Of a DNA stretch of 64,000 nucleotides, positions 1 through 64,000 are shown in pieces (the first letter of the stretch is position 1; each line of letters opens with the position of its first letter). A program made the position numbers and the translations under genes. The notes beneath the pieces were generated by a model. That model made no database searches. It had not been told where the DNA came from and saw nothing but the letters and a program-made list of their open reading frames with translations. This DNA comes from Desulfovibrio sp. TomC (lineage in GTDB: Bacteria; Desulfobacterota; Desulfovibrionia; Desulfovibrionales; Desulfovibrionaceae): NCBI RefSeq assembly GCF_000801335.2, contig NZ_JSEH01000010.1:62001-126000 (forward strand). Reading direction: 5' to 3'.

Positions 1-61
1 CCGGGTTCTGGCTTCGCGGCCAATCGCGCCCATTTGTGCAAACGAAATCAGTGACCTGTCC

Positions 62-74
62 TTTGTGTCACAAA
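62..74. promoter_or_regulatory. Short palindrome upstream of first gene
   Basis: The 13-bp palindrome TTTGTGTCACAAA lies about 100 bases before the start codon at 174. A TATACT hexamer at 113-118 could be the -10 box, but no -35 box sits at a good distance: TTGACG at 84-89 is 23 bases away. The palindrome could be a repressor or CRP/FNR-family site, but its spacing does not match the usual TTGTGA-N6-TCACAA. It is a candidate only. Confidence 0.25.
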
Positions 75-173
75 TTCTCCACATTGACGGTGTACTTTGC
101 ACGAGTCTTGCTTATACTAGCAGCTAGCGTCCCCCGCCCTACCGGCGAGGGTAATCACATCGAGGAGGTCGCC

Positions 174-491
174 ATGGAATCGGCTCTGACGCTGCGTACA
201 ACTGTTCCGCCGGAACTCAGTGACGAAGGCCTCGTTCTCCACCATGTGTCTGTCTTCGAAGTGGAATTCGGCTCCGGGGCCATAGACACCATGCGCCGGG
301 CCATGCGTGAAGTGGCCACCCAGACGGGCGTCAGTTTCGACGACGTCATGCTCGGGCTGTCCGGGCATATGTACTGGGTGGAAAACACGGGAAAACTCGT
401 GTGCGTGATCCCCCTGCCCGAAAACGACCTCTATCTGGAAGTCCCTGAGGATTTCTGGCGCATCCGCGAACGTTCGCGGGCCACCCACTAG
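174..491 (+). CDS. Hypothetical protein, 105 aa
   Basis: I do not recognise a family. The start at 174 is chosen because GAGGAGG lies just upstream at about 162-168; the frame stays open further 5' to position 36 but without a ribosome site. The protein is soluble and mixed alpha/beta, with no signal peptide or membrane segment, and is acidic near the C terminus (LPENDLYLEVPEDFW). It stands alone, 121 bases before the sigma-54 activator gene on the same strand, so co-transcription is possible. Codon use is ordinary for the window. Function unknown. Confidence 0.7.
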   Translation: MESALTLRTTVPPELSDEGLVLHHVSVFEVEFGSGAIDTMRRAMREVATQTGVSFDDVMLGLSGHMYWVENTGKLVCVIPLPENDLYLEVPEDFWRIRERSRATH

Positions 492-612
492 CATCCCTGC
501 TCCCTTGCCGGTTGGCGGTCCGTTCCAGACGGGATGGACCGCTGCCCGGTTCCAAGCCTTGCCCCGCGCCCGCTTTTCCGGCATGCTCCGGCAAAATTTC
601 CGGGATTATGCC

Positions 613-2160
613 ATGTCGCCAAGCATTTCCGATTTTCCCAAGGCCCTTTTTGAGGTGCTTGAAACCGACAAGCTCCAGCGTCGTTTTCTGGAAGCCCTGG
701 TCGAATTCCAGAACGTGGAACGCGGTTCGCTGTGGATCAAGCGCCCCGACGGCTACCAGTGCATCGAGGCCACCGGCGACGAAGCCGACCGGCTGGTGGG
801 GTTTCTCGTGCCCAGGGGCAAGCCGAGCATTGTCGGCTGGGTCATCGAAAACGGCCAGATGACGATTGCCGAACCCGGCAAGGACAAGCGCCATTTCAAG
901 GAGGCGGAATCGGGCATGGACGTCAAGTCCACGCTCATTTTGTGCTACCCGTTGGTGCTCAAGGACGGCGACGTCTACGGCGCGGTGGAAATCATCGACA
1001 CGGCCCACGGCGGCAGCCGGCTCAATCTGTCCAAGGAATATCTGGAGCTGCTCGAAGAATTCGTGGCCATCGGCTCCATTGCCCTGGGCAACGCCCTGGC
1101 CTTTGCCGACCAGAAAAAAGAGACCCAAAAGCTCAAGCGCATCATCGGCGAATTTCGCGGCGAAACGCCGCTGGTGGGAAAAAGCCCGGCCTTCAAGACC
1201 GCGCTCGATGCCGCCGCCAACTACGCCCGCACCGATTTCCCGGTGCTCATCACCGGCGAATCCGGCACCGGCAAGGAACTCTTCGCCCGGGAAATCCACC
1301 GCCTAAGCCCGCGCAAGGACAAGCCGTTTCTGGTGCAAAACGTCTCGGCCATCCCGGACACGCTGCTGGAATCGGAATTGTTCGGCTATAAAAAGGGGGC
1401 CTTTACCGGGGCCGACCGCGACAAGATCGGCCTGTTCGAGGCCGCCAACGGCGGCACGGTCTTTCTCGACGAAATCGGCGATATGCCGCTTGGCTTGCAA
1501 GCCCGCATCCTGCGCGTCCTCCAGGAAAACGAGATCAAACCCCTGGGGGGGGCCGAAACCCGGCAGGTGGACGTGCGCGTCATCTCGGCCACCAACTGCG
1601 ACCTGCCCCGGGCCATTGCCGGCGGCGTCTTTCGCGAGGATCTCTTCTACCGCTTAAACGTCCTGCCGCTTCGCCTGCCGGCGCTGCGTGAACGCCCGGA
1701 AGACATCCCGGAACTCCTTGACTATTTCCTGGCCCGCGACGCCGCCCGGCTGGGGTTGCCGCCAAAGAGCTTCTCGGCCAAGGCCAAACGCGCACTGTGC
1801 CAACGGCCGTTGCCGGGCAACGTGCGCGAGATGGAAAATCTCGTGCGCTTCCTGCTGGCCACCGTGTCCGGCCCGGTCATCGACGAGGAGGATATCCCGT
1901 CGCCCATCGAACACGGCGACCCGGGCCAGACGCTGACTCCCTGTCCGGCCCCGGACCAGGACGCGGCCAAGGACGGAACAGCGGGCGCATCCGCTGCCTC
2001 GGACCTGACCGCCTACACCTGGGAAGAGCTGGAACGCACCTACGCCCTGGCCCTGCTGGAGCGGTTCAAATGGAACGTGACCAAGGCGGCCAAGGCCGCC
2101 GGGGTCAACCGTTCGACCTTTGACTCCCGGCTGCGTAAGCTCGGCATCAATAAAGAATAA
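613..2160 (+). CDS. GAF-domain sigma-54-dependent transcriptional activator
   Basis: This enhancer-binding protein is predicted to open promoters held by RNA polymerase-sigma-54 by ATP hydrolysis. A GAF-like sensor covers roughly residues 15-165. The AAA+ core has Walker A GESGTGKE (215-222), the sigma-54-contacting loop GAFTGA (about 262-267), Walker B GGTVFLDEIGD (about 280-290) and an arginine-rich second region of homology. A Fis-type helix-turn-helix closes the protein (NVTKAAKAAGVNRSTFDSRL, 488-507). There is no phosphorylatable receiver, so a ligand or partner binding GAF is the likely signal. The start at 613 matches where the GAF fold begins; 583 is an alternative and neither has a strong ribosome site. 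Candidate targets in the window are the sigma-54-like promoters at 7867, 29128 and 33746, but no direct link can be seen. It converges with the next gene with 3 bases between stop codons. Confidence 0.93.
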   Translation: MSPSISDFPKALFEVLETDKLQRRFLEALVEFQNVERGSLWIKRPDGYQCIEATGDEADRLVGFLVPRGKPSIVGWVIENGQMTIAEPGKDKRHFKEAESGMDVKSTLILCYPLVLKDGDVYGAVEIIDTAHGGSRLNLSKEYLELLEEFVAIGSIALGNALAFADQKKETQKLKRIIGEFRGETPLVGKSPAFKTALDAAANYARTDFPVLITGESGTGKELFAREIHRLSPRKDKPFLVQNVSAIPDTLLESELFGYKKGAFTGADRDKIGLFEAANGGTVFLDEIGDMPLGLQARILRVLQENEIKPLGGAETRQVDVRVISATNCDLPRAIAGGVFREDLFYRLNVLPLRLPALRERPEDIPELLDYFLARDAARLGLPPKSFSAKAKRALCQRPLPGNVREMENLVRFLLATVSGPVIDEEDIPSPIEHGDPGQTLTPCPAPDQDAAKDGTAGASAASDLTAYTWEELERTYALALLERFKWNVTKAAKAAGVNRSTFDSRLRKLGINKE

Positions 2161-2163
2161 GGC

Positions 2164-2976
2164 TCAGCCGGCCGCCCCCATCGAGAACCGCCAGGCACAG
2201 GCGCAGTCGTCGCGCGTGCTGTCGGGCGGGCAACTCACACAGGCGACCCTGATGCCCGGATCGATGCCGGCGGCAAAGGCCGTATATTCCACCGTGCCGC
2301 CCGACACACAGGGATACGGCGGCAACCCCTGCCGGGCGCGGGCAGATTGCACCCGGCACTCCACCATGCGAAGGACCAGCGAGTCCGGCGTTTCCTCGAT
2401 AAAATCCAAGGCATTGATATTGGCGATCAGCCGGGCCGACAAGGCCGCCCGCAAGGCAGGCAGGCCGCCGCGCTCGGGCAGCCCAAGGAGCTCCCTGGCC
2501 CGCACCGCCTCGTAATAGCCAAGCCGCGACCAGCAACTGTCGTTGACCCGCTTGGCGTCGTGCATGCCGCGCGCGTCCTCCACAGCCCGAAACCATACCC
2601 CGTCCGCCGCCAGCCAGGACACCGACAGGGCGGTCAGCAGCTTTTCCAGACGCTCTTCCCCAAGCCCGGCCAAAAGCGTTGGCACGTCGCCCGGCAAGTC
2701 AAGCGCCCGCTCGATGCGCCGGGTGAGCAGCGGCACGAAAGCGTCGCCGGCCTTGGCCTCCAGGGCCACGGCCTCAGCCGTGCCGAACTGATGGGTTGCC
2801 TCGGCCAGCCACAAGCCGTAATGCACCGCAATCTGCCGCCCCGCCTCAAGGATCTTGCGGGCGAGCAGGTGGAGCGCCTCCGGCGGCCCAGAGAGACGCT
2901 GCCTCTCCGGAGCCTCTGCGCCGGGGGGGATCATCCCCCCCGGACCCCCGGGAAGGGTGGAATGGTCGTGGGTCAT
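2164..2976 (-). CDS. DUF6125-like protein with repeat-derived N terminus
   Basis: The 270-aa soluble protein is rich in helices. Its C terminus carries conserved-looking cysteines (MVECRVQSARARQGLPPYPC, then VACVSCPP and DDCACAW) of the kind seen in DUF6125-type proteins of sulfate reducers; the family assignment is from memory and tentative. The start at 2976 is supported by AAAGGA about 9 bases upstream. About the first 35 codons are read from a GC-rich repeat (2876-2957) otherwise found between genes, so residues 9-34 (PGGPGGMIPPGAEAPERQRL region) are probably a recent, non-conserved addition. The recognisable protein starts near PEALHLLARKILEAG. It is translationally linked to the small membrane protein upstream: that gene's TAA overlaps this ribosome site. 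Confidence 0.75.
   Translation of the reverse strand: MTHDHSTLPGGPGGMIPPGAEAPERQRLSGPPEALHLLARKILEAGRQIAVHYGLWLAEATHQFGTAEAVALEAKAGDAFVPLLTRRIERALDLPGDVPTLLAGLGEERLEKLLTALSVSWLAADGVWFRAVEDARGMHDAKRVNDSCWSRLGYYEAVRARELLGLPERGGLPALRAALSARLIANINALDFIEETPDSLVLRMVECRVQSARARQGLPPYPCVSGGTVEYTAFAAGIDPGIRVACVSCPPDSTRDDCACAWRFSMGAAG
2876..2957 (+). repeat. Hairpin repeat copy 1, inside a coding region
   Basis: This is a copy of the dispersed element described at 41935 and 45740. It starts with the constant GCCTCCGGCGGCC block and contains the GGGGGGATCATCCCCCC hairpin followed by GGACCCCCGGGAAGGG. The same order, block then CTCTGC then GGGGGGATGCATCCCCCC then GGACCCCCTGGATGGG, occurs at 41935-41990, so the resemblance is well beyond GC bias. 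Unlike the other copies it lies within an open reading frame, at the 5' end of the DUF6125-like gene on the opposite strand. Confidence 0.75.
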
Positions 2977-2986
2977 TTTTTTTCCT

Positions 2987-3139
2987 TTATGAACTTGTCA
3001 CGTTGCAGAAGGCCTCGGCCGCGCCGGCATCGGCCAGCGTATAGGAAGAATGAGCGCCCACGCCAAAAATGACAGCCGCAGACAGAGCGGAAACAAAGAA
3101 AAGAATCAAAAGCCTTGTGGCAATGGGCAGGTTCTTCAA
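2987..3139 (-). CDS. Small single-pass membrane protein, 50 aa, TTG start
   Basis: The predicted product starts MKNLPIATRLLILFFVSALS, a strong N-terminal membrane segment (about residues 8-28), followed by a short tail ending AFCNVTSS. The TTG start at 3139 is chosen because AAGGAG sits 8 bases upstream; the longer upstream frame has no ribosome site. Its TAA stop overlaps the ribosome site of the DUF6125-like gene, with 10 bases between the frames, which points to a two-gene operon with translational coupling. The N terminus resembles the first membrane helix of chemoreceptors and sensor kinases, but there is no further domain, so it may be a free-standing membrane peptide or a remnant of a receptor. 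Confidence 0.5.
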   Translation of the reverse strand: MKNLPIATRLLILFFVSALSAAVIFGVGAHSSYTLADAGAAEAFCNVTSS

Positions 3140-3223
3140 GACAGACACTCCTTGTCTTGACCATGAGGGAACCGGCCGGCCCAGGAAACGGGCCGGCCGA
3201 CGCAAAAGTGGGTCGGGGAAGGA

Positions 3224-3517
3224 TTAAAGAGCGGCGCCGCCAACCAAGGCGACGAGATAGGCGACGGTGGCCACGGCGACAAACTCACGGGTACGGCGGA
3301 CAAAGGCGCGGCGTTTGGAGAGCATAAACTCGATCATGCCCAGGCGCTCGTCAGGTCGGTCACGGATATGCGGCAATTTGTCGATGTAATGATCCATGTA
3401 GGCATGTTCGGCCAGCAGGAGCAAATAGATCCGGTGGCGAAAATACAATTGGTAGAACAGAACGAAAAGAAAAAAATAGACGGCGAAAATCACGATCGAG
3501 TAGGTCAGACTCAGCAT
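3224..3517 (-). CDS. Two-helix membrane protein, 97 aa, hypothetical
   Basis: The start at 3517 has AAGGAAGG a few bases upstream. The N terminus is strongly hydrophobic (SIVIFAVYFFLFVLFYQLYF, residues 7-26). A charged central stretch follows (DKLPHIRDRPDERLG, 46-60), then a second segment near the C terminus (EFVAVATVAYLVALVGG, 78-94). It is therefore predicted to span the inner membrane twice with the charged loop on one side. I do not recognise a family. It is divergent from pgpA and precedes the small membrane protein and DUF6125-like gene on the same strand, with an 84-base gap. Confidence 0.65.
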   Translation of the reverse strand: MLSLTYSIVIFAVYFFLFVLFYQLYFRHRIYLLLLAEHAYMDHYIDKLPHIRDRPDERLGMIEFMLSKRRAFVRRTREFVAVATVAYLVALVGGAAL

Positions 3518-3666
3518 CAATACCTTCCTTTGCGGCCAGTGGCGCAGGCCGCCCGCATTTCCGTCTTCCCACACTTCGCCCCCGAGTTCAAGACGCCGCA
3601 ACAGCCCTTGCCCCGCTGCCGGGCGCGTTGTAGCCTGCCGCCGATCCAACTTTTGCGGAGGCCTTC

Positions 3667-4134
3667 ATGTTCACAAACGACCGTCTCGCCCTCCTCGTCT
3701 CCGGCCTTGGCCCCCTGGGCCGGATGCCTTACGCCCAGGGCACCTGGGGCTCGGCCGCCGCCGTGCTGCTCGCGCCGGTGTGTTTCCTGCCGCTCCCCAT
3801 TTTCGCGCGCCTACTCCTCCTGGCTCTGGTGTTTTATATTGGGGCCAAGGCAGCCGACCGCACCGAGAGCATCCTTGGCCGCAAGGACCCCGGCCATGTG
3901 GTCATCGACGAACTGGTCGGCCAGTGGCTGACCTTCCTGCCCCTGGCCGCGCCCAGCACCTTTGACATGGTCGCCGGCTTTTTCCTGTTTCGGGCCTTTG
4001 ACATCCTCAAACCGCCGCCGGTGCGGGCCTCGGAGAACTGGCTGCCCGGAGGCTATGGCGTCATGATCGACGACGTGCTGGCCGGGATCTACGCCTGCCT
4101 GAGCCTGCTCGTGCTCATCTGGCTGCGCGGGTAA
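3667..4134 (+). CDS. pgpA: Phosphatidylglycerophosphatase A
   Basis: This inner-membrane enzyme dephosphorylates phosphatidylglycerophosphate to phosphatidylglycerol. The 155-aa length is normal for the family. Visible family motifs are the N-terminal GLGPLGRMPYAQGTWGS, the acidic DPGHVVIDELVGQW (about 75-88) and GGYGVMIDDVLAGI near the C terminus; the paired aspartates and glutamate are the expected metal-binding residues. Several hydrophobic helices lie between the motifs. GGAGG lies 6 bases before the ATG. It stands alone, divergent from a small membrane protein gene. Confidence 0.93.
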   Translation: MFTNDRLALLVSGLGPLGRMPYAQGTWGSAAAVLLAPVCFLPLPIFARLLLLALVFYIGAKAADRTESILGRKDPGHVVIDELVGQWLTFLPLAAPSTFDMVAGFFLFRAFDILKPPPVRASENWLPGGYGVMIDDVLAGIYACLSLLVLIWLRG

Positions 4135-4527
4135 GGCTTATTCCCCGGCAGCTCTGGCCGGCAGGTCCGGCCGGGCGGGATGCTCCGCCGGATCGGCCGC
4201 CGCGTCGACCTGGGCCTGTCCTGGCCCCAAAGCGCGCCTGTGCCGCCTGGATGCGATCAGCTTTGTCACAAAGTGGACAGCTGGCCGTACGCCTTTCTTG
4301 CGCCAGGGCCGTTTTAAAACATCTGGGGGACAGGCCGGGCGGCAGGCGATGACGATTTTTGCCCATTGCCGGGGCGACGTGCGCAAAAACCGTACTCGGA
4401 CACGGTGACGTTTCTTGCAGGAAGGTGGGGTGGATGCTCGCTGGACGAGGCGCGCCGAAAGACTCCAACAGGCCGCCGGCCGTGACAAATCTGAAATCGT
4501 CCAGGCGACGGCGCGGCCGGGTGTGGC
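4135..4527. other. Gene-poor stretch with one doubtful frame
   Basis: Between pgpA and a small minus-strand gene the only open frame of note is on the minus strand, ending at 4138. Its product is rich in Arg and Pro (containing WAKIVIACRPACPP and VHFVTKLIASRRHRR), with no clear ribosome site or family. GC at third codon positions is only moderate. It may be a decayed gene or non-coding. I see no terminator or RNA gene here. Confidence 0.4.
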
Positions 4528-4677
4528 TTAATGAAACAACAAGCCGCGGTAGATGAAGCGTTCGTACACAGTGCAAAGCCGCCGGGCGTTTTTCCGGGCC
4601 AGTCCGAAATCCATAAGCCGGCAGTACATGTGCACGGGATTAAGCCGATGTTGCAGATAATTACGGATGGTGTTCAT
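4528..4677 (-). CDS. Small protein, 49 aa, hypothetical
   Basis: The product is MNTIRNYLQHRLNPVHMYCR followed by LMDFGLARKNARRLCTVYER and a short hydrophobic end. The start at 4677 has CGAGG about 8 bases upstream. The basic, amphipathic sequence with an NPxHMYCRL stretch looks like a small protein family I associate with Desulfovibrio, but I cannot name a function. There is no signal peptide. It lies alone, about 150 bases downstream of the ferredoxin terminator and on the same strand, so it should have its own promoter. Confidence 0.55.
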   Translation of the reverse strand: MNTIRNYLQHRLNPVHMYCRLMDFGLARKNARRLCTVYERFIYRGLLFH

Positions 4678-4824
4678 GGCGTTGCCTCGCTTGGGCACTG
4701 TTCCCAGTCCCCTTGAAGCCAAGCAAGAAATGTTCCTGCCGACTCCAGCCCAACAATCAGGAAGCTTCACACTGCTTATCGGCATTTTGGGACAAAGGCT
4801 TACGGGAGCGGTCGCCCCGGCCAT

Positions 4825-4856
4825 AAAAAAAACCCGCGCCGGAAACCCGGCGCGGG
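4825..4856 (-). terminator. Rho-independent terminator of ferredoxin gene
   Basis: A perfect 10-bp GC stem (CCCGCGCCGG at 4833-4842 with CCGGCGCGGG at 4847-4856, 4-base loop) is followed on the minus strand by eight T residues (4832-4825). It lies 25 bases after the ferredoxin stop codon. Confidence 0.9.
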
Positions 4857-4881
4857 CTGTCCCGCCAGGGGACTGGAATCG

Positions 4882-5525
<644 letters not shown>

Positions 5526-7250
5526 ATGGAAACGACTCTGAGGGCCATGTTACCAGATATTCACGACCTGCTCGAATCCCTGCCCTCCCATGCAGCCGTT
5601 CTCGACAGAGCCGGCCTGCTTGTTGCGTCCAACACCGCCTGCCTCGAACTCCTGCGCGAAATTGATCCGGACATGGGTCCTGGCCGGCCCTTTGGCGCTT
5701 CCTGCGCCAAAATGCTGACCCAGCCCGTGGGCGCCGCCGTACAGGAAGGCATAAGCGCCGTCCTGGACGGCAGCCTGCCGCGCTACGAGATGGACCTGCC
5801 CTGTGGCTGTGTCAGTGCCCAGACCTGGCGGGCGCTTTGCATCACGCCGCTGCATGGAGCCTTTCCCGGAGCCCTGGTCACGCTGGCCGACATCTCCCGG
5901 CAAAAACAACTCGAAGAGCACATCCTCCACGACGCCTTTCACGATACCCTGACCGGCCTGTTTAATCGCGCCCTGTTCATCAACCGGCTCGATCAGGCCA
6001 TCAAACGCCTCAAACGCAGTCCGAAGGCCCTCTACGCCGTCCTGTACCTGGATATGGACCGCTTCAAGCTCGTCAACAAGACTTTCGGCCACGTCACCGG
6101 CGACCGGCTGCTCATGGTCATCGCCAACCGGCTGCAAAAACAGTTGCGCGAACTCGACACCCTGGCCCGATTCGGCGGCGATGAATTCGCCATCCTCATT
6201 GAGGACATTGCCGGCCTGGAGGATGCCTGCTCCATGGCCGAGACGGTGCTGCGCCAGCTGGCCCAGTCGTTTCGGCTCAAAAAACAGGAAATTTTCGTCA
6301 CCTGCAGCATCGGCGTGGTCCTGGGTTCAGCGGCCTACGAACACCCCGACCAAGTGCTGCGCGACGCCGACAACGCCATGTACAGCTCCAAGGAGCACGG
6401 CGGCGACCACTACACCGTCTTCGACGCCGGCATGCGCGTGCTCACCCAGCGCCGCATGGAAATGGAGCTGGCCCTGCGCCACGCCATGGAATCCGGCGAG
6501 ATCACCGTCCATTACCAGCCCATTGTGTCCCTGACCTCGGGCGAGGTCACGGGCTTTGAGGCCCTGGCCCGCTGGCAACATCCGCGCCAGGGGTTGATCG
6601 CCCCCTCGGAATTCATTCCCATTGCCGAGGAGACCGGCCTCATTAACGAGCTTGGGGCGCTGATCCTGCGCCAGTCCTGCCGCCGGCTGGTGGAGCTTCT
6701 TCGGGCCAATCCGGATTGCGGCGACCTGACCCTGTCGGTCAATATCTCGGGACGCCAGTTCAAACGCCCGGACTTCGTGGACGAAGTCGCGGCCATTTTG
6801 GCCGAGACCGGCATCAATACCCAGCTCGTCAAGCTCGAACTGACCGAATCCGTGCTCATGGACGACGCCGACGAGGCCGTCCGCACCATCAAGCGCTTGA
6901 AAGCCCTGGGGGTCAAAGTGGTCATCGACGACTTCGGCACCGGGTATTCGTCCCTGTCCTACATCCAGCGCTTCCCCTTCGACAGCCTCAAGGTGGACCG
7001 GTCGTTTGTGGGCAACATGAACGAGGCGGAACAGAACATGGAGATCGTGCGGGCCATTATTGCCATGGCCCACAAACTCGGCCTGGAGGTGGTGGCCGAG
7101 GGCGTGGAACTGGCCGAACATCGCACGGCCCTGTCCGAATTGCGCTGTGAAAGCGCTCAGGGATTCTTCTTTTCCAAGCCCGTGCCGGGTGAGGAACTCG
7201 ATCTGCTCATGCGCAAACACTGGAAAGACGATGCAACGTCACGTCTGTAA
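5526..7250 (+). CDS. PAS-GGDEF-EAL cyclic-di-GMP enzyme
   Basis: Domains in order are a PAS-like sensor (about residues 5-115), a diguanylate cyclase domain with intact GGDEF (about 216-220), and a phosphodiesterase domain starting near residue 325 with intact EAL (about 345-347). RELD lies exactly 5 residues before GGDEF and fits the inhibitory c-di-GMP site. EAL-domain catalytic residues are all visible: Asn in SVNISGRQF, Glu in KLELTES, two Asp in VIDDFGTGYSS, Lys in LKVDRSF, Glu in VVAEGVE and Gln in SAQGFFF. Both activities may be real, with one switched by PAS. No membrane segment is present, so it is cytosolic. The start is uncertain (TTG 5484, ATG 5526 or ATG 5547); none has a good ribosome site. 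A terminator follows at 7303. Confidence 0.9.
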   Translation: METTLRAMLPDIHDLLESLPSHAAVLDRAGLLVASNTACLELLREIDPDMGPGRPFGASCAKMLTQPVGAAVQEGISAVLDGSLPRYEMDLPCGCVSAQTWRALCITPLHGAFPGALVTLADISRQKQLEEHILHDAFHDTLTGLFNRALFINRLDQAIKRLKRSPKALYAVLYLDMDRFKLVNKTFGHVTGDRLLMVIANRLQKQLRELDTLARFGGDEFAILIEDIAGLEDACSMAETVLRQLAQSFRLKKQEIFVTCSIGVVLGSAAYEHPDQVLRDADNAMYSSKEHGGDHYTVFDAGMRVLTQRRMEMELALRHAMESGEITVHYQPIVSLTSGEVTGFEALARWQHPRQGLIAPSEFIPIAEETGLINELGALILRQSCRRLVELLRANPDCGDLTLSVNISGRQFKRPDFVDEVAAILAETGINTQLVKLELTESVLMDDADEAVRTIKRLKALGVKVVIDDFGTGYSSLSYIQRFPFDSLKVDRSFVGNMNEAEQNMEIVRAIIAMAHKLGLEVVAEGVELAEHRTALSELRCESAQGFFFSKPVPGEELDLLMRKHWKDDATSRL

Positions 7251-7302
7251 GCCACCCCAAAAAAGAGATTCTCCGTCGGCGCAGGAGCTGCTTACACAGC
7301 CG

Positions 7303-7333
7303 GTTCCGAAGCTCTGCTTCGGGAACTCTTTTT
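7303..7333 (+). terminator. Terminator after the GGDEF-EAL gene
   Basis: GTTCCGAAGC (7303-7312) pairs with GCTTCGGGAAC (7316-7326) with one bulged G, then CTCTTTTT. It lies 52 bases after the stop codon. A wider inverted pair, AGAGATTCTCC at 7265 and GGAGAATCTCT at 7343, encloses it and could form an outer stem. Confidence 0.7.
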
Positions 7334-7523
7334 AGTACGCCTGGAGAATCTCTTCCAGTGACGCCTCAATGCGTCTGGTATGGGTGGATCTTTTTATTTT
7401 GCTCACCCCTCCGTCGTCGTTGCGGGTATATCGCCTGAGGAACTGCTCCCCTTGTACTTCATACCTAACCACTCCTGGTTCGCTGTAAAGCCCCGGGAGC
7501 GGTCTAATTGCGCCGGTGGGCAT
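7332..7523 (-). CDS. Small basic protein, 63 aa, doubtful
   Basis: The frame starts with ATG at 7523, inside the last 20 bases of the upstream 98-aa gene, and ends EASLEEILQAY. The composition (RYEVQGEQFLRRYTRNDDGG, SKIKRSTHTRR) looks like a genuine small protein, although there is no ribosome site of its own. Translation would depend on coupling to the upstream gene. Base composition is lower in GC than the neighbourhood. No family recognised; it could be spurious. Confidence 0.4.
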   Translation of the reverse strand: MPTGAIRPLPGLYSEPGVVRYEVQGEQFLRRYTRNDDGGVSKIKRSTHTRRIEASLEEILQAY

Positions 7524-7800
7524 GGCAGGAAACCAGAAAAAGCGCTGCCCGCAGTCGCAGCACCTCGCGCGGGGCGCGTTCCATCAGCCCATGGGCCGGC
7601 ATCGGTTCCATGGTGGCCAGAGCGGTTTTTTCCCGCAGCCCACGGTCGGCATAGCCCATGGCCACAAGCTCTTCCAGGGCGGCCAGGACGTTTTGGCGCT
7701 CCTGGGAAAAGGCTTCCCCCAGTTTGGCGGCGTGTTCGGGGTGATGGACGTCCAGAACCGGCGTTGCGGCATGGGGCATGGCGGGATGGGGCGATTTCAT
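7504..7800 (-). CDS. Hypothetical protein, 98 aa
   Basis: The start at 7800 is fixed by AAGGAG 7 bases upstream. The first 20 residues are His/Pro-rich (MKSPHPAMPHAATPVLDVHH), followed by helices (EAFSQERQNVLAALEELVAM). A C-terminal stretch, REVLRLRAALFLVSCHAHRRN, ends in a Cys/His cluster that could bind metal. No family is recognised. It is divergent from the large TPR gene, and its ribosome site lies 67 bases from that gene's sigma-54-like promoter. Confidence 0.65.
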   Translation of the reverse strand: MKSPHPAMPHAATPVLDVHHPEHAAKLGEAFSQERQNVLAALEELVAMGYADRGLREKTALATMEPMPAHGLMERAPREVLRLRAALFLVSCHAHRRN

Positions 7801-7866
7801 AACGTACTCCTTGCCCGGTCTTTTCGGCCGGATCGGACCCACCGTTAGGGCCAGGACAAAATTTCC

Positions 7867-7882
7867 TGGCACGATTGCTGCT
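7867..7882 (+). promoter_or_regulatory. Sigma-54 (-24/-12) promoter of the large TPR gene
   Basis: TGGCACG-ATTG-CTGCT matches the sigma-54 consensus TGGCACG-N4-TTGCW at all but one position. The invariant GG (7868-7869) and GC (7880-7881) are exactly 10 bases apart. Transcription should start near 7893, about 20 bases before the GTG start at 7914. A sigma-54 activator of the right kind is encoded at 613-2160, but which activator acts here is not visible. Confidence 0.75.
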
Positions 7883-7913
7883 TTCCCTGGGGAAACGCAG
7901 GGAAGCGATATCC

Positions 7914-10900
7914 GTGAAACAGACACCACCCTCTTTTCGACCCATCCGATGCCAGACCCTCTGGCTGTTGCTTGCCGCCGCCGTCCTGTGCCTGACCGTC
8001 GCCATACCCCGGAAAGGCCAGGCCGCCGATCCGGCCCTGGCCGCTGTGCGCGAGCCTGATGTGGCCGCCGCTCCGCCCAAAGCCGGCCTGGCCCAGGAGG
8101 GCCGGGACCTTCGGGTGGTGCTCAAAAAAAGCGCCCCGGCCGAAGGCACGCCGCGCGTCGGCGGTGCGGCCTCCTTTGAAGCCCGGCTCTTTCGCGGCGA
8201 GCGGGAAGATCGCCCGGGTGATTACGAATGCCGTTGGCAGGCTGACGCCGGCGCCAAATTTTTGGAGGCTGCCGGTCCCTGCACCAATACCGCCGTCTTC
8301 ATGCGCCCGGGAGTGCAGCGGGTCTGGGTGGAGGTGGTGCCGAAGTCCGGTCCTTCCGCCGGTCTGGCCGCTGTGTCCGATCCGGTGGTGCTGGAAATAT
8401 CCCAGCCGAGTTTCGGCCTGGCCGCCTCTCCGGTTGCCCCGCTCGTCGGCGAAGAGACCACGGTTGCCATCCGGGATTTCCCGGTCCATGAGGGTGTGGA
8501 ATTTCGCTGGGACCCCCTGCCGGCCCAGGCCAAGCTCGTGCGGGTGGGGGAACGCAGCCTGACGTTTTACCCGACCGAGGCCAAAACGGTGCCGGTCAAA
8601 GTGACGGCCGTGGCCGGAGAGGCCGGTAAAGCCGGCGGGACGCTGGGTTCGGCCAAAGCCGACATCCCGGCGCGCAACTACACCGTCACGGTGGACAACC
8701 GGGGACTCACCGAAGCGCCGGCCACAGTCTGGCGCGACGGCGAAGGTCCGGTTGCGGCCGAGGGCGTGGCGGTTGGCCAGCGCGTGGGCCTTCGGGCCGC
8801 CGTGGCCCCGACGCCGCCACATCCGCCCCTGGCCTATGCCTGGGGCCTTTGTCCCGGTGCCCGGGCGGCCGGCGGCGAAGACACCCGGGAAATTGCCGCC
8901 TCGCGCCGGGAGACCGGTCCCTGCCCGGTCTCGGTCGAGGTGCGCGATGCCCGGGGCCTGCTCCTTGGCCGGGGCCAGGGCGAATTTACCGTGGCCGTGT
9001 CCCAGGCCGAGCTTGATGCCGCAGCCGAGCGGGCCAGGGAAGTGGACAGCCTCGTGCGCGAAGCGGCCGCGGCCTGGACCGAAGGCGATCCGGTCCGGGC
9101 GCTGGCTGCTGCCGGGCAGGCGGTGCGCCTGAGTCCCAAAGATCCCGCCACCGTGGCCGCCCTGGACCGGGTGGTCCGCGACAAGGGCCGCCTGGACGAC
9201 CATCTGGCCAGGGCCACTGCGGCCCTGGCGGTGGATGATTTCGACGAAACCGCGGCCATGCTCGACGCGGCCGCCAAGATCAACGCCAAGGCTTCGGCTA
9301 TCCCGGCCGCCCGGCTGGCCATGGAAAACCGCAAGGCCTTGCTCGGCCGCATCGGAAAATTACTGGCCACGGCCCGGGAGAAATGGGACGCCGGCGAAGT
9401 GGAAGGGGCTTTGGGCCTGACCGGCAAGGCCCTGGAACTCGACCCGTCCCATGCCGCGGCCAGAGCCGAGCGCGAACGCCTCGTCGCCGCCCGGGATCGG
9501 CTCATTGCCGCACTCAAAGAGTCTGCCGGCTATCTGAGCGCCAAGCGTTTCGACAGTGCGGCCAAGGCCCTGGACGAGGCCCGAGCCATCAGCCCCCGGT
9601 TCGGAGCCGTGGCCGAGATGGACGCGGCCATCGCCGCCCGGAAAAAACGGGCCTGGAGCCTGGATGAACGGCTGGCCCGGGCCAGGGACCAGTGGAACGC
9701 CGGCGACGCCGACACTGCCCTGGCCACGGCCAGCGAAGCCGCAGCCCTGGACCCCGAGCACCAGGGCGCGGCCCAGGCGCGCAAAAACCTGGCCCTGGCC
9801 CGCGACAAGCTTACCCGGGCCGAGGAACGGGCCGAGGCGGCCCTGGCCGGCGGCAAGCTGGAGGAAGCCCGCACCGCCCTGGCCGAGGCCGCCAAAATAA
9901 ACCCCCGCCATGGGCGCATCGCCGAATTGCAGGATGCCGTGACCCACCGGGCCGGCCGGGATCAACGTCTGGCCGCCCTGGCGGCCGAAGCGGCCAAGCG
10001 AAACGCCGCCGGCGATCTCGACGGCGCGCTGCTGGCCGTCAACGACATGCTGGCCCTGGTCCCCAATGACCCGGCCATCACAGCCCATCGGGCCAAACTG
10101 GCCCGGGCCAGGGACGCCGTGGCCGACGCCCTGGCCCGCACCCGGGACTTCCTGGCCGCGCGGCGTTTCGATCTGGCCCTGGCCGCCCTGGCCGAGGCCG
10201 AAAAAATCAATGCCAAACTCCCTGTTGTCGCCGAGTGGCGGCAAAAAGTGCAGGCGGAAAAAAACCGCAGCGAAACCGACCTGACCGCCGCCCTGGCCCA
10301 GGCCGACAAATTGGCCGACGCCCGGGAATTCGAAGCGGCCCGCCGGCTTCTTGACACAGCCCGGGATGCCGGCCCCCTGCCCCCGACGTTGGCGGCCAAG
10401 GCCCGTGACCTCGAGCGCCGCATCGACGCCGGCCGGGTCCGCCATGAAGACGCCAAACGCGAACAGAAAAACCGGGGACAGGCCACGGCCGGCGCCGACG
10501 CCGACCGGGCCGGACGCTGCGAGGCCCTGGGCAGGCAGGCTGGCGGCAAACGCGACGCCGGCGACCATGCCGGGGCCATCCGCGACTATCAGGCCTTGCT
10601 CACCCTGTGCCCGGACACCTGCCAGGCCTACAACAACGTCGGCACGTCCCTGTTCTCCCTGGGCTATGCCGCCGAATCCCTGCCGTGGTTTGACGAGGCG
10701 GTCAAATGCGCCCCTTCGGTGGCCCTGTTTCAGGACAATGCCGCCCTGACCCGCAAACGGCTGGCCGCCGCCCAAGCCCCAGCTTCGGATGTGGCTGCCC
10801 AGTGTTCGGCCGCTTTTGAAAAAGCCGAGCATCGGCGCGGCGGTGGTGATCTGACCGGCGCGGTCGAGGGCTACAAGGCCGTGGTCAGCCGCTGTCCGGA

Positions 10901-11072
10901 CTTCTGCGCGGCCTACAACAACCTGGGCCTGACCCTGCACAAGCAGGGCCGTACCCCGGAATCGCTGCCCTTCTTCGAACAGGCCCTGCGCTGCAACCCC
11001 CAGGACAGCCTGTTTAAGGAAAACTACGAACTGACGGTCAAACGCCTGCGCACGGCGGAGAAACGCCCCTGA
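7914..11072 (+). CDS. Large exported TPR-type repeat protein, 1052 aa
   Basis: The GTG start at 7914 has AGGGAA about 10 bases upstream and is followed by a basic stretch and hydrophobic core (LWLLLAAAVLCLTVAIPRKG), a likely signal peptide. Residues about 40-350 are mainly beta-rich, with phrases such as FRWDPLPAQAKLVRVGE that suggest Ig-like modules. Residues about 370-850 are long helical repeats of the form ARDxWNAGDADTALATASEAAALDP with recurring AR-rich helices, resembling degenerate TPRs. Two clear TPRs end the protein (AYNNVGTSLFSLGYAAESLP and AYNNLGLTLHKQGRTPESLP), each preceded by a CPDxC motif, so disulfides are possible in the periplasm. It probably scaffolds other envelope proteins. 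A near-consensus sigma-54 promoter lies at 7867. Confidence 0.85.
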   Translation: MKQTPPSFRPIRCQTLWLLLAAAVLCLTVAIPRKGQAADPALAAVREPDVAAAPPKAGLAQEGRDLRVVLKKSAPAEGTPRVGGAASFEARLFRGEREDRPGDYECRWQADAGAKFLEAAGPCTNTAVFMRPGVQRVWVEVVPKSGPSAGLAAVSDPVVLEISQPSFGLAASPVAPLVGEETTVAIRDFPVHEGVEFRWDPLPAQAKLVRVGERSLTFYPTEAKTVPVKVTAVAGEAGKAGGTLGSAKADIPARNYTVTVDNRGLTEAPATVWRDGEGPVAAEGVAVGQRVGLRAAVAPTPPHPPLAYAWGLCPGARAAGGEDTREIAASRRETGPCPVSVEVRDARGLLLGRGQGEFTVAVSQAELDAAAERAREVDSLVREAAAAWTEGDPVRALAAAGQAVRLSPKDPATVAALDRVVRDKGRLDDHLARATAALAVDDFDETAAMLDAAAKINAKASAIPAARLAMENRKALLGRIGKLLATAREKWDAGEVEGALGLTGKALELDPSHAAARAERERLVAARDRLIAALKESAGYLSAKRFDSAAKALDEARAISPRFGAVAEMDAAIAARKKRAWSLDERLARARDQWNAGDADTALATASEAAALDPEHQGAAQARKNLALARDKLTRAEERAEAALAGGKLEEARTALAEAAKINPRHGRIAELQDAVTHRAGRDQRLAALAAEAAKRNAAGDLDGALLAVNDMLALVPNDPAITAHRAKLARARDAVADALARTRDFLAARRFDLALAALAEAEKINAKLPVVAEWRQKVQAEKNRSETDLTAALAQADKLADAREFEAARRLLDTARDAGPLPPTLAAKARDLERRIDAGRVRHEDAKREQKNRGQATAGADADRAGRCEALGRQAGGKRDAGDHAGAIRDYQALLTLCPDTCQAYNNVGTSLFSLGYAAESLPWFDEAVKCAPSVALFQDNAALTRKRLAAAQAPASDVAAQCSAAFEKAEHRRGGGDLTGAVEGYKAVVSRCPDFCAAYNNLGLTLHKQGRTPESLPFFEQALRCNPQDSLFKENYELTVKRLRTAEKRP

Positions 11073-11515
11073 CGCTCCCAGCCGGACCGCTCTGGCCATG
11101 CCGTTCGCCCAAGCCGCCTCCCGGGCAGTGTTCTGGCGCCGCACGGTGGCCGGCCCACGGCAGCGCCCTCCCACTCCCGCTGTCCGGGCATGCTCCTGGC
11201 GATTCGACACGACCGGGAGGCACACCAGCCGCCTGACGCTGCTCCCAAAGCCCCTCCCCCGAGCCAGACCTGACGAACGCGCTTTCGGCAAACCCGTGCC
11301 AAGCGCCGCAACCGATCCAACCGGCGTTGCGAGAGCGCCTCTTATCGCCGCCTGTTGCGCGCTCCAGGGCTTGCCGCCTTCCCCCGCGCCAACCGCAGCG
11401 GCCTCCGCAAAATCAGATGGATCGGCCGTTGGTTCCACTTTTCGACCGGACACAACAAAAAAGCGGCCGCCGGGAAACCCCGACGGCCGCTTGGCTCGCC
11501 TGCGGCGAAGAAAGA
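11073..11515. other. Convergent intergenic region, no gene seen
   Basis: Roughly 440 bases separate the TPR gene (rightward) from pal (leftward). The frames in it lack ribosome sites and have Arg/Pro-rich, shadow-like translations. The only structure I can support is the pal terminator at its right end. Confidence 0.6.
11457..11492 (-). terminator. Terminator of the tol-pal operon
   Basis: AAGCGGCCG (11461-11469) pairs with CGGCCGCTT (11484-11492), extended by CGGG/CCCG inside. On the minus strand the stem is followed by a run of T (complement of 11457-11462). It lies 24 bases after the pal stop codon. Confidence 0.85.
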
Positions 11516-12031
11516 CTAGTAGGTGGCGCGGAATTCGTCGCGGCGGTTCTTGGCGTACGCAGCGTCGCTGGTGCCCGGATCCAGGGGACGTTCCTTGCCG
11601 TAGCTGACAGTGGACAGCCGATCGGCGCCAATGCCGAGGTTGGACAGGTACTGGGCTGCAGCCTGGGCGCGACGCTCGCCAAGGGCCAGGTTGTATTCAG
11701 CCGTGCCGCGCTGGTCGCAGTTGCCTTCCACGATCAGTTTGATCTGGGAGTACTGGCGCATGATCTCGGCCTTGCGGGTCAGGATCTGCCGGGACTCGGC
11801 GGTCAGGTTGGAGCTGTCCAGGGCGAAGTGGACCATCTGGGCCAATTCGGTGGAAGCAGCACCGAGCTTCTCACGAAGGGCGCGCTCCTGTTCCAGACGA
11901 GCACGTTCCTGCTCTTCCCAGCTGGTTCCGGAACCGTCGCCGGGACCGCCGGCCTTTTTGGCGCAACCAAAACCGGCCAGGGAAAGCATCAGAACCAACA
12001 TAGCCATAACTAACATCTTCGAACGCATCAT
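11516..12031 (-). CDS. pal: Peptidoglycan-associated lipoprotein Pal
   Basis: This outer-membrane lipoprotein binds peptidoglycan and the TolB propeller. The start at 12031 has AGGAGG 7 bases upstream. A lipoprotein signal ends LSLAGFGC, so Cys23 is the lipidated residue; the box is slightly unusual (Phe at -2). A charged helix (WEEQERARLEQERALREKLG) leads to an OmpA-like domain whose peptidoglycan-binding signature is readable: VHFALDSSNLT, IVEGNCDQRGTAEYNLALGE and RAQAAAQYLSNLGI. The 171-aa length is typical. It ends the tol operon, but the 251-base gap after tolB suggests it may also have its own promoter. Confidence 0.95.
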   Translation of the reverse strand: MMRSKMLVMAMLVLMLSLAGFGCAKKAGGPGDGSGTSWEEQERARLEQERALREKLGAASTELAQMVHFALDSSNLTAESRQILTRKAEIMRQYSQIKLIVEGNCDQRGTAEYNLALGERRAQAAAQYLSNLGIGADRLSTVSYGKERPLDPGTSDAAYAKNRRDEFRATY

Positions 12032-12282
12032 GATTCTTCCTCCTCACATTGCCCGCCTGGGCATTAAAAATACCGCAGGGCTTTGCCCCGGGTATCGTCC
12101 AGGGTGCTGGCGAAGCACAACTGGAACCGGCCCCCAATTACGCCTCCTGCAATTAATTGCAACAGGGAATTAACGGGTGTTCCGGGGAGTTGCGAATTCT
12201 TCACAACCCGCTGACACCATAGCCCAGGTCCGGAACGATTCCAGGCCTTGGGCGTCCCCGCCCCGCACCAGGGAAGCACGTT

Positions 12283-13608
12283 TTATTGGGGGAGCGGCCC
12301 CCAGCTCGGCATATAGGCAGCCCCGTCGCCGGTGGGAACCATGACCGGCGGCGCGCCGTGGCGCGTGGTCACGAAAATCTTTTTCCCCCCGCTCCTGGTC
12401 GACGAAAAGGCGATGAAATAGCCGTCCGGAGAAAACGACGGGTTTTCGTCCGATCCGCCGCCGGACGTCACCTGCGTTTCCTGGCCCGTGGCCAGATCCA
12501 TGACAAAAACCTTCTGCGCCCCGCCAAGCTGTTTGGTAAAGGCAATGAGCTTGCCGTCGGGACTCATGCTCGGGTTGGTGTTGTAGCCCGAGGAGGTGAC
12601 CCGCCGGCCCGAGCCGCCGTTGACGTCTTTCACATAAATATTGGGGCTGCCGGTCTCATCGGAAACGTAAGCCATGGAGCGCCCCGAGGCGTCAAAAGTG
12701 GGCGACACCTCGATGCCGCCGCCAGCAACCAGGGGCCGGCCGGGCTGATAGCCGCTGCCAAGCAGATAGATGTCGGCCTTGCCGTGCATGGTGAGACTCA
12801 CGGCCACCTGCCCGTCGGGCAGAAAATGCGGGCTGACCACGTTGGTCGAGGGCAGGGTATAGACCTGCGGCTTGCCGCCCCCGGACCAAACACCGAGATA
12901 GTGGCCGCGCGAACCGATCAGGGTGAACACAATGCGCCGTCCGTCAAAGGACCAGGACGGACTGACGGCCATGCCCAGCTCATTGTAGCTCGTCACACGG
13001 GTAAGGCCCCGGCCGGTCGGACGCACGGTCCAGATATCGGTGCCCTTGGCCGTGCTGGGTTTGACGAAGGCGATCTGGGAATTGAAAAAGCCGCCCTGGC
13101 CGGTAAGCGCCTGCATCAGTTCCATGCAGAAGCGGTCGGCGATGTCGGGCAGCTGGGCGTCGGTCACCGAATCGTAGCCTTTGCCGACGAGCACCTTTTG
13201 GGAATAAACCTCAAAGGCACGCAGTTCGACGTTGCCGAGATTGCTGCCGGGCGTCCAGCTGGCCGTGACCAGCACATCCACCTTGGCCAGCGAAAACGGC
13301 TTGAAATCGATCTGGTCGGCGGTGGCCCCGCTCACCTGTCCGGGCACGTTGGATTGGGGCACGATTTGCAGGAAGGGCAAAAACTGCAGGTCTTTGTTGA
13401 TGAGGTCCTGGAGCTTGTCCGCCGGGGTGAGCTGGCCGCCGCCGGCAAAGGGCCTGGCCATGACCAGATTCATCTTGGCCTGCCCGGGTCCCTGGATATC
13501 GACGGCCAGGGAGGTCTGGGCTTCGGCCCGGAGGGCCACTAAGCACATGAGAACGGCCAGGGCCGCACTCCACATTCCGGTCAGAAACATCTGCTTGCGC
13601 ATGGTCAT
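12283..13608 (-). CDS. tolB: Tol-Pal system beta-propeller protein TolB
   Basis: This periplasmic protein links Pal to TolA and the Tol inner-membrane complex. A signal peptide (MRKQMFLTGMWSAALAVLMC, cleavage near AEAQ) precedes an N-terminal TolB domain and then WD40-like blades with the family phrases PSWSFDGRRIVFTL, PSMSPDGKLIAF and PSFSPDGYFIAFSSTRSG, ending PSWGPLPQ. The length of 441 aa is typical. The start at 13608 is chosen for the signal peptide and the AGG upstream; 13602 is an alternative. It lies between tolA (192-base gap) and pal. Confidence 0.95.
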   Translation of the reverse strand: MTMRKQMFLTGMWSAALAVLMCLVALRAEAQTSLAVDIQGPGQAKMNLVMARPFAGGGQLTPADKLQDLINKDLQFLPFLQIVPQSNVPGQVSGATADQIDFKPFSLAKVDVLVTASWTPGSNLGNVELRAFEVYSQKVLVGKGYDSVTDAQLPDIADRFCMELMQALTGQGGFFNSQIAFVKPSTAKGTDIWTVRPTGRGLTRVTSYNELGMAVSPSWSFDGRRIVFTLIGSRGHYLGVWSGGGKPQVYTLPSTNVVSPHFLPDGQVAVSLTMHGKADIYLLGSGYQPGRPLVAGGGIEVSPTFDASGRSMAYVSDETGSPNIYVKDVNGGSGRRVTSSGYNTNPSMSPDGKLIAFTKQLGGAQKVFVMDLATGQETQVTSGGGSDENPSFSPDGYFIAFSSTRSGGKKIFVTTRHGAPPVMVPTGDGAAYMPSWGPLPQ

Positions 13609-13800
13609 TGCCTGAAGTCCCTGAAATTTTTGTTTTGAAAGGTTGCGACGCCGCTCGTGCAAAGAGAGGGACAGGGCGACGTCTGGACCGGATGCGAACG
13701 GGTCTCCCCGGGCTGCGTCCGGTCGGGTCACGCCATGTGACCCCTCATAGCCCTATCCAGCGCCGGGCGCAATTGTCCGGCTGGCAATCGAAAAAAAACA

Positions 13801-15024
13801 TCACTGTCCGAGTTCCTGGGAGCTAAACCGCAATTGCAGGACATTGAGCCCGGCCGGGGGCGCGGGCAGGGTCTCGGTTTCCGCCACGGACTTGAGCGCC
13901 GAGGCGTCAAAATTGGCTTGTCCCGACGGCTGGACCAGCCGGTAGTTCAGAATACGGCCGTCCTTGTCGATGTTCACCTCGACCATGGCGAGCAGGTGCT
14001 GTTTGGCGCCGCTCTGGGGGAAGCGCCAGTTCTTTTTCACTTCGCGGTTCACGATCTGGCCGTAGACTCCCATGGTCACGCCGCCGCCCCCGCCGCCAGC
14101 GCCGCCGGGCGTGCCGCCGCCCCCGCCGCCGCCGGCCGCCTTGCGGGCATCAGCCAGGGCCTTGGCCACAGGATCGCCTCCGGCCTCGCCCTTGCCGGGT
14201 CCCTGCCCGGAGCCGGAACCGCTGCCGGGGCCGGCCTTGGACTTGGCGTCCTTGAGGGCCTGGGCCAGCATTTCCTTGTCGGAAAGCTGCTTGGATGCGG
14301 CAGCCGCCTTGGCCGCGTCCGCCGCCTTCTTGGCATCCTCGGCCTTTTTCGCCTCGGCAGCCTTTTTGGCGTCTTCGGCCTTTTTGGCCTCTTCGACCTT
14401 TTTGGCTTCGTCCGCTTTCTTCTTGGCGTCTTCTTTCTTGGCCTCGTCAGCCTTCTTTTTGGCTTCCTCGACCTTCTTGGCTTCTTCGATCTTCTTGGCT
14501 TCCTCAAGCTTCTTGGCCGCCTCGGCCTTGCGCGTGGCTTCCTCGATCTTCTTGAAATCCGGTTTCGGCTCGATCTTCGGCTCAGGCTTGGCCTGTTCCG
14601 TGGGAATAGGCTTGGCCTTGGGCTCCGGCTCGGGCTTGGGCTCAGGTTTCTTCGGCTCGGGTTCGGTGCGCTTGGGCTGGGGCGGCTCGGGCACGGCTGC
14701 CACCGGCTCGGGCGGTATGGGCTTGGCCGGCGTGGCCGGAGCCTCGGCCGGTTCGGGCAGCGCCTCCTGGGCCTTGGCCGCCTCGCCGGGACCGCCGGCC
14801 GGTTCCGGGGGGCCGGGTTCCGGGCGGTCGCCCGGGCCTTTGGGACCAGGGGGCAGGCCGGCCTCGCCAGGCGGCAGGCCCGGAGGCGCCAGGGACACGA
14901 GATCGACCTCGTAGACCGGCACATTGAGCTGGAATTTGACCGGTTCGATATTGACGAACAGCAGACTCGCCAACACCACCGTCAGATGGAGAAAAATGGA
15001 AAATATCCAGCCGAGGACGCGCAT
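13801..15024 (-). CDS. tolA: TolA/TonB-family energy-transducing protein
   Basis: One N-terminal membrane helix (VLGWIFSIFLHLTVVLASLL) anchors a long periplasmic stalk and a C-terminal TonB/TolA-like domain (MGVYGQIVNREVKKNWRFPQ, MVEVNIDKDGRILNYRLVQP). The stalk begins with a Pro/Gly/Glu segment. It continues through about 100 residues of KKxEEAKK-type repeats, predicted to be a long helix, then a Gly-rich linker. The ATG at 15024 puts the membrane helix at the N terminus; the ribosome site (GAGAAG) is weak. Its position after tolQ and tolR supports TolA over TonB. The 407-aa protein couples the proton-motive force, via TolQR, to TolB-Pal and outer-membrane constriction at division. Confidence 0.92.
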   Translation of the reverse strand: MRVLGWIFSIFLHLTVVLASLLFVNIEPVKFQLNVPVYEVDLVSLAPPGLPPGEAGLPPGPKGPGDRPEPGPPEPAGGPGEAAKAQEALPEPAEAPATPAKPIPPEPVAAVPEPPQPKRTEPEPKKPEPKPEPEPKAKPIPTEQAKPEPKIEPKPDFKKIEEATRKAEAAKKLEEAKKIEEAKKVEEAKKKADEAKKEDAKKKADEAKKVEEAKKAEDAKKAAEAKKAEDAKKAADAAKAAAASKQLSDKEMLAQALKDAKSKAGPGSGSGSGQGPGKGEAGGDPVAKALADARKAAGGGGGGGTPGGAGGGGGGVTMGVYGQIVNREVKKNWRFPQSGAKQHLLAMVEVNIDKDGRILNYRLVQPSGQANFDASALKSVAETETLPAPPAGLNVLQLRFSSQELGQ

Positions 15025-15070
15025 GATGCTTCTCGATTGGTCACGGGCCGGGACGGCGTCCCGGCCGGGC

Positions 15071-15526
15071 CTATTTCTTTTTGGCGGCGGCTGCGGCGGC
15101 GGCTGCGGCGTTCTTGGCCGTTTTTTCGTCTTCGGCCACAACGCCGAGCTTGTCCACGCCCGCTGCCTTGATGATCCCCATGACCTTGACCACCGTGCCG
15201 TAAGCCACAGACTGGTCGGCCCGCAGGAACAACTGCTTTTTCTGGTCCGTCACCAGCCGTTTGACCTGCCCTTCCAGGTCGGCGAAATCCACCTGGTACT
15301 TGTCGAGGTAGATCGAACTGTCGGCCTTGATGGTCAACACCAGGCTGTCGTTTTCCTTGGGCAGAACACTCACGGCCCGGGTCTGGGGCAGATCGACCTC
15401 CAGGCCCTGGGTCATCATGGGCGCGGTGACCATGAAAATAATCAGCAGCACGAGCATGACGTCGACAAAGGGCGTGACGTTGACGTCGGCCAGATACCGA
15501 CCCTTGCCGCCGGTCTGCATACCCAT
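15071..15526 (-). CDS. tolR: TolR/ExbD-family proton channel subunit
   Basis: This single-pass inner-membrane protein pairs with TolQ. The membrane segment has the expected proton-relay aspartate in [20 protein letters not shown] (Asp about residue 22), followed by TQGLEVDLP and a periplasmic domain ending in [19 protein letters not shown]. The C terminus is unusual: an alanine run ending in three lysines ([13 protein letters not shown]). It starts 4 bases after the tolQ stop, so translation is coupled. The length of 151 aa is normal. Confidence 0.95.
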
Positions 15527-15529
15527 GGC

Positions 15530-16282
<753 letters not shown>

Positions 16283-16314
16283 TGCGACCCACCTGTGGGA
16301 TAAACTGTAGCTGG

Positions 16315-17076
16315 TTAGGAAAGCACGCGGTCGGCCAGGGCCGGCAAAGCGATTTCCGCCGGCGCGGTAATGCACACGTCGGCCAAGCCTTGGTAGGCGC
16401 TTTCCGTAAGATTGATTTCCACAACACCCCCGCCCCTGGCCTTGATCTCCCTGGGCAGGAGATTGGCCGGGGCGACCTCCCCCGATGTTCCGGCCACCAC
16501 GACAACGTCGGCGGCAAAGGCCAATTGACTGCTTTTGTGCAGAGCGTCAAGTGGAATGGCTTCCCCAAAAAACACGCTGTCGGGACGCACCACCCCGCCA
16601 CAGGCTTCGCAACGCCAAGGCAAAGCCTCTGGCGAGAGCGTCCTGGCCAGGGCCGGATCGTGCGCAAGGCCACAGCCCATGCAGGCAAAACGGTTCAAGC
16701 CGCCGTGAAATTCCACCACATTGTGCGATCCGGCGGCCTGATGCAGCCCGTCAATATTCTGGGTGACGACACCCGTCAATTTTCCCGCCGCTTCCAGCCG
16801 GGCCAGGGCAAAATGGGCCGGACCCGGCCGGGCCGCAGCCACCATGGCCAGCACCTCGTGCAAAAAGGCCCAGACCCGGCCGGGCTGGCGGGCCAGGGCC
16901 TCGGCCGTGGCCACGGCCATGGGATCATGGCGCTCCCACAACCCACCCGGGCTGCGAAAATCCGGGATACCGCTGGCCACCGACACCCCGGCCCCGGTCA
17001 GGGCCAGGACACGGCCGGCCCCCCGAATCATGGCCGCCGCCCTGTCCAACGCTTTTTCCACCCCCGCATCCCGCAT
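16315..17076 (-). CDS. cobB: NAD-dependent protein deacylase (sirtuin)
   Basis: This Sir2-family enzyme removes acyl groups from lysines using NAD. The Rossmann motif LALTGAGVSVASGIPDFRS (24-42), TQNIDGLH (105-112), catalytic His124 in VEFHGG, and Zn ligands Cys132/Cys135 and Cys156/Cys159 are all present, followed by GTSGEVAPAN. The start at 17076 has GGGAG upstream. At 253 aa it is a complete single-domain sirtuin. It lies 32 bases upstream of tolQ on the same strand, so it leads the Tol operon. It is divergent from the secreted QPQQG-repeat protein gene. Confidence 0.95.
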   Translation of the reverse strand: MRDAGVEKALDRAAAMIRGAGRVLALTGAGVSVASGIPDFRSPGGLWERHDPMAVATAEALARQPGRVWAFLHEVLAMVAAARPGPAHFALARLEAAGKLTGVVTQNIDGLHQAAGSHNVVEFHGGLNRFACMGCGLAHDPALARTLSPEALPWRCEACGGVVRPDSVFFGEAIPLDALHKSSQLAFAADVVVVAGTSGEVAPANLLPREIKARGGGVVEINLTESAYQGLADVCITAPAEIALPALADRVLS

Positions 17077-17105
17077 CGCGGCTCTCCCTGCCCTGATAAA
17101 ACGGA

Positions 17106-17133
17106 TTGTGGTTTTTCCCAGGAGGCTTATAGT
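17106..17133 (+). promoter_or_regulatory. Sigma-70-type promoter
   Basis: TTGTGG (17106-17111), a 16-base spacer and TATAGT (17128-17133) form a plausible -35/-10 pair 48 bases before the start of the QPQQG-repeat gene. A small inverted pair, GTGCA and TGCAC at 17142-17155, lies in the leader. Confidence 0.45.
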
Positions 17134-17180
17134 GATCCATACGTGCAGCCTTGCACGGTTCCCCAAGGAGGAACAATTCC

Positions 17181-17729
17181 ATGAAACAGCGTATACGCTC
17201 CCTGCTCCTTATAGCCGCCCTGGTCCTGCCGACCCAGGCCCTTGCCGCCGAAGGCATGCTCCTGGCCCAGCAACAGGGCCAATATCCGCCTGGCGCCATG
17301 CAGGGGCAACCGCAGCAGGGCCAGCCGCAGCAGGGGCAACCGCAACAGGGAACAACCCGCCACAAAGGCGGCCAGCCACAGGGCATGATGCAGCAAGGCG
17401 GCCAGCCGCAGGGTATGATGCCGCAAGGCGGTTCGCCCGGGATGCAGCAGCCCAGGCAGCCCATGACGCCGCCGGTCGTGATGACCCCGGCCCAACCCGT
17501 GCCGCCGGTGGTCATCAACCCCGGCCCGGGCGTTCCGCCGCAGCCCGGCTACGGGCCGCAGGGACACTCTCCCAACCGCCAGTACAACGCGGTTATGCGC
17601 TGCAACCAACGTCAGGCGTCCTGCGCCCAGAACTGCAACCGACGGACCTACGGGCAGACCAGAAATATCTGCAACACCCAGTGCAACGCGGCCTTTGTCA
17701 ACTGCACGACCCGGGCCAATATGCGCTAA
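17181..17729 (+). CDS. Secreted Gln/Pro-rich repeat protein with Cys-rich C terminus
   Basis: A clear signal peptide (RSLLLIAALVLPTQALAAEG) follows an ATG with AAGGAGG upstream. The mature protein has a low-complexity region of QPQQG units (three 15-bp DNA repeats, 17301-17345) and GGQPQGMM units (two 30-bp repeats, 17367-17426). A Pro-rich linker leads to a C-terminal domain with six cysteines (MRCNQRQASCAQNCNRRTYG, ICNTQCNAAFVNCTTR), likely disulfide-bonded. I do not recognise a family. The next gene, 21 bases on, also encodes an exported Pro-rich protein, so the pair may act together in the envelope. Confidence 0.8.
   Translation: MKQRIRSLLLIAALVLPTQALAAEGMLLAQQQGQYPPGAMQGQPQQGQPQQGQPQQGTTRHKGGQPQGMMQQGGQPQGMMPQGGSPGMQQPRQPMTPPVVMTPAQPVPPVVINPGPGVPPQPGYGPQGHSPNRQYNAVMRCNQRQASCAQNCNRRTYGQTRNICNTQCNAAFVNCTTRANMR
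17301..17426 (+). repeat. Tandem repeats coding QPQQG and GGQPQGMM
   Basis: Three 15-bp units (17301-17345, CAGGGGCAACCGCAG type) are followed by two 30-bp units (17367-17396 and 17397-17426). All are multiples of three and stay in frame, so copy-number change would lengthen or shorten the secreted protein without frameshift. Confidence 0.8.
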
Positions 17730-17750
17730 GCGCGCCACGAGGAGAACGCC

Positions 17751-18152
17751 ATGCATCGCACCATCGCTTGCATCCTTGGCCTTGCCGTCTGCATCGGCGT
17801 CTTGGCCCTGCCCCAGCCGGGAACGGCCCAGCCCTGTCCGCCCGGCATGGTCTGGACCCCGGGCGGCTGCCGCCCGGCGGGACCGCCGCCGGGTTACTAT
17901 CCACCGCCGCGTCCGGTGCCGCCGCCGGCCTATGCCCCGGTGCCGCCGCCGGTCTACGACAACAACATCAAACAGGTTGAGCGGCGCTACGTCACCCTGC
18001 GCACCTGCCCGGGCGAAGGCTGTCCGCCGGTCACCACGCTCTCGCGCGGCACGCCGGTGCATATCCGCTCCTGGCAAGGACCCTACGTCTACGTGCGCGT
18101 CCCCGGCTCCCCCATCGAAGGCTGGGTCAAGCGCAACCGCCTCACGCCTTAA
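17751..18152 (+). CDS. Exported SH3-like domain protein, 133 aa
   Basis: A signal peptide (IACILGLAVCIGVLALPQPG, cleavage near TAQ) is followed by PCPPGMVWTPGGCRPAGPPP, a Pro/Tyr-rich linker and a C-terminal domain. That domain (VTLRTCPGEGCPPVTTLSRG, then VRVPGSPIEGWVKRNRLTP) fits a bacterial SH3 fold with an extra disulfide pair. Such domains often bind peptidoglycan or cell-wall peptides; that role is inferred. GGAGAA lies before the ATG. It follows the QPQQG-repeat gene in one operon and ends 11 bases inside the convergent gene. Its terminator lies in that gene's coding sequence. Confidence 0.8.
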   Translation: MHRTIACILGLAVCIGVLALPQPGTAQPCPPGMVWTPGGCRPAGPPPGYYPPPRPVPPPAYAPVPPPVYDNNIKQVERRYVTLRTCPGEGCPPVTTLSRGTPVHIRSWQGPYVYVRVPGSPIEGWVKRNRLTP

Positions 18153-18852
18153 CGTCCTTAAGATGCAGTCCACGGGCGGTTTCCGGGTAGATCCCGGGGA
18201 CCGCCCGTTTTGTTGTCTCGCCGCCAAGGGTCGGACGCTGGGCGGCAAACTCCGGATCCCGGCCGTCGAGCACGGCAAAAAGCGCCCGCAGCTCGGCGTC
18301 GGCATGGAGCATCCGGACGTTTTTATGAAAATAGGCGATCATATCCGCGCCCATGGCGGCAAGGCCCGAACGCAGGTCGCGGCGATACAGACGCACGTCT
18401 TCAGCCGACCCGCCGGCCATCCCAAAAGCCACGAGATAGCGGTCGGGATGGACTTCATACACGGCGACGGCGGCAAAACGCGGGGGCAGCTCCACCCGTC
18501 TGGCCATGGCCTCGACGGCTTCCCGCACCGCTCCCCGGCGCACGAAAAATCGCTGCCGGGAAAACCCCCGTCGCCGGACCCAGAGAAGATGGTAGACAAG
18601 CACCCGGTCGTAGAGCCGTTGGCGCAGCACATAGCAGGCCACCAGGCCCACGGCCGCAACGGCCAGCGGCAGGCTCAACCACAGCGGCACGGCAGCGATT
18701 TTCGCTCCCAGCGCTTCCAGTTTGCCAGCCACGGCAGCCCCGATCTCCAGGGCCTTGCGTCCGGCGGCATCAAACAGTTCCGTCGCCACATCAGCAGTCT
18801 TGCCCAAATACGACAGCAATATCGCGCCGAGACGTGCCAGGATATCATCCAC
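18142..18852 (-). CDS. Membrane-anchored protein, 236 aa, hypothetical
   Basis: The GTG start at 18852 has GGAGGG about 8 bases upstream. An amphipathic N-terminal helix (residues 1-50) precedes one membrane segment (AAVPLWLSLPLAVAAVGLVA, about 53-72). A soluble domain of about 150 residues follows, rich in Arg and aromatic residues (VYEVHPDRYLVAFGMAGGSA, DMIAYFHKNVRMLHADAELR). No family is recognised. The last 11 bases overlap the end of the convergent SH3-like gene, and codons near the C terminus double as that gene's terminator stem. Confidence 0.7.
   Translation of the reverse strand: MDDILARLGAILLSYLGKTADVATELFDAAGRKALEIGAAVAGKLEALGAKIAAVPLWLSLPLAVAAVGLVACYVLRQRLYDRVLVYHLLWVRRRGFSRQRFFVRRGAVREAVEAMARRVELPPRFAAVAVYEVHPDRYLVAFGMAGGSAEDVRLYRRDLRSGLAAMGADMIAYFHKNVRMLHADAELRALFAVLDGRDPEFAAQRPTLGGETTKRAVPGIYPETARGLHLKDVKA
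18172..18214 (+). terminator. Terminator of the secreted-protein operon, inside the opposite gene
   Basis: ACGGGCGGT (18172-18180) pairs with ACCGCCCGT (18200-18208), with CCGGG/CCCGG inside, followed by TTTTGTTG. It lies 20 bases after the SH3-like gene's stop and within the coding sequence of the convergent membrane protein. Confidence 0.75.
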
Positions 18853-18996
18853 AGACCACCCTCCCCGCTGGTTCCGCCTGTCGGCCCATGACGGCAGCCC
18901 GGCTTCTCACTGTAAGCGGGCTACACCGCCGCCGCCCGGCTGGCAAGCCCCAAACGCCCCTTGCCAACCGAGTCCGCCGGCACTACCAGGGAAACC

Positions 18997-19848
18997 ATGC
19001 ACCGCATCACCACCAACATGTTTTTCAACCTCGGCCTGCTGACCTTTGGCGCCGCCATTTACAGCCTTGGCATCAAGGATATCGTCGTGGCCAAGGGCCT
19101 CATGTCCGGCGGCGTCTCGGGCGTGGCCCTGCTCTTGTACTACCTGACCGGGGTCCTCGGGCCTGGCGTCTACTATTTCCTGCTCAACCTGCCGCTCATG
19201 GCCCTGGGTTGGGTCAGCCTGTCGCGGCGCTTCATCCTCTACACCGTCTACGGCATGGGTCTTGTGAGCCTTTTCATGCAGCTTCTGCCCGAGCGGGCGC
19301 TCATCGCCGATCCGCTCCTGGCCGCCGTTTTCGGCGGCGCGGTCATGGGGGCCGGATCAGGCATCATGCTGCGCACGCTCGGTTCGGCCGGGGGGACCGA
19401 CATTCTGGCCATCTGGCTCAACCAGAAATACAACCTGCGCATCGGCCAGTTCAATTTCTTTTTCAACCTGATCGTATTCGCCGCCGGGCTGACCTTTTAC
19501 GACCCGACATTGGTGCTCTATTCCATTATTTTATCCTACACAAACTCCAAAGTCATGGATTATTTCCTGTCTCTTTTCAACCAACGCAAAATGGTCTTCA
19601 TCATATCCGATCAATCAGACGCCATTGCCAAGGACATCATCCACACCTTAAAGCGCGGCGCGACATTCCTGCACGGAGCCGGGGCCTATACCGGAAAATC
19701 AAAACGCATTATTCTCACCATTACCAATACAGTGCAGATAAAACGATTGGAAGAACTGGTCTTCTCCCACGATGAAAACGCCTTTTTCGTCGTTGAAAAT
19801 ACGTTCAACGTCCTCGGCGAAGGCTTTTCCAGACGAAAAGTCTATTAG
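18997..19848 (+). CDS. YitT-family membrane protein
   Basis: The 283-aa protein has five or six membrane helices in the first two thirds (for example NMFFNLGLLTFGAAIYSLGI, VALLLYYLTGVLGPGVYYFL, FNFFFNLIVFAAGLTFYDPT). They include the family phrases GLMSGGVSGVALLL and LGSAGGTDILAIWLN. A soluble DUF2179-type domain follows (KMVFIISDQSDAIAKDIIHT, GATFLHGAGAYTGKSKRII). The start at 18997 has AGGG upstream; a TTG at 18961 is less likely. Transport or small-molecule sensing is suspected for the family, but no substrate can be named. The 3' end is AT-richer than the rest and is followed by hairpin repeats. Confidence 0.88.
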   Translation: MHRITTNMFFNLGLLTFGAAIYSLGIKDIVVAKGLMSGGVSGVALLLYYLTGVLGPGVYYFLLNLPLMALGWVSLSRRFILYTVYGMGLVSLFMQLLPERALIADPLLAAVFGGAVMGAGSGIMLRTLGSAGGTDILAIWLNQKYNLRIGQFNFFFNLIVFAAGLTFYDPTLVLYSIILSYTNSKVMDYFLSLFNQRKMVFIISDQSDAIAKDIIHTLKRGATFLHGAGAYTGKSKRIILTITNTVQIKRLEELVFSHDENAFFVVENTFNVLGEGFSRRKVY

Positions 19849-19873
19849 AAAAGTAAAGATAAAGCCAAAGAGT

Positions 19874-19913
19874 GCCTCCGGCGGCCAAAGGGCTGAGCCC
19901 TTTGGAATCCCAC
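19874..19913 (+). repeat. Hairpin repeat copy 2, 3' of the YitT gene
   Basis: It begins 25 bases after the stop codon, behind a purine-rich leader (AAAAGTAAAGATAAAGCC). The constant GCCTCCGGCGGCC block runs into the stem CCAAAGGGCT (19885-19894)-G-AGCCCTTTGG (19896-19905) and then AATCCC. The stem sequence differs from the GGGGGCC stem of other copies but pairs perfectly. Confidence 0.8.
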
Positions 19914-19973
19914 AAGGGTTAAGGGGGTGGACGTTATTTGGGTCCGGCTGTGCAGCTCTGCCGCCACTCCCCA

Positions 19974-20012
19974 TTTGGCGGTCCAAGGGCTTGAAGCCCT
20001 TGGACCGCCAAA
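19974..20012. repeat. Perfect 39-bp hairpin
   Basis: Arms of 19 bp (19974-19992 and 19994-20012; left arm TTTGGCGGTCCAAGGGCTT) pair perfectly around a single base. There is no T run on either side, so a simple terminator is unlikely. It lies between two copies of the dispersed hairpin element and shares the AAGGGCTT core with them. Confidence 0.85.
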
Positions 20013-20066
20013 GCAGCGCCGCTTCCCGGTCCGCAACCGTCCGGAGTTTGCCCGCCACCGGCACGA

Positions 20067-20160
20067 CCCCTTGAAAACTTCCCCGCATCGCAGGGGTCCG
20101 GGGGGATCATCCCCCCGGTGGGGTCCGGGGCAAAGCCCCGGCCGCCGGAGGCATCTTCCT
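20067..20160 (-). repeat. Hairpin repeat copy 3, 3' of the CMD gene
   Basis: Read on the minus strand after the CMD gene stop: a purine-rich leader, GATGCCTCCGGCGGCC, a GGGGC-TTT-GCCCC stem, GGACCCC, a GGGGGGATGATCCCCCC hairpin, then GGACCCC and AAGTTTTCAAGGGG. Other copies end with the same TTTTCAAGGGG-like tail (for example 46801-46812). Confidence 0.8.
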
Positions 20161-20205
20161 CTCCTCTCTTCCTCTATTCCTCTATTCCTCTCTTCCTCTA
20201 TTCCC
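20151..20205. repeat. TCTTCCTCTATTCC microsatellite-like tract
   Basis: Imperfect tandem units of TCTTCCTC and TATTCCTC run from the repeat element to the CMD stop codon. On the CMD coding strand this is GAGGAAGAG/GAGGAATAG, an expanded form of the purine leader found before other copies of the hairpin element. Confidence 0.7.
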
Positions 20206-21070
20206 CCATCTCGGCCAGGGCGTCGCGTGTGGCCGAGATGCCGTTTAGGGCTGCCGGAAAACCGGCGTAGGCCGCCATCTGGATCATTATTTCGACGATC
20301 TGCTCCCGGGTGAGCCCGACCACCCGGGCCGCCTTGACGTGGACCTTGAGCTGCGGGGCCATCGTGCCCCGGGCCGTGGCCGCCGCAATCATGGCGATTT
20401 CCTTCTGGCCGGGGCTCAGGATGGTGCGGGAAATCACGTCGCCGTAGGAGAAATCCAGGAGGAAATCGGCCATATCCGGGGCAATGCCGGCCATGGAGGC
20501 CACCACCTTCTCGCCGGCGTCCCGGCTGGTGGCGGCCAGGGTCGCCAGCCCCCGTGTCCGGCGGTCGGTTTCTCCGTCCGGGTGGGCCGGCCGCTGCCTG
20601 ACCGTCACGCCCTTGGCCGCAAACACTTCCCGACACACGGCCAGGGCATTGAGTCCGGCCGGGAAGCCGGCAAAGACCGTGGTCACGTAGATGATCTCCA
20701 CGATGGCCTCGGGGGAAAGCCCGGTGGCCAGACCGGCCTCGACGTGAAAGGCCAGCTGGGGCGCGGCATTGCCCAGGGCGGTCAGGGCGGCGATGGTCGC
20801 GGTCTGGCGCTCGGCCGGGGTCAGCCCGGGACGGGTGAAAATATCGCCGTAGCCAAATTCCACGACAAAGCGGCCCAGGTCCGGGGCAATGTCGGCCAGG
20901 GCATCCTGTACGGCCTGGGCTTTTTGCGGGGCCAGGGCGGCCAGGGCGGCATAGCCGCGTTCGTAGCGTTCGTTTGCGGTCATCGTGCTGTCTCCATTCG
21001 CAAGGGTGGGGCCGAGGGCCAATCCCAGGGCCAGGAGTATGCGCCAACGGCAAAAAAATGTCTTGATCAT
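20198..21070 (-). CDS. Exported tandem carboxymuconolactone-decarboxylase-domain protein
   Basis: A signal peptide (ILLALGLALGPTLANGDSTM) precedes two homologous all-helical CMD domains, about residues 45-155 and 185-285. Each shows the pattern PDLGRFVVEFGYGDIFTRPG or PDMADFLLDFSYGDVISRTI, then QTATIAALTALGNAAPQLAFH or KEIAMIAAATARGTMAPQLK, and EIIYVTTVFAGFPAGLNAL or EIMIQMAAYAGFPAALNGI. There is no CxxC, so it is not an AhpD-type peroxidase. CMD proteins of this type act on lactones or unidentified small molecules; export of a fused pair is unusual. GGAGG precedes the ATG. It is divergent from a LysR regulator gene with palindromic sites between them. Confidence 0.88.
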   Translation of the reverse strand: MIKTFFCRWRILLALGLALGPTLANGDSTMTANERYERGYAALAALAPQKAQAVQDALADIAPDLGRFVVEFGYGDIFTRPGLTPAERQTATIAALTALGNAAPQLAFHVEAGLATGLSPEAIVEIIYVTTVFAGFPAGLNALAVCREVFAAKGVTVRQRPAHPDGETDRRTRGLATLAATSRDAGEKVVASMAGIAPDMADFLLDFSYGDVISRTILSPGQKEIAMIAAATARGTMAPQLKVHVKAARVVGLTREQIVEIMIQMAAYAGFPAALNGISATRDALAEMGE

Positions 21071-21112
21071 GGACGCCTCCTGCTGTTTCCGGCTGCACCC
21101 TAGACCCGGAAA

Positions 21113-21165
21113 ATCAATATGTTAAATATCAATTTACATACTTATTGATATTTGAAAAATATCAA
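21113..21165. promoter_or_regulatory. LysR-type operator cluster between CMD gene and lysR
   Basis: A perfect palindrome, TTGATATTT (21145-21153) GAA AAATATCAA (21157-21165), lies 3 bases before the lysR start codon. The same arm AAATATCAA recurs at 21124-21132, exactly 33 bp (about three helical turns) away, and a partial TCAATAT lies at 21114. The block is strongly AT-rich inside GC-rich DNA. It matches the T-N11-A layout of LysR-family sites and probably serves both divergent genes, with autoregulation of lysR. Confidence 0.75.
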
Positions 21166-21168
21166 TCC

Positions 21169-22119
21169 ATGGAACTGCGGGATTTCGAGTGTTTTGTGGC
21201 TGTGGCCGAGGAACTGCATTTCGGGCGGGCGGCGGCCCGTCTGGCCATGTGCCAACCGCCGCTGAGTCAACGCATCAAAGCCCTGGAGGAGACGCTGGGG
21301 ACGCGGCTTTTGGCCCGCACCAGCCGCCGGGTGGCCCTGACGCCGGCCGGCGAAACTTTTCTGGGTCGGGCGCGGGCCGTGCTGGAGCTGGCCGGGGCGG
21401 CCGGCGACGAGGCCCGTCGGGTGGGATTGGGGCTGGCCGGGAAATTGACGGTGGGATTCGTCAACCCGGCCATGGACGCCTTTTTGGCCGCAGCCCTGGG
21501 GCAGTTTCGGGGGCAGGCCCCGGAGGTGGAACTGTCGCTTCGGGAGATGACCACCCGGGAGCAGGCCGAGGCCCTGGCCGGGGGGCGCATTGATGTGGGC
21601 TTTTGCCGCTCTGCCGGGCAGGAGCCGGCCGGAGCGGCCCTTACGGAGGTGTCCCGGGAGCCGTACATCCTGGCTCTGCCGGCCGGCCACCCCCTGGCCG
21701 GATACCGGCGGGTGTCTCTGGCCGCCCTGGACGGTCAGGCCTTGATCGTGCCGCCGCGCGCCGGGCTGCCGGCCTTGTCCCAGGCGCTTGGCGCTGCCTT
21801 TGCCGCGGCCGGAGCCCGGCCGGTTGCGGTGCAGGAGGCAGCCTCGAAATTCACCATGCTTGGGCTCGTGGCCGCCGGCGTGGGACTGGCCCTGGTCCCG
21901 GCCTCGGTTCGGGTATGGCAGCGGGCCGGGGTGGTCTGCCGGGATCTGGAGGCCGGGCTGCCCCCGGTCGTCCTGGCGGCGGCCCTGCCCCTGGATCGGG
22001 AACACGCCGCCGCAACGCGACTGGTGGAACTGGCCCGGCAGGCGGCCGGTTCCAGGCCCGCAGCCCGGGCCGGAGCGGTCAAAGCGACTGACGCTTGCGG
22101 GCAGCCTGCCACTGGATGA
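21169..22119 (+). CDS. LysR-family transcriptional regulator
   Basis: The N-terminal winged helix-turn-helix is intact: MELRDFECFVAVAEELHFGR, AAARLAMCQPPLSQRIKALE and RLLARTSRRVALTPAGETFL (to about residue 65). The substrate-binding domain (about 85-300) has the two-lobed pattern with VGFVNPAMDAFL, VGFCRSAGQE and LALPAGHPLAG. The ATG at 21169 lies 3 bases after an operator palindrome and lacks a clear ribosome site, so repressor binding could also hide the translation start region. The ligand is unknown. It probably controls the divergent exported CMD protein. The last 41 bases overlap the convergent DUF1786 gene. Confidence 0.92.
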   Translation: MELRDFECFVAVAEELHFGRAAARLAMCQPPLSQRIKALEETLGTRLLARTSRRVALTPAGETFLGRARAVLELAGAAGDEARRVGLGLAGKLTVGFVNPAMDAFLAAALGQFRGQAPEVELSLREMTTREQAEALAGGRIDVGFCRSAGQEPAGAALTEVSREPYILALPAGHPLAGYRRVSLAALDGQALIVPPRAGLPALSQALGAAFAAAGARPVAVQEAASKFTMLGLVAAGVGLALVPASVRVWQRAGVVCRDLEAGLPPVVLAAALPLDREHAAATRLVELARQAAGSRPAARAGAVKATDACGQPATG

Positions 22120-23128
22120 GCCCCAGGCAGGCGGTGAGCATCATATCGCCGCCGGGGCTGGGGAAATCGACGTCAAAGCCGGTAAACGAGGCCCGTTTGG
22201 GGCCAATCACCGAGGTATACGGGAAAATCCCGGCCTCAGCCGGCAGCTCGAGGGTCAGGCAGCCGTGCCCGCCGCTGGCAAAAACCTCGGCGTTGGTCAG
22301 GTCGCCCCGGCGAAACCGCTCCAGGTCGGCCCAGAGGGTGTCGGGGTCGAGCATGCCGGTGTGGTGCTCGTAGATGCCGTGGATGCGGCGGCGATGGACC
22401 AGGGCGGCCACGGTGTGGCTGTTGCCGGCATTGACGCACATGACGCCGGACACGTCGGTCAGGGCGGCGATGGCCGGATCGGCCAGCATCCCGAGGACGG
22501 CGGCGGCAGCGGAATCGGCCACCGGCCCGCCGCCGATGGAGTCCTGCAACACGGCCAGCCGGGTCAGTTCCGACGGGGGCGTGGCGTAGACCAGGGCTTC
22601 TGGGCGGCCGCCGCTCTCCCGCAAAAACCGCTCCCAGAGCCTGAAGCGGCCCTCGCGGCTGCTTTTACCGGGATGCAGGCCATGATCCTGGGCGCAGGCC
22701 ATGACCATATCCGGCTCGGGCAGGCCGGCCGCGCCGAGAAAGGCCCGCCAATAGCCGGGATCGTAGTCGGCCAGCGCCACGGGCACGTGCCCGGCCGGGC
22801 GCTCGCGGGTAATGACCACGCCTGTTGTGGCCACCAGCCGTTCGGGATCGTCAGTCAGGGCCCAGACCGCGTCGGGATGGGCGGCCAGGGGCAGGCCGGC
22901 CTTGAGATGCGCCCGGTAGGCCTTGAAAAACCCGCCGCCCATGTTGCGTCCGCACAGGTAGACGGAGCGGCCGGCGGCAGTCAGCGCGGCCAATCGCGCC
23001 CCCACCTGCCGCGCCGGGGCGGGCAGCACGAATTTGGGGCAGTTCTCCGGTTCGAGATCCGGAAAATGATAGAGCACATCCTGGGTGCCGGAACCGATGT
23101 CCAGACACAACACGCGGCGCTGCGGCAT
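22079..23128 (-). CDS. DUF1786-family protein (ASKHA-like fold)
   Basis: The protein starts PQRRVLCLDIGSGTQDVLYH, the DIGSGTQD phosphate-binding motif of DUF1786, which resembles the sugar kinase/actin fold. Further family features are LCGRNMGGGFFKA, ACAQDHGLHPGKSSREGRFR, MCVNAGNSHTVAALV and EHHTGMLDPDTLWADLERFR. The old database name, putative pyruvate formate-lyase activating enzyme, is not supported: the cysteines seen do not form a CxxxCxxC radical SAM motif. The start at 23128 has AAGGAGG 7 bases upstream. It lies 70 bases downstream of the CBS-hybrid kinase on the same strand and overlaps lysR by 41 bases at its 3' end. Biochemical role unknown. Confidence 0.85.
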   Translation of the reverse strand: MPQRRVLCLDIGSGTQDVLYHFPDLEPENCPKFVLPAPARQVGARLAALTAAGRSVYLCGRNMGGGFFKAYRAHLKAGLPLAAHPDAVWALTDDPERLVATTGVVITRERPAGHVPVALADYDPGYWRAFLGAAGLPEPDMVMACAQDHGLHPGKSSREGRFRLWERFLRESGGRPEALVYATPPSELTRLAVLQDSIGGGPVADSAAAAVLGMLADPAIAALTDVSGVMCVNAGNSHTVAALVHRRRIHGIYEHHTGMLDPDTLWADLERFRRGDLTNAEVFASGGHGCLTLELPAEAGIFPYTSVIGPKRASFTGFDVDFPSPGGDMMLTACLGLIQWQAARKRQSL

Positions 23129-23198
23129 GACGCGGCCTCCTTGTCTTGGGAGCACCGTATCTACGCCACATACCGACCCGGCTCAAGGGGTTGCGGCC

Positions 23199-25661
23199 TC
23201 AGACCGCCGGATCAAGCAGCCCTTCGATCGCAGCCAGCAGCCGGTTGGCGTCGAGAGGCTTGTGCAAAACGGCGTTGGCGCTGCCCGGGGCCGGGGCATC
23301 CTGGCCGGTAATGACCAGGACGGGGATATGGGCCAGTTGTGGATCGCCGCGCAGGGCTTCGATCGCCGCCCGGCCGTCCATGCCCGGCATGGCCATGTCC
23401 ATGGTGATGACCTGGGGGCGCAGCTTTTCCGCCGCCGACAGGGCGGATTCCCCGTCATGGGCGGCAGCCACGCGGTAGCCCTCGCCTTCCAGAAACTGGA
23501 TGAGGAACGAGGATACGGCCGGATCGTCGTCGACCACGAGGACGAGCGGCTTGTCGCGGTCCCGGGTCCGGGCCGGAACCGGCGGCTGGCAGGCGGACTG
23601 CCCGGCCGTGGTCGGCAGCTCGAAAATAAACGCCGCGCCCCGGGCCGGGGCCGGCTCCACCCAGATGTGTCCGCCGTAGTGGTGCACAATCTCGCGGCAA
23701 ATCGCCAGACCCAGGCCCGTGCCCTTGGACGGGGCCGAGCCTTCGGGGTCCAGGCGCACCTGTCGGAACTTGTCGAAAATGAGTTCACGATCCGCCGGGA
23801 CGATGCCTGGCCCGGTATCCACCACCGACACCCGGGCCGTATCCGGCGTGGGCTGGGTGACCACCACGGTGACCGCGCCAACGGCCGTAAATTTGGCTGC
23901 GTTGCCAAGCAGGTTGAGCAGCACCTGTTCCAGCCGGTCCGGGTCGGCCAGGACAATGGGCGACGTCTCGGGCAGGCGCGTCTCGAGATCGACCTCGGGA
24001 CGGGAGGTGAAGATGCCAGCCACGGCGGCCACGGCGTTTTTGACCACATCGGTGAGGCACACTTCCCGGTCGCGCCACTGCATCCGGCCCGATTCGATGC
24101 GCGAGAGGTCGAGAAAATCGTTCAAGAGCCGGGCCAGACGCTCGCCTTCATGCGTCAGCACGCCCAGGTTGTCCTCGATGCGCCCGGCGCGTTTGGACAA
24201 AAACAGGTCATTGCCGGCCAGGGGCGAGAAATGACGGACGAAATCCCGGGAGATGAGCTTGGCAAAGCCAAGGAGCGAGGTCAGCGGGGTGCGCAGCTCG
24301 TGGGAGACGGAGGACAGAAACGCGCTTTTGATCTCGTCCATGCCGCGCAGCCGCTCGTTGGCCTCTTCCAGTTCCCGGGCCTTGTGGGCCAGATCCCGGG
24401 TGCGCTCCACCACGAGATGTTCCAGATTGCGGGTGAGGCCTGCCAGGGCTTCCTCGGCCTGGCGGCGGTCGGTGTCGTCGCGGACCATGAGCACGAAGCC
24501 CGAAGGGCTGCCTTCTTTGTCGTAGATGCCAGACAGCCGGGCGGCGAATCGCCGGGTCTGGCCGTCGCGCTCCAGGGCAAAGGAAAAATCATGGCTGGTG
24601 GTCGGCGAGATCAGCCCCAGGGCCCGGCCCAGACGTCCCAGCTCCACACCCATCTGGACATGGAGTTCGCGCAGGTCGCGGCCGGCCAGATCGTCGCCCC
24701 GCACGGCAAAAATGGCCTCGGCCGAGGGATTGACATAGGTGATGCGCCAGGACTCGTCGACGGCGGCAATGCCCATCTCGGCACTGCGCAGCAAATTGTC
24801 GAGAAACATGGTTTTTTCAACCAGTGACTTGCCGACCACCTGCAAGGCTGCGTCTTTCTCCTCAAGGGCCGACTTGAGCGTGCGCACGTACTTGCTTTCA
24901 AGCCCCCGCACGATGTCAGACTGGGTGATAAGCCCCATGACCCGACGGTCGTCGTCCACCACCACCAGCCGGCGCATCTTGCGTTTGCGCATGACCAGCG
25001 CCGCCTCGAACACCGGCCGATCGGCCTCCACGCACACCACCGGACAGCTCATGATGTCGTAAAGCTTAAGCCGCCCCATATGGGGACTGTCGGCCAAGAG
25101 CCGCACCACGTCGCGCTCGGTGATGATGCCGGCCGGGCGGCCGTCGCGGGCCACGATCAGACAGGAAATGGAGCGGTCGGCCATACGGCCGACGGCCTCG
25201 CGCACGGTGATGTTGCCGCCGACCGTGACCACCTCGCGAGTCATGATCTCGCTGACGCGCTTTATCTCGGACAGGGAATCATAGCCAAGCCGCTCGACCA
25301 GATCGGACTGGGTGAGCACGCCCCTGGCCTTGCCGGCCGCGTCCACCATGACCAGATGGCGCAGGCGTTTGCTGGACAGCAGATGATAGGCTTCAAGCAG
25401 CACCGTGTCCTCGGCCACGGTAACCACCGGCGCGCTCATCAGCTCGCGCACCGGGCGCTCGGCGAAGTCCTCGTTGCGATGGGCCGCCGCCCACAGGACA
25501 TTGCGTTCGGTGATGATGCCGACCGGCATCCCGTCATCGGTAACCACCAGGCAGGAAATGCCGCGTCGCCGCATGATCTCCAGGCCCTCGCGGGCCGGCG
25601 CATCCGGGGCAATGGAAATGACGTCCGGGGTGACGATTTCGGCCAGGAGCCTGTCGCCCAT
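23199..25661 (-). CDS. Hybrid histidine kinase with four CBS domains
   Basis: Domain order in this soluble 820-aa protein: four CBS repeats (about 8-60, 73-125, 138-190, 202-255; signature phrases GIITERNVL, GVLTQSDLV, GIITERDVV, GLITQSDIV), a PAS domain (about 285-400), a coiled linker, HisKA with phospho-acceptor His454 in SVSHELRTPL, HATPase (DLSRIES, NLLGNAAKF, DTGPGI, GTGLGLAI) and a C-terminal receiver with Asp755 in ITMDMAMPG. CBS pairs bind adenine nucleotides, so it may report energy state or a nucleotide second messenger. No membrane helix is present. AGGAGG lies before the ATG. It sits between the DRTGG-protein gene (304 bases upstream) and DUF1786; no DNA-binding partner lies alongside. 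Confidence 0.93.
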   Translation of the reverse strand: MGDRLLAEIVTPDVISIAPDAPAREGLEIMRRRGISCLVVTDDGMPVGIITERNVLWAAAHRNEDFAERPVRELMSAPVVTVAEDTVLLEAYHLLSSKRLRHLVMVDAAGKARGVLTQSDLVERLGYDSLSEIKRVSEIMTREVVTVGGNITVREAVGRMADRSISCLIVARDGRPAGIITERDVVRLLADSPHMGRLKLYDIMSCPVVCVEADRPVFEAALVMRKRKMRRLVVVDDDRRVMGLITQSDIVRGLESKYVRTLKSALEEKDAALQVVGKSLVEKTMFLDNLLRSAEMGIAAVDESWRITYVNPSAEAIFAVRGDDLAGRDLRELHVQMGVELGRLGRALGLISPTTSHDFSFALERDGQTRRFAARLSGIYDKEGSPSGFVLMVRDDTDRRQAEEALAGLTRNLEHLVVERTRDLAHKARELEEANERLRGMDEIKSAFLSSVSHELRTPLTSLLGFAKLISRDFVRHFSPLAGNDLFLSKRAGRIEDNLGVLTHEGERLARLLNDFLDLSRIESGRMQWRDREVCLTDVVKNAVAAVAGIFTSRPEVDLETRLPETSPIVLADPDRLEQVLLNLLGNAAKFTAVGAVTVVVTQPTPDTARVSVVDTGPGIVPADRELIFDKFRQVRLDPEGSAPSKGTGLGLAICREIVHHYGGHIWVEPAPARGAAFIFELPTTAGQSACQPPVPARTRDRDKPLVLVVDDDPAVSSFLIQFLEGEGYRVAAAHDGESALSAAEKLRPQVITMDMAMPGMDGRAAIEALRGDPQLAHIPVLVITGQDAPAPGSANAVLHKPLDANRLLAAIEGLLDPAV

Positions 25662-25965
25662 GAAACCTCCTCGGGCAGGATCCCTTCAGGGAACGGGTGG
25701 GCAGGCCGATGCCCGAATTTGGCGGTTTTGGCAAGCGGCGAGGCCCTGTCCGGGGGACCATTCCCGACCGCTTGCCGGCAAAGGCCACACGCTTGCCCCG
25801 AATTTGCGGCCGGCGCATCCGGCAATTTTGCCCCGGCCCCCGGGGAGCCGAGGCAGGCCCGGCCTTGGGCTGCGGCCCGTCCAAACGCTGGCCTCTGTCA
25901 CTCTGGCGAACGCCCGCAGCCTCGTTGTTGCAATACGTGGCCCCCAAAAGGCCAAGGACTGGACG
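25662..25965. other. Intergenic region, no gene seen
   Basis: The 304 bases between the kinase gene and the upstream DRTGG-protein gene contain a loose inverted pair, GGCAAGCGG near 25725 and CCGCTTGCC near 25769. I see no coding frame with a ribosome site and no clear terminator or promoter. Confidence 0.5.
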
Positions 25966-27027
25966 CTAGAGCCCGAGCTGTTCCCGCAGGACCGTGAAAT
26001 CGAGATTGGCGTTAATGAGTTGGGCGCCCTGGCGGATCTTGATCTCATCGCGCAACTTGTGGCGCATAAGGAGCGTTTCCATCTTTTTGGCCACGGTATA
26101 GGTGTCTTCCCGGACCACGATGATGGGAATCTCCAGCACCTCGGAGCGGGTGAGGATGATGTCGTTGGGGTACAGATTGCCGGTCAGCACCAGACAGGGG
26201 CTGTCGCCCTCAAGGGCCACGAGGTGGACGTCGGAGCGGTCGCCGCCGACGATGATGGCGGAATTCTTCTGGCGTCGAAAATGCGTCATGAAGTTTTCCA
26301 CCTGCATGGTGCCGATGAGGAAACTCTCCACGATGCGGTCGGACTTGTGATGGGCGCTTATGACCTTGCCGCCGAGCCGGTCGGCCAGATCAGACACCTT
26401 GATGGCCCCCATGAGCGGGTCCTTGGGGATGACGCCAAGGACGCGAATGCCCCGGTCGCGCAGAAAGGGGACGATGAGCTTGGTCGTCTCGTCCATGAAA
26501 TTGGGAGCCACGTCGTTTAAGATGACGCCGGCCAAGTGGTCGCCGAGCTGCTCCTTGAGCACGAGCAGATAGTCGTAGTTGAGTTCCTTGGAATAGCGGT
26601 CGATGACCACGGCCTTGAGGCCCAGTTCATGCACCACGCGCACGCCGTCGGCCTGGCAGTAGCGGCCGGTGTGCATCCCGCCGGACCCGCCGACGATGGT
26701 CACGTCCTTGCCGGCGCTGACCGTGGCGTAGGCGTCCCGGATGGACTCCATGACGTCGCCGACCTGGTTGCGAAAGGCCCGGACCTGGAAATCATGGGTG
26801 GCAATGACCGGGGTCAGCGTTTCCGGTTCTTCGTGCGTCCGCAAAATCCGTTGGACATGGTAGGCGTCCTCGTCCCACAGACGGCCGTCAATTTCCTTGG
26901 GCACGGCCCCCACGGGTTTGAGATAGCCGACCTTGTAGCCCTCTTTTTGCAGGCGCAGGCCAAGGCCCATGACCACCATGTTCTTGCCCGAATATCCGGC
27001 CGTCGCTCCCACATACAATCCAGCCAT
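25966..27027 (-). CDS. BioD-like P-loop and DRTGG-domain protein
   Basis: The N-terminal half is a dethiobiotin-synthetase-like P-loop fold (LYVGATAGYSGKNMVVMGLG, VTIVGGSGGMHTGRY, LKAVVIDRYSKELNYDYLLV, GVILNDVAPNFMDE). The C-terminal half (about 210-350) is a DRTGG domain (SAIIVGGDRSDVHLVALEG, CLVLTGNLYPNDIILTRSEV, PIIVVREDTYTVAKKMETLL). This combination is annotated as a phosphotransacetylase-like regulatory protein, since it matches the N-terminal half of long Pta proteins, but the catalytic Pta domain is absent. The P-loop reads GYSGKN, with Asn where Thr or Ser normally follows Lys. The start at 27027 has GGAGG upstream. Its activity is unproven; it may be a nucleotide sensor for acetate or energy metabolism. 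Confidence 0.85.
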   Translation of the reverse strand: MAGLYVGATAGYSGKNMVVMGLGLRLQKEGYKVGYLKPVGAVPKEIDGRLWDEDAYHVQRILRTHEEPETLTPVIATHDFQVRAFRNQVGDVMESIRDAYATVSAGKDVTIVGGSGGMHTGRYCQADGVRVVHELGLKAVVIDRYSKELNYDYLLVLKEQLGDHLAGVILNDVAPNFMDETTKLIVPFLRDRGIRVLGVIPKDPLMGAIKVSDLADRLGGKVISAHHKSDRIVESFLIGTMQVENFMTHFRRQKNSAIIVGGDRSDVHLVALEGDSPCLVLTGNLYPNDIILTRSEVLEIPIIVVREDTYTVAKKMETLLMRHKLRDEIKIRQGAQLINANLDFTVLREQLGL

Positions 27028-27181
27028 GCCCGCCTCCTGCTGCGCTCCCGCCGGGAAGCGCTCATGCGGCCTGCCGTGACCGGGCACGGCGGCAGCTGCC
27101 CCCAAAATGCCTTCCCCGGCCATGATAATCAAGACAATTGGCCGGCCTTGGCGCAAAAACCGATTCCCGCCCCTCCCCGGG

Positions 27182-27210
27182 TTGGAATCGGCCCTCAAAA
27201 AGACTATGCT
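27182..27210 (+). promoter_or_regulatory. Candidate sigma-70 promoter of rnc
   Basis: TTGGAA (27182-27187), a 17-base spacer and TATGCT (27205-27210) lie 71 bases before the rnc start. Each box matches four of six consensus positions. An inverted pair, CCGATTCC and GGAATCGG (27160-27191), overlaps the -35 box. Confidence 0.35.
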
Positions 27211-27281
27211 GCCGCGTCAACAGCACCCGCGCGAATTCCCCGCCTCTGCGCCGTCACGACGCAACAGCCCATGGAGCCAGC

Positions 27282-28040
27282 ATGCCCGCATCGTCAGTTC
27301 CTGCAAAGGATCCGGATCAAACCCCGGCAACGCCCGAAACCTCCAGCGCCCTCTCCCTTGGCCACGAATTTGCCGATCCCCGGCTGCTGACCGTGGCGCT
27401 GACCCACAGTTCTTTTGCCAATGAACGCGGCGAGAGCGCCGGACATAACGAACGGCTGGAATTTTTAGGCGACGCGGTCCTGGAGCTGTGCGTGTCAGAG
27501 GAACTTTTTGCCCGGTTCCCCGAGGCTCCGGAAGGCGAGCTGACCTTGCTGCGCTCCCAGCTCGTCAATGAATCGAGTCTGGCCGTCATGGCCAGACGCC
27601 TGGGCCTGGAGAACCACGTGCTGCTTGGGCGGGGGGAGGAAAACCAGGGAGGCCGGGGACGGGCTTCGCTGCTAAGCGACGTGTTCGAGGCTGTGGTGGG
27701 GGCGATTTTCCAGGACGGCGGCTACGAAGCGGCCCAGACCTTTGTGGCCCGGGTGTTCGCCGGGTCGTGGCCGGCCCGGCCGGCCGCGCCCAAGGCCAAG
27801 GATTTCAAAAGCCGCCTGCAGGAGTACACGCAAAGGACCCACAAGACCCGGCCGGTCTATGCCCTGCTCGGCAGCGCCGGGCCGGAACACGACAAGCGTT
27901 TCGAAGTGCGTCTGACCCTGCCGTGCGGCCGGGAAATTCTGGCTACGGAAAAAAGCGTCAAAAAAGCCGAACAGATGGCGGCCCATATGGCCCTGGTGGC
28001 CCTGGGACAGAAGCCTTCGGACGACTCCCCCGCCGGTTGA
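27282..28040 (+). CDS. rnc: Ribonuclease III
   Basis: This double-strand-specific endoribonuclease processes rRNA precursors. The catalytic signature [20 protein letters not shown] (about residues 56-75) contains the conserved Glu and Asp. A second acidic helix, [18 protein letters not shown], completes the active site, and a double-stranded-RNA-binding domain follows ([11 protein letters not shown], then [17 protein letters not shown]). The start at 27282 has GGAG 5 bases upstream; it leaves a short unstructured leader of about 30 residues. Length 252 aa. A long-stem terminator follows at 28103. Confidence 0.95.
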
Positions 28041-28102
28041 GGCCGCAGCCCCCTCCGAATGGGGCGTCAAATTTCCGTCAGGCCGGGCGCGCTTGCGGCA
28101 TC

Positions 28103-28153
28103 GGACCAGGGAGGGATCGCAATCCCGCGATCCACGCCTCCCTGGTCCTTTTC
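28103..28153 (+). terminator. Long-stem terminator of rnc
   Basis: GGACCAGGGAGG (28103-28114) pairs with CCTCCCTGGTCC (28137-28148), and GATCGC/GCGATC pair inside. TTTT follows on the plus strand. It also lies downstream of the convergent flagellin gene and may act both ways, although the minus side lacks a T run. An RNA with this stem would be an RNase III-type substrate; that link is speculative. Confidence 0.8.
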
Positions 28154-28179
28154 CATGGTGCTCGCCTTCTCTCTCAGGG

Positions 28180-29076
28180 TTAGCCGCTAATGAGCTGCAT
28201 GGCCATCTTGGGCAGCGAGTTGGCCTGGGACAGCATGGCCACGGCCGACTGGGTGAGAATCTGGTTGCGCACGAATTCCGTCATTTCCGTGGCGACGTCC
28301 ACGTCGGAAATCTGCGATTCGGCCGACTGCAGGTTTTCGGCCTGGATCTGCAGGTTGGAGATGGTGTTTTCCAGGCGGTTTTGCAACGCGCCGAGGTTGG
28401 CCCGGATCTTATCCTTGGACACGATGGCGGCGGTGATGGCTTCAAGCGCCTTCTGGGCCAGATCCTGGGTGGAAATGCTGCGTCCGCCCGGGCTGGTGCT
28501 GGCAGCGCCCATGCCAAGACCGAAGGCCGAGGCCGTGGAACACCCGATCTGCACGTAATAGTAGTCTTCGGAGCTGGAGTTGCCGGTGCCGAAGTGGACC
28601 TTGAGCTTGCCCTGGGGCGTCAACGCACTGCCGTTATGGGTCGTGCTGGAAAGGTTGCCGTTGAGCAGATAGATGCCGTTAAAATCCGTGGCGCTGGCGA
28701 TTCGGGTGATTTCCGAGGCCATGGCCTGGTATTCGGAGTCGATGATCAGGCGCTGGGCCGAGGTATAGGTGCCGGTGGCAGCCTGTTCGGCCAGTTCCTT
28801 CATGCGAATGAGCTTTTCATCGACAACCTGCAACGCGCCGTCGGCGGTCTGGATCAGCGAGATGGCGTCGTTGGCGTTGCGCACGCCCTGGTTGAGCGTG
28901 GAAATATCCGACCGCATCAGCTCGCGGATGGCCAGTCCGGCCGCATCGTCGGCGGCAGTGGTGATGCGCAGGCCCGAAGACAATCTGCGGGTCGAAGTCG
29001 CCAGAGCGCCATACGAATTGGACAGATTCCGCGAGGCGTTGGCAGCCATCATGTTGTGATTGATAACCAGAGACAT
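28180..29076 (-). CDS. fliC: Flagellin
   Basis: This filament protein has conserved D0/D1 ends: MSLVINHNMMAANASRNLSN, LATSTRRLSSGLRITTAADD and AAGLAIRELMRSDISTLNQG at the N terminus, and ALEAITAAIVSKDKIRANLG, ALQNRLENTISNLQ and ILTQSAVAMLSQANSLP at the C terminus. The central region is short (about 298 aa in total), as in other Desulfovibrio flagellins. It contains a single cysteine, Cys179 in YYYVQIGCSTAS, which is rare in flagellins. AAGGAGG precedes the ATG, and a sigma-54-like promoter lies at 29128-29143. It is transcribed alone, separate from the hook genes upstream. Confidence 0.96.
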   Translation of the reverse strand: MSLVINHNMMAANASRNLSNSYGALATSTRRLSSGLRITTAADDAAGLAIRELMRSDISTLNQGVRNANDAISLIQTADGALQVVDEKLIRMKELAEQAATGTYTSAQRLIIDSEYQAMASEITRIASATDFNGIYLLNGNLSSTTHNGSALTPQGKLKVHFGTGNSSSEDYYYVQIGCSTASAFGLGMGAASTSPGGRSISTQDLAQKALEAITAAIVSKDKIRANLGALQNRLENTISNLQIQAENLQSAESQISDVDVATEMTEFVRNQILTQSAVAMLSQANSLPKMAMQLISG

Positions 29077-29127
29077 AGAAACCTCCTTGTTGCAACCAGA
29101 CGATCCGTGTTGGTTTTGCCTAGTTAA

Positions 29128-29143
29128 AGCAGGAGGCGTTCCA
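29128..29143 (-). promoter_or_regulatory. Sigma-54-type promoter of flagellin gene
   Basis: On the minus strand TGGAACG-CCTC-CTGCT keeps the invariant GG (29142-29141) and GC (29130-29129) 10 bases apart. Transcription would start near 29117, giving a leader of about 40 bases that includes the AAGGAGG ribosome site. Sigma-54 control of flagellar genes is common; its use here is inferred. Confidence 0.6.
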
Positions 29144-29310
29144 AAGTCATTTTATTCTTTAATTCAATATGGTTACTATTCGATGATTGGTCCCTGGGAA
29201 AAAAAGTTCCGCCCGCTTCGCCAATAAACCAGCACAACACCCCGGCCACAGCCTGGTTCGCCTTGCCGGACGCCGCCCGGCAGGCAACCTTTGCCGAGCC
29301 GGGCCAAACG

Positions 29311-29347
29311 AAACCGCCCCCCGGCCATTTTGACCAGGGGGCGGTTT
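29311..29347 (-). terminator. Terminator of the fliK-flgD-flgE operon
   Basis: AAACCGCCCCC (29311-29321) pairs with GGGGGCGGTTT (29337-29347), an 11-bp perfect stem. On the minus strand the stem ends in TTTCGTTT. It begins 29 bases after the flgE stop codon. Confidence 0.8.
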
Positions 29348-29376
29348 GGATCGACCCAGCCGGAGGCCGGCCCGGT

Positions 29377-31032
29377 TTACCGCTTGAGCTGAATGACTTC
29401 CGAAAGCATGGAGTCGACGGTGGTAATGGTCTTGCTGTTGGCCTCGAACCCGCGCTGGGTGAGGATCATGCTGACCATTTCCGTGGCCATGTCCACGTTG
29501 GAGGTTTCCAGGGTGTTGCCCGAGATAGAGCCCACGGAACCGGTGTTGGCCCGGTTGGTCGTGCCTTGGCCGGATTCCAGGGTGGCGGCGTAGAGGTTGC
29601 TGCCCTGGCGGCTTAGGCCTTGCGTGTTGGTGAAGTTGGCCAGGGCCAGGGCCCACAGCTTCTGGGTCTGGCCGTTGGAGAAGGTGCCGGTCAGGATGCC
29701 GTCGGCATCCACCGAGACGCTGGTCAAAAGGCCCGAGGTGTAGCCGTTTTGCGAACTGAACACGGTGGAGGACGATGTCGCGTAACTGGTGGTCACGGTG
29801 CTGTTGACCGTGGTTGTGGCCGGGTTAAACGAGACCAAGTCCAGGGGATCGCCGGAAGTGTCGGCAGCGGAGAGCAGCGTGCCGTTGGCTCCGGCCACAA
29901 AACCCTTCTTGTTGCTGAGGCCGACATTGAGGGCAATGTTGAGCGCATTGGGCGAATCGGTGAAGCTCGCGCCGGAGACGGACTTGAAGTTGGCGGTAAA
30001 GACCGGATAGCCGTTTTTCACGCTGGCCGCCGCCCACTGGGTGTTGTTGAAGGCGCCGCCGACGGCGTTGCTGGCCTGCAGGGTATAGGAACTCATATTT
30101 TCCAGGCTGCCCGAAGAGTCGAAGGTCATGGTGCCGGTCATAAGCAGGCCGGCAGTGGCCGTTCCGGCGATGGGGTTGCCGGCGGAATCGATGCGGCCGT
30201 CCTCGCTGGGATCGCAGGTGACGCAGTATTCCCAGTAATCCTTGCCGTCGGAGCTGGTGATCTTGTCGTAATAGGTGGTCAGGGTATGGGGCGATCCGTT
30301 TTCGTCGTAGACCTTCATGGTGGTCTGGTAGCCATACGCCGTGGACGGCATGGCCGGGCTGGAGGTGCCGTTCCACTGGGCGGTCATGGCCGAATAGTAA
30401 TCGGTGCCGACGGTACGGGTATTCTGGCTGGTCGTATCGGAATCGAGCTGGGTGACCATGGTCATGCTGGACGTGGCCTTGGCCGGACTGGTGAACTGGG
30501 TGAGGCGAATATCCTGAATCTCGCCGGTCACCGGCACCTGGCTTAAAACCGTGCCGGCGGCGTCGGCTGAATCCATGCGGTCCTGATCCACCTTCCACCC
30601 CTGGACAGCCAGACCCTGCGGGCTGGTCAGGTAGCCGTCGGAATCGAAGCTGAAGTTTCCGGCCCGGGTATAGTAGTTGGTGGTGTTGCCGGTGTTGAGC
30701 ATCTTGCCGTTGGACCCGACCTGGCTCTTCTGCTTGACCATGAAAAAGCCGTTGCCGCTGATCGCCATGTCCAGGTTCTCGCTGGTGGTCTCAAGACCTC
30801 CCTGGGAGAAATCCGACACCACCGTGCCCACGCGCACGCCGCGACCGATCTGCTTGACGCCGGCGGCGGTGCCGACGTCGGCGCTCATGAGGTCCATGAA
30901 ATCGGTTCGCGCGCCCTTGAAGCCCACGGTGTTGACGTTGGCCAAATTGTTGCCGATGGTGCTCATCTTCGTCGAGTTCGCCAGCAGGCCCGAAACCCCG
31001 GACCACATGGATGTTCCTAATCCGACTGCCAT
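29377..31032 (-). CDS. flgE: Flagellar hook protein FlgE
   Basis: The hook subunit is recognised by the rod/hook N terminus (LLANSTKMSTIGNNLANVNT, VGFKGARTDFMDLM), the FlgE motif (LDMAISGNGFFMVKQ, YYTRAGNFSFDSDGYLTSPQ) and the C-terminal helix (LETSNVDMATEMVSMILTQR, TVDSMLSEVIQLKR). The variable central domain (about 150-400) contains two cysteines, EYCVTCDP. The 551-aa length is within the usual range. AAAGGAG precedes the ATG. It lies 34 bases after flgD in the operon order fliK-flgD-flgE. Confidence 0.95.
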   Translation of the reverse strand: MAVGLGTSMWSGVSGLLANSTKMSTIGNNLANVNTVGFKGARTDFMDLMSADVGTAAGVKQIGRGVRVGTVVSDFSQGGLETTSENLDMAISGNGFFMVKQKSQVGSNGKMLNTGNTTNYYTRAGNFSFDSDGYLTSPQGLAVQGWKVDQDRMDSADAAGTVLSQVPVTGEIQDIRLTQFTSPAKATSSMTMVTQLDSDTTSQNTRTVGTDYYSAMTAQWNGTSSPAMPSTAYGYQTTMKVYDENGSPHTLTTYYDKITSSDGKDYWEYCVTCDPSEDGRIDSAGNPIAGTATAGLLMTGTMTFDSSGSLENMSSYTLQASNAVGGAFNNTQWAAASVKNGYPVFTANFKSVSGASFTDSPNALNIALNVGLSNKKGFVAGANGTLLSAADTSGDPLDLVSFNPATTTVNSTVTTSYATSSSTVFSSQNGYTSGLLTSVSVDADGILTGTFSNGQTQKLWALALANFTNTQGLSRQGSNLYAATLESGQGTTNRANTGSVGSISGNTLETSNVDMATEMVSMILTQRGFEANSKTITTVDSMLSEVIQLKR

Positions 31033-31066
31033 AACTAACTCCTTTCCTTATCTTTTCCGCGCCGGC

Positions 31067-31768
31067 CTAGGACTTGCTATCGCCTGCGCTCGACGAATTG
31101 ACGACGTTGGTGATGTCGGAGAAGGCCACATTGCGGCCGTTGCCGATATCGAGATAGTATGTTCCGCTGACCTGCTGGATGCCGGTGACGGTGCCGGTCA
31201 TGGTAGAGGAAACCTTCATGACGTCGCCATCGGCGTTGGTGGCCGTGACGGCCACCTGGTACTGCCCGTCATCCATGACATTGCCGTCATAATCCTTGCC
31301 GTCCCAGTCAAATTCCACCTGACCGGCCTTGGCAGCCCCGGTGTCCACGGTGCGCACGATGTTGCCGCTGCTGTCCAAGATGTTGACCAGACAGGTGGAG
31401 GCATCCTCTGGCAATGTGAAGGTCACTGCGGTGGCATCTCCGTCCGTGAGTCCGATGGCTGTGCCAGTTGCTTCGATGGTCTTGCCTATAAAATTGACAG
31501 CCCCAAGAAGCTGCTGTTCCTGGCCGATGGTGGACAGTTTTTCGATGCCGGTATTGATCTCGGTGAGCTGCTCCACGCTTGAGAACTGCGCCAGTTCGGC
31601 CACGAATTCCTTGTCGTCCATGGGACTGAGAGGATCCTGGTACTGCAGCTGGGTCACAAGCAGCTGCAGGAAGGCGTCCATCCCCAACGAAGACGTGCCG
31701 GAGTCCTTCGTCGTCGAGCTGGCGGTGCTGCTCGAGGTGGAGGCAAGAAGGCTGCTGACGTAACTCAT
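31067..31768 (-). CDS. flgD: Flagellar hook-assembly protein FlgD
   Basis: FlgD caps the growing hook. The conserved N-terminal region is GMDAFLQLLVTQLQYQDPLS, PMDDKEFVAELAQFSSVEQL (about 29-68). The C-terminal half is FlgD Ig-like/tudor structure (VEFDWDGKDYDGNVMDDGQY, VSSTMTGTVTGIQQVSGTYY). The 233-aa length is normal. GGAG precedes the ATG. The gene starts 14 bases after the fliK stop, so translation may be coupled. Confidence 0.94.
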   Translation of the reverse strand: MSYVSSLLASTSSSTASSTTKDSGTSSLGMDAFLQLLVTQLQYQDPLSPMDDKEFVAELAQFSSVEQLTEINTGIEKLSTIGQEQQLLGAVNFIGKTIEATGTAIGLTDGDATAVTFTLPEDASTCLVNILDSSGNIVRTVDTGAAKAGQVEFDWDGKDYDGNVMDDGQYQVAVTATNADGDVMKVSSTMTGTVTGIQQVSGTYYLDIGNGRNVAFSDITNVVNSSSAGDSKS

Positions 31769-31782
31769 GGCCTACTCCGTTA

Positions 31783-33720
31783 TCAGGCAAAAAGGTCGAG
31801 GCCGGAGGCTCGGGCTGTCATGGCCCCCGGTATGGCGGAACTGTCAAAGTCACTTGCGGCGGCTTCCCGGGCCAGACGGACCGAAGAGCGGATACGCTCC
31901 TGGGCCTCGCGCTGCTCACGGGCTTCATTGTGGCGTTCGGGGCTGTCCCAACCGGCCTGATTGTCCTGAGCCAGTCCGGTCTGCACATCGAGCTTGGCGA
32001 CCTTGAAGCCCTGGTCTTCCAGGGTCTGCTTGATCTTGCCGGCCTGCTCCTGCAACGCGGCCGCTGCGTCGGCGTTGTCGGCGGTGATCACGGCGCGGAC
32101 TTCCTTGTCCTTGACGGAAAGCGTCACCGAAACGGGGCCCAGTTCGTCCGGGGTCAGGTTGACGGTGAGCTGCTTGGCTTCCTGGGCGACGCCCTTTAAA
32201 ATGCCGGTTTCGACCTGCTTGGCCACCCGGGCGGCCAGGGCCGGATCAAGGGTCTTGCCCGACTGATTGGCCGTTGACGTCTTCAGGGCGTCCATGGCGG
32301 CCAGGACCGGCGTGGCCTCGGCGGTCTGGGTCGTCAGGCTGGCGGCGTCGGCCTTGCCGCCGAAACGGATCTTGCTCATAAGCTCGGCCATGGACCCGTC
32401 CTGGCCGGGCTGGCCAAAGGCGTTCTCGCCGGACGCGCCCTGCTGGCCGCCAGAAAAATTCGCGGTTGTCTGGCCGGCGGCGGCCTGGGTTACGGCGGTG
32501 GTCTTTTGCGTGGACCCGGCAGCGGTATCGGACTGGACCGTCTTTTGAGCCAGGGCGGCCTCGTCGGGTTGACCGGCGAGCCCCGCCTGTTCGGCGGCCA
32601 CGGCTCCGGCCTTGCCGGCCAGTTCGGCCGTCACGGTCGGTTGGGAAGCGGCTGTATGGGTCGCTTGGGCTGTTTGCTCGCCTGTTGCCGCGCCGGCACT
32701 GGCGGAGGTCTTGGCGCTGCCGGCGGTCGGGTCCGTATCCTGAGCAACGCCCTGCCCGGCCAGGGGAACGTCGGCCAGGGCGTCGAGTCCGGAAGCCCCA
32801 TTGCCCTGCCCATTGCTCATGGCCACAATCTGGCCGGCCTTGCGGGCCACATCGTCCTGGTGCAGATCGGAATTGCGGCTTGTCGCTTCCCGCTGCCAGG
32901 CATTGGCCAGGACCGAAGACGCTGCGTCGCGGAAATCGGACAGGGCTTGGTTTTCCTTGCCGATCTGGGCCGCCAGTTCGTTTTTGACCAGCCCCATGGC
33001 GGTGACCAGCCCCTGACCGGACAGCCCGGCCTCGGCCCCGGACTGGGTAAACAGGGCGGCCAGCCGGGCTTGGGCGTCGTCGGACAGATTCATGGCCCGG
33101 CCCAGGGTGGTCAGTTCCGAGGCATTGAGACTAAACGATTCGTTGCCCGAGAGTGCGTCAAGCTTGCCGTTGACAGAAGACCACACCGACTGGGTTTCGC
33201 CCCGGGACAGGGCGTCGATCATCTTCTGGGATTCGTCCTGGGTGAAGCCGAGCTTGCCAAAAAGGCCGAGCAGCTGGACCTGGTCGTCGTTGGAAATGGT
33301 CTTTTTTCCCGACTTCTCGGTGGTTGCGACCTTCTTTTCGACTTCGGTCATAAGCTCGCCCCAGGTCAGGCTCTTGCCGTCGCCGGCCCGCTCTTCCAGG
33401 GCGTCGAGCTCTTCGTCGGTGAACCCCTGGTCCTTGAGCTCGGGCCGCAGGGCGGCAATATCTTCCCGGGTCATGGGGAGCTTCTTGAGGTCTTCATCAC
33501 TGGGAGCGGCGGCGGCCTCGGTCAGATCCGCAGCATCCTGGGTCTGGGACTGATTCGTTGTGGTCGAGAGCGCCGTGCTGGAGGAGGAGCCGGTCCGGGC
33601 GCTGTCAAGGATACTGGCGAAAAGAGCCGATTGGCGGCTGCCAAGTCCGGCGCTGCCCATCAGGGCGGCATCAGCTGTGCTGCTTGCGGTGCGGCTTTGG
33701 ATCAGGGGAAGAATTTGCAT
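31783..33720 (-). CDS. fliK: Flagellar hook-length control protein FliK
   Basis: The C-terminal Flg_hook domain is clear: LTVNLTPDELGPVSVTLSVK (LxPxxLGxVxV pattern) and IKQTLEDQGFKVAKLDVQTG, about residues 530-600. The rest of the 645-aa protein is a long Ala/Gln/Ser/Thr-rich molecular ruler, as expected, with an EF-hand-like stretch in the N-terminal third (KLPMTREDIAALRPELKDQG). The start at 33720 has AGGAGG upstream. It is the first gene of the fliK-flgD-flgE operon and follows a candidate sigma-54 promoter at 33746. Confidence 0.92.
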   Translation of the reverse strand: MQILPLIQSRTASSTADAALMGSAGLGSRQSALFASILDSARTGSSSSTALSTTTNQSQTQDAADLTEAAAAPSDEDLKKLPMTREDIAALRPELKDQGFTDEELDALEERAGDGKSLTWGELMTEVEKKVATTEKSGKKTISNDDQVQLLGLFGKLGFTQDESQKMIDALSRGETQSVWSSVNGKLDALSGNESFSLNASELTTLGRAMNLSDDAQARLAALFTQSGAEAGLSGQGLVTAMGLVKNELAAQIGKENQALSDFRDAASSVLANAWQREATSRNSDLHQDDVARKAGQIVAMSNGQGNGASGLDALADVPLAGQGVAQDTDPTAGSAKTSASAGAATGEQTAQATHTAASQPTVTAELAGKAGAVAAEQAGLAGQPDEAALAQKTVQSDTAAGSTQKTTAVTQAAAGQTTANFSGGQQGASGENAFGQPGQDGSMAELMSKIRFGGKADAASLTTQTAEATPVLAAMDALKTSTANQSGKTLDPALAARVAKQVETGILKGVAQEAKQLTVNLTPDELGPVSVTLSVKDKEVRAVITADNADAAAALQEQAGKIKQTLEDQGFKVAKLDVQTGLAQDNQAGWDSPERHNEAREQREAQERIRSSVRLAREAAASDFDSSAIPGAMTARASGLDLFA

Positions 33721-33745
33721 ACCGGGCCTCCTGCCGGCACATAAC

Positions 33746-33761
33746 TTCAAGACCCGTTCCA
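33746..33761 (-). promoter_or_regulatory. Candidate sigma-54 promoter of fliK-flgD-flgE
   Basis: TGGAACG-GGTC-TTGAA on the minus strand shares its whole -24 block with the flagellin promoter and has correct spacing. The -12 pair is GA instead of GC, which would weaken it. The implied transcript starts near 33736, just before the ribosome site. Confidence 0.4.
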
Positions 33762-33764
33762 AAT

Positions 33765-33803
33765 AAAAAAACCGTGCTATGACAACATATTGTCAAAGCA
33801 CGG
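33765..33803 (-). terminator. Terminator of the glycosyltransferase operon
   Basis: CCGTGCT (33772-33778) pairs with AGCACGG (33797-33803), and TGACA with TGTCA inside. The minus strand then runs into six or more T. It separates the glycosyltransferase operon from fliK. Confidence 0.85.
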
Positions 33804-33833
33804 CAGAAGCATGGGGAGTTTTTTTCCGGTTGG

Positions 33834-35264
33834 TCAGCCGGCAAACAGGCCGGCGGTGCGCTCAAGCAGGGTCAGGCAGGCCAGACGGGAGGTCCGGTCG
33901 CTGTCGCTGTTTTGCAGCAGCCGTTCGAGATAACCGGCCAGGGGCCTGATCCCCGGGGCGAAGGCCGCGGCGAAGGAGGCGTCGGGGATGCTCCCCCGGC
34001 GCACCTCGCGGCCAAGCGCGCCGCCCAGACGGGCCAGCCCCCGGGACAGGGCGCGATGCAGCGCAGGATGGCCGCCGGCCAAAGCCGCGGCCGCGCCACG
34101 CGGCAGGTCCGCCTCCCACAGTCCGAAAAAATGGCCAAAGGCCGCCCGCCAGAATTCACCGACCAACTCCCTGGCGTCTGGCCCGGCGCCGACAGTGGGC
34201 GACAACGGTTCCAGGCGGCGCAGGCCATAGGCGTCCATGGCCGTGCGCAACAGCTCAAAGCCCGGGATATTCGCCCCGGCCAGGCGCGCATCCTCACCCC
34301 GGGCCAGCCGGGCCGCCACATAGGCCACCCGGGCCGGGTCAAGCCGGTCCCGGCAGACCACCGATTCCCGGAAACAGCTCCAGCAGTTCCGGCAGGACAA
34401 CTGCGGGCGCAGGATGAAATGGCCGGGCTGGTAGGGGCCGGTCTCGTGGGGACTGACCGGCCCGACAGACACATTGAGCACCCGCCAGCCGGTCCAGGCG
34501 GCCAGATGCATGGGACCGGTGTCCGGGGTGACGAGCAGGTCCATCCGCTGGCCCATCATGGCCAGTTCCTTGAGTCCCAGCCGGCCGCACAGGTTGGAGA
34601 CAGGGACCCCGGCCAGCCGGGCCGCCTCGGTCCCAAGGTCGACCTCCTCCGGGCCGCCAAGGAGCACCGGCACCAGCCCCCGGCGCGCCAGCTCCCGGGC
34701 CAGGACTGCAAAAAAGGCCGGGCCGGGCCGCTTTTCCGGCTGGCTGGCCCCCAGAAACAGCCCCACCGTGCGCCGCCCCGGACCGCCTTGGCGCGGAGCC
34801 GGCCAGGTGGTCTGGGCGATCAACCCGGCTGGAACCAGATCCAGGGCGTTAAATTCTGCCCAGTGAAAGCGGCTGTGGCGATTGAGGTGGACGACCGAGG
34901 CCCGGTAGAGCTGCCAGTCGCCGCGCACCCGAACGACCCCGGCCGGGTCGGCCACCGGCCCAAGCCGGGTTTCGGCCGGAATCTCGCCGGCCAGCCGGGC
35001 CGCTTCGGGCCGAATGCCCAGGTTGACGACCAGACTGTGCTCCCGGCCGCAGAGCCGCTCCCGGGCGCGCTCCAGGGGCACGTACTCGGCCGTGGGACTG
35101 ATGGCGGACAAGGAGCCGGCAAAAGAGGCCTCGGCCACCACCGTCACCGCCTGTCCGGGATGGCTGCGGGCCAGCCAGAGCAGCAGCGGATAGGTGAGAA
35201 TCAGATCCCCCATGCGCTGGGTCTGGATGACGGCAATGGGCCGGGTGTCGGCGCTAACGGCCAT
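33834..35264 (-). CDS. Glycosyltransferase family 9 (heptosyltransferase-like)
   Basis: The GT9 pattern is readable: IAVIQTQRMGDLILTYPLLL at the N terminus, VVNLGIRPEAARLA, TVGLFLGASQPEKRPGPAFF in the middle, and the nucleotide-sugar site LLVTPDTGPMHLAAWTGWRV. A Cys-rich insert follows (LSCRNCWSCFRESVVCRDRL). The last 150 residues are helical and outside the core domain. GT9 enzymes add heptose or similar sugars; next to flagellar genes this one may modify flagellin or lipopolysaccharide. Start 35264 (or 35270) lies inside the 3' end of the upstream GT2 gene, an overlap of about 11 bases. Confidence 0.88.
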   Translation of the reverse strand: MAVSADTRPIAVIQTQRMGDLILTYPLLLWLARSHPGQAVTVVAEASFAGSLSAISPTAEYVPLERARERLCGREHSLVVNLGIRPEAARLAGEIPAETRLGPVADPAGVVRVRGDWQLYRASVVHLNRHSRFHWAEFNALDLVPAGLIAQTTWPAPRQGGPGRRTVGLFLGASQPEKRPGPAFFAVLARELARRGLVPVLLGGPEEVDLGTEAARLAGVPVSNLCGRLGLKELAMMGQRMDLLVTPDTGPMHLAAWTGWRVLNVSVGPVSPHETGPYQPGHFILRPQLSCRNCWSCFRESVVCRDRLDPARVAYVAARLARGEDARLAGANIPGFELLRTAMDAYGLRRLEPLSPTVGAGPDARELVGEFWRAAFGHFFGLWEADLPRGAAAALAGGHPALHRALSRGLARLGGALGREVRRGSIPDASFAAAFAPGIRPLAGYLERLLQNSDSDRTSRLACLTLLERTAGLFAG

Positions 35265-36954
35265 GGCCATTTTCCCCGGGAGATCCGTCCGCGTAGCCCG
35301 GCCCATCCGGCCTGGCTGGTACTGCGATCGGCTGAGCGGCCCCCCGGCCGGAGAGGGTCTGCTCCTTGGCGGCCTGGTCGGCGGCCAGGGCGGCAAAGGC
35401 CGTAGCGGCAGCGGCGGCCAGGGCGGCATCGTCATATTTGCCGTGCAGTTTGAGCTGATTGGCAAAGCCCTGGCCATAGCCTGCCCCGCCGACGTTGCCC
35501 GAGGCTCCGGTGGCCTTGGCGTGCAGGACGGTCAGATGGCCCCAATAATACGGGGTTTTGCCGGTCGCCAGCAGCCGCAGGTCATGGTCGAGATCATCGT
35601 ACTGGGTGGGAGAAAAACGGAGGTCAAAGCCGCCAAGGCCGGCCAGGACCGGTCCGGCAAAAAGGTGGCAGCAGCCGGTCACGGTCGCGCAGGGCCGCGA
35701 AAGGCCAAACTGGCCCCAGTCCGGGGAGGAGAGCCACGGCCGGGCCAGTTCAAATCCCCGGCCGAGCGTGCCCGGCTCGCGGGGCGTGGGCAGCAGATGG
35801 GCGTCGCCGGACTGGACATAGGCCGGGGCCTCAAGGCCGCGCACCCGACAACCCCAGACCCCGGCCCCGGGACAGGCGGCCACGGCTGCGCCAAAGCGGC
35901 CAAGCCAGTCCGGCGGCACCAGGGCGTCGTCGTCGAGGTAGGCCGCAAACGCACTGGCTCGCACTTCGGGCAGGGCCGCCAGCCAGTTGCGGGCAGCCGG
36001 CGCGCCGATATTGACCGGCAGGCGCACCGTCGCAAGGCGCTCCCCGAACCGGGCGGCCGCCCCGGCCAACACCTCGGCCACGGCCGATCCCGGACTGCCG
36101 TTGTCCAGCACCACCAAATGCGCCCCCGGGGCATAGGTCCAATCGGTCCCGGCCAGGGCGTCCAGGGTCCGGGCCAGAAGCGCCGGGCTGTTATAACAAT
36201 AGACCAGGACGGCCACGGACCCGGGCAGCGGAACGGTCTGCCGGTCCAGGCCGGCGGCCACGTCGGCGAACCGGGCCGTCAGCAGGCGGTCGAAGGGGCG
36301 AAGGGACAGGGCTGCGGCGTAGTGGCCAAGCGCCGCCTCGCGTGCGCCCTGGGCCAGCTTGGCCTCGGCCAGCCGGAAGGCGGCTGCGCCATTGGGCCGG
36401 TCGGTTGCCGCCAGCCGCAGATGGGCCTCGGCTTCCCCGGCCCGGCCGGCCAGCAGGGCCAGCTCGCCGGCGATCAGGCGGCCTGGGCCGGACAACGCCC
36501 CGCCCAGGCCGGCAAAGGCGGCCTCGATCTCCCGGGTGTCGGACCCGGCCGGCAGCATGGGGGTCACCGTCGCCAGCCGGGCCAGGACGCCGACCTCGCC
36601 CGGGGCCTTGTGGTGTCGGGCCAGCAGATAGGCCGCCATCCGGGCACTCTCGCGCCGGGCGGCCAGCCGCTCGAAATACGGCTCCGGACAGGCCGGGGCG
36701 GCGGCCGCCGCCACCGCTGCCGCGACCTGTCCGGCCGGGGACGCCGTTCCCAGGCGGGCGGCAACCAGCCGGGCGGCAGCCGCGTCAAAGGGCGCGTCCT
36801 CCCACACGGCCAGGGCCAGGGCGTCGGCCAGGGCCGAAGCCCCCTCCCCGGCCGCCACGGCGGCGTCCCGGGCCGGGATCAGACCGGCCCCTGTGCCGCC
36901 GATGGCCAACAGGCGGGCCAGCTCCCGGGGCATGGTCGCATACTGTCCCGCCAT
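35254..36954 (-). CDS. Glycosyltransferase family 2 with helical N-terminal region
   Basis: Residues 1 to about 260 are Ala/Leu-rich helices of TPR-like character (LRLAATDRPNGAAAFRLAEA, QGAREAALGHYAAALSLRPF). The GT-A domain then begins at SVAVLVYCYNSPALLARTLD, with LVVLDNGSPGS, NIGAPAARNWLAAL and the metal-binding DDD in YLDDDALVPPDW. A TPR plus GT2 layout is common in flagellin or S-layer glycosylation clusters. The start at 36954 has GAGGG upstream. It overlaps the following GT9 gene. Confidence 0.87.
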   Translation of the reverse strand: MAGQYATMPRELARLLAIGGTGAGLIPARDAAVAAGEGASALADALALAVWEDAPFDAAAARLVAARLGTASPAGQVAAAVAAAAAPACPEPYFERLAARRESARMAAYLLARHHKAPGEVGVLARLATVTPMLPAGSDTREIEAAFAGLGGALSGPGRLIAGELALLAGRAGEAEAHLRLAATDRPNGAAAFRLAEAKLAQGAREAALGHYAAALSLRPFDRLLTARFADVAAGLDRQTVPLPGSVAVLVYCYNSPALLARTLDALAGTDWTYAPGAHLVVLDNGSPGSAVAEVLAGAAARFGERLATVRLPVNIGAPAARNWLAALPEVRASAFAAYLDDDALVPPDWLGRFGAAVAACPGAGVWGCRVRGLEAPAYVQSGDAHLLPTPREPGTLGRGFELARPWLSSPDWGQFGLSRPCATVTGCCHLFAGPVLAGLGGFDLRFSPTQYDDLDHDLRLLATGKTPYYWGHLTVLHAKATGASGNVGGAGYGQGFANQLKLHGKYDDAALAAAAATAFAALAADQAAKEQTLSGRGAAQPIAVPARPDGPGYADGSPGENGHGR

Positions 36955-37068
36955 AGCCCGTCCCTCGTGTCGCGTCCGCGATATTCGTTGTTGTGCATGC
37001 ACCGGGCAACACTCGATCCTGGTTCTTGCTCTCGCAACACTGCGGTCGCAGGCACGCGAGACGCGGCC

Positions 37069-38784
37069 CTAGCTCCCGAACGTGGCCCGCATGACGGCAA
37101 AAAGCTCGGTCATTCGCCGGGGGTAGGTGTGCTCGGCCAGCAGGCGACGATGCCCGGCCGCCATGATGCGCTCCCGGGCGGCCGGGTCGGCCAGATAACG
37201 CGCGATGCATTCGCCGATTTCCTCGGGATGATTGTAGACCGCCACCTCGCGCCCCGGCTCGAACAGGCGCTCCATCTGCCGTCTGGCGTCGGTTAAAAGA
37301 AACGCCCGGCAGGCCGGCACGTCAAACACCCGCTGGTTAACGGCCCCCTTCATCTGGAGGCTGGTGGCGTTGAAATTGATGTCCGAGAGCGGATAAAAAT
37401 CCGGGAGTTGGTCGTAGTAGGCCAGCTCGGCCTGGTAGCGCCAGTCCCGGCCCTGGCCGGCAAAGGTTTCCCGCCAGCCCGGATCGCCGACCAGAATCGG
37501 CTGCCAGGGCAGGATGCGGCTGACGCAATCCGCCCGGTAGCGCCGGGTGGACTCCCAGATGACGGCGGTGGCATAGGCCAACCGGCGCTCGATGCTGCCC
37601 AGGGCTTCGTAGGCCGGGAGCAGCTCCGGCCGGACCTTGGCAAGATGCTCCCGCACGGTGCGGGCGTCTGACGCGCCAAAGGAGTCGGCCAGTTCGCCAA
37701 AGGCCCCGGCCAGAAGCGGCGGCGGCGCAGCAGCGGCCAGGCGCAGGCGGGTCTTTCGCGTCATCGAGTTGCCGACAAAGGACACCCGGCAGCGCCAGGG
37801 ATGGTCGGCCGGCAAGGCCGGACGCGGACAAAAGCGCGTCTCGTCAGCGGCCAGGGGCAGGTAGTGGACCTGGGGAAAGCCGGCAGCGGCAAGCGGCGCG
37901 ACGCTGTCGGCGTCCCAGGTGAAAAGGACGGTCTCCCGGGTCACGGCCGGGGCATAGAGCGGCAAGATCAGTTCCGGGCTGTCCACGAACCACGAGGCCA
38001 GGGGCAGGCGCAGGGCTTCGAGCAGTTCCAGCAGCACGCCCTGGCGGTCCACGCCCAGATGGTTGACGGTCAGGACGAAATCGGGCCGAAAATCTGCCAC
38101 GACCCGGCGCACCATGGCAATGAAGTCGTCGCGGTCAAGCTCGGGGCCGGTTTCGAGGTAATGGCAGGGCGCGCCCAGACGGGAACAGGCGGCCATGACC
38201 TCGCCCAGCAAAAAAAGCTTGTTGGTCAGGCACAGCACACGGGGCAAGGCGTTTTGCCAGCGCGGCGGGGGCGAAACAGGGTCCGGGGCCAGGGCCGCAG
38301 CCAGCGCGGCAAAATAGGCCGGATGGAGGCGTCGCTGGACCGGATGCGACGAAATCGTCCAGGCGGACAGGCCGTTTGCAGCGGCAAAGGCCCGGACCCT
38401 CTCCGCCGTCCGGACCGGATCGGCCTCGTCGATCCAAAGCGCCCCGGGATCACCGGCCAAGCGGTCGGCCGCGCCGGTCAGGGCCGCTATGGCCGGGTCC
38501 CGGTCCACCACAACCACCGACGTCCCGGCCTCCCGGCAACGACTGGCGGCCAGTCCCAGGCCGGCCCCGAAAAAGACCGGCAGGCCGCCGCCGGCCATGG
38601 CCGCCTCGGCCCGCGCCTGTTCGGCTGCCGGACCATGCCGGCCGCCCAGGGTCCAGGTCTTGCCGCCAACCCGAAGCCGCACATCGGCGACAATCCCGTC
38701 CGCCAACACCGCCTCGGCCGCATAGGCCGGCGAAGCCCCGGCGGGATCAGGCCTAGCCACACACTCCGGTAAGCGCCCTTTCAT
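37069..38784 (-). CDS. CgeB-like glycosyltransferase
   Basis: The C-terminal third carries the CgeB/Glycos_transf_1_2 pattern: [60 protein letters not shown] and [15 protein letters not shown]. The middle (about 185-330) is a Rossmann-like domain ([40 protein letters not shown]). The N-terminal 170 residues resemble an SAM-binding fold ([20 protein letters not shown]) of uncertain role. The start at 38784 overlaps the STAS gene by 32 bases; a GTG at 38760 is an alternative. Such proteins are common beside flagellin genes in this bacterial group and are suspected to glycosylate flagellin. Confidence 0.82.
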
Positions 38785-39094
38785 CCGGCAGCACGGTGAA
38801 AAAGCCGATCAACTGCACCAACCCCAGGGTCTTTTCCACGGCCGGGCTTAACTGATAGAGATAAAAAGACTTGCCGGCGCTTTTCATGCGCGTGTTGACG
38901 GAAACCAAAAAGCCGATACCCGAGGAATCCATAAACGGCACGGCAGAAAGGTCGATAATCACGGTGCTCACATCGCCCTCAGTAAGCTCCGCGTCCAGGC
39001 GTCGCTTGAGGTCGGTCGTCATCTCCAAGGTAATTTCACCGGCGTACTTGAGCAGCAATGCCCCGCCCTCACGCCGAATCGTCAGGTTTTCCAC
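38753..39094 (-). CDS. STAS-domain anti-sigma factor antagonist
   Basis: The 113-aa single STAS domain has the phosphorylation motif in [20 protein letters not shown], with Ser57 as the expected target of a partner kinase, by analogy to SpoIIAA/RsbV. In partner switching the unphosphorylated form sequesters the anti-sigma kinase. The start at 39094 overlaps the stop of the RsbW-like gene by 12 bases, and its 3' end overlaps the CgeB-like gene. All three genes are therefore probably translated from one message. Confidence 0.92.
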
Positions 39095-39510
39095 AGCGCC
39101 GCCCCTATGTCCTTATGGATAAAGACCACGTTTTCCCTGTCCCGGCGTTTGACCTGACAGTCGTTGGCCAACATGCGCATGATATACAGGCCCCGGCCGC
39201 CCTCGGCATCGGGACCGGGATTTTCAAATCGCACCCCGGAACCGAATCCCCGGCCCCAGTCCACAATTTCCAGTTCGATCCAGGCTCCGGGAGTGACCGT
39301 CAGCCGCACTTCCAGCGGCCCCGGCTCGCCGCCGTAGGCATGGCGGCAGACGTTGGCGCAGGCTTCGGTCAGAATGATGTCCAGATCGTGGAGGATGTCG
39401 CCGTCGGCGATATATCCGGCCAGATAGTCCACCACTTCCTTGGCCAGCCGCCGGCTGTCCCCGGGATGGGATATCGTCTGAAATACCTTGCGGGTCACCG
39501 CACGTTCCAT
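39082..39510 (-). CDS. RsbW/SpoIIAB-type anti-sigma kinase (GHKL ATPase)
   Basis: This 142-aa HATPase_c protein contains the N box in ILTEACANVCRHAYGG, G1 in EIVDWGRGFGSG and G2 in GGRGLYIMRML. These match serine kinases that bind a sigma factor or another target and are released by a STAS protein. The start at 39510 has GGAG 6 bases upstream. It directly precedes the STAS gene (12-base overlap). No sigma factor lies nearby, so the target may be encoded elsewhere or may not be a sigma factor. A GT2 gene lies 144 bases upstream. Confidence 0.9.
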   Translation of the reverse strand: MERAVTRKVFQTISHPGDSRRLAKEVVDYLAGYIADGDILHDLDIILTEACANVCRHAYGGEPGPLEVRLTVTPGAWIELEIVDWGRGFGSGVRFENPGPDAEGGRGLYIMRMLANDCQVKRRDRENVVFIHKDIGAALWKT

Positions 39511-39654
39511 GCCTTGCTCCGGGGCCGACCCGACAGCCTGTCGCGCCTTGCCACCGTTAGGGTTTGCGCCGAAAGACCGGGCGGCGTCAAGAGGTCCCGG
39601 CAAAATCGACCCGGCCGGCCCCGTGTCGCCGGCCAAGGTCCGGGACGTCCGGCG

Positions 39655-40536
39655 TCAGCCTTCGTTTAAATATTCCTGCAGCGAGTAGGCTAGGGCCGGC
39701 GCCAGCTTGTGGCGCAACTGGGCCACCTCGTCCATGAACCGGGCGTAGGCAGGGTTTTCCTGAAACGAAACATGCACTCCATCCACCACCGTGTCGTAGC
39801 GGCGTTGCATAAACAGTTCACGGTGCCCGTTTTCATACATGAATTTGTTGAGGAAAAAAGTTTCCAGGGAGGCCAGGCGGTTGCTTTTGCTGCGCAATGG
39901 ATCAACGTCGTCCGTATCATAGGGCGTGTGTTCATGGCGCACATACCGGTTGCACTTGTCGATATAGCCGGCCACAAGCCCGGCCAGTCCCAGGCGCAGG
40001 CCGAAATCGGAATCCTCTTCGCCGTAGATGCCGTAGTCCTCGCACCAGAACCCCAGCTGCTCATGGACCTCGCGACGCGACATCGAACAGGCCCCGCTGG
40101 TGAAGGAACGCTGGACAAAGGTGACGCCGTCCCCCCCGCGCGGATCGCACTCCTCGGGCGTCCCCGGCCAGATGTGAAATCCCACCGAACCGATCTGCGG
40201 ACACCGCGTCAAGGCCTGCATGAGCACATCGGCCCAGGCCGGGTCCTCGATGAGGATGTCGTTGTCCAGACGCACGAAAAACGGCTCCCGGGACACGGAC
40301 AAGGCAAAATTGTAGCCGCAGGCCACGCCCATGTTGCGATCGAACAGATACAGGTCGTCGATAACGCCCTTGCGGCGCAGATGCAGCAGATAATCCCGGG
40401 TGTCGTCCCGGCTGGCGTTGTCCACCACGGTCAGGCGGTAGGCCGCCCGGGTGCGTTCCCGGATGGTCTCCAGACAGCGGATGGTGGACGGCAGCCGGTT
40501 GTAGGTGACAACGGCGATATGGACCTGTTGCGGCAT
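39655..40536 (-). CDS. Glycosyltransferase family 2, copy A
   Basis: The 293-aa GT-A enzyme starts MPQQVHIAVVTYNRLPSTIR and shows RLTVVDNASRDDTRDYLL, GVACGYNFALSVSREPFFVR, the metal-binding RLDNDILIEDP, and acceptor-side motifs GACSMSRREVHEQLGFWCED and GEEDSDFGLRL. It is collinear with copy B at 41012 over its whole length, more than half identical by eye. The two flank queD in one operon (gaps 23 and 56 bases). The sugar donor and acceptor are unknown. Confidence 0.9.
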   Translation of the reverse strand: MPQQVHIAVVTYNRLPSTIRCLETIRERTRAAYRLTVVDNASRDDTRDYLLHLRRKGVIDDLYLFDRNMGVACGYNFALSVSREPFFVRLDNDILIEDPAWADVLMQALTRCPQIGSVGFHIWPGTPEECDPRGGDGVTFVQRSFTSGACSMSRREVHEQLGFWCEDYGIYGEEDSDFGLRLGLAGLVAGYIDKCNRYVRHEHTPYDTDDVDPLRSKSNRLASLETFFLNKFMYENGHRELFMQRRYDTVVDGVHVSFQENPAYARFMDEVAQLRHKLAPALAYSLQEYLNEG

Positions 40537-40559
40537 GGCGTTCTCGTGTTTCCCCGACC

Positions 40560-40955
40560 CTAATATTCCATATAGGTCGCCTTGCTGGCCTCTTTCTCCG
40601 ACACCGACACGCTGACCAGCCGCACCGGTTCGCCGGTAATGGCCGCCTCAAGGCGGCGGTAGATATGCCGGGCCAGATTCTCCGACGACGGGTTTTCCAG
40701 TGAAAATGCCGGCAGATCGTTTAAGTGCCGGTGATCCAGTTCGCCCAGAATCTGGCGCAACCGGCCGCGCAGCACCTTGAAATCGACCAGATATTCCACC
40801 TTGGGGTCAAGGCGTTCCCCCTCGACCACAGCCTCGACGCCAAAGTTGTGGCCGTGCAGATTTTCGCACGGCCCTTCATAGCCCCGCAGACAATGCGAGG
40901 CGCAAAAACCCTCGGTGACCGTCAACCGCCAGCGACCCTTGCGCTGTTCCGTCAT
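40560..40955 (-). CDS. queD: 6-carboxytetrahydropterin synthase QueD
   Basis: This enzyme converts dihydroneopterin triphosphate to 6-carboxytetrahydropterin on the route to queuosine. Zinc ligands His21 (FCASHCL), His34 and His36 (ENLHGHNF), catalytic Cys30, and the Asp74-His75 pair in ELDHRHLND are present, with a catalytic Glu near the end (SVSEKEASKATY). The 131-aa length is normal. It is oddly placed between two duplicated glycosyltransferases; no queC, queE or queF is visible in the window. Confidence 0.93.
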   Translation of the reverse strand: MTEQRKGRWRLTVTEGFCASHCLRGYEGPCENLHGHNFGVEAVVEGERLDPKVEYLVDFKVLRGRLRQILGELDHRHLNDLPAFSLENPSSENLARHIYRRLEAAITGEPVRLVSVSVSEKEASKATYMEY

Positions 40956-41011
40956 GTCCGTGCCTCCGGCGGCCAGGGGGACGCTGCCGCTCCCGGATAC
41001 TGCGCCGTTTC

Positions 41012-41899
41012 TCAGCGTTGTTTGTAATACTGCTCCAAATCAGCGGCCAGGACCGGTTCCATTTTCCGGCCAAGCTTTACGACCTCTTCCATGTAGCGGG
41101 CATACTCCGGATTTTCGGCAAAGGTCACGTTGAGGCCGTCAACCCGGGCATCATATTTCCGATGCATAAAAAGATCGCGCAACCCGTTTTTGTACATGAA
41201 CTTATTGAGTAAAAACAGTCGCAGCGTCGCAACGCGATTCTTGTTGTTGCGAAGCGGTCCGACGTCGTCCGTTTCATACGGCGTGTGCTCATGCTGGATA
41301 TACCTGCCGCGTTTGTCGATATACCCGGCGATAAACCCGGCCTGATGCAGACGAAAGCCGAAATCGGCGTCCTCTTCGCCGTAGAGGCCGTAATCCTCGC
41401 ACCAAAAGCCCAACCGCTCATGGACATCGCGCCGGGACATTGAGCAGGCCCCGGTCGTAAAGCTCCTGGGCACAAAGACGACGCAATCGCGCAAGGCGGC
41501 AATCGTATCTTCCGGGCAATTGGCCCAGACATGAAAGCCCACGGTTCCGGTCTCGGGGCGCGTCGTCAGAGCCTCCATCAACACATTGGCCCAGGATTTG
41601 TCCTGGATGATGATGTCGTTGTCCAATCTGACAAAAAAAGGCTCTTTTGAAATCGACAAGGCGAAATTATAGCCGCAGGCCACACCCATGTTCTTTTCGA
41701 ACAAATACAAATCATCAATAATTTTTTTATTATACAACCGCAGCAGATAGGCGACTGTTTCCTGTTTGCTGCCGTTGTCGACAACGGTCAGCCGAAAATC
41801 CGTATCCGTCTTGGCCACGACGGATTCTATGCACTGTATGGTCGATTCCAGTCTGTTGTACGTCACGATGGCTATGTGCAGTCTGCGGCCCATCGGCAC
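41012..41899 (-). CDS. Glycosyltransferase family 2, copy B
   Basis: The 295-aa paralogue of copy A shares every motif: LHIAIVTYNRLESTIQCIES, RLTVVDNGSKQETVAYLLRL, NMGVACGYNFALSISKEPFF, RLDNDIIIQDK, TTGACSMSRRDVHERLGFWC and EHTPYETDDVGPLR. Its coding DNA is noticeably richer in A and T than copy A (for example around 41690-41740), suggesting relaxed codon use or a different history. It is the first gene of a three-gene run with queD and copy A. Confidence 0.9.
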   Translation of the reverse strand: MPMGRRLHIAIVTYNRLESTIQCIESVVAKTDTDFRLTVVDNGSKQETVAYLLRLYNKKIIDDLYLFEKNMGVACGYNFALSISKEPFFVRLDNDIIIQDKSWANVLMEALTTRPETGTVGFHVWANCPEDTIAALRDCVVFVPRSFTTGACSMSRRDVHERLGFWCEDYGLYGEEDADFGFRLHQAGFIAGYIDKRGRYIQHEHTPYETDDVGPLRNNKNRVATLRLFLLNKFMYKNGLRDLFMHRKYDARVDGLNVTFAENPEYARYMEEVVKLGRKMEPVLAADLEQYYKQR

Positions 41900-41934
41900 C
41901 CCTCCGCAATCATTCCCGCCGTGCGCCTCCGGCG

Positions 41935-42088
41935 GCCAGGAGAGGCTCTGCCGGGGGGATGCATCCCCCCCGGACCCCCTGGATGGGGCGGGTGTTCTTA
42001 TTGACCCAACACAGAACTCTTCGCCCCACAGATGGGGGGTCCGGGGGCTTCAAGCCCCCGGCGGGGCCTGGGGCAGCGCCCCAGTCTT
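41935..42088 (-). repeat. Hairpin repeat copy 4 (double), 3' of dnaE
   Basis: Read on the minus strand after dnaE: a purine-rich leader of about 50 bases, a TGGGGCGCTGCCCCA hairpin, a CCGGGGGCTT-G-AAGCCCCCGG hairpin and GGACCCCCC, then a GGGGGGATGCATCCCCCC hairpin and GGCCGCCGGAGGC. The right-hand part is in the opposite orientation to the left, so this looks like two elements head to head. It lies between dnaE and the GT2 operon. Confidence 0.8.
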
Positions 42089-42138
42089 CGCCTTCGTCTT
42101 CGCGTTCGCCTTTACACCACCTTCGCCTTTCCACTTCC

Positions 42139-45100
42139 CTACCGGCCAATGGCTCCCTGCTCGAAGGCGTCGAGTTCGCGGCGCAGTTCCGGACAGCGTT
42201 TGACGCCGTATTCGTGCCCGAGCCGCAGCCGGCACACGGCCCGGGGCAGGTTCAGCACCAGATGCACGGTGCACTGGCCGTGGTATTTCTTGAGAATCCG
42301 GGCCAGGGGTTCCAGGGCCACGGGGTTGTCGTCGGGGCAGGCCACCAGGACTTCCACCGGCTCATCGCTGCCGCCGATGATCGTGGACAGGGGATCGATA
42401 CGCACGGCTTGGAGCTTGATGACCTTTTTGCCCTCGCCCTCAGCCTGATCCGAGTTGCCGATCTTGGCCGTGATGAAAAGCGGGATATCGGCGTCCAGAT
42501 GTTCGCGAGACAGGGCATAGACATCGGAAAAGACCACTGCCTCGGCCTCGCCGCCAAGGTGGTCTTCGAGCTTGCTGAAGGCCATTTTCTGGCCTTTCTT
42601 GGTGATGATCTCCTTGGTGGACACGCAGATGCAGGCGACCTTGACCTCGACCCCGGGCTCCATGCCGGCGCACTGGGCCAGGGTCGTTAAGCGCATGGCC
42701 CGCAGATCGCGCTCGAAAGCGAGAAGCGGATGGCTGGTCAGGTAAAAGCCGAGCGCTTCCTTTTCAAAGGCCATCATCTCTTCATGGTGCCATTCCGGCA
42801 GCGTGGCCTCGGCGCACGACAGGCCCAGGCCCACGGTGGGCTGGGGCTTTTCGGGCATAAGCGTCATGAGCGACAGGCGGCCGTCGTTTTTATCCGCCGC
42901 CCGCTTCTGGCCAAGGGCGGCAGCCTGATCGAGGCCGGCCAGCAGGGCGGCCCGGGAACAGCCAAAGGTGTCGCAGGCCCCGCATTTGATCAGATATTCG
43001 ATGACGCGCTTGGTGATCTTGCGCATGTTCACGCGGCTGGTGAAATCCAGGAGCGACGTAAAGGGGCCGCCCTCCTCGCGGGCGGCCACGATCTCGGCCA
43101 CGGCGTCGCGGCCGACGTTTTTAACCGCCGCCAGCCCGTAGAGAATCTTGTTGTCCTTGACGGAAAAGTGCGGATAGCCGGCATTGACGTCGGGCGGCAG
43201 CAGTTCAAGATCGTTGTCGCGGCAGGCGGCGATGTATTGCAGGAGCTTGTCCTGATTTTCCATATCCGAGGTCATGAGCGCGGCCATGAAGGCCACCGGA
43301 TAGTGGGCCTTCAAATAGGCCGTGTGGTAGGAAATCAGGGCATAGGCGGCGCTGTGGGATTTGTTGAAGCCGTACTCCGCGAACTTCTCCATCAAGTCGA
43401 AAATTTCATTGGCCTTTTTGGCCTCGATATCGTTACCCGCGCAGCCCTCCACGAAAAAGCTGCGCTGCTTGGCCATTTCCTCGGCGTTTTTCTTGCCCAT
43501 GGCCCGACGCAGCAGGTCGCCGGCGCCCAGGGAAAAACTGGCCAGGACCTGGGCGATCTTCATGACCTGTTCCTGGTAGACGATGACGCCATAGGTGGGC
43601 TTGAGCGTCTCTTCCAGGCGCGGATGGGGGTACTCGACCACGTCCTCGCCGTGCTTGCGGCGAATAAACAGCTCGACCATGCCCGAGCCAAGCGGTCCCG
43701 GGCGATACAGCGCCAGCATGGCGATGATGTCTTCAAAGCAGTTGGGCTTGAGCATCCGCAGATACTTGCGCATGCCCTGGCTTTCCACCTGGAAGATGCC
43801 GTCGGTGTCGCCCCGGGCAAAGAGATCGTAGGTGGCCTCGTCGGTAAAGGGCAAGGTGTCGAGATCCGGCGGCGTCTCGCCCATCTCGCGGATGATCTGC
43901 AAGGCGTCGTCAATGACCGTCATGGTCTTGAGCCCGAGGAAGTCGAACTTGACCAGTCCGGCTTTTTCCACGCGCTTCATGTCCCACTGGGTCACGGTTT
44001 CGTTGTTTTTCCCTTTATACAGCGGCACATACTCGGTCATGGCCGTGTCGGACACGACCACGCCGGCGGCGTGGGTGGAGGCATGGCGGGCCAAGCCCTC
44101 CAGGCGGCGGGAGACGTCGATGAGCCGGGCCACGCGGGGGTCCTGGGCCATCATGGTCTTTAATTCCGGCTCCTGGGCCAGGGCCTTGTCGATGGTCATC
44201 TTGAGATCTTCGGGAATGAGCTTGGCGATGCGGTCGGTCTCGCCAAAGGTCATGCCGAGCGCCCGGCCGACGTCGCGCACCACGCCCTTGGCCTTCATGG
44301 TGCCAAAGGTGGTGATCTGGGCCACGGCTTCTTCGCCGTAGTGCTCGGTGACGTAGCGGATGACCTCGTGGCGGCGGCGTTCGCAAAAATCCACGTCGAT
44401 ATCGGGCATGCTCACCCGTTCGATATTGAGAAACCGCTCAAACAGCAGATCATAGGGCAAGGGGTCGAGGTTGGTGATGCGAAGGGCATAGGCCACCAGC
44501 GATCCGGCGGCCGAGCCACGGCCGGGGCCGACCGGGATGCCGTTGTTTTTGGCCCAGTTGATAAAGTCCTGGACGATCAGGAAATAGCCCGGGAAGCCCA
44601 TCTGCTTGATGACGCCGAGTTCCAGTTCCAGGCGCTCCCAGTAGACCTTGACGTCCACGCCCGGCATCTTGGTCAGCCGTTCGGTCAGGCCCTTTCGGGC
44701 CATGTCGGCCATGACGTCGTCGAGGGATTGTTCGGGCGGGGTCTTGTAGACCGGAAAATGGTAGTCGCCAAACTTGAGCGTCAGGTCGACGCGTTCGGCA
44801 ATCTCGCAGGAATTGGCCAGGGCTTGCGGCACGTCCGGAAAGGCAGCGGCCATTTCTTCGGGGCTGCGATAATAGAGGTCCTGGGTGGAAAAACGCATGC
44901 GTTTGACGTCGTCCACGCAGGCGGCCGTCTGGATACACAGCAAAATGTCGTGGGCCTCGGCGTCGTCGGCGCGCAGATAGTGGCAGTCGTTGGTGGCCAC
45001 CAGCGGCAGCTTGAGGTGATCGGAAAGCTCGATCAGAAAATTATTGCAGGTGGTCTGCTCGGGAATGCCGTTGGCCTGGATCTCCAGGTAGAATCGGTCC

Positions 45101-45594
45101 GGGAACAGGGCCGCATACTCCTTGGCCATGGCCACAGCCTGATCCTTGCCCTCTTTCAACAGCTTCTGGTTGACCTCGCCCTTGAGGCAGGCCGACAGGG
45201 CAATCAGCCCCTCGCCGTATTGGCCAAGCAACTCCTTGTCCACCCGGGGCTTGTAGTACATGCCCTCGGTGTGGCCCTTGGTCACGAGCTTGAGCAGATT
45301 CTTGTAGCCGACCATGTTCTGGGCCAGGAGCACCAGATGGTAGCGCGGGCTTCGCGGGTCCCGGTCGGTGCGGCTGCCGGGAGTGACGTAGACCTCGCAG
45401 CCGATGATGGGCTTTATGCCGGCTTTTTTGGCCGCGTCGTAAAAGGTCAGCGCGCCGTGGAGGTTGCCGTGGTCGGTGATGGCCGCGGCCGGCGAACCAA
45501 ACGAGGCCGCAGTCTTGACCAGATCGCCGATGCGGATGGCCCCGTCGAGGAGGCTGTATTCGGTGTGGCAATGCAGGTGGACGAAATCGGACAT
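42139..45594 (-). CDS. dnaE: DNA polymerase III alpha subunit
   Basis: This is the replicative polymerase catalytic subunit (1151 aa, normal for DnaE1). In order: N-terminal PHP domain (FVHLHCHTEYSLLDGAIRIG, ITDHGNLHGALTFYDAAKKA), polymerase core with PVGPGRGSAAGSLVAYAL and the catalytic aspartates in MPDIDVDFCERRRHEVIRYV and KFDFLGLKTMTVIDDAL, then a helix-hairpin-helix region (RDAVAEIVAAREEGG) and a C-terminal OB-fold (VACICVSTKEIITKKGQKMA). The start at 45594 has only a weak ribosome site (GAGCAC). It is monocistronic and bordered on both sides by hairpin repeats. Confidence 0.97.
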   Translation of the reverse strand: MSDFVHLHCHTEYSLLDGAIRIGDLVKTAASFGSPAAAITDHGNLHGALTFYDAAKKAGIKPIIGCEVYVTPGSRTDRDPRSPRYHLVLLAQNMVGYKNLLKLVTKGHTEGMYYKPRVDKELLGQYGEGLIALSACLKGEVNQKLLKEGKDQAVAMAKEYAALFPDRFYLEIQANGIPEQTTCNNFLIELSDHLKLPLVATNDCHYLRADDAEAHDILLCIQTAACVDDVKRMRFSTQDLYYRSPEEMAAAFPDVPQALANSCEIAERVDLTLKFGDYHFPVYKTPPEQSLDDVMADMARKGLTERLTKMPGVDVKVYWERLELELGVIKQMGFPGYFLIVQDFINWAKNNGIPVGPGRGSAAGSLVAYALRITNLDPLPYDLLFERFLNIERVSMPDIDVDFCERRRHEVIRYVTEHYGEEAVAQITTFGTMKAKGVVRDVGRALGMTFGETDRIAKLIPEDLKMTIDKALAQEPELKTMMAQDPRVARLIDVSRRLEGLARHASTHAAGVVVSDTAMTEYVPLYKGKNNETVTQWDMKRVEKAGLVKFDFLGLKTMTVIDDALQIIREMGETPPDLDTLPFTDEATYDLFARGDTDGIFQVESQGMRKYLRMLKPNCFEDIIAMLALYRPGPLGSGMVELFIRRKHGEDVVEYPHPRLEETLKPTYGVIVYQEQVMKIAQVLASFSLGAGDLLRRAMGKKNAEEMAKQRSFFVEGCAGNDIEAKKANEIFDLMEKFAEYGFNKSHSAAYALISYHTAYLKAHYPVAFMAALMTSDMENQDKLLQYIAACRDNDLELLPPDVNAGYPHFSVKDNKILYGLAAVKNVGRDAVAEIVAAREEGGPFTSLLDFTSRVNMRKITKRVIEYLIKCGACDTFGCSRAALLAGLDQAAALGQKRAADKNDGRLSLMTLMPEKPQPTVGLGLSCAEATLPEWHHEEMMAFEKEALGFYLTSHPLLAFERDLRAMRLTTLAQCAGMEPGVEVKVACICVSTKEIITKKGQKMAFSKLEDHLGGEAEAVVFSDVYALSREHLDADIPLFITAKIGNSDQAEGEGKKVIKLQAVRIDPLSTIIGGSDEPVEVLVACPDDNPVALEPLARILKKYHGQCTVHLVLNLPRAVCRLRLGHEYGVKRCPELRRELDAFEQGAIGR

Positions 45595-45739
45595 GGGTGT
45601 GCTCGTGTACTAAAATGGAAGACGCCGCTGCGGGCGCGACGCCGGAGACGGTATAGCGCACAACGCTCGCACTGGAAACGGCCTTGGGATCGTTGTCGTT
45701 GTCGGCCCCTCCCCTGCCCCAGTCGGGGGAGGGTTCCGA

Positions 45740-45817
45740 AACCCATGAAAAACTTCTCCCAATGGGGGGGTCCGGGGGCCTCAGGCCCCCGGCCGCCGGA
45801 GGCACTCTTCCTCTTCC
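45740..45817 (-). repeat. Hairpin repeat copy 5, 3' of the VOC gene
   Basis: On the minus strand, about 14 bases after the VOC stop: GGAAGAGGAAGAGTGCCTCC, GGCGGCC, the stem GGGGGCC-TGA-GGCCCCC, GGACCCCCCC, then an AAGTTTTTCATGGG tail. This is the most complete form, and copies 6 and 8 match its core. Confidence 0.85.
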
Positions 45818-45830
45818 CTTGCCCCCTCCC

Positions 45831-46280
45831 CTAATTCCAGCTTTGCAGCTCGATCACGTTGCCTTCGGGATCGCGCATATAGCGAAAGACCAGCCGTCCG
45901 ACGCCGGGCACGTCACGAGTGGCCAGCGCGCCAACAGCCGTGCCGCCGGCATCGAGCACGGCCTGGGACATCCCGGCCACGTCGTCCACGAGAAAGGCGA
46001 TATGGGAAAAGCCCGGCGTATCCGGGGCGATGTCGGGGTGTTCGGGACAGATGTCGTAGGAGAAGATTTCCAGCGTCGGGCCGGTGTCGCCATGGCCGGG
46101 CAGGCGCAGGTGGATGCCGGTCAGGTGGGAGTTGTCGATGCCGGTTGCGGCGTCAAGCCAGTCGCCGGACAGGTCGCGCTCCGGGGGCACGGGCTTGCAA
46201 TCAAAGAGACGGATATAGAACGCGGACAAGGCCCGCCAGTTGCGGGCGATCAGATTGGTATGGACGTAGCGAATGGCCAT
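45831..46280 (-). CDS. VOC-family (glyoxalase/bleomycin-resistance-like) protein
   Basis: The 149-aa protein has the paired beta-alpha-beta-beta-beta modules of the vicinal oxygen chelate fold: IRYVHTNLIARNWRALSAFY at the N terminus, TLEIFSYDICPEHPDIAPDT in the middle, GFSHIAFLVDDVAGMSQAVL, and RYMRDPEGNVIELQSWN at the end. His, Glu and His residues in those segments are candidate metal ligands. The substrate cannot be told. The start at 46280 has AAGGAG upstream (a TTG at 46289 is possible). It lies 20 bases after the DUF309 gene, probably in one operon. Confidence 0.88.
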   Translation of the reverse strand: MAIRYVHTNLIARNWRALSAFYIRLFDCKPVPPERDLSGDWLDAATGIDNSHLTGIHLRLPGHGDTGPTLEIFSYDICPEHPDIAPDTPGFSHIAFLVDDVAGMSQAVLDAGGTAVGALATRDVPGVGRLVFRYMRDPEGNVIELQSWN

Positions 46281-46300
46281 CGGGGGCAAACTCCTTGGGC

Positions 46301-46678
46301 TTAGTCGGCCGTAAAGGCAATGTGCGGCACAAGCTGCGCCGGCAACGGCTCCCCCGGGGAAGCCGTCTCAAGCCAGGCCAGGACCGCCTGGGTCATGACC
46401 ACCAGCCCGGCCACATCCAGGCCTGCCGCACGCGGCACGAACCGTGTGAGATACCCCGTAGCCCGGAGAAGGAGCTTGCGGCAACCCCGGACATTGCCGT
46501 TGCCCAGATGATACAGCCCGGCCGCCACCTGGATCACCGCCTTGTACAGGTCGCGCTCGGGCGAGACATCGGACAGCCAGAAGGCTTCCAGGGTGTCGTG
46601 GCAGGCGAAAAACTCGCCGGCGTTAAATTCGGCCACGGCCTGGACCAAAGCCGGCGGCGCAAAGGAGCTGCTTGACAT
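46301..46678 (-). CDS. DUF309-family protein
   Basis: The 125-aa helical protein carries the DUF309 signature: FNAGEFFACHDTLEAFWLSD, ERDLYKAVIQVAAGLYHLGN and GCRKLLLRATGYLTRF. The conserved His, Glu and Trp are seen in CHDTLEAFW. Family function is unknown. The start at 46678 has GGAGGG upstream; the open frame continues 5' into the hairpin repeat but without a ribosome site. It is followed by the VOC gene. Confidence 0.85.
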   Translation of the reverse strand: MSSSSFAPPALVQAVAEFNAGEFFACHDTLEAFWLSDVSPERDLYKAVIQVAAGLYHLGNGNVRGCRKLLLRATGYLTRFVPRAAGLDVAGLVVMTQAVLAWLETASPGEPLPAQLVPHIAFTAD

Positions 46679-46735
46679 TTTTCGGTTCCCTCCGTCTTTT
46701 GGGCCGGCCTTGACGCTGTGAGCGTGCGAGGGGTG

Positions 46736-46812
46736 AGGAAGAGGAAGAGTGCCTCCGGCGGCCGGGGGCCTGAGGCCCCCGGACCCCCCAACGGGGGAAA
46801 TTTTCAAGGGGT
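46736..46812 (+). repeat. Hairpin repeat copy 6
   Basis: GGAAGAGGAAGAGTGCCTCC, GGCGGCC, the stem GGGGGCC-TGA-GGCCCCC, GGACCCCCC, then AATTTTCAAGGGG. It is almost the same as copy 5 but lies in a 5' region between divergent genes. Confidence 0.85.
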
Positions 46813-46899
46813 TTTTGACGCGGAACCACCGTTGCTGCGACGGCCAAAGGGCCTGAGAACCTTGAAAACCATAACTCGTTTCTCATAATTATAGAGGGT

Positions 46900-46950
46900 T
46901 TCCAAAGGGCACTGCCCTTTGGCCGCCGGAGGCATCTTCCTCTTCCCTCT
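46900..46950 (-). repeat. Hairpin repeat copy 7
   Basis: On the minus strand: GAAGAGGAAGATGCCTCCGG, CGGCC, the stem AAAGGGC-AGT-GCCCTTT, GG, then AAACCC. It is inverted relative to copy 6 and has the AAAGGGC stem type of copy 2. Confidence 0.8.
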
Positions 46951-47003
46951 TATTTCCCAAGCCGTACCGTACTTCTCATTCCAACTAACACAACGAGGAA
47001 ATC

Positions 47004-48161
47004 ATGCAGGTCGATGTCGCCATATTGGGAGCCGGAGCCGCCGGGCTGTGTTGCGCCATAGGCTGCGGCCGGCGCGGGCGTTCGGTCCTGCTCATTGACC
47101 ATGGCCGCAAGATTGCCCGCAAGGTCCTGGCCTCGGGGGGTGGGCGGGCCAACTGCACCAACGAGGACATTGTGCCGGCCGATTATGTCTGCGGCAACCC
47201 CCATTTCGTCAAATCCGCCCTGGCCCGCCTGCCCTCCCGGGATTTTTTGGACTGGATACACGCCGGCGGCGTGGCCACCCAGGTGGAAGACGCCGGCAAG
47301 CATTTCTGTACCGGCGGGGCCATCACCCTGGTGCGGTTTCTCGAAGCGCGCGCCCGGGAGGTCGGGGCGCAGTTCATGCTGGGCGCAACTGTGGCCGCAG
47401 CCCGCAAAGACGGCGAGGCCTTTGCCGTCGACACCGATGCCGGCACGGTGCGGGCCGCCTCCCTGGTATTGGCCCTGGGCGGCAAATCCTGGCCGGGGCT
47501 GGGGGCCACGGACTTCGGCTACGCCCTGGCCCGGGGTTTCGGTCTGGCCGTCACGCCGCTTTTGCCGGGTCTGACCCCGCTTTTGGCCGGACCGGACATG
47601 GCGGCGTTTTGCCAGGAGCTTTCCGGGGTGTCGCTGCCGGTGGTCATTCGCGGCCAGGGCGAGGCCGTGGGCAGCCTGCTTTTTACCCACAAGGGGATAT
47701 CCGGGCCGGCGGTGCTCGATGCCTCGATGTTTTGGCGCGGCGGCGAACTGGCCATCGACTTTTTGCCCGGGCTCGATCTCGAAGCGGTGCTGGCCGAAGC
47801 GCCCCGGCTGGAGATCAAAAACGCCCTGGCCCGGGTGCTGCCCAAGCGGCTGGCCGGCGAGGTGGCCCAAAAGCTGGCGCTGGCCGGCCCGGTGGCCGGG
47901 CTCTCGCCCAAGGCCCGGCGCGAACTGGCCGCCAAGCTGGTCGCCTTTCCCTTCACCCCGGGCAAAGCCGAGGGCTACGCCAAGGCCGAGGTGACCATTG
48001 GCGGCGTGGATACGGCGGCCATATCCTCCAAGACCCTGGAGGCCACGCGGGTCCCGGGGCTGTATGTGATTGGCGAATTGCTTGACGTGACGGGCCGGCT
48101 GGGCGGGTTTAACCTGCACTGGGCCTACGCCTCCGGCTTTGCCGCCGGCGAGAGCGCCTAG
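47004..48161 (+). CDS. YhiN/HI0933-type FAD-dependent oxidoreductase
   Basis: The 385-aa flavoprotein begins with the FAD-binding motif VAILGAGAAGLCCAIGCGRR and the family-specific KVLASGGGRANCTNEDI, followed by DWIHAGGVATQVEDAGKHFC, LALGGKSWPGLGATDFGYAL and the C-terminal AEGYAKAEVTIGGVDTAAI, YVIGELLDVTGRLGGFNLHW. This matches the BaiN/YhiN group of flavin oxidoreductases. The substrate in this organism is unknown. GAGGAAATC precedes the ATG. It is divergent from the DUF309 operon and has a hairpin after its stop. Confidence 0.9.
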   Translation: MQVDVAILGAGAAGLCCAIGCGRRGRSVLLIDHGRKIARKVLASGGGRANCTNEDIVPADYVCGNPHFVKSALARLPSRDFLDWIHAGGVATQVEDAGKHFCTGGAITLVRFLEARAREVGAQFMLGATVAAARKDGEAFAVDTDAGTVRAASLVLALGGKSWPGLGATDFGYALARGFGLAVTPLLPGLTPLLAGPDMAAFCQELSGVSLPVVIRGQGEAVGSLLFTHKGISGPAVLDASMFWRGGELAIDFLPGLDLEAVLAEAPRLEIKNALARVLPKRLAGEVAQKLALAGPVAGLSPKARRELAAKLVAFPFTPGKAEGYAKAEVTIGGVDTAAISSKTLEATRVPGLYVIGELLDVTGRLGGFNLHWAYASGFAAGESA

Positions 48162-48168
48162 GGTCGTG

Positions 48169-48197
48169 TTCTCAAAAACAGCGCTGCTTTTTGAGAA
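48169..48197. terminator. Bidirectional hairpin after the YhiN-like gene
   Basis: TTCTCAAAAA (48169-48178) pairs with TTTTTGAGAA (48188-48197) around CAGCGCTGC. The arms carry the A and T runs, so either strand would form a stem with a U-rich 3' arm. It starts 8 bases after the stop codon and faces the convergent small membrane gene. Confidence 0.55.
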
Positions 48198-48290
48198 GAG
48201 AAAGGCGCAATCACGACTGTTGCTTCTTAATGAAGCACACCCGTGAGTCTCGAACGCAACACCCGGGTTTCCCCGACCCGTCCCGCCCGC

Positions 48291-48407
48291 CTACTCCTTC
48301 AGCAGGCGTCTGGCCTCGGCGTCGCTGATCCGTTCCCAAGCTGACGGGAAAAACAGCATGATGGCCGCAAAAAAGATCACTGCGGCCGCAGAGAGCGCAT
48401 CTTTCAT
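48291..48407 (-). CDS. Tiny single-pass membrane protein, 38 aa
   Basis: The product MKDALSAAAVIFFAAIMLFF PSAWERISDAEARRLLKE has one membrane helix (about residues 5-22) and a charged tail. The ATG at 48407 has GGGGAAGAGG just upstream; an in-frame ATG at 48422 has no ribosome site. It has no recognised family. It lies alone between the YhiN-like gene and the thioredoxin reductase fusion gene, on the opposite strand to both. Confidence 0.5.
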   Translation of the reverse strand: MKDALSAAAVIFFAAIMLFFPSAWERISDAEARRLLKE

Positions 48408-48597
48408 GGCCTCTTCCCCCATTACGTTACTCCAGCCCCCCCGGGCCGGACTCCCTGGTTCCCTGTTTTTCTTGTAGCCTTTTTTTCCCGGCCCGCAAGC
48501 GAAACCCGCAGGCGGCCATGCAATTGTTTGCCTATCCGGCACGCCTGGGCTACACAATGGCCCAAGACCCATTGCAAACGACCCAAGGAGCGGCACC

Positions 48598-50301
48598 ATG
48601 GCCCTTTTCGGACGCGACAAAAAGAAAGCCGACGCGGATGAGCCCGCCCAGGTCCAGGCGACGCCCAAGCGCCTTATTCCTGAAGACAATCTACCCGAGC
48701 TGACCAAGTTCTTCGATGCCATGCAGGAGCCTGTGGAGCTTGTGGTCTTCACCGATCCCCAGCAAAACGCCCCCTACAACAGTTTCATGGAATCACTTTG
48801 CCGGGAACTGTCGGAAATAACCCCCAAAATTACAGCCCGCTTTCTCGCCCTGGACAGCCCCGAAGCCAAACTCTACGGCGTGGACTTCTCCCCCACCCTG
48901 CTGCTGGCCCCGGACCGCTGCCAGATCCGCTATCTCGGCGCGCCCCTTGGCGAAGAGGCGCGCACGCTCATTGAGACCATCATGCGCCTGTCCCTGGGGA
49001 AAAGCGGACTGACCCAGATTTCCCGGCAACTGCTCCAGGAACTCGACGAGAAACGCCATGTCCAGGTGTTCGTCAATCCGTCGTGCCCCTACTGCCCGGG
49101 ACAGGTGGGCAACGCCTTTCGTTGCGCCGTGGAGCGCCCGGACCTCGTATCCGCCGTCTGCGTCGATTCCTCCCAGCATCAGGCCCTGGCCGAAAAGTAC
49201 CATGTGGGCAGCGTCCCCCACACCATCATTAATGAGACGTTTTCCACCCTGGGCCTGCTGCCTGAGGAACGCTTCGTGGTGGAATTGGTGACGCTTAAAA
49301 GCGCTGAAGAGCTCCTGGCCCAGCAGCGCGCCGCCGGCGTGGCCCCGGCCGACGGGCTGCCTGTGGTCGAACTGGACGTGGTGGTGGCCGGAGGCGGCCC
49401 GGCCGGGCTGACGGCCGCCATCTACGCCGCACGCAGCGGCATGAGCGCCGTTGTGCTGGAAAAAAGCGTCATCGGCGGCCAGGTGACCGTGACGCCGGTG
49501 GTCGAGAACTACCCGGGCTTTGCCAGTGTGCCGGGCAAACGGCTGATGGAAATGATCGCCGAACAGGCCCGCAGCTATGCCGAGATCCACGAAGGCGAGG
49601 GCATCGAGGAAGTCAAGGTGGGCAAGCATGTGGAGGTCTACACCGACAAGGCCGTGTATGTGGCCAAGGCGTTGATTCTGGCCACCGGGGCGGCCTGGCG
49701 CAAGCTCGGCACACCGGGCGAAGACCGCTATTTCGGTTTTGGCGTCAGCTATTGCTCCACCTGCGACGGCTATCTCTATCGGGGGAAAAAGGCCGTGGTG
49801 GTCGGCGGCGGCAACACGGCGCTGACCGACGCGCTGCATTTGAAAAACCTCGGCGTGGACGTGACGCTGATCCACCGCCGGCCGGAGTTTCGGGCCGAGC
49901 AGCATTTACAGGACGCCCTGGCCAAGGAGGGCATCCCCGCCATCCTCGGAACCACTGTGGCGGAGATTCTCGGCAGCGACACCCAGGTGACCGGCGTGCG
50001 CCTGCATGACGTGGCCGACGGCACCGAGCGGGAAATCCCGACCGATGCCGTGTTCGTGGCCATCGGCCTGACGCCCAACACGGCCATTGCCCAGGAACTG
50101 GGCCTGACGCTCGACGACCACGGCTACATCGTCACCGACCGGGGCAAACGCACCTCGATTCCGCGCATCTACGCCGCCGGCGACGTGACCGGCGGTTCCC
50201 AGCAGATCGTCAACGCCGTGGGCGACGGCTCCACAGCGGCGCTGTCGGCCTTCGAGGACACCACCAATCCGTACTGGAAAAAGGGCAAAGCAGTCTCCTA
50301 A
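48598..50301 (+). CDS. Thioredoxin reductase fused to a glutaredoxin-like N-terminal region
   Basis: The AhpF-like layout in 567 aa is two thioredoxin-fold modules followed by a flavin reductase. The first module (about 30-135) lacks a redox cysteine pair; the second (about 150-235) has Cys163-Pro-Tyr-Cys166 in VFVNPSCPYCPGQVG. The reductase domain (from about 257) has VVVAGGGPAGLTAAIYAARS, the disulfide Cys386-Ser-Thr-Cys389-Asp, the NADPH motif AVVVGGGNTALTDALHL and IPRIYAAGDVTGGSQQIVNA. Electrons probably pass NADPH-FAD-CSTC-CPYC to a peroxiredoxin or another disulfide; Bcp is encoded at 51487 on the other strand. AAGGAG precedes the ATG. Confidence 0.92.
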   Translation: MALFGRDKKKADADEPAQVQATPKRLIPEDNLPELTKFFDAMQEPVELVVFTDPQQNAPYNSFMESLCRELSEITPKITARFLALDSPEAKLYGVDFSPTLLLAPDRCQIRYLGAPLGEEARTLIETIMRLSLGKSGLTQISRQLLQELDEKRHVQVFVNPSCPYCPGQVGNAFRCAVERPDLVSAVCVDSSQHQALAEKYHVGSVPHTIINETFSTLGLLPEERFVVELVTLKSAEELLAQQRAAGVAPADGLPVVELDVVVAGGGPAGLTAAIYAARSGMSAVVLEKSVIGGQVTVTPVVENYPGFASVPGKRLMEMIAEQARSYAEIHEGEGIEEVKVGKHVEVYTDKAVYVAKALILATGAAWRKLGTPGEDRYFGFGVSYCSTCDGYLYRGKKAVVVGGGNTALTDALHLKNLGVDVTLIHRRPEFRAEQHLQDALAKEGIPAILGTTVAEILGSDTQVTGVRLHDVADGTEREIPTDAVFVAIGLTPNTAIAQELGLTLDDHGYIVTDRGKRTSIPRIYAAGDVTGGSQQIVNAVGDGSTAALSAFEDTTNPYWKKGKAVS

Positions 50302-50307
50302 CCGCCC

Positions 50308-50345
50308 GGCCAGCCCGTCACAAACGCGGCTGGCCGCTTTATTGT
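50308..50345 (+). terminator. Terminator of the thioredoxin reductase fusion gene
   Basis: GGCCAGCC (50308-50315) pairs with GGCTGGCC (50328-50335), followed by GCTTTATTGT. The T run is weak. It starts 7 bases after the stop codon. Confidence 0.55.
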
Positions 50346-50412
50346 ATCCTTGAACCTCTGGCCCTCGTACCCGGGAGCAGACACCCCAACTGCCGCGCAC
50401 CGTCGCGGCAAC

Positions 50413-50490
50413 GCCGCCCCCCCCACCCGGTTGGGGGGTCCGGGGGCCTCAGGCCCCCGGCCGCCGGAGGCGCTTCACCTCTTCATCTTC
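50413..50490 (-). repeat. Hairpin repeat copy 8, abutting the radical SAM gene stop
   Basis: On the minus strand the radical SAM gene stop is followed within about 20 bases by a GAAGATGAAGAGG leader, GCGCCTCCGGCGGCC, the stem GGGGGCC-TGA-GGCCCCC, GGACCCCCC and AACCGGG. Confidence 0.85.
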
Positions 50491-51479
50491 TATATGGATG
50501 CGTAGAATTCAGGCGGCGACAGCTCGTTGGACTCAAACCAGCCCCGCTCGGACAGATGGCGGCGAATGTCCTGGCACAGCTCGCACTTATTGACGTAGCC
50601 TTCGGTCCTGGCCTCGTAGCCTTCCAGGGCGGCGGCGTAGTCGTACAAGCCGGCAATGCCGGATTCGGCCAGGGTGGTCAGGATGGGATAGCGTTCGGAA
50701 TCCAGCGGCGCACCCAGGTCGTCGACCCGGAAGGCCAGCCCGGAACACAGGCCGGGCACGTAGTCGCCGTACAGATCCATGTGAAAATGGCTGGTATCGG
50801 ACAGCTCCCGCAGACAATCCGGCGAGGCCTTGGCCAGGATCGTTTCCACCGGCTGCCGGCCAAGCGCCGGGGCAAAGAGGTCAAAGGCCCGCCCGCCCAG
50901 GTGAATCCAGGTGCGGTCCAGGATTGCCGCCGGATAGCCCGGACCGAAATGGTGGAGGTAGGCAGCAAAGGGATGTGTCGTCTCGGGATCGAACTGCTTG
51001 AGATCAGCCAGAAAATGTTCCTGCCAGGGAAAAACCGCCACGCCGGCGGCCCGGGCGGCGGCCATGACGCCAAGGGTCTTGGCCAGCGGCACGAAGCCGT
51101 TGAGCATGGGGCTCATCGACACCAACAGCGACCCCAGGCCCATGGAGCGCAGTTCGGTTAAGAGCTCCACGGCCTCGTCGGCGTCGTCGTACCACGCCCC
51201 GCTCGTCTCCACATATTCAATGCCCATGCCTGTCTCGGCTGCGGCCGCCAGCACCCCGGCCAGCCCCAGAGGATCGGCCAGCGGTTCGCCGCCGCCCACA
51301 TGCATGGTCACGGCCCCAAGCGAGAGGGCCTTGGCAAAGCAGGCCGCAGCCGTCCCCTGGTCGATATAGTCCGGCGAGCGCCCCGGCCCGCCGCGATAGA
51401 GACAGTGGGGACAGGCGCTTTGGCACTGGTAGGTGGCGATCAGCCCCCCGGAGCGCAGACTGGTGACACAGAGGGCCAT
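50490..51479 (-). CDS. Radical SAM protein
   Basis: The [4Fe-4S] S-adenosylmethionine motif is Cys19-QSA-Cys23-PH-Cys26 in ATYQCQSACPHCLYRG, followed by the SAM-binding VTMHVGGGEPLADP. The C terminus has a second Cys set (NKCELCQDI) that could hold an auxiliary cluster. The 329-aa length and the lack of a known accessory domain leave the reaction open. Translation starts 7 bases after the bcp stop, with AGGA overlapping that stop codon. It ends the operon lytic transglycosylase-bcp-radical SAM. Confidence 0.87.
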   Translation of the reverse strand: MALCVTSLRSGGLIATYQCQSACPHCLYRGGPGRSPDYIDQGTAAACFAKALSLGAVTMHVGGGEPLADPLGLAGVLAAAAETGMGIEYVETSGAWYDDADEAVELLTELRSMGLGSLLVSMSPMLNGFVPLAKTLGVMAAARAAGVAVFPWQEHFLADLKQFDPETTHPFAAYLHHFGPGYPAAILDRTWIHLGGRAFDLFAPALGRQPVETILAKASPDCLRELSDTSHFHMDLYGDYVPGLCSGLAFRVDDLGAPLDSERYPILTTLAESGIAGLYDYAAALEGYEARTEGYVNKCELCQDIRRHLSERGWFESNELSPPEFYASI

Positions 51480-51486
51480 GGGCGTC

Positions 51487-51975
51487 CTAGTTTCCAGCCA
51501 GCCCGGTGAGCGCGGCCAGCACGGCTTCAGCGTGGCCGGCAGCCTTGGCCACTTGCGGCCAGGCTTTGCGTACGACGCCCTTGGGATCGATAAGAAAGGT
51601 GGAGCGCACCGTGCCCACGCAGTCCTTGCCGCAGACCTTTTTGGCCCGCCAGGCCCCGTAGGCGGCCAGGGTCGTGGTGTCCGGGTCGGACAAGAGCGTG
51701 ACGGTCAATTCGTGCTTGTCGATAAATTTGCGGTGGCTGGCCGGCTTGTCGCGGCTTATGCCGACGACATCGGCCCCCAGGGCCAGGAACCGGGGCAGGA
51801 GTCCGGAAAATTCCACAGCCTCGGTGGTGCAGCCGCTGGTGGAATCCTTGGGATAAAAATAGAGCACCAGCCACCGGCCGGAAAAATCGGCCAGGGCGTG
51901 GTTGTGCCCGTCCGCGTCGGACAAGGAGAAATCCGGGGCCGGGCTGCCTTCGCCGGGCCAGGGGGTCTCGCTCAT
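51487..51975 (-). CDS. bcp: Thiol peroxidase, Bcp/PrxQ type
   Basis: This peroxiredoxin reduces hydroperoxides. Peroxidatic Cys49 sits in the motif FYPKDSTSGCTTEAVEFSGL; the next usual resolving position, five residues on, is Glu, so Cys115 or Cys119 (KKVCGKDC) may resolve. Other family features are VVGISRDKPASHRKF, LLSDPDTTTLAAYGAW and STFLIDPKGVVRKAW. The length is 162 aa. The ATG overlaps the stop of the lytic transglycosylase gene by 4 bases (ATGA). Confidence 0.95.
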   Translation of the reverse strand: MSETPWPGEGSPAPDFSLSDADGHNHALADFSGRWLVLYFYPKDSTSGCTTEAVEFSGLLPRFLALGADVVGISRDKPASHRKFIDKHELTVTLLSDPDTTTLAAYGAWRAKKVCGKDCVGTVRSTFLIDPKGVVRKAWPQVAKAAGHAEAVLAALTGLAGN

Positions 51976-52706
51976 GGCTTCTCCAGTTTGGCCGGAGGCA
52001 AGTCCCCGGCGGCCAGCTTCTGGTGGATCACACCGATCCCCTCGTCGGGATAGCGTAGACGCAACATGAAATAGCGGTCAACGACCTTTAAGACATAATC
52101 CTTGGTTTCGTCATAGGGCGGCACGCCGCCGTGTTTGGCCACGGCTCCGGGACCGGCGTTGTAGGCGGCCAGGGCCATGACTTCGGTCTGAAACCGGTCG
52201 AGCATAGCGCGCAGATACCGGGTGCCGGCGGCAATGTTGCGCTCGGGATCAAACGGCTCGGTCAGGCCCAGCAGCTTCTGGGTGTCGGGCATGATCTGCA
52301 TGAGCCCCTGGGCTCCCTTGGGCGAGACGGCACAAGGATTAAAGCGCGATTCCTGCTCGATCAGGGCATAGACCAGCCGGGGGTCCAGACCGTTTTTCTT
52401 GCTGTGGCTGTTGACCAGACCGAGGAGCTTGGCATCGACGATCACTTCCGGATACTTGCAGCTCGTGGCCTTTTTCTCGTTAAACTTGTGCCCGGCCTCC
52501 CGCAACATTTTGTCGCGCCGGCCGGCCGCCACCGGGTCGGGCAGGATCAGGCCGTGAATTTCCGTGGCCCCAGGCGAAGGGGCGCTGACCATCTTCGGAC
52601 CGGCCGCAGCCTGAGCCGGAGGCAACGGACAAAGACCGGTCGCGGCCAAAAACAGCATGGGCAACAGAACCCGAAAAAACAGGCGAGGCATCGCTTGGCG
52701 CATCAT
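51972..52706 (-). CDS. Lytic transglycosylase (Slt/MltC-like SLT domain)
   Basis: A signal peptide (LPMLFLAATGLCPLPPAQAA) leads into a periplasmic enzyme that cleaves peptidoglycan. The SLT domain (about 95-235) is clear: YALIEQESRFNPCAVSPKGA with catalytic Glu119, QGLMQIMPDTQKLLGL, NIAAGTRYLRAMLDRF and LAAYNAGPGAVAKHGG. A Cys (LCPLPP) in the signal region is not in a good lipobox. The length is 244 aa. It is the first gene of the three-gene operon with bcp and the radical SAM gene and lies 42 bases after the HerA-like gene, which may be co-transcribed. Confidence 0.93.
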   Translation of the reverse strand: MMRQAMPRLFFRVLLPMLFLAATGLCPLPPAQAAAGPKMVSAPSPGATEIHGLILPDPVAAGRRDKMLREAGHKFNEKKATSCKYPEVIVDAKLLGLVNSHSKKNGLDPRLVYALIEQESRFNPCAVSPKGAQGLMQIMPDTQKLLGLTEPFDPERNIAAGTRYLRAMLDRFQTEVMALAAYNAGPGAVAKHGGVPPYDETKDYVLKVVDRYFMLRLRYPDEGIGVIHQKLAAGDLPPAKLEKP

Positions 52707-52748
52707 CCGTTCCCTACCCCCTCAAGCGGGCTTTTACAAGGAAGGCGC

Positions 52749-54332
52749 TCAGCGGATCTGCCGACGCCACCGGTCCAGGGTGTCGGCGATAAAGTTCTTA
52801 TCGTTACACGGCCCGCTCCAGACCTCTGAGAACCGGGCGGTATCGCTTCTTGGCCGCTCATCGGCGGACAGTTCCCGCAATCGGATGCGCATGGGCACAG
52901 GCACGCCCTCGCCCACCACCACCGCTTCCTGGGTACGCAGGGCCGGGAGGGCGGCCAGCAGGCCGGCGGCATTTTCCGGCATGGCCCGACGCACGAACAG
53001 CTGGTCCTGCTCGTTGCTCATGCGCAGGGAAAAAAGCGTATTGACCTGGGACAGCACGGTTTCCGAGATTTCCGAGGGCCGCTGGGTGATAAGCCCCAGC
53101 GACACCCCATACTTGCGGCCTTCCTTGGCAATGCGCGAGAGCGCCCGCCGGGTGGGACCGAAGGCCACGGCGGAATCGCGCGGCACATAGCGGTGGGCCT
53201 CCTCGCACACGAGCAAAATGGGGACGCCGGTGCCCCGCTTGGTCCACAGGGCGAAATCGAAGATGAGCCGGCACAGGACCGAGACCACCACATCCACGAT
53301 TTCCGACGGCACGCCGGCCAGATTGAAAATCGTCATGGGCCGTCCATCGGCGGGCAGGCGCAGGTAGCGGGCCAGCACCTCGCCCATGACGTCTTCCACG
53401 GTGAGCTGGCCGAACATGAAGGAAAACCGGCGGTCGCGGCGCAGGGTATCGATGCGGCTCATCAGGCGCATATAGGGGATGGAACTTTCGGGCTTGTCGA
53501 GTTTGCCCATGCCGATCTTGAGCAGCTCCGTCACCCGGGCCAGCCGGTAGGGCACCGGCGTGTCGATGGTCAGCCCGGCCTCGTCGCCCCCGCTGCTGCC
53601 GCGCAGATATTCGGCCTTGGCCGCCATGACGCAATCCTTGAGAATATTGGCCTCGACCTCGCGGTAGGGCTGGCCCGTGCTGCAAAAAACCTGCACCATC
53701 TCCTCGAAATCGAGCAGCCAGTAGGGCAGGACCAAGGTGTCGGGGGTGACCATCTCGGCCATGTCGCCAAAGGCGGCGGCGTATTCGTCGTGGGGATCGA
53801 GGAGCACGATGTGGCCGTTTCGGTGGGCGGTCAGAATGGAACGCAACAGCACGGCCACGGTGCAGGACTTGCCCGAACCGGTGGTGCCGAGCACGGCGAA
53901 ATGTTTGCCGAGAAAATCGTCCACGATGACATAGGCCGGCACGTCCGAGTCCTGATGCAAGGCCCCGACCACCACGCTGGATTTGCTCGGCTTGGCGTAG
54001 ATGCGGGCCAGATCGGCGCTGTCGGTCCGGCACACCGCCGCCCCTAGGCACGGGTTGTGGGAAACGCCGCGCTGGAAGGTGAACGCGGCGTCCTCAGTGC
54101 CAAGGCTCTCGCCCAGAAGGGCCACCCGGGCCAAGTGCCGGTCGCCAGGGGTCACCGTTGCCGCCGGAGACGGGGTGAGAAGGGTCTGCACCAGCCCAAA
54201 GACCAGGGAGCGCGACGAAGGGATGACCACCATGTCGCCCACCGTCACTGTGGCAAAAACGTCGTCCCCAAGGACCACGGTCAATTCCGCGCCTTCTACC
54301 GCCGCCACATAGCCGAGTTCCTGTCGTTCCAT
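52749..54332 (-). CDS. HerA-like (DUF87) hexameric ATPase
   Basis: The 527-aa protein has an N-terminal HAS-barrel-like region (ELGYVAAVEGAELTVVLGDD, VTVGDMVVIPSSRSLVFGLV), Walker A in HFAVLGTTGSGKSCTVAVLL, VLLDPHDEYAAAF, Walker B in VPILLVCEEAHRYVPRD, an arginine-finger region (ALSRIAKEGRKYGVSLGLIT), and QRPSEISETVLSQVNTLFSL. Relatives pump DNA, often with a NurA nuclease; no NurA is encoded nearby. The start at 54332 has AAGGAAATC upstream. It precedes the lytic transglycosylase gene on the same strand. Its biological role is open. Confidence 0.87.
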   Translation of the reverse strand: MERQELGYVAAVEGAELTVVLGDDVFATVTVGDMVVIPSSRSLVFGLVQTLLTPSPAATVTPGDRHLARVALLGESLGTEDAAFTFQRGVSHNPCLGAAVCRTDSADLARIYAKPSKSSVVVGALHQDSDVPAYVIVDDFLGKHFAVLGTTGSGKSCTVAVLLRSILTAHRNGHIVLLDPHDEYAAAFGDMAEMVTPDTLVLPYWLLDFEEMVQVFCSTGQPYREVEANILKDCVMAAKAEYLRGSSGGDEAGLTIDTPVPYRLARVTELLKIGMGKLDKPESSIPYMRLMSRIDTLRRDRRFSFMFGQLTVEDVMGEVLARYLRLPADGRPMTIFNLAGVPSEIVDVVVSVLCRLIFDFALWTKRGTGVPILLVCEEAHRYVPRDSAVAFGPTRRALSRIAKEGRKYGVSLGLITQRPSEISETVLSQVNTLFSLRMSNEQDQLFVRRAMPENAAGLLAALPALRTQEAVVVGEGVPVPMRIRLRELSADERPRSDTARFSEVWSGPCNDKNFIADTLDRWRRQIR

Positions 54333-54671
54333 GATTTCCTTCCCTGCCCGGCCTGACGCCCGGACTGCCGGGACGTCCGGGTCCTGGATGTATCCCCGCA
54401 CTGTGACAAGACCGCTTCATCCCGGCCAAAGGCTGTGTCGCCATCCTGGCCCAGGCGCACCAGACGTTCCCGTCACGCGCGCGCGCCGGGTGTCCCGGTC
54501 CGCAGCCGACCAGCTTGCCCGCCAACGCCAGGAACCCCTTGAAAACTTTTCCTGGTTGGGGGAGCAGGCCCCGCCCCGCCCGCGATATCTTCCTGCCCCC
54601 CAGCCAGGGAGGGTCCGGGAGGGGGTTACCCCCTCCCGGCCGCCGGAGGCATTCCCCCCTCTTCTCTCACC
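54333..54671. other. Intergenic region, half of it repeat
   Basis: The left half (54333-54525) shows no gene, promoter or terminator I can support. The right half is repeat copy 9, which ends at the stop codon of the hybrid kinase. Confidence 0.5.
54534..54670 (-). repeat. Hairpin repeat copy 9, abutting the hybrid kinase stop
   Basis: On the minus strand, after the kinase stop: a purine leader (GAGAGAAGAGGGGGG), AATGCCTCCGGCGGCC, the stem GGGAGGGGGT/ACCCCCTCCC, GGACCCTCCC, a longer spacer, then AAAAGTTTTCAAGGGG. The stem is a third sequence type with full pairing. Confidence 0.8.
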
Positions 54672-56777
54672 CTACGCCCCCGGGCGCAGAGCCGCCTCTA
54701 TGGCTGTGGCCAGATCGCGGCGCAGCACAGGTTTGAGCAGCAGGTCGCGGATGCCGATGGCCCGCGCCCCTTCCTTGCTCATGGTCTCGCTAAAGCCGGT
54801 GAGCATCAGCACCGGCAGTTCCGGGCGCAGAGCCAGGGCGGCCTTGGCCAGTTCAGCCCCGGTCAGGCCCGGCATGTTCTGATCGGTAATAAGCAGATCG
54901 AAGGCGGCGGGGTCGTTGCGAAAAAGGGCCAGGGCCTGTTTCGGATCGCTCTGGGCCACCACTTTGTAACCCAGGGATTCCACCAGTTCCCGGCCGATGT
55001 CGGCCAGGGCCTGCTCGTCGTCAACGAGCAGGATGCGCCCGCGCCCCATGGCCGGATCGGCCACGGGCACGGCCGGCTCATCCGGGGCGTTGGCGGCCAG
55101 GGGCAGGTAGACGTCAAAGGTCGCGCCCCTCCCGGGCTGGCTTTTGACCTTGATCTCGCCCTTGTACTTGCGCACCACGCCATGGGCCACGGACAGCCCC
55201 ATGCCCGTGCCTTCCCCGGGCTTTTTGGTCGTAAAAAAGGGATCGAAGATGCGCTCCAGGATGTCCGGGGCAATGCCCGGACCGGTATCGCGCACCCACA
55301 GATGCAGGCAGTCGGCCAGGCCGGATTCGCCGGGCAGCGGGCAATTTCCGGCAGCCATCTCCTCCAGCCCCACTTCCAGGATGCCGCCGGTCTCGCGCAT
55401 GGCCTGGGCGGCGTTGGAGCACAGGTTCATGATGATCTGCTGGATCTGGGACGGTTCGGCCAAAATGGCGTCGCGGCCGGGTTTGATCATTTCGGTGATG
55501 GCAATGGTGTTCGGAACGGTGGCCCGGATAAGCTTCAAGGTTTCGCGCACCAGCGGCCCGACGCGCAGGTGGTTGGCCTCCTGATCGTTTTGGCGGCTAA
55601 ACGACAGGATCTGCAAGACCAGATCGCGGGCCCGGCGACAGGCGGCCAGGATGTGGCCGACGCGCCTCGCCAGCGGCGTATCGGCCGGGGCCTCGCCTTC
55701 GATCATCTCGGCAAAGCCCATGATGATGCCGAGGATGTTGTTGAAATCGTGGGCGATGCCGCCGGCCAGGGTGCCGATGGCTTCCATTTTCTGGCTCTGG
55801 CGCAGCCGGCGTTCGAGATTTTTGCGTTCGGTGATGTCATGGGCCACGAAGACCGTGGCCAAGGGGGCGTCGTCGGCATGGGTGAGCGGCGAAGAGGTGA
55901 TGAGAAATTCGCCGTGGAGCCTCGGGATGGCAATTTCCCGGGAGTGGTAGCGGCCGTCGGTCATTTCCAGGATGTCGGCGCTGCGCTCGCCGGGCTTGTC
56001 CTCGGCATCAAAGACAAAGGAGCATGGCCGCCCCACCACGTCGCGCGGGGCCAGGCCCAGGCGGTGGGCCATGGCCAGATTGAGGCGGCGCACGGCGCAG
56101 TCGCGGCCGATGACCACGACGAGGTCCTGGACGGAGTCAAAGGTGCCTTCCCATTCCCGTTTGGCTGATTCGATGAGATGGGTGACCCGTTCGCGCTCCT
56201 CCATTTCCCGGGTCAGCTTGCGGTTGGCGCTGGCCAGAGCGGCGGTGCGTTCGTAGACCAGGGTTTCGAGCCGGCTTTTGAGCGCCTTGAAGTCCCGCTC
56301 GGCCCGCCACTTGGCGCACAGCGAAGTGGCGAACTGCATGATCTCCTGGGGATGAAAAGGCTTTTGGATGTAGAGAAGCTTGTCCGCCGGGGGCACGCGC
56401 CGGGCAATGGTCACCGGATCGACGTCGGTAAAGGCCGTGACCACCACAATCTGGACCCAGGGATCAATAGCCCGGATTTCTTCGGCCGCAGCCAGACCGC
56501 CGCGCCCGGGAGGCATCCGGACATCGACAAAGGCCACGGCATAGGGGCGATTTTCTGCGGCCGCAGCCTGAAAGGCAGCCACGGCCTGCTCGCCCTGCCG
56601 GCAAAGCGTCAGTTCAAAACTTTGCTCCTGGACGGCATGCCCCGCTCCCAGACCGTCGAGTCCGTCCAGGATGTCGTCGGACGGGGCCAGAATTTCGGTG
56701 AACAGGTCCAGAATACGCCGCTCGTCGTCGGCCACGAGCAGACGCATGACTTCCGGCCTTGTTTCCGCTGCTCCCAT
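54672..56777 (-). CDS. Hybrid histidine kinase, receiver-PAS-kinase-receiver
   Basis: Domain order in this soluble 701-aa protein: N-terminal receiver (LLVADDERRILDLF, Asp85 in VAFVDVRMPP, Lys in YIQKPFHP), a coiled-coil linker (about 160-205), PAS (about 208-318), HisKA with His343 in GGIAHDFNNILGIIMG, HATPase (NLCSNAAQAM, DTGPGIAPDI, GTGMGLSVAHGVV), and a C-terminal receiver (ILLVDDEQALADIG, Asp632 in LLITDQNMPG). It probably relays phosphate from the N-terminal receiver's input through to a separate phosphotransfer protein. AGGGAG precedes the ATG. No response regulator gene is adjacent. Confidence 0.94.
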   Translation of the reverse strand: MGAAETRPEVMRLLVADDERRILDLFTEILAPSDDILDGLDGLGAGHAVQEQSFELTLCRQGEQAVAAFQAAAAENRPYAVAFVDVRMPPGRGGLAAAEEIRAIDPWVQIVVVTAFTDVDPVTIARRVPPADKLLYIQKPFHPQEIMQFATSLCAKWRAERDFKALKSRLETLVYERTAALASANRKLTREMEERERVTHLIESAKREWEGTFDSVQDLVVVIGRDCAVRRLNLAMAHRLGLAPRDVVGRPCSFVFDAEDKPGERSADILEMTDGRYHSREIAIPRLHGEFLITSSPLTHADDAPLATVFVAHDITERKNLERRLRQSQKMEAIGTLAGGIAHDFNNILGIIMGFAEMIEGEAPADTPLARRVGHILAACRRARDLVLQILSFSRQNDQEANHLRVGPLVRETLKLIRATVPNTIAITEMIKPGRDAILAEPSQIQQIIMNLCSNAAQAMRETGGILEVGLEEMAAGNCPLPGESGLADCLHLWVRDTGPGIAPDILERIFDPFFTTKKPGEGTGMGLSVAHGVVRKYKGEIKVKSQPGRGATFDVYLPLAANAPDEPAVPVADPAMGRGRILLVDDEQALADIGRELVESLGYKVVAQSDPKQALALFRNDPAAFDLLITDQNMPGLTGAELAKAALALRPELPVLMLTGFSETMSKEGARAIGIRDLLLKPVLRRDLATAIEAALRPGA

Positions 56778-56810
56778 GGCGCTCCCTGCTTCGAGACCTG
56801 CGGGCAGGCC

Positions 56811-58223
56811 TCAAGGCATTTCTGATCGATCGTTTTTTTCGGCAGCGGACGGTTTGGCCCCGGGCCGGGCCTTGGCCCGTTCCGGCTGGACCGCGGCGGG
56901 CCGGGCCTGGACCGGGGCTGCCGCCGGCGTAAACGGTTTGGGTCCCTGGACGGACGAGCCCGGGGCCGAGGCCCCCGGAGCTTGTGCTGCGGCCGGCGAG
57001 GGCGGAGCCGGTTGCCCAGGAGCCGCCGGGGCCGGGACTGCCGCCGAGGCTGGGGCTTGGGCTGCTGCCGGGGTCGGGGTCGGGGCTGGGGTCTCTGACG
57101 GAGCCCCAACCGAAATGACCGGGGTGTCCGGGGCGACGGGAATGATCGGGGCCGCCGGGGCAGGTGCGGGCGACGCCGGGGCCTTGGGAGCGGCTGTGGC
57201 TGCTTTGGACGCGGCCGGCTTGGACGCGGCAGCCGGGGGCAGCGGGTGGCCCTGGGGGACGGCTGGCTGGACCGCCGGGGCGCTTTGCGCCGGGAACGGC
57301 ACGGCCGTCGGCTGTCCGACCGGGGCCGCCGGCTGGGTGGCGACGACTGCCGGCAGGGTCACCTCTTCCACGGCCGAGAGCCGGGACAGGTTCTCATGGG
57401 CCTGGGGATAGAAACGCGGATTGGCGGCAATGGCTTTCTCGAAAAACTCCTGGGCCTTGTCCTTGTTGCCGGCCTCCATGTAGCACACGCCGAGGTTATT
57501 GAGCGCTGCCGATTCCGAGCCCACACCGGCGAAGGCGGCATAGGCCTCGTCGTAGCGGCCGAGTCTGCACAGGGCCAATCCAAGATTGTTGGAAAATTTG
57601 ACGGATTTTTTCGAAGCGACCGCCTTGTGGAAGGCGCTGGCCGCTTCTTCGCCGCGTCCGAGCAACAAAAGCGAGATGCCGCGATTGTTCTCCACGTCGG
57701 CGTCGAACGCCTTGGCCAGGGAGGCGTCGGACACGGCCAGGGCCACATCCGGGTGGCCGTCGCGGTTTTCAAGCGTTCCCAGCAGGGCCGCGGCCCGGGA
57801 GAGCCCCGGGTCCAGGGCCAGGGCCTTGGTCAGATACGGACCAGCCTGCCCCCGGCCACCGCCCAGGTACAGGGCGAAACCAATGCCCTGCAGGGCCGGA
57901 GCATACTTGGGGTTGGCCTTGATGGCCTGCTGATAGGCGTCAAGAGCCTGGGGATAGGCCCCCGTGCCGAGATACAGGTCGCCCAGGCGGGTATGGGCCG
58001 TGGCGGCGTCGGCCCCGGAGTTGAGCGCCGCCAGATACAGCCGGCCGGCCTCGCCCCGATCGCCCCGGGCCATGGCCGCATCTCCGGCGGCAATACTCGA
58101 GTTGCCTGTTGCGGCCGCGCCCGGCCCCTTGCCCTTGCCTGCCGAAGCCCCGCAACCGGCCAGGGCCAGCAGACCCAGCCCCACAACCACGAGAACGATG
58201 CCCGTTCGCAACTGCCTTTTCAC
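56811..58223 (-). CDS. TPR lipoprotein, TadD-like
   Basis: The GTG start at 58223 has AGGAG about 9 bases upstream and gives a canonical lipoprotein signal, RTGIVLVVVGLGLLALAGC, with Cys24 lipidated. TPR units follow (about 45-310), for example AHTRLGDLYLGTGAYPQALD, LGLALCRLGRYDEAYAAFAG and LNNLGVCYMEAGNKDKAQEF. The last 150 residues are a low-complexity Pro/Ala tail. TPR lipoproteins (TadD) belong to Tad pilus systems, and this gene is divergent from two TadE-like genes, so that role is likely. Total 470 aa. Confidence 0.83.
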   Translation of the reverse strand: MKRQLRTGIVLVVVGLGLLALAGCGASAGKGKGPGAAATGNSSIAAGDAAMARGDRGEAGRLYLAALNSGADAATAHTRLGDLYLGTGAYPQALDAYQQAIKANPKYAPALQGIGFALYLGGGRGQAGPYLTKALALDPGLSRAAALLGTLENRDGHPDVALAVSDASLAKAFDADVENNRGISLLLLGRGEEAASAFHKAVASKKSVKFSNNLGLALCRLGRYDEAYAAFAGVGSESAALNNLGVCYMEAGNKDKAQEFFEKAIAANPRFYPQAHENLSRLSAVEEVTLPAVVATQPAAPVGQPTAVPFPAQSAPAVQPAVPQGHPLPPAAASKPAASKAATAAPKAPASPAPAPAAPIIPVAPDTPVISVGAPSETPAPTPTPAAAQAPASAAVPAPAAPGQPAPPSPAAAQAPGASAPGSSVQGPKPFTPAAAPVQARPAAVQPERAKARPGAKPSAAEKNDRSEMP

Positions 58224-58557
58224 CCTGGTTTCTCCTGTCTCCATGGCCGGAACATAGCAGACCCGGTCTGGCGGGTAAACACGGGCCGTGATCGACCTGT
58301 CCATCGACAATGGATCAGACCCCCTGGCCGAGCCTGCGGAAACAGGCGGTTTCGCCCAGGCTGTTCCACATTTCCTGGAACGCCAACCGGCCAAACCCGG
58401 CGCAACGGCCGCCCCTTCTCTAGCAACATACTTAAATATAAATATAAAACTTTCAAGACCGCCGTTTTCACCTTCTGGCATGATTCTTTCAGACATAGGG
58501 GAAAATACGCTCCCCACAATGAAAAGGCAGGATCGTGCCCAACACGGGAATATCGCC
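58224..58557. other. Divergent, partly AT-rich promoter region
   Basis: This 334-base region between the TPR lipoprotein gene and the first TadE-like gene has a strongly AT-rich core (58432-58458, ACTTAAATATAAATATAAAA type) that could hold promoters for either strand. TGGCATG-ATTC-TTTCA at 58476-58491 resembles a sigma-54 site but lacks the -12 GC. No gene is seen. Confidence 0.45.
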
Positions 58558-58998
58558 ATGAAACGATTCCATAGAGAGGAACGCGGCGTCGCAGCCATCG
58601 AAGCAGTCTTGGGGATGTTGATTCTTGTTCCGCTGCTTCTTGTGCTTGTCGAAGCGTCGCGGGCTCTGCTCGAATACTCCCAGCTGCAAAATGCGGCCAT
58701 GGAAGGGGCACGAATGGTGTCTCGGCAAAACGGCGACCCGTCAGGCGTGGCCGATTACATGAAGAGCCTTTTCCAGAATTCCGACGCATCATCGACTCTC
58801 GCTGGGCAGGCGCCTACGGTCACCGTCGGTTCCCGGGACAGTTCCAACAACGTAACAGTGCAGGTGGACCATGTCTTCTCGCCTTTTTTCGCGTCGCAAT
58901 CCGACAGCCAGGGCGGCTCAGGCCTTTTCAGCCTTGTGGGAACAGATGCGCTCACCCTTTCAGCCAAAGTCGTCACCGCGTTGCCGGCTCCAAACTGA
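58558..58998 (+). CDS. tadE: TadE-like pseudopilin
   Basis: The 146-aa protein has an N-terminal prepilin-like site: Gly10 followed by VAAIE with Glu at +5, then a hydrophobic helix (AVLGMLILVPLLLVLVEASR). This is the TadE pattern of Tad/Flp pilus minor pilins, processed by a prepilin peptidase. The C-terminal half is a Ser/Asn-rich periplasmic domain. The start at 58558 has GGGA upstream and places the cleavage site after a short basic leader (KRFHREERG). It overlaps the next gene by 53 bases if that gene starts at 58946. Confidence 0.83.
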   Translation: MKRFHREERGVAAIEAVLGMLILVPLLLVLVEASRALLEYSQLQNAAMEGARMVSRQNGDPSGVADYMKSLFQNSDASSTLAGQAPTVTVGSRDSSNNVTVQVDHVFSPFFASQSDSQGGSGLFSLVGTDALTLSAKVVTALPAPN

Positions 58999-60388
58999 GA
59001 CCGGCGACACCCGGGGTGCGTCCACTGTCCTGGTTGCGGCCAGCCTGCTTGCCGTCATGGCCGCAGCCGGCGTGGCCGTGGACTATGGCCGCTTGTATGT
59101 GGAGCACAACCGCCTGCAAAATGCCGTTGATTCGGCGGCCCTGGCCGGCAGCCTCCAGCTCCCCGACGATCCGGACGTGAACAACGGCAAGGCTGAAGCG
59201 GCGGCGAAAACCAATCTGCTGGCCAACGACGCCGATGCCGGAAACATCCTGGTGGAATCCGGCGGGGCCACCCGCAGCGTGTGCGTGACGGCCGAGGCGA
59301 ATGTGGAGATGACCGTTTCCAAGGTCATCGGCATGACGGACAAGACCGTCTCGGCCGAGGCCTGCGCCGGCTACAATGACATTGAACTGGTCATGGTCCT
59401 CGACTCCACCGGCAGCATGAAGGGCACGCCCATCACCAACGTCAAGGAAGCGGCCACGAATCTGGTCAACCTCATCATGCCGGCCTCGTCGGACACGGCC
59501 ACCCGGTCCAAGATCGGTCTGGTCCCCTTCCAGGGCAAGGTGCGCATCGACGGCAACGACCCGGTGACGGCCGAGCAGAATCCCGACGGCGTGGGCGTTG
59601 GCTGCCGCAATGCCGACGGCACGCTCAACAACGGCAAGCTTCGCCCGGAATATTCCCACACCACGACCAAGACAAACATCTTCTACGGCTACACCATAAG
59701 CGGCGTGAGCACCACTTCGGACAAGACCTGCGCCGGCATGTCGCCCATCCGGGCCTTGTCGTCGGACAAGGAAGACATCCTGTCCAACATCGCGGCCTTA
59801 AACGCCGGCGCGGTGACTTCCGGGACGCTTATCAGCGAAGGCATCAAGTGGGGACGAAACGTGCTGTCGCCTGCAGCGCCCTATGTCGAGGGCAACACGG
59901 ACAAGAAGGTGCGTAAGATCATGATCGTGCTCACCGACGGCGACACCGAGGACGGCCGCTGCAGCGGCTCCTATGCCTCGGCCTCCAAGACGATCAACAC
60001 CTACTGGACCAACGCCTACTTCGGCCAGGGACTCAAGCCCGACACGTCAACGTCGCCCTATGCCACCCTGTCCACGGCCACCCTGACCCTGGCCCAGATT
60101 CCGGACTGCAAGGACGGCGGACTGCTCAACCAGTATGTCATAAACGAAGCCAACCTGGCCAAAAACGACACCAGCTATCCTGTGGAAATCTTCTCCATCC
60201 GCTTCGGCGACTCCGACACCACGGACAAAAGCATCATGAAGCAGATCGCCTCGTCCAAGGCCGGCACCGACGACCACTACTTCGACGCCCCGGATGAAGC
60301 CGGCATCAAGGAAATGTTTAAAAAGATCGGGCAGCAGCTCGGCCAGCGCCTCATGACCAGGAAGGAAGCCACCACAGGCACCCCGTAA
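58946..60388 (+). CDS. tadG: TadG-like protein with vWA domain
   Basis: A membrane helix with the TadG-type flank, RGASTVLVAASLLAVMAAAG then VAVDYGRLYVEHNRLQNAVD, precedes a von Willebrand A domain (about 145-470). The metal-binding MIDAS reads VMVLDSTGSMKG, with TDGDTEDGR as the later strand. The protein probably sits in the inner membrane with the vWA domain outside and supports pilus biogenesis or adhesion. The start is uncertain: ATG 58946 lies inside the tadE-like gene, with only GGGA upstream. About 480 aa. Confidence 0.82.
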   Translation: MRSPFQPKSSPRCRLQTETGDTRGASTVLVAASLLAVMAAAGVAVDYGRLYVEHNRLQNAVDSAALAGSLQLPDDPDVNNGKAEAAAKTNLLANDADAGNILVESGGATRSVCVTAEANVEMTVSKVIGMTDKTVSAEACAGYNDIELVMVLDSTGSMKGTPITNVKEAATNLVNLIMPASSDTATRSKIGLVPFQGKVRIDGNDPVTAEQNPDGVGVGCRNADGTLNNGKLRPEYSHTTTKTNIFYGYTISGVSTTSDKTCAGMSPIRALSSDKEDILSNIAALNAGAVTSGTLISEGIKWGRNVLSPAAPYVEGNTDKKVRKIMIVLTDGDTEDGRCSGSYASASKTINTYWTNAYFGQGLKPDTSTSPYATLSTATLTLAQIPDCKDGGLLNQYVINEANLAKNDTSYPVEIFSIRFGDSDTTDKSIMKQIASSKAGTDDHYFDAPDEAGIKEMFKKIGQQLGQRLMTRKEATTGTP

Positions 60389-60419
60389 CCAGCCGTTGGA
60401 TAAACAAGCGAGTACCGCC

Positions 60420-60875
60420 ATGAAGGCCGTCCATACCCTCCACGCAGCGCCCCGGGGCCGCGACGCCGCCCAGACAGGCAGTCTGGTCGTTGAGATGGCC
60501 CTGGTGCTGCCGATCCTCCTGAGCCTTCTTTTTGGCATCATCGAGATCGCCAATATCCTGCGCATCCAGCTGACCCTGAACAACGCCGTGACCACCATCG
60601 CCCACGATACGGCCATGCGCGAGACCAGCCAGGACTCGGCCAAGCAGTTCATGAACGACAACAACCTTGTTCCCATGGTCAAGCAGTCCGACTCGGCCGA
60701 TGCGCCGACGCTGACCCTGTCGCCGACGACGACCACCAGCTGCAAGGCCACGCCGTGTACGCCGTTTGAAGTCAAGCTCACGTACAAGTATCAGGCCCTG
60801 ATCCAACCCATGAAGCCCTTTTTCGACAATATTCAGCTGTCCGCCTCGACCCGCAAGATCTCCGAGCCGTGGTAG
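60420..60875 (+). CDS. Second TadE-like pseudopilin
   Basis: The 151-aa protein shows the same processing pattern: Gly20 then SLVVE with Glu at +5, and a helix (MALVLPILLSLLFGIIEIAN). Compared with the first TadE-like protein, the N-terminal leader is longer and basic. A short Thr-rich periplasmic region carries two cysteines (TSCKATPCTPF). It follows the TadG-like gene by 31 bases and probably shares its operon. A TTG at 60396 is a less likely start. Confidence 0.8.
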   Translation: MKAVHTLHAAPRGRDAAQTGSLVVEMALVLPILLSLLFGIIEIANILRIQLTLNNAVTTIAHDTAMRETSQDSAKQFMNDNNLVPMVKQSDSADAPTLTLSPTTTTSCKATPCTPFEVKLTYKYQALIQPMKPFFDNIQLSASTRKISEPW

Positions 60876-60894
60876 ACCGCCAAAGGACGACGCC

Positions 60895-61221
60895 ATGAAC
60901 ACCCGACTTTCCGTCATCGCCCTGGCCGCCCTGTTGCTCATAGCCGCCCAGGCCGGCGCAGCCGGCACCAAGGACAATGTGGTCAAATTTTATCAAGACT
61001 ATCTTACCCTGGTCAGCGCCAGCGACTACGTGACCCTGTCCCGGGACGACCCGGAGGCCTTTGACGCCAAATTCAACGCCATCGCCAAGGACGCCGGTTT
61101 CGAAGACTCGGCCGCGGCGTTGTCTGCCGCCGAGTCCCTGGCCGGGGACAGCGACATCGCGGCCCTCAAGCAGTCCGTGGCCGACAAGATTTTGCAGCAA
61201 TACAAGCCATTTCGGGAGTAG
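60895..61221 (+). CDS. Small exported protein, 108 aa
   Basis: A signal peptide (LSVIALAALLLIAAQAGAAG) is followed by a helical, acidic mature domain (VVKFYQDYLTLVSASDYVTL, AALKQSVADKILQQYKPF). The ATG has AAAGGA upstream, 19 bases after the second TadE-like gene, and a strong terminator follows, so it closes the Tad sub-operon. I know no family; a periplasmic helper of the Tad system is possible but not shown. Confidence 0.75.
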   Translation: MNTRLSVIALAALLLIAAQAGAAGTKDNVVKFYQDYLTLVSASDYVTLSRDDPEAFDAKFNAIAKDAGFEDSAAALSAAESLAGDSDIAALKQSVADKILQQYKPFRE

Positions 61222-61257
61222 CCAGCCAGCCTCCCCAGGCAGGGTGCGGCCCGATGG

Positions 61258-61301
61258 CAGGGGACGCCCGGAGCAGGACTCCGGGCGTCCCCTGTTTTTT
61301 T
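61258..61301 (+). terminator. Strong terminator of the tadE-tadG sub-operon
   Basis: A perfect 16-bp stem (CAGGGGACGCCCGGAG at 61258-61273, partner at 61279-61294, 5-base loop) is followed by seven T (61295-61301). Confidence 0.95.
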
Positions 61302-61394
61302 GTTGCCGGCCGGGCGGGGCATCCGCCAACCAGACGCCGGCAGCGGTTGGCCGGTCGGGCGGGGGGATAGGCTTCGGTGGATGCATCGGGCGGT

Positions 61395-61432
61395 CTGCCG
61401 GGCAGTCTGGTCGCGGGCAGACTGCCCGGCAG
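61395..61432. repeat. 15-bp inverted repeat without T run
   Basis: CTGCCGGGCAGTCTG (61395-61409) and CAGACTGCCCGGCAG (61418-61432) are exact complements around an 8-base loop. There is no T run on either strand. It lies between two convergent transcription units and could help terminate the tadB-tadC transcript or bind a regulator. Confidence 0.7.
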
Positions 61433-61556
61433 TGGTCAGGCGCGGCAAACACGGCGCGAGATGGTGTCCTCGAAACACGCCAGCACCGCTCTCGAAGGAA
61501 ACAAACCTGAAGACCAATTTCTTGACGAAACGGACGGAAGAGGAAAGGACGCGCCG

Positions 61557-61940
61557 CTAGAAACCGCTTTTGAGGAGTTCAAGCAGGCCGGTCAGGCGGC
61601 CCATGACCACGGCCAGCCCCAGGGCGGCCAGGACCAGGGCGAATATCGCCCGCAACACCATGCGCCGGGCCAGGGGACTGGTCAGCATCCCGCCCATGGA
61701 CGGGCGGGACGGGGCCGGGATGATGTGCTCGGCCCGAAGCAGGCGATACATGCCGATCACCGAGACGAGGCAGATGGCCAAGGCCAGCAGGTTGTCGGGA
61801 TTGTGGAAAAAGGCGCCGAACTCCGAGACAAGATTCCTGGAGCCGGAGCCAAGCCCTGAGACGGCGTCCAGCATATCCTGCTGGCTGCCTTGAAGCTCCT
61901 TTGCCGAGCGCGCCAAGTCGGCCACACCGGCCATATCCAT
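61557..61940 (-). CDS. Membrane protein at the end of the tadB-tadC operon, 127 aa
   Basis: Two membrane helices (NLLALAICLVSVIGMYRLLR, about 47-66, and AIFALVLAALGLAVVMGRLT, about 98-117) flank a short loop with IPAPSRPSMGG. An amphipathic, Ser/Gln-rich N terminus (ADLARSAKELQGSQQDMLDA) precedes them. It follows tadC by 103 bases on the same strand. No family is recognised; its place suggests a Tad accessory role. Confidence 0.65.
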   Translation of the reverse strand: MDMAGVADLARSAKELQGSQQDMLDAVSGLGSGSRNLVSEFGAFFHNPDNLLALAICLVSVIGMYRLLRAEHIIPAPSRPSMGGMLTSPLARRMVLRAIFALVLAALGLAVVMGRLTGLLELLKSGF

Positions 61941-62043
61941 ACCCCCTGCCCGACCGTATTGCGCCGGTTGGCCCGTTCCCGCGGCGGCCTGCTGCCGCGA
62001 CGACGCCCGGCCTTGGCGACGCCAACCCGCTGCAAAACCCGCC

Positions 62044-62988
62044 CTACTTGTGCATGGAGCCGAGCATCTGGGCGATGCGGATGCCGGCCGGTCCCAGGAT
62101 AACGATCAACAGCGTCGGAAAGATGAACAGCATCAGCGGCAAAAGCAGCTTGACCGGCAGCTTGGCCGCCAGTTCTTCGGCCAACTGAAAGCGTTTGGTC
62201 CGCAAGGAATCAGCATAGACCCGAAGCGTCTGGGCAATCGAGGTGCCGAACATGTCGGTCTGGATGAGCATAGCCACAAGGCTGCCCAGGTCCTCCAGGC
62301 CGACCCGGGTGGAAAGATTGCGCAGCGCCTCGCGCCGCGATTTGCCGGCCCGCAGCTCCAACGTGAGCAGACGCAGTTCGGAACTGAGAATGGGATCCTT
62401 TTGCGTCAGCTCCTGGCACACCCGGTAGATGGCCTGATCCAGGCCCATGCCGGCCTCCACGCAAACGACCAGCATGTCCAAGGCGTCGGGCAGGCTGCGG
62501 GCGATGGCTTTTTGCCGGGCCTTGACCCGGGAGTTCAGAACGAACCCCGGCAAATAGAACCCCGCGGCCACCAGCGCCACCACCACGAACATCTTGTACT
62601 GTCCGGACACCCGGCCGGACATGGCCGCAAGCGTGCCCAGCACCAGCCCGACAAAGGCGAAACCGGCCTTGATGCCCCAATACAGTTCCACCGCGTTTGG
62701 CTGTCGGTAGCCGGCCTGGACCAGGGACGACCGTGTTTTGGACAGTTCCTTGGCTTCCTTGGGTTTGACCAGTTCGCCAAACCAGGCCGCCGCCCGCCGT
62801 CCGACGCTCTCCATCCAGCCAAGCAACCCCGGTCGCGCGCTCCCGCCCAGCTGCGCCGCATTGGCGACGGCATAGGCGCGACCGGCCATCTCCTGGCGTT
62901 TGCGGCCTTCGTCACGGAGCGTCGCCGCCGCGTAGACGACAAGGCCCACGCTCGCGGCGACCAGCACGGCAATGACGAACAGATCCAT
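62044..62988 (-). CDS. tadC: Tad pilus inner-membrane platform protein TadC
   Basis: This type II secretion F-domain protein has 314 aa. The F-domain is seen as RSLPDALDMLVVCVEAGMGL, DQAIYRVCQEL and ELRAGKSRREALRNLSTRVG, with LVAMLIQTDMFGTSIAQTLR and the final helices KLLLPLMLFIFPTLLIVIL. TadB and TadC form the membrane platform turned by the TadA ATPase. It lies 9 bases after tadB. Confidence 0.92.
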   Translation of the reverse strand: MDLFVIAVLVAASVGLVVYAAATLRDEGRKRQEMAGRAYAVANAAQLGGSARPGLLGWMESVGRRAAAWFGELVKPKEAKELSKTRSSLVQAGYRQPNAVELYWGIKAGFAFVGLVLGTLAAMSGRVSGQYKMFVVVALVAAGFYLPGFVLNSRVKARQKAIARSLPDALDMLVVCVEAGMGLDQAIYRVCQELTQKDPILSSELRLLTLELRAGKSRREALRNLSTRVGLEDLGSLVAMLIQTDMFGTSIAQTLRVYADSLRTKRFQLAEELAAKLPVKLLLPLMLFIFPTLLIVILGPAGIRIAQMLGSMHK

Positions 62989-62997
62989 GGCGCGCTC

Positions 62998-63978
62998 CTA
63001 GACCTCGATACGGACCATCTTGCGGATAATGAGGACGCCCGTGGTCATAAGCCCGATGACCAGGTAGCTCATGATCAGTCCAATGGGGTCGATAAACAGC
63101 AGATTGAAATAATCGGGATTCACCATCTTCACCACGCCGCTCACGCCAAAGGGCAGCAGGCACAACACCCATGCGGCCATGCGCCCTTCGGCCGAAAGCA
63201 CCCGGATGCGGCCTTTGAGTTTGAACCGCTCGCGGATCAGCCAGGAGATGTTGCTGATGATTTCCGCCAAATTGCCGCCGGATTCATTCTGGATTTTGAC
63301 CGACACCACGAAAAAGCTCAGGTCCGGGCAGTCCACACGGTCCATGAGGTTGTCCAGGGCCACGGTGACGCCCAGGCCGAAATTGATTTCTTCCAAGGTG
63401 GTCTGAAATTCAATGCGGATGGGGTCGGCGAATTCGCTGACCACCATGCCCATGCCGCTGGTGAAGGTGTGTCCGGCCCGTAGCGCCCGGCCCACCAGTT
63501 CCAGGGCCTCGGGCAACTGGCGCTCGAAATCGGCCATGCGTTTGCTTTTGCGCATGGCCACCCATTTAAACGGCAGGCAGCCCAGGGCCAGCCCGACGCC
63601 CAGACGCACCAACGGGTTGTCGACATACAGCGAACTGCCGAGATACCCAGTGACGCCGAAGACCAGGGACAACAACACGAAGATGCCAAGCGGGGCCTTG
63701 ATGTCGGCCTGATGCAGGATCTTTTCCATGCGCCCGCTCCAGGCATGGCGCGAGAGCAACACATCAAGCCAACGCAGGCCGCTCATCTCGTGTTTCTTCT
63801 CGATGTCCCCCACCTCAAGGCCAAGCCCCTCGCCGCGCGTCACCTGGTCGATGCGCCGGGCCATTTCCTGGCCGGACTTGTCGGTCAGGCGCAGGATGGC
63901 CAGCACCACGGCAACAAACAGGTAGACCAGGGAAAGCAGCAGGGCCAGGGAGAGGATCTTCGGCAGACCGTCGGACAT
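62998..63978 (-). CDS. tadB: Tad pilus inner-membrane platform protein TadB
   Basis: The 326-aa protein has N-terminal membrane helices (LSLALLLSLVYLFVAVVLAI), a T2SS F-domain (QLPEALELVGRALRAGHTFT, SGMGMVVSEFADPIRIEFQT, DLSFFVVSVKIQNESGGNLA) and C-terminal helices (AAWVLCLLPFGVSGVVKMVN, IMSYLVIGLMTTGVLIIRKM). AGGAG lies 9 bases before the ATG. Just upstream, at the window edge, a TAG in the sequence GGATAGGAG could be the stop of the preceding gene, expected to be tadA; too little of it is visible to annotate. Confidence 0.92.
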   Translation of the reverse strand: MSDGLPKILSLALLLSLVYLFVAVVLAILRLTDKSGQEMARRIDQVTRGEGLGLEVGDIEKKHEMSGLRWLDVLLSRHAWSGRMEKILHQADIKAPLGIFVLLSLVFGVTGYLGSSLYVDNPLVRLGVGLALGCLPFKWVAMRKSKRMADFERQLPEALELVGRALRAGHTFTSGMGMVVSEFADPIRIEFQTTLEEINFGLGVTVALDNLMDRVDCPDLSFFVVSVKIQNESGGNLAEIISNISWLIRERFKLKGRIRVLSAEGRMAAWVLCLLPFGVSGVVKMVNPDYFNLLFIDPIGLIMSYLVIGLMTTGVLIIRKMVRIEV

Positions 63979-64000
63979 GACGTCTCGCTCCTATCCCGGC

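Follow-up and report, generated by a model that had tools for sequence, protein, structure and literature searches.

The window, a 64,000-nt stretch of the Desulfovibrio sp. TomC genome, contains ten exact copies of the core GCCTCCGGCGGCC, and 32 matches against 14.3 expected when up to two mismatches are allowed. The core belongs to a module that runs from a purine leader through the core to a hairpin, which is perfect in most copies and has purines in its 5′ arm, followed by GGACCCC or GGAATCCC and a decaying tail; a minority of copies terminate in a common motif and a second core. Purine-rich leader and perfect hairpin accompany seven of the ten exact cores. The exceptions lie at 2876, 40962 and 41925, with leaders of 64%, 28% and 28% purine, respectively. 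The copies, variants and isolated cores in the window are:

19849..19905, plus strand: element 3′ of a YitT-family gene (stop ends at 19848); leader 19849-19873, core 19874-19886, hairpin 19885-19905, CCAAAGGGC-TGA-GCCCTTTGG
20093..20197, minus strand: element 3′ of the CMD gene (stop at 20198), inverted partner of the copy at 19874; leader 20153-20197, core 20140-20152, hairpin CCGGGGC-TTT-GCCCCGG followed by another, GGGGGGATGATCCCCCC
42027..42138, minus strand: core-less variant 3′ of dnaE; purine-rich leader, CTGGGGCGCTGCCCCAG hairpin, then CCGGGGGCTTGAAGCCCCCGGACCCCCC
45772..45830, minus strand: element 3′ of a VOC/glyoxalase gene (stop at 45831); leader 45804-45830, core 45791-45803, hairpin CCGGGGGCC-TGA-GGCCCCCGG
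46726..46782, plus strand: element, half of an inverted pair; leader 46726-46750, core 46751-46763, hairpin CCGGGGGCC-TGA-GGCCCCCGG
46902..46958, minus strand: element completing the inverted pair; leader at positions above 46933, core 46921-46933, hairpin CCAAAGGGC-AGT-GCCCTTTGG
50440..50489, minus strand: element 3′ of a radical-SAM-like gene (stop at 50490; named from a Pfam Radical_SAM match under the curated cut-off); leader 50472-50489, core 50459-50471, hairpin CCGGGGGCC-TGA-GGCCCCCGG
54615..54671, minus strand: element 3′ of a hybrid histidine kinase gene (stop at 54672); leader 54651-54671, core 54638-54650, hairpin CCGGGAGGGGG-TAA-CCCCCTCCCGG
41925..41937, plus strand: exact core lacking purine leader and perfect hairpin, antisense, upstream of a glycosyltransferase gene
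40962..40974, plus strand: exact core lacking purine leader and perfect hairpin, antisense, between two minus-strand genes
2876..2888, plus strand: exact core lacking a perfect hairpin, antisense, inside a called minus-strand gene (DUF6125), in its 5′ part

A sequence-only reading of the window had described at least eight copies, six of them close behind stop codons. All eight places named do hold the element or a variant, and five of the six stop-proximal copies have a core, at 25 nt (YitT), 45 nt (CMD), 27 nt (VOC), 18 nt (radical SAM) and 21 nt (hybrid kinase) from the stop. The sixth, that of dnaE, lies on the minus strand and lacks the core; the orthologous gene in genome G006 has this variant too, and the exact core nearby at 41925+ faces the opposite way. 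Placement after stop codons fails for 46751+ and 46921-, an inverted pair that sits between the divergently transcribed DUF309 (minus) and HI0933-like (plus) genes. At gathering score, Rfam 15 has no match in the window; near 46600-47000, two matches (MIR2118 and PyrR207) fall far under their cut-offs.

Genome-wide, the exact core occurs 277 times in 5.07 Mb, about one copy per 18 kb, compared with a single match for the reversed control pattern. All 14 genomes of the genus examined carry 117-363 exact cores, and a covariance model gives at least 150 matches in the TomC genome and finds the element in 28 of the 44 genera sampled within Desulfovibrionaceae. Outside the family, 24 genomes from five other families of the order hold 0-4 exact cores each. 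The core is intergenic in 74 of 79 exact copies and is sharply defined, with 13 intergenic one-mismatch cores against these 79, seven of the 13 differing at position 13. In the consensus, the stem is flanked by GGCGG on its 5′ side and GGA or GGAA on its 3′ side, and the three-base loop is TGA, TCA or TAA in 168 of 216 cases. The leader is 87% purine at 43 element ends and 52% at 59 orthologous ends without the element, indicating that it arrives with the element. Searches of open-access literature found no published description of the element among the matches listed, and the core string occurred in open-access full text in seven papers, all unrelated by title.

The element is closely tied to gene ends. 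In an 820-kb survey, 59 copies have a same-strand gene on their 5′ side, and 54 of these start 8-46 nt past the stop codon, where 2000 random draws give 9.8 on average and 22 at most. Among gaps of at least 60 nt, the element is found in 31 of 76 convergent, 31 of 237 tandem and 1 of 91 divergent gaps, and sense copies outnumber antisense copies 25 to 10 in tandem gaps. Twenty evenly spaced stretches of G008 replicate this pattern, with 17 of 19 copies at 8-46 nt (null mean 5.2) and none in 32 divergent gaps; in another genus the placement bias is less strong. The proposal of a dispersed structured element at gene ends staked itself on such bias and on pairing above chance, and it survives, since strong stop-codon and orientation bias is present in both the 820 kb and G008.

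Stem variation with preserved pairing had been read as compensatory change and hence as selection on RNA structure. The first part stands: in 290 distinct copies, some of them from loci retrieved via the pattern GAAGA plus core, the hairpin is perfect in 247, compared with 0.64 on average and at most 3 after shuffling, and 36 different 5′ arms are parsed. The second part does not follow, because hairpins are swapped between close relatives and template switching is possible, so that compensatory change alone is no proof of RNA selection. A functional RNA structure, either an mRNA stabiliser or a protein site, whose stems drift by compensatory point changes under base-pairing selection would suit these hairpins and the strict gene-end placement, yet we consider it unlikely. 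Mispairs run in the wrong direction for RNA (17 A.C/C.A versus 6 G.T/T.G); G-U intermediates are not in excess, and this wobble test shows no sign of RNA-pairing selection. An alignment of 31 copies, chosen for perfect 9-bp stems and 3-nt loops, gives a covariation score of 0.523 versus 0.198 when shuffled and two-sided changes in 5 of 9 pairs, which is not above the shuffled 3.8; these pair counts are of limited value, since 100% pairing and the absence of one-sided changes follow from the selection. RNA folding of three copies gives z-scores of -0.77 (no better than shuffles), -2.84 and -1.98.

The comparison of close relatives also argues against stepwise drift. At their gene ends the element is mostly retained while the hairpin often comes from another subfamily, and hairpin and tail mostly switch as one between close orthologues. 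Site sharing drops to 0.25-0.30 where protein identity is below 90%. Template switching, as outlined in PMC8794818, can yield perfect stems and two-sided stem changes in a single DNA event. In this element the hairpin often changes together with its tail, which makes template switching at most one route.

Whole units provide another. Longer units, a minority, mostly measure 134-164 bp; they begin at the core and end with a motif near CTTGACGGGAACCACCGTTGC plus another core. Of 284 copies, 43 share this 3′ motif, compared with 0 for the reversed control and 3 for the reverse complement. At one gene end of Desulfovibrio sp. DV, a 151-bp unit is flanked by two TCCGGCGGCC copies, and at the orthologous TomC end the second stem lies directly at the core. 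The two ends differ by exactly this unit, positioned at the core, and this is the only ortholog pair with a clean full-unit difference; it may also be a loss in TomC instead of a gain in DV. The 119-nt tail of the DV unit has paralogues of 97%, 90% and 88% identity in the DV genome, the latter two in tandem, and its best TomC match is 89% over 46 nt. No two TomC tails among 108 sampled copies are at least 90% alike beyond 61 nt, so recent copying is evident in the sister genome and not in TomC. At the counterpart of the site of a second recent unit (C104 of G114), TomC has other DNA. Different hairpins at the same gene end, together with the unit difference at the core, trace part of the covariation to whole-unit exchange.

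The 3′-UTR function and REP-like nature suggested for the element remain the best leads, although two specific forms of them, a plain intrinsic terminator and a RAYT-driven REP, are not supported. TTTT occurs 20-60 nt past the core in 30 of 108 copies versus 164 of 918 background windows, a modest excess, and 78 of the 108 have no T-run by a test looser than the definition of a terminator. An unusual terminator that replaces canonical intrinsic ones would explain why canonical terminators within 120 nt are found at 4 of 56 element ends versus 52 of 223 others (p 0.005), and why species carry at the PyrRedox gene end either a terminator-like hairpin with a T-run or the element. As a window of 120-200 nt can miss terminators displaced downstream, the count was redone over whole gaps, which leaves a deficit only in convergent gaps (3/25 with the element versus 22/57, p 0.02) and none in tandem gaps (6/23 versus 31/93). 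In two ortholog pairs (L117/C4 and L198/C5), moreover, both species have a terminator-like hairpin and the element is located ahead of it, after the stop; a third pair (L200/C4) is less clear. Intrinsic termination as a general function is thereby weakened, and we regard a replacement terminator as distinctly improbable.

REPs and BIMEs, as presented in PMC3733652 and PMC2817692, are palindromes tagged with GTAG or CGTC; the GTAG types come with RAYT transposases and CGTC repeats are reported without a dedicated transposase. The element shares with them short palindromes in more than 100 copies per genome (277 cores here), a mainly extragenic location, stems that vary between families and, perhaps, partly inverted pairing. 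It differs in having no GTAG/CGTC tag at the palindrome end, a 13-nt GC-rich core, a purine leader, longer units anchored at the core and an orientation tied to the stop codon. Mobilisation by a RAYT is rejected on the distribution of the Y1_Tnp domain: the single TomC match is interrupted by a stop, and none was found in 6 of the 14 genus genomes (two of these six being 69% and 89% complete) despite 121-363 exact cores, the copy-richest genome among them. Earlier work cited in PMC12306157 describes E. coli REPs that reduce translation when they lie 15 nt or less from the stop codon. The element likewise places a hairpin shortly past the stop, at a different range: its base (core distance plus 11) is at least 19 nt away in all 59 sense copies of TomC, and one of 19 in G008 is at 15 nt.

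A selfish REP- or MITE-like repeat with no host function, surviving at gene ends as insertions elsewhere do harm, would fit the recent unit paralogues in one genome, the inverted and tandem arrangements and the differing stems at the same gene end of close relatives. Neither the 8-46 nt spacing nor the tandem sense bias nor the strictly purine leader is predicted by survival in a safe haven alone, and we think this account rather unlikely. A tentative possibility of somewhat greater weight is a RAYT-independent class of mobile hairpin module that inserts at its own core, always in one orientation and behind stop codons, and builds ordered gene-end arrays, the newest unit adjoining the gene and the apparent covariation reflecting DNA unit exchange; if so, species would keep a 3′-UTR hairpin at a gene while wholly replacing its sequence.

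We lean towards a REP/BIME-like module of Desulfovibrionaceae that belongs to the 3′ untranslated parts of transcription units, spreads as units anchored at its own core and probably acts as an mRNA 3′ barrier. Where orthologues differ by whole units exactly at the core, another hairpin stands beside the stop with core and place unchanged. Recent paralogues suggest that the difference reflects a gain of units, presumably copied by some process, and loss between repeated cores could then finish the hairpin swap. Within the mRNA, purine leader and strong hairpin may act as a barrier, protecting or defining the 3′ end, which would explain why the module is tolerated or favoured at gene ends. Functional RNA structure is usually proved by covariation, and as that of these hairpins is partly traced to whole-unit exchange, the family is both a warning and a test case. 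Since a given gene end often has different hairpins in close relatives, the element looks like a fast-changing REP-like repeat in the gene tails of Solidesulfovibrio-type bacteria, without the expected transposase. This REP-like population at transcription-unit ends, with model matches in 28 of the 44 genera sampled, lacks the enzyme held responsible for GTAG-type REPs, and its strict stop-codon spacing is open to direct explanation by 3′-end mapping.

In REPINs, one motif stands in inverted orientation on either side of a short body. Some copies of the element are likewise paired, whereas most have no recognisable inverted partner and no matching RAYT was found. A partner within 400 nt, with up to two mismatches, accompanies 14 of 60 sense copies, little above the control pattern (11/79), and 8 of 14 antisense copies. 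In the one-contig genome G004, a replication-polar, KOPS-like motif was rejected, with no change point above permutations in 100 of 121 copies; all six pairs closer than 500 bp among 100 listed copies there run plus-then-minus. Tandem starts are seen at C3:178112, L082 and L221, where a core with a partial 5′ arm precedes a new leader and a whole element.

The element behind the stop codons is a real gene-end module of the REP/BIME-like kind. Its core, GCCTCCGGCGGCC, occurs exactly 10 times in the window and 277 times in the own genome (5.07 Mb in 84 contigs), against 1 occurrence of the reversed pattern. All 14 genomes of the genus, the own one included, hold 117–363 core copies each, and 24 genomes from five other families of the order hold 0–4. 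Named matches to the element, among 80 of 120 stretches listed, are mostly Solidesulfovibrio or Desulfovibrio sp., and a covariance model finds matches in at least 47 of 79 genomes and at least 28 of the 44 family genera sampled, lower bounds from a survey that scored at most 68 candidates per genome. In the metagenome-assembled contigs L095, L113, L144 and L169, matches lie about 50 bases or less from the stretch or contig end; short-read assemblies may break at these repeats.

The structure described in the sequence-only reading was seen correctly, and all eight places it noted carry an element or a variant. The core is near-invariant (79 exact vs 13 intergenic one-mismatch copies), with the mismatch at position 13, inside the stem, in 7 of the 13. 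Purines make up 81% of the leader vs 50% at other gene ends; among orthologues, they make up 87% at 43 element ends vs 52% at 59 element-less ends. Because the latter are only 52% purine, the leader arrives with the element, its letters not fixed; the 7 of 59 element-less ends with at least 75% purine are core-less or partly deleted variants on a similar leader-hairpin plan. Perfect pairing of at least 7 bp, including the terminal CC of the core, is found in 247 of 290 distinct copies (shuffled mean 0.64). Parsing gives 71 different hairpins with 36 different 5′ arms, and the 5′ arm averages 92% purine. Leader and perfect hairpin accompany 7 of the 10 exact window copies and are missing at 2876, 40962 and 41925. 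The hairpin is followed by GGACCCC or GGAATCCC, then by a tail whose conservation decays over ~100 nt. Downstream, 43 of 284 copies carry a motif near CTTGACGGGAACCACCGTTGCTCCGG (up to 7 mismatches), against 0 for the reversed pattern and 3 for the reverse complement; in the three commonest stem classes, 26 of 35 such motifs lie 134–164 nt from the core start. Of 281 copies, 24 have a second core-like string on their 3′ side, two or more of these strings probably being chance matches. A further form, which may be a sister class, runs from purine leader through a small hairpin (GCGGGCTCTGCCCGC or CTGGGGCGCTGCCCCAG type) to the usual hairpin and GGACCCC:

42027-42138, minus strand: core-less 5′ module (also at fetched loci L071, L080, L081 and L114)

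At L221 (G104, another genus), L082 (G013) and G000:C3:178112-178161 in the own genome, the core and a partial 5′ arm run into a second purine-rich leader with its own complete element, an arrangement that would fit a new copy starting within the old hairpin.

A purpose-written gene caller was run on the window and 38 further stretches, 820,232 bases in all (the stretches of C3 and C6 picked for containing copies), and agreed with Pfam in the contested window frames tested. Intergenic DNA holds 74 of the 79 exact copies. Where the 5′ neighbour of a copy is a gene ending on its own strand and the gap measures 60 nt or more, 54 of 59 copies begin 8–46 nt past the stop, vs a mean of 9.8 and a maximum of 22 under uniform placement in the same gaps. 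Copies occupy 31 of 76 convergent, 31 of 237 tandem and 1 of 91 divergent gaps; those in tandem gaps are 25 sense vs 10 antisense (p 0.017), and of 104 tandem gaps of 60–150 nt, with barely room for the element, 3 contain it. Sampling G008, from the same genus, at 20 evenly spaced stretches gave 17 of 19 sense copies of an 11-mer core at 8–46 nt, 3 antisense copies, and no copy in any of 32 divergent gaps. The bias is weaker in a small sample from G104: 9 sense and 5 antisense copies, 1 of 38 divergent gaps, and 5 of 9 sense copies at 8–46 nt (null mean 1.6, maximum 6). Within the window, the claimed proximity to stop codons holds for YitT (25 nt), CMD (45), VOC (27), radical SAM (18) and the hybrid kinase (21), and for dnaE the element is present as a core-less variant; the copies at 46751 and 46921 sit between genes whose divergent arrangement Pfam supports, not behind stop codons. 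The excess of inverted pairs is weak relative to the control pattern. Some core pairs in G022, another genus, run minus-then-plus 46–49 bp apart (e.g. C2:71015 and C2:71064), the reverse of the plus-then-minus pairs of the own genus.

The inference from covariation to selection for an RNA structure, drawn in the sequence-only reading, is not secure. In 31 copies selected for perfect 9-bp stems, and thus completely paired by construction, two-sided changes affect 5 of 9 pairs with a covariation score of 0.523 vs 0.198 shuffled, and the number of such pairs is not above shuffles (5 vs 3.8). Without selection, 320 copies with the 11-mer core divide into 254 perfect ones, 21 with a single mispair, 10 with two and 35 lacking such a stem; the 41 mispairs comprise 17 A.C/C.A vs 6 G.T/T.G (p 0.035), a ratio opposite to that predicted by selection on RNA pairing. 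RNA folding of three copies gave z-scores of -2.84, -0.77 and -1.98. Mobilisation by a RAYT, the Y1_Tnp transposase held responsible for GTAG-type REPs, was rejected: the sole match in the own genome has an internal stop, and Y1_Tnp matches are absent from G002 (69% complete), G004, G007 (89% complete), G009, G010 and G012, which carry 121–363 copies. Replichore polarity was likewise rejected as a driver. Compared with REPs and BIMEs, the element is unusual in its near-invariant core, purine leader, stop-tied orientation and exchange of units, and further in that no RAYT was found for it.

This exchange is seen at orthologous gene ends. Where proteins are 90–100% alike, the element is present in both members of 26 pairs and on one side only in 10, many of these loci having been fetched for holding an element; stems are not identical in 23 of the 26, which are non-independent (~12 gene families, one genome counted twice through L078 and L142). 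Taken family by family, the stem is of a different subfamily in 6, shows a few letter changes in 4, and is unchanged or altered in the loop alone in 2. Presence was compared at loci chosen via the window dnaE and kinase, or via C4, C5 and the window of the own genome, rather than via the element. The probability of sharing it is 0.88 for proteins at least 90% identical (11 pairs with the element on both sides, 3 with it on one; 1.7 shared pairs expected if independent), 0.30 at 80–90% (18 and 84; 11.5 expected) and 0.25 at 65–80% (9 and 53; 3.4 expected). Stem and tail mostly switch together: L071/L074 and L089/L093 have the same stem and near-identical tails, and L124/C3, L193/C6 and others differ in both. 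Exceptions are L108/C5, with a shared arm and another tail, and L198/C5, with an extra hairpin and a similar tail.

Behind the Desulfovibrio sp. DV (L117) orthologue of C4:213732-214757 (96% protein identity) come leader, core, AAAGGGC hairpin and a tail ending CTTGACAGGAACCGCCGTTG, then TTCCGGCGGCC and a GGGGGCC stem; in the own genome the GGGGGCC stem stands directly at the core. The 119-nt tail of this extra 151-bp unit has paralogues of 97%, 90%, 88% and 79% in DV, the 90% and 88% ones in tandem 152 bp apart, and its best match in the own genome is 89% over 46 nt. Because the DV paralogues are closer than anything in the own genome, the comparison speaks for a recent gain in DV, the alternative being loss in the own genome. 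In a second pair, L198 and C5:51896, the difference amounts to a 24-nt hairpin at this same position 3′ of the core. Hairpin swaps would then arise by adding sequence at the core and losing the stretch between repeated cores.

Earlier work cited in PMC12306157 has E. coli REPs reducing translation within 15 nt of the stop; the hairpin base of all 59 copies, in contrast, lies outside this zone, at least 19 nt past the stop. Nor is there a general U-tract, TTTT lying 20–60 nt 3′ of the core in 30 of 108 copies, a modest excess over a background of 164/918. Canonical terminators occur in 3 of 25 element-bearing convergent gaps vs 22 of 57 others; tandem gaps show no such deficit (6 of 23 with the element vs 31 of 93 without). 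In two ortholog pairs, and less clearly in a third, the stop is followed first by the element and then by a terminator-like hairpin, common to both species in the two clear pairs. The most economical role would be that of a 3′ barrier on the mRNA, a function reported for REPs of E. coli (Newbury et al. 1987, cited in PMC7509114).

The window holds other repeats. At 39655-41893, a pair of stretches 1357 bases apart, 68–75% identical over 200–300 nt, spans two minus-strand genes, of which the second has a glycosyltransferase family 2 domain. A called minus-strand gene contains a tandem repeat at 14288-14554 that steps by 18 and 21 bases.
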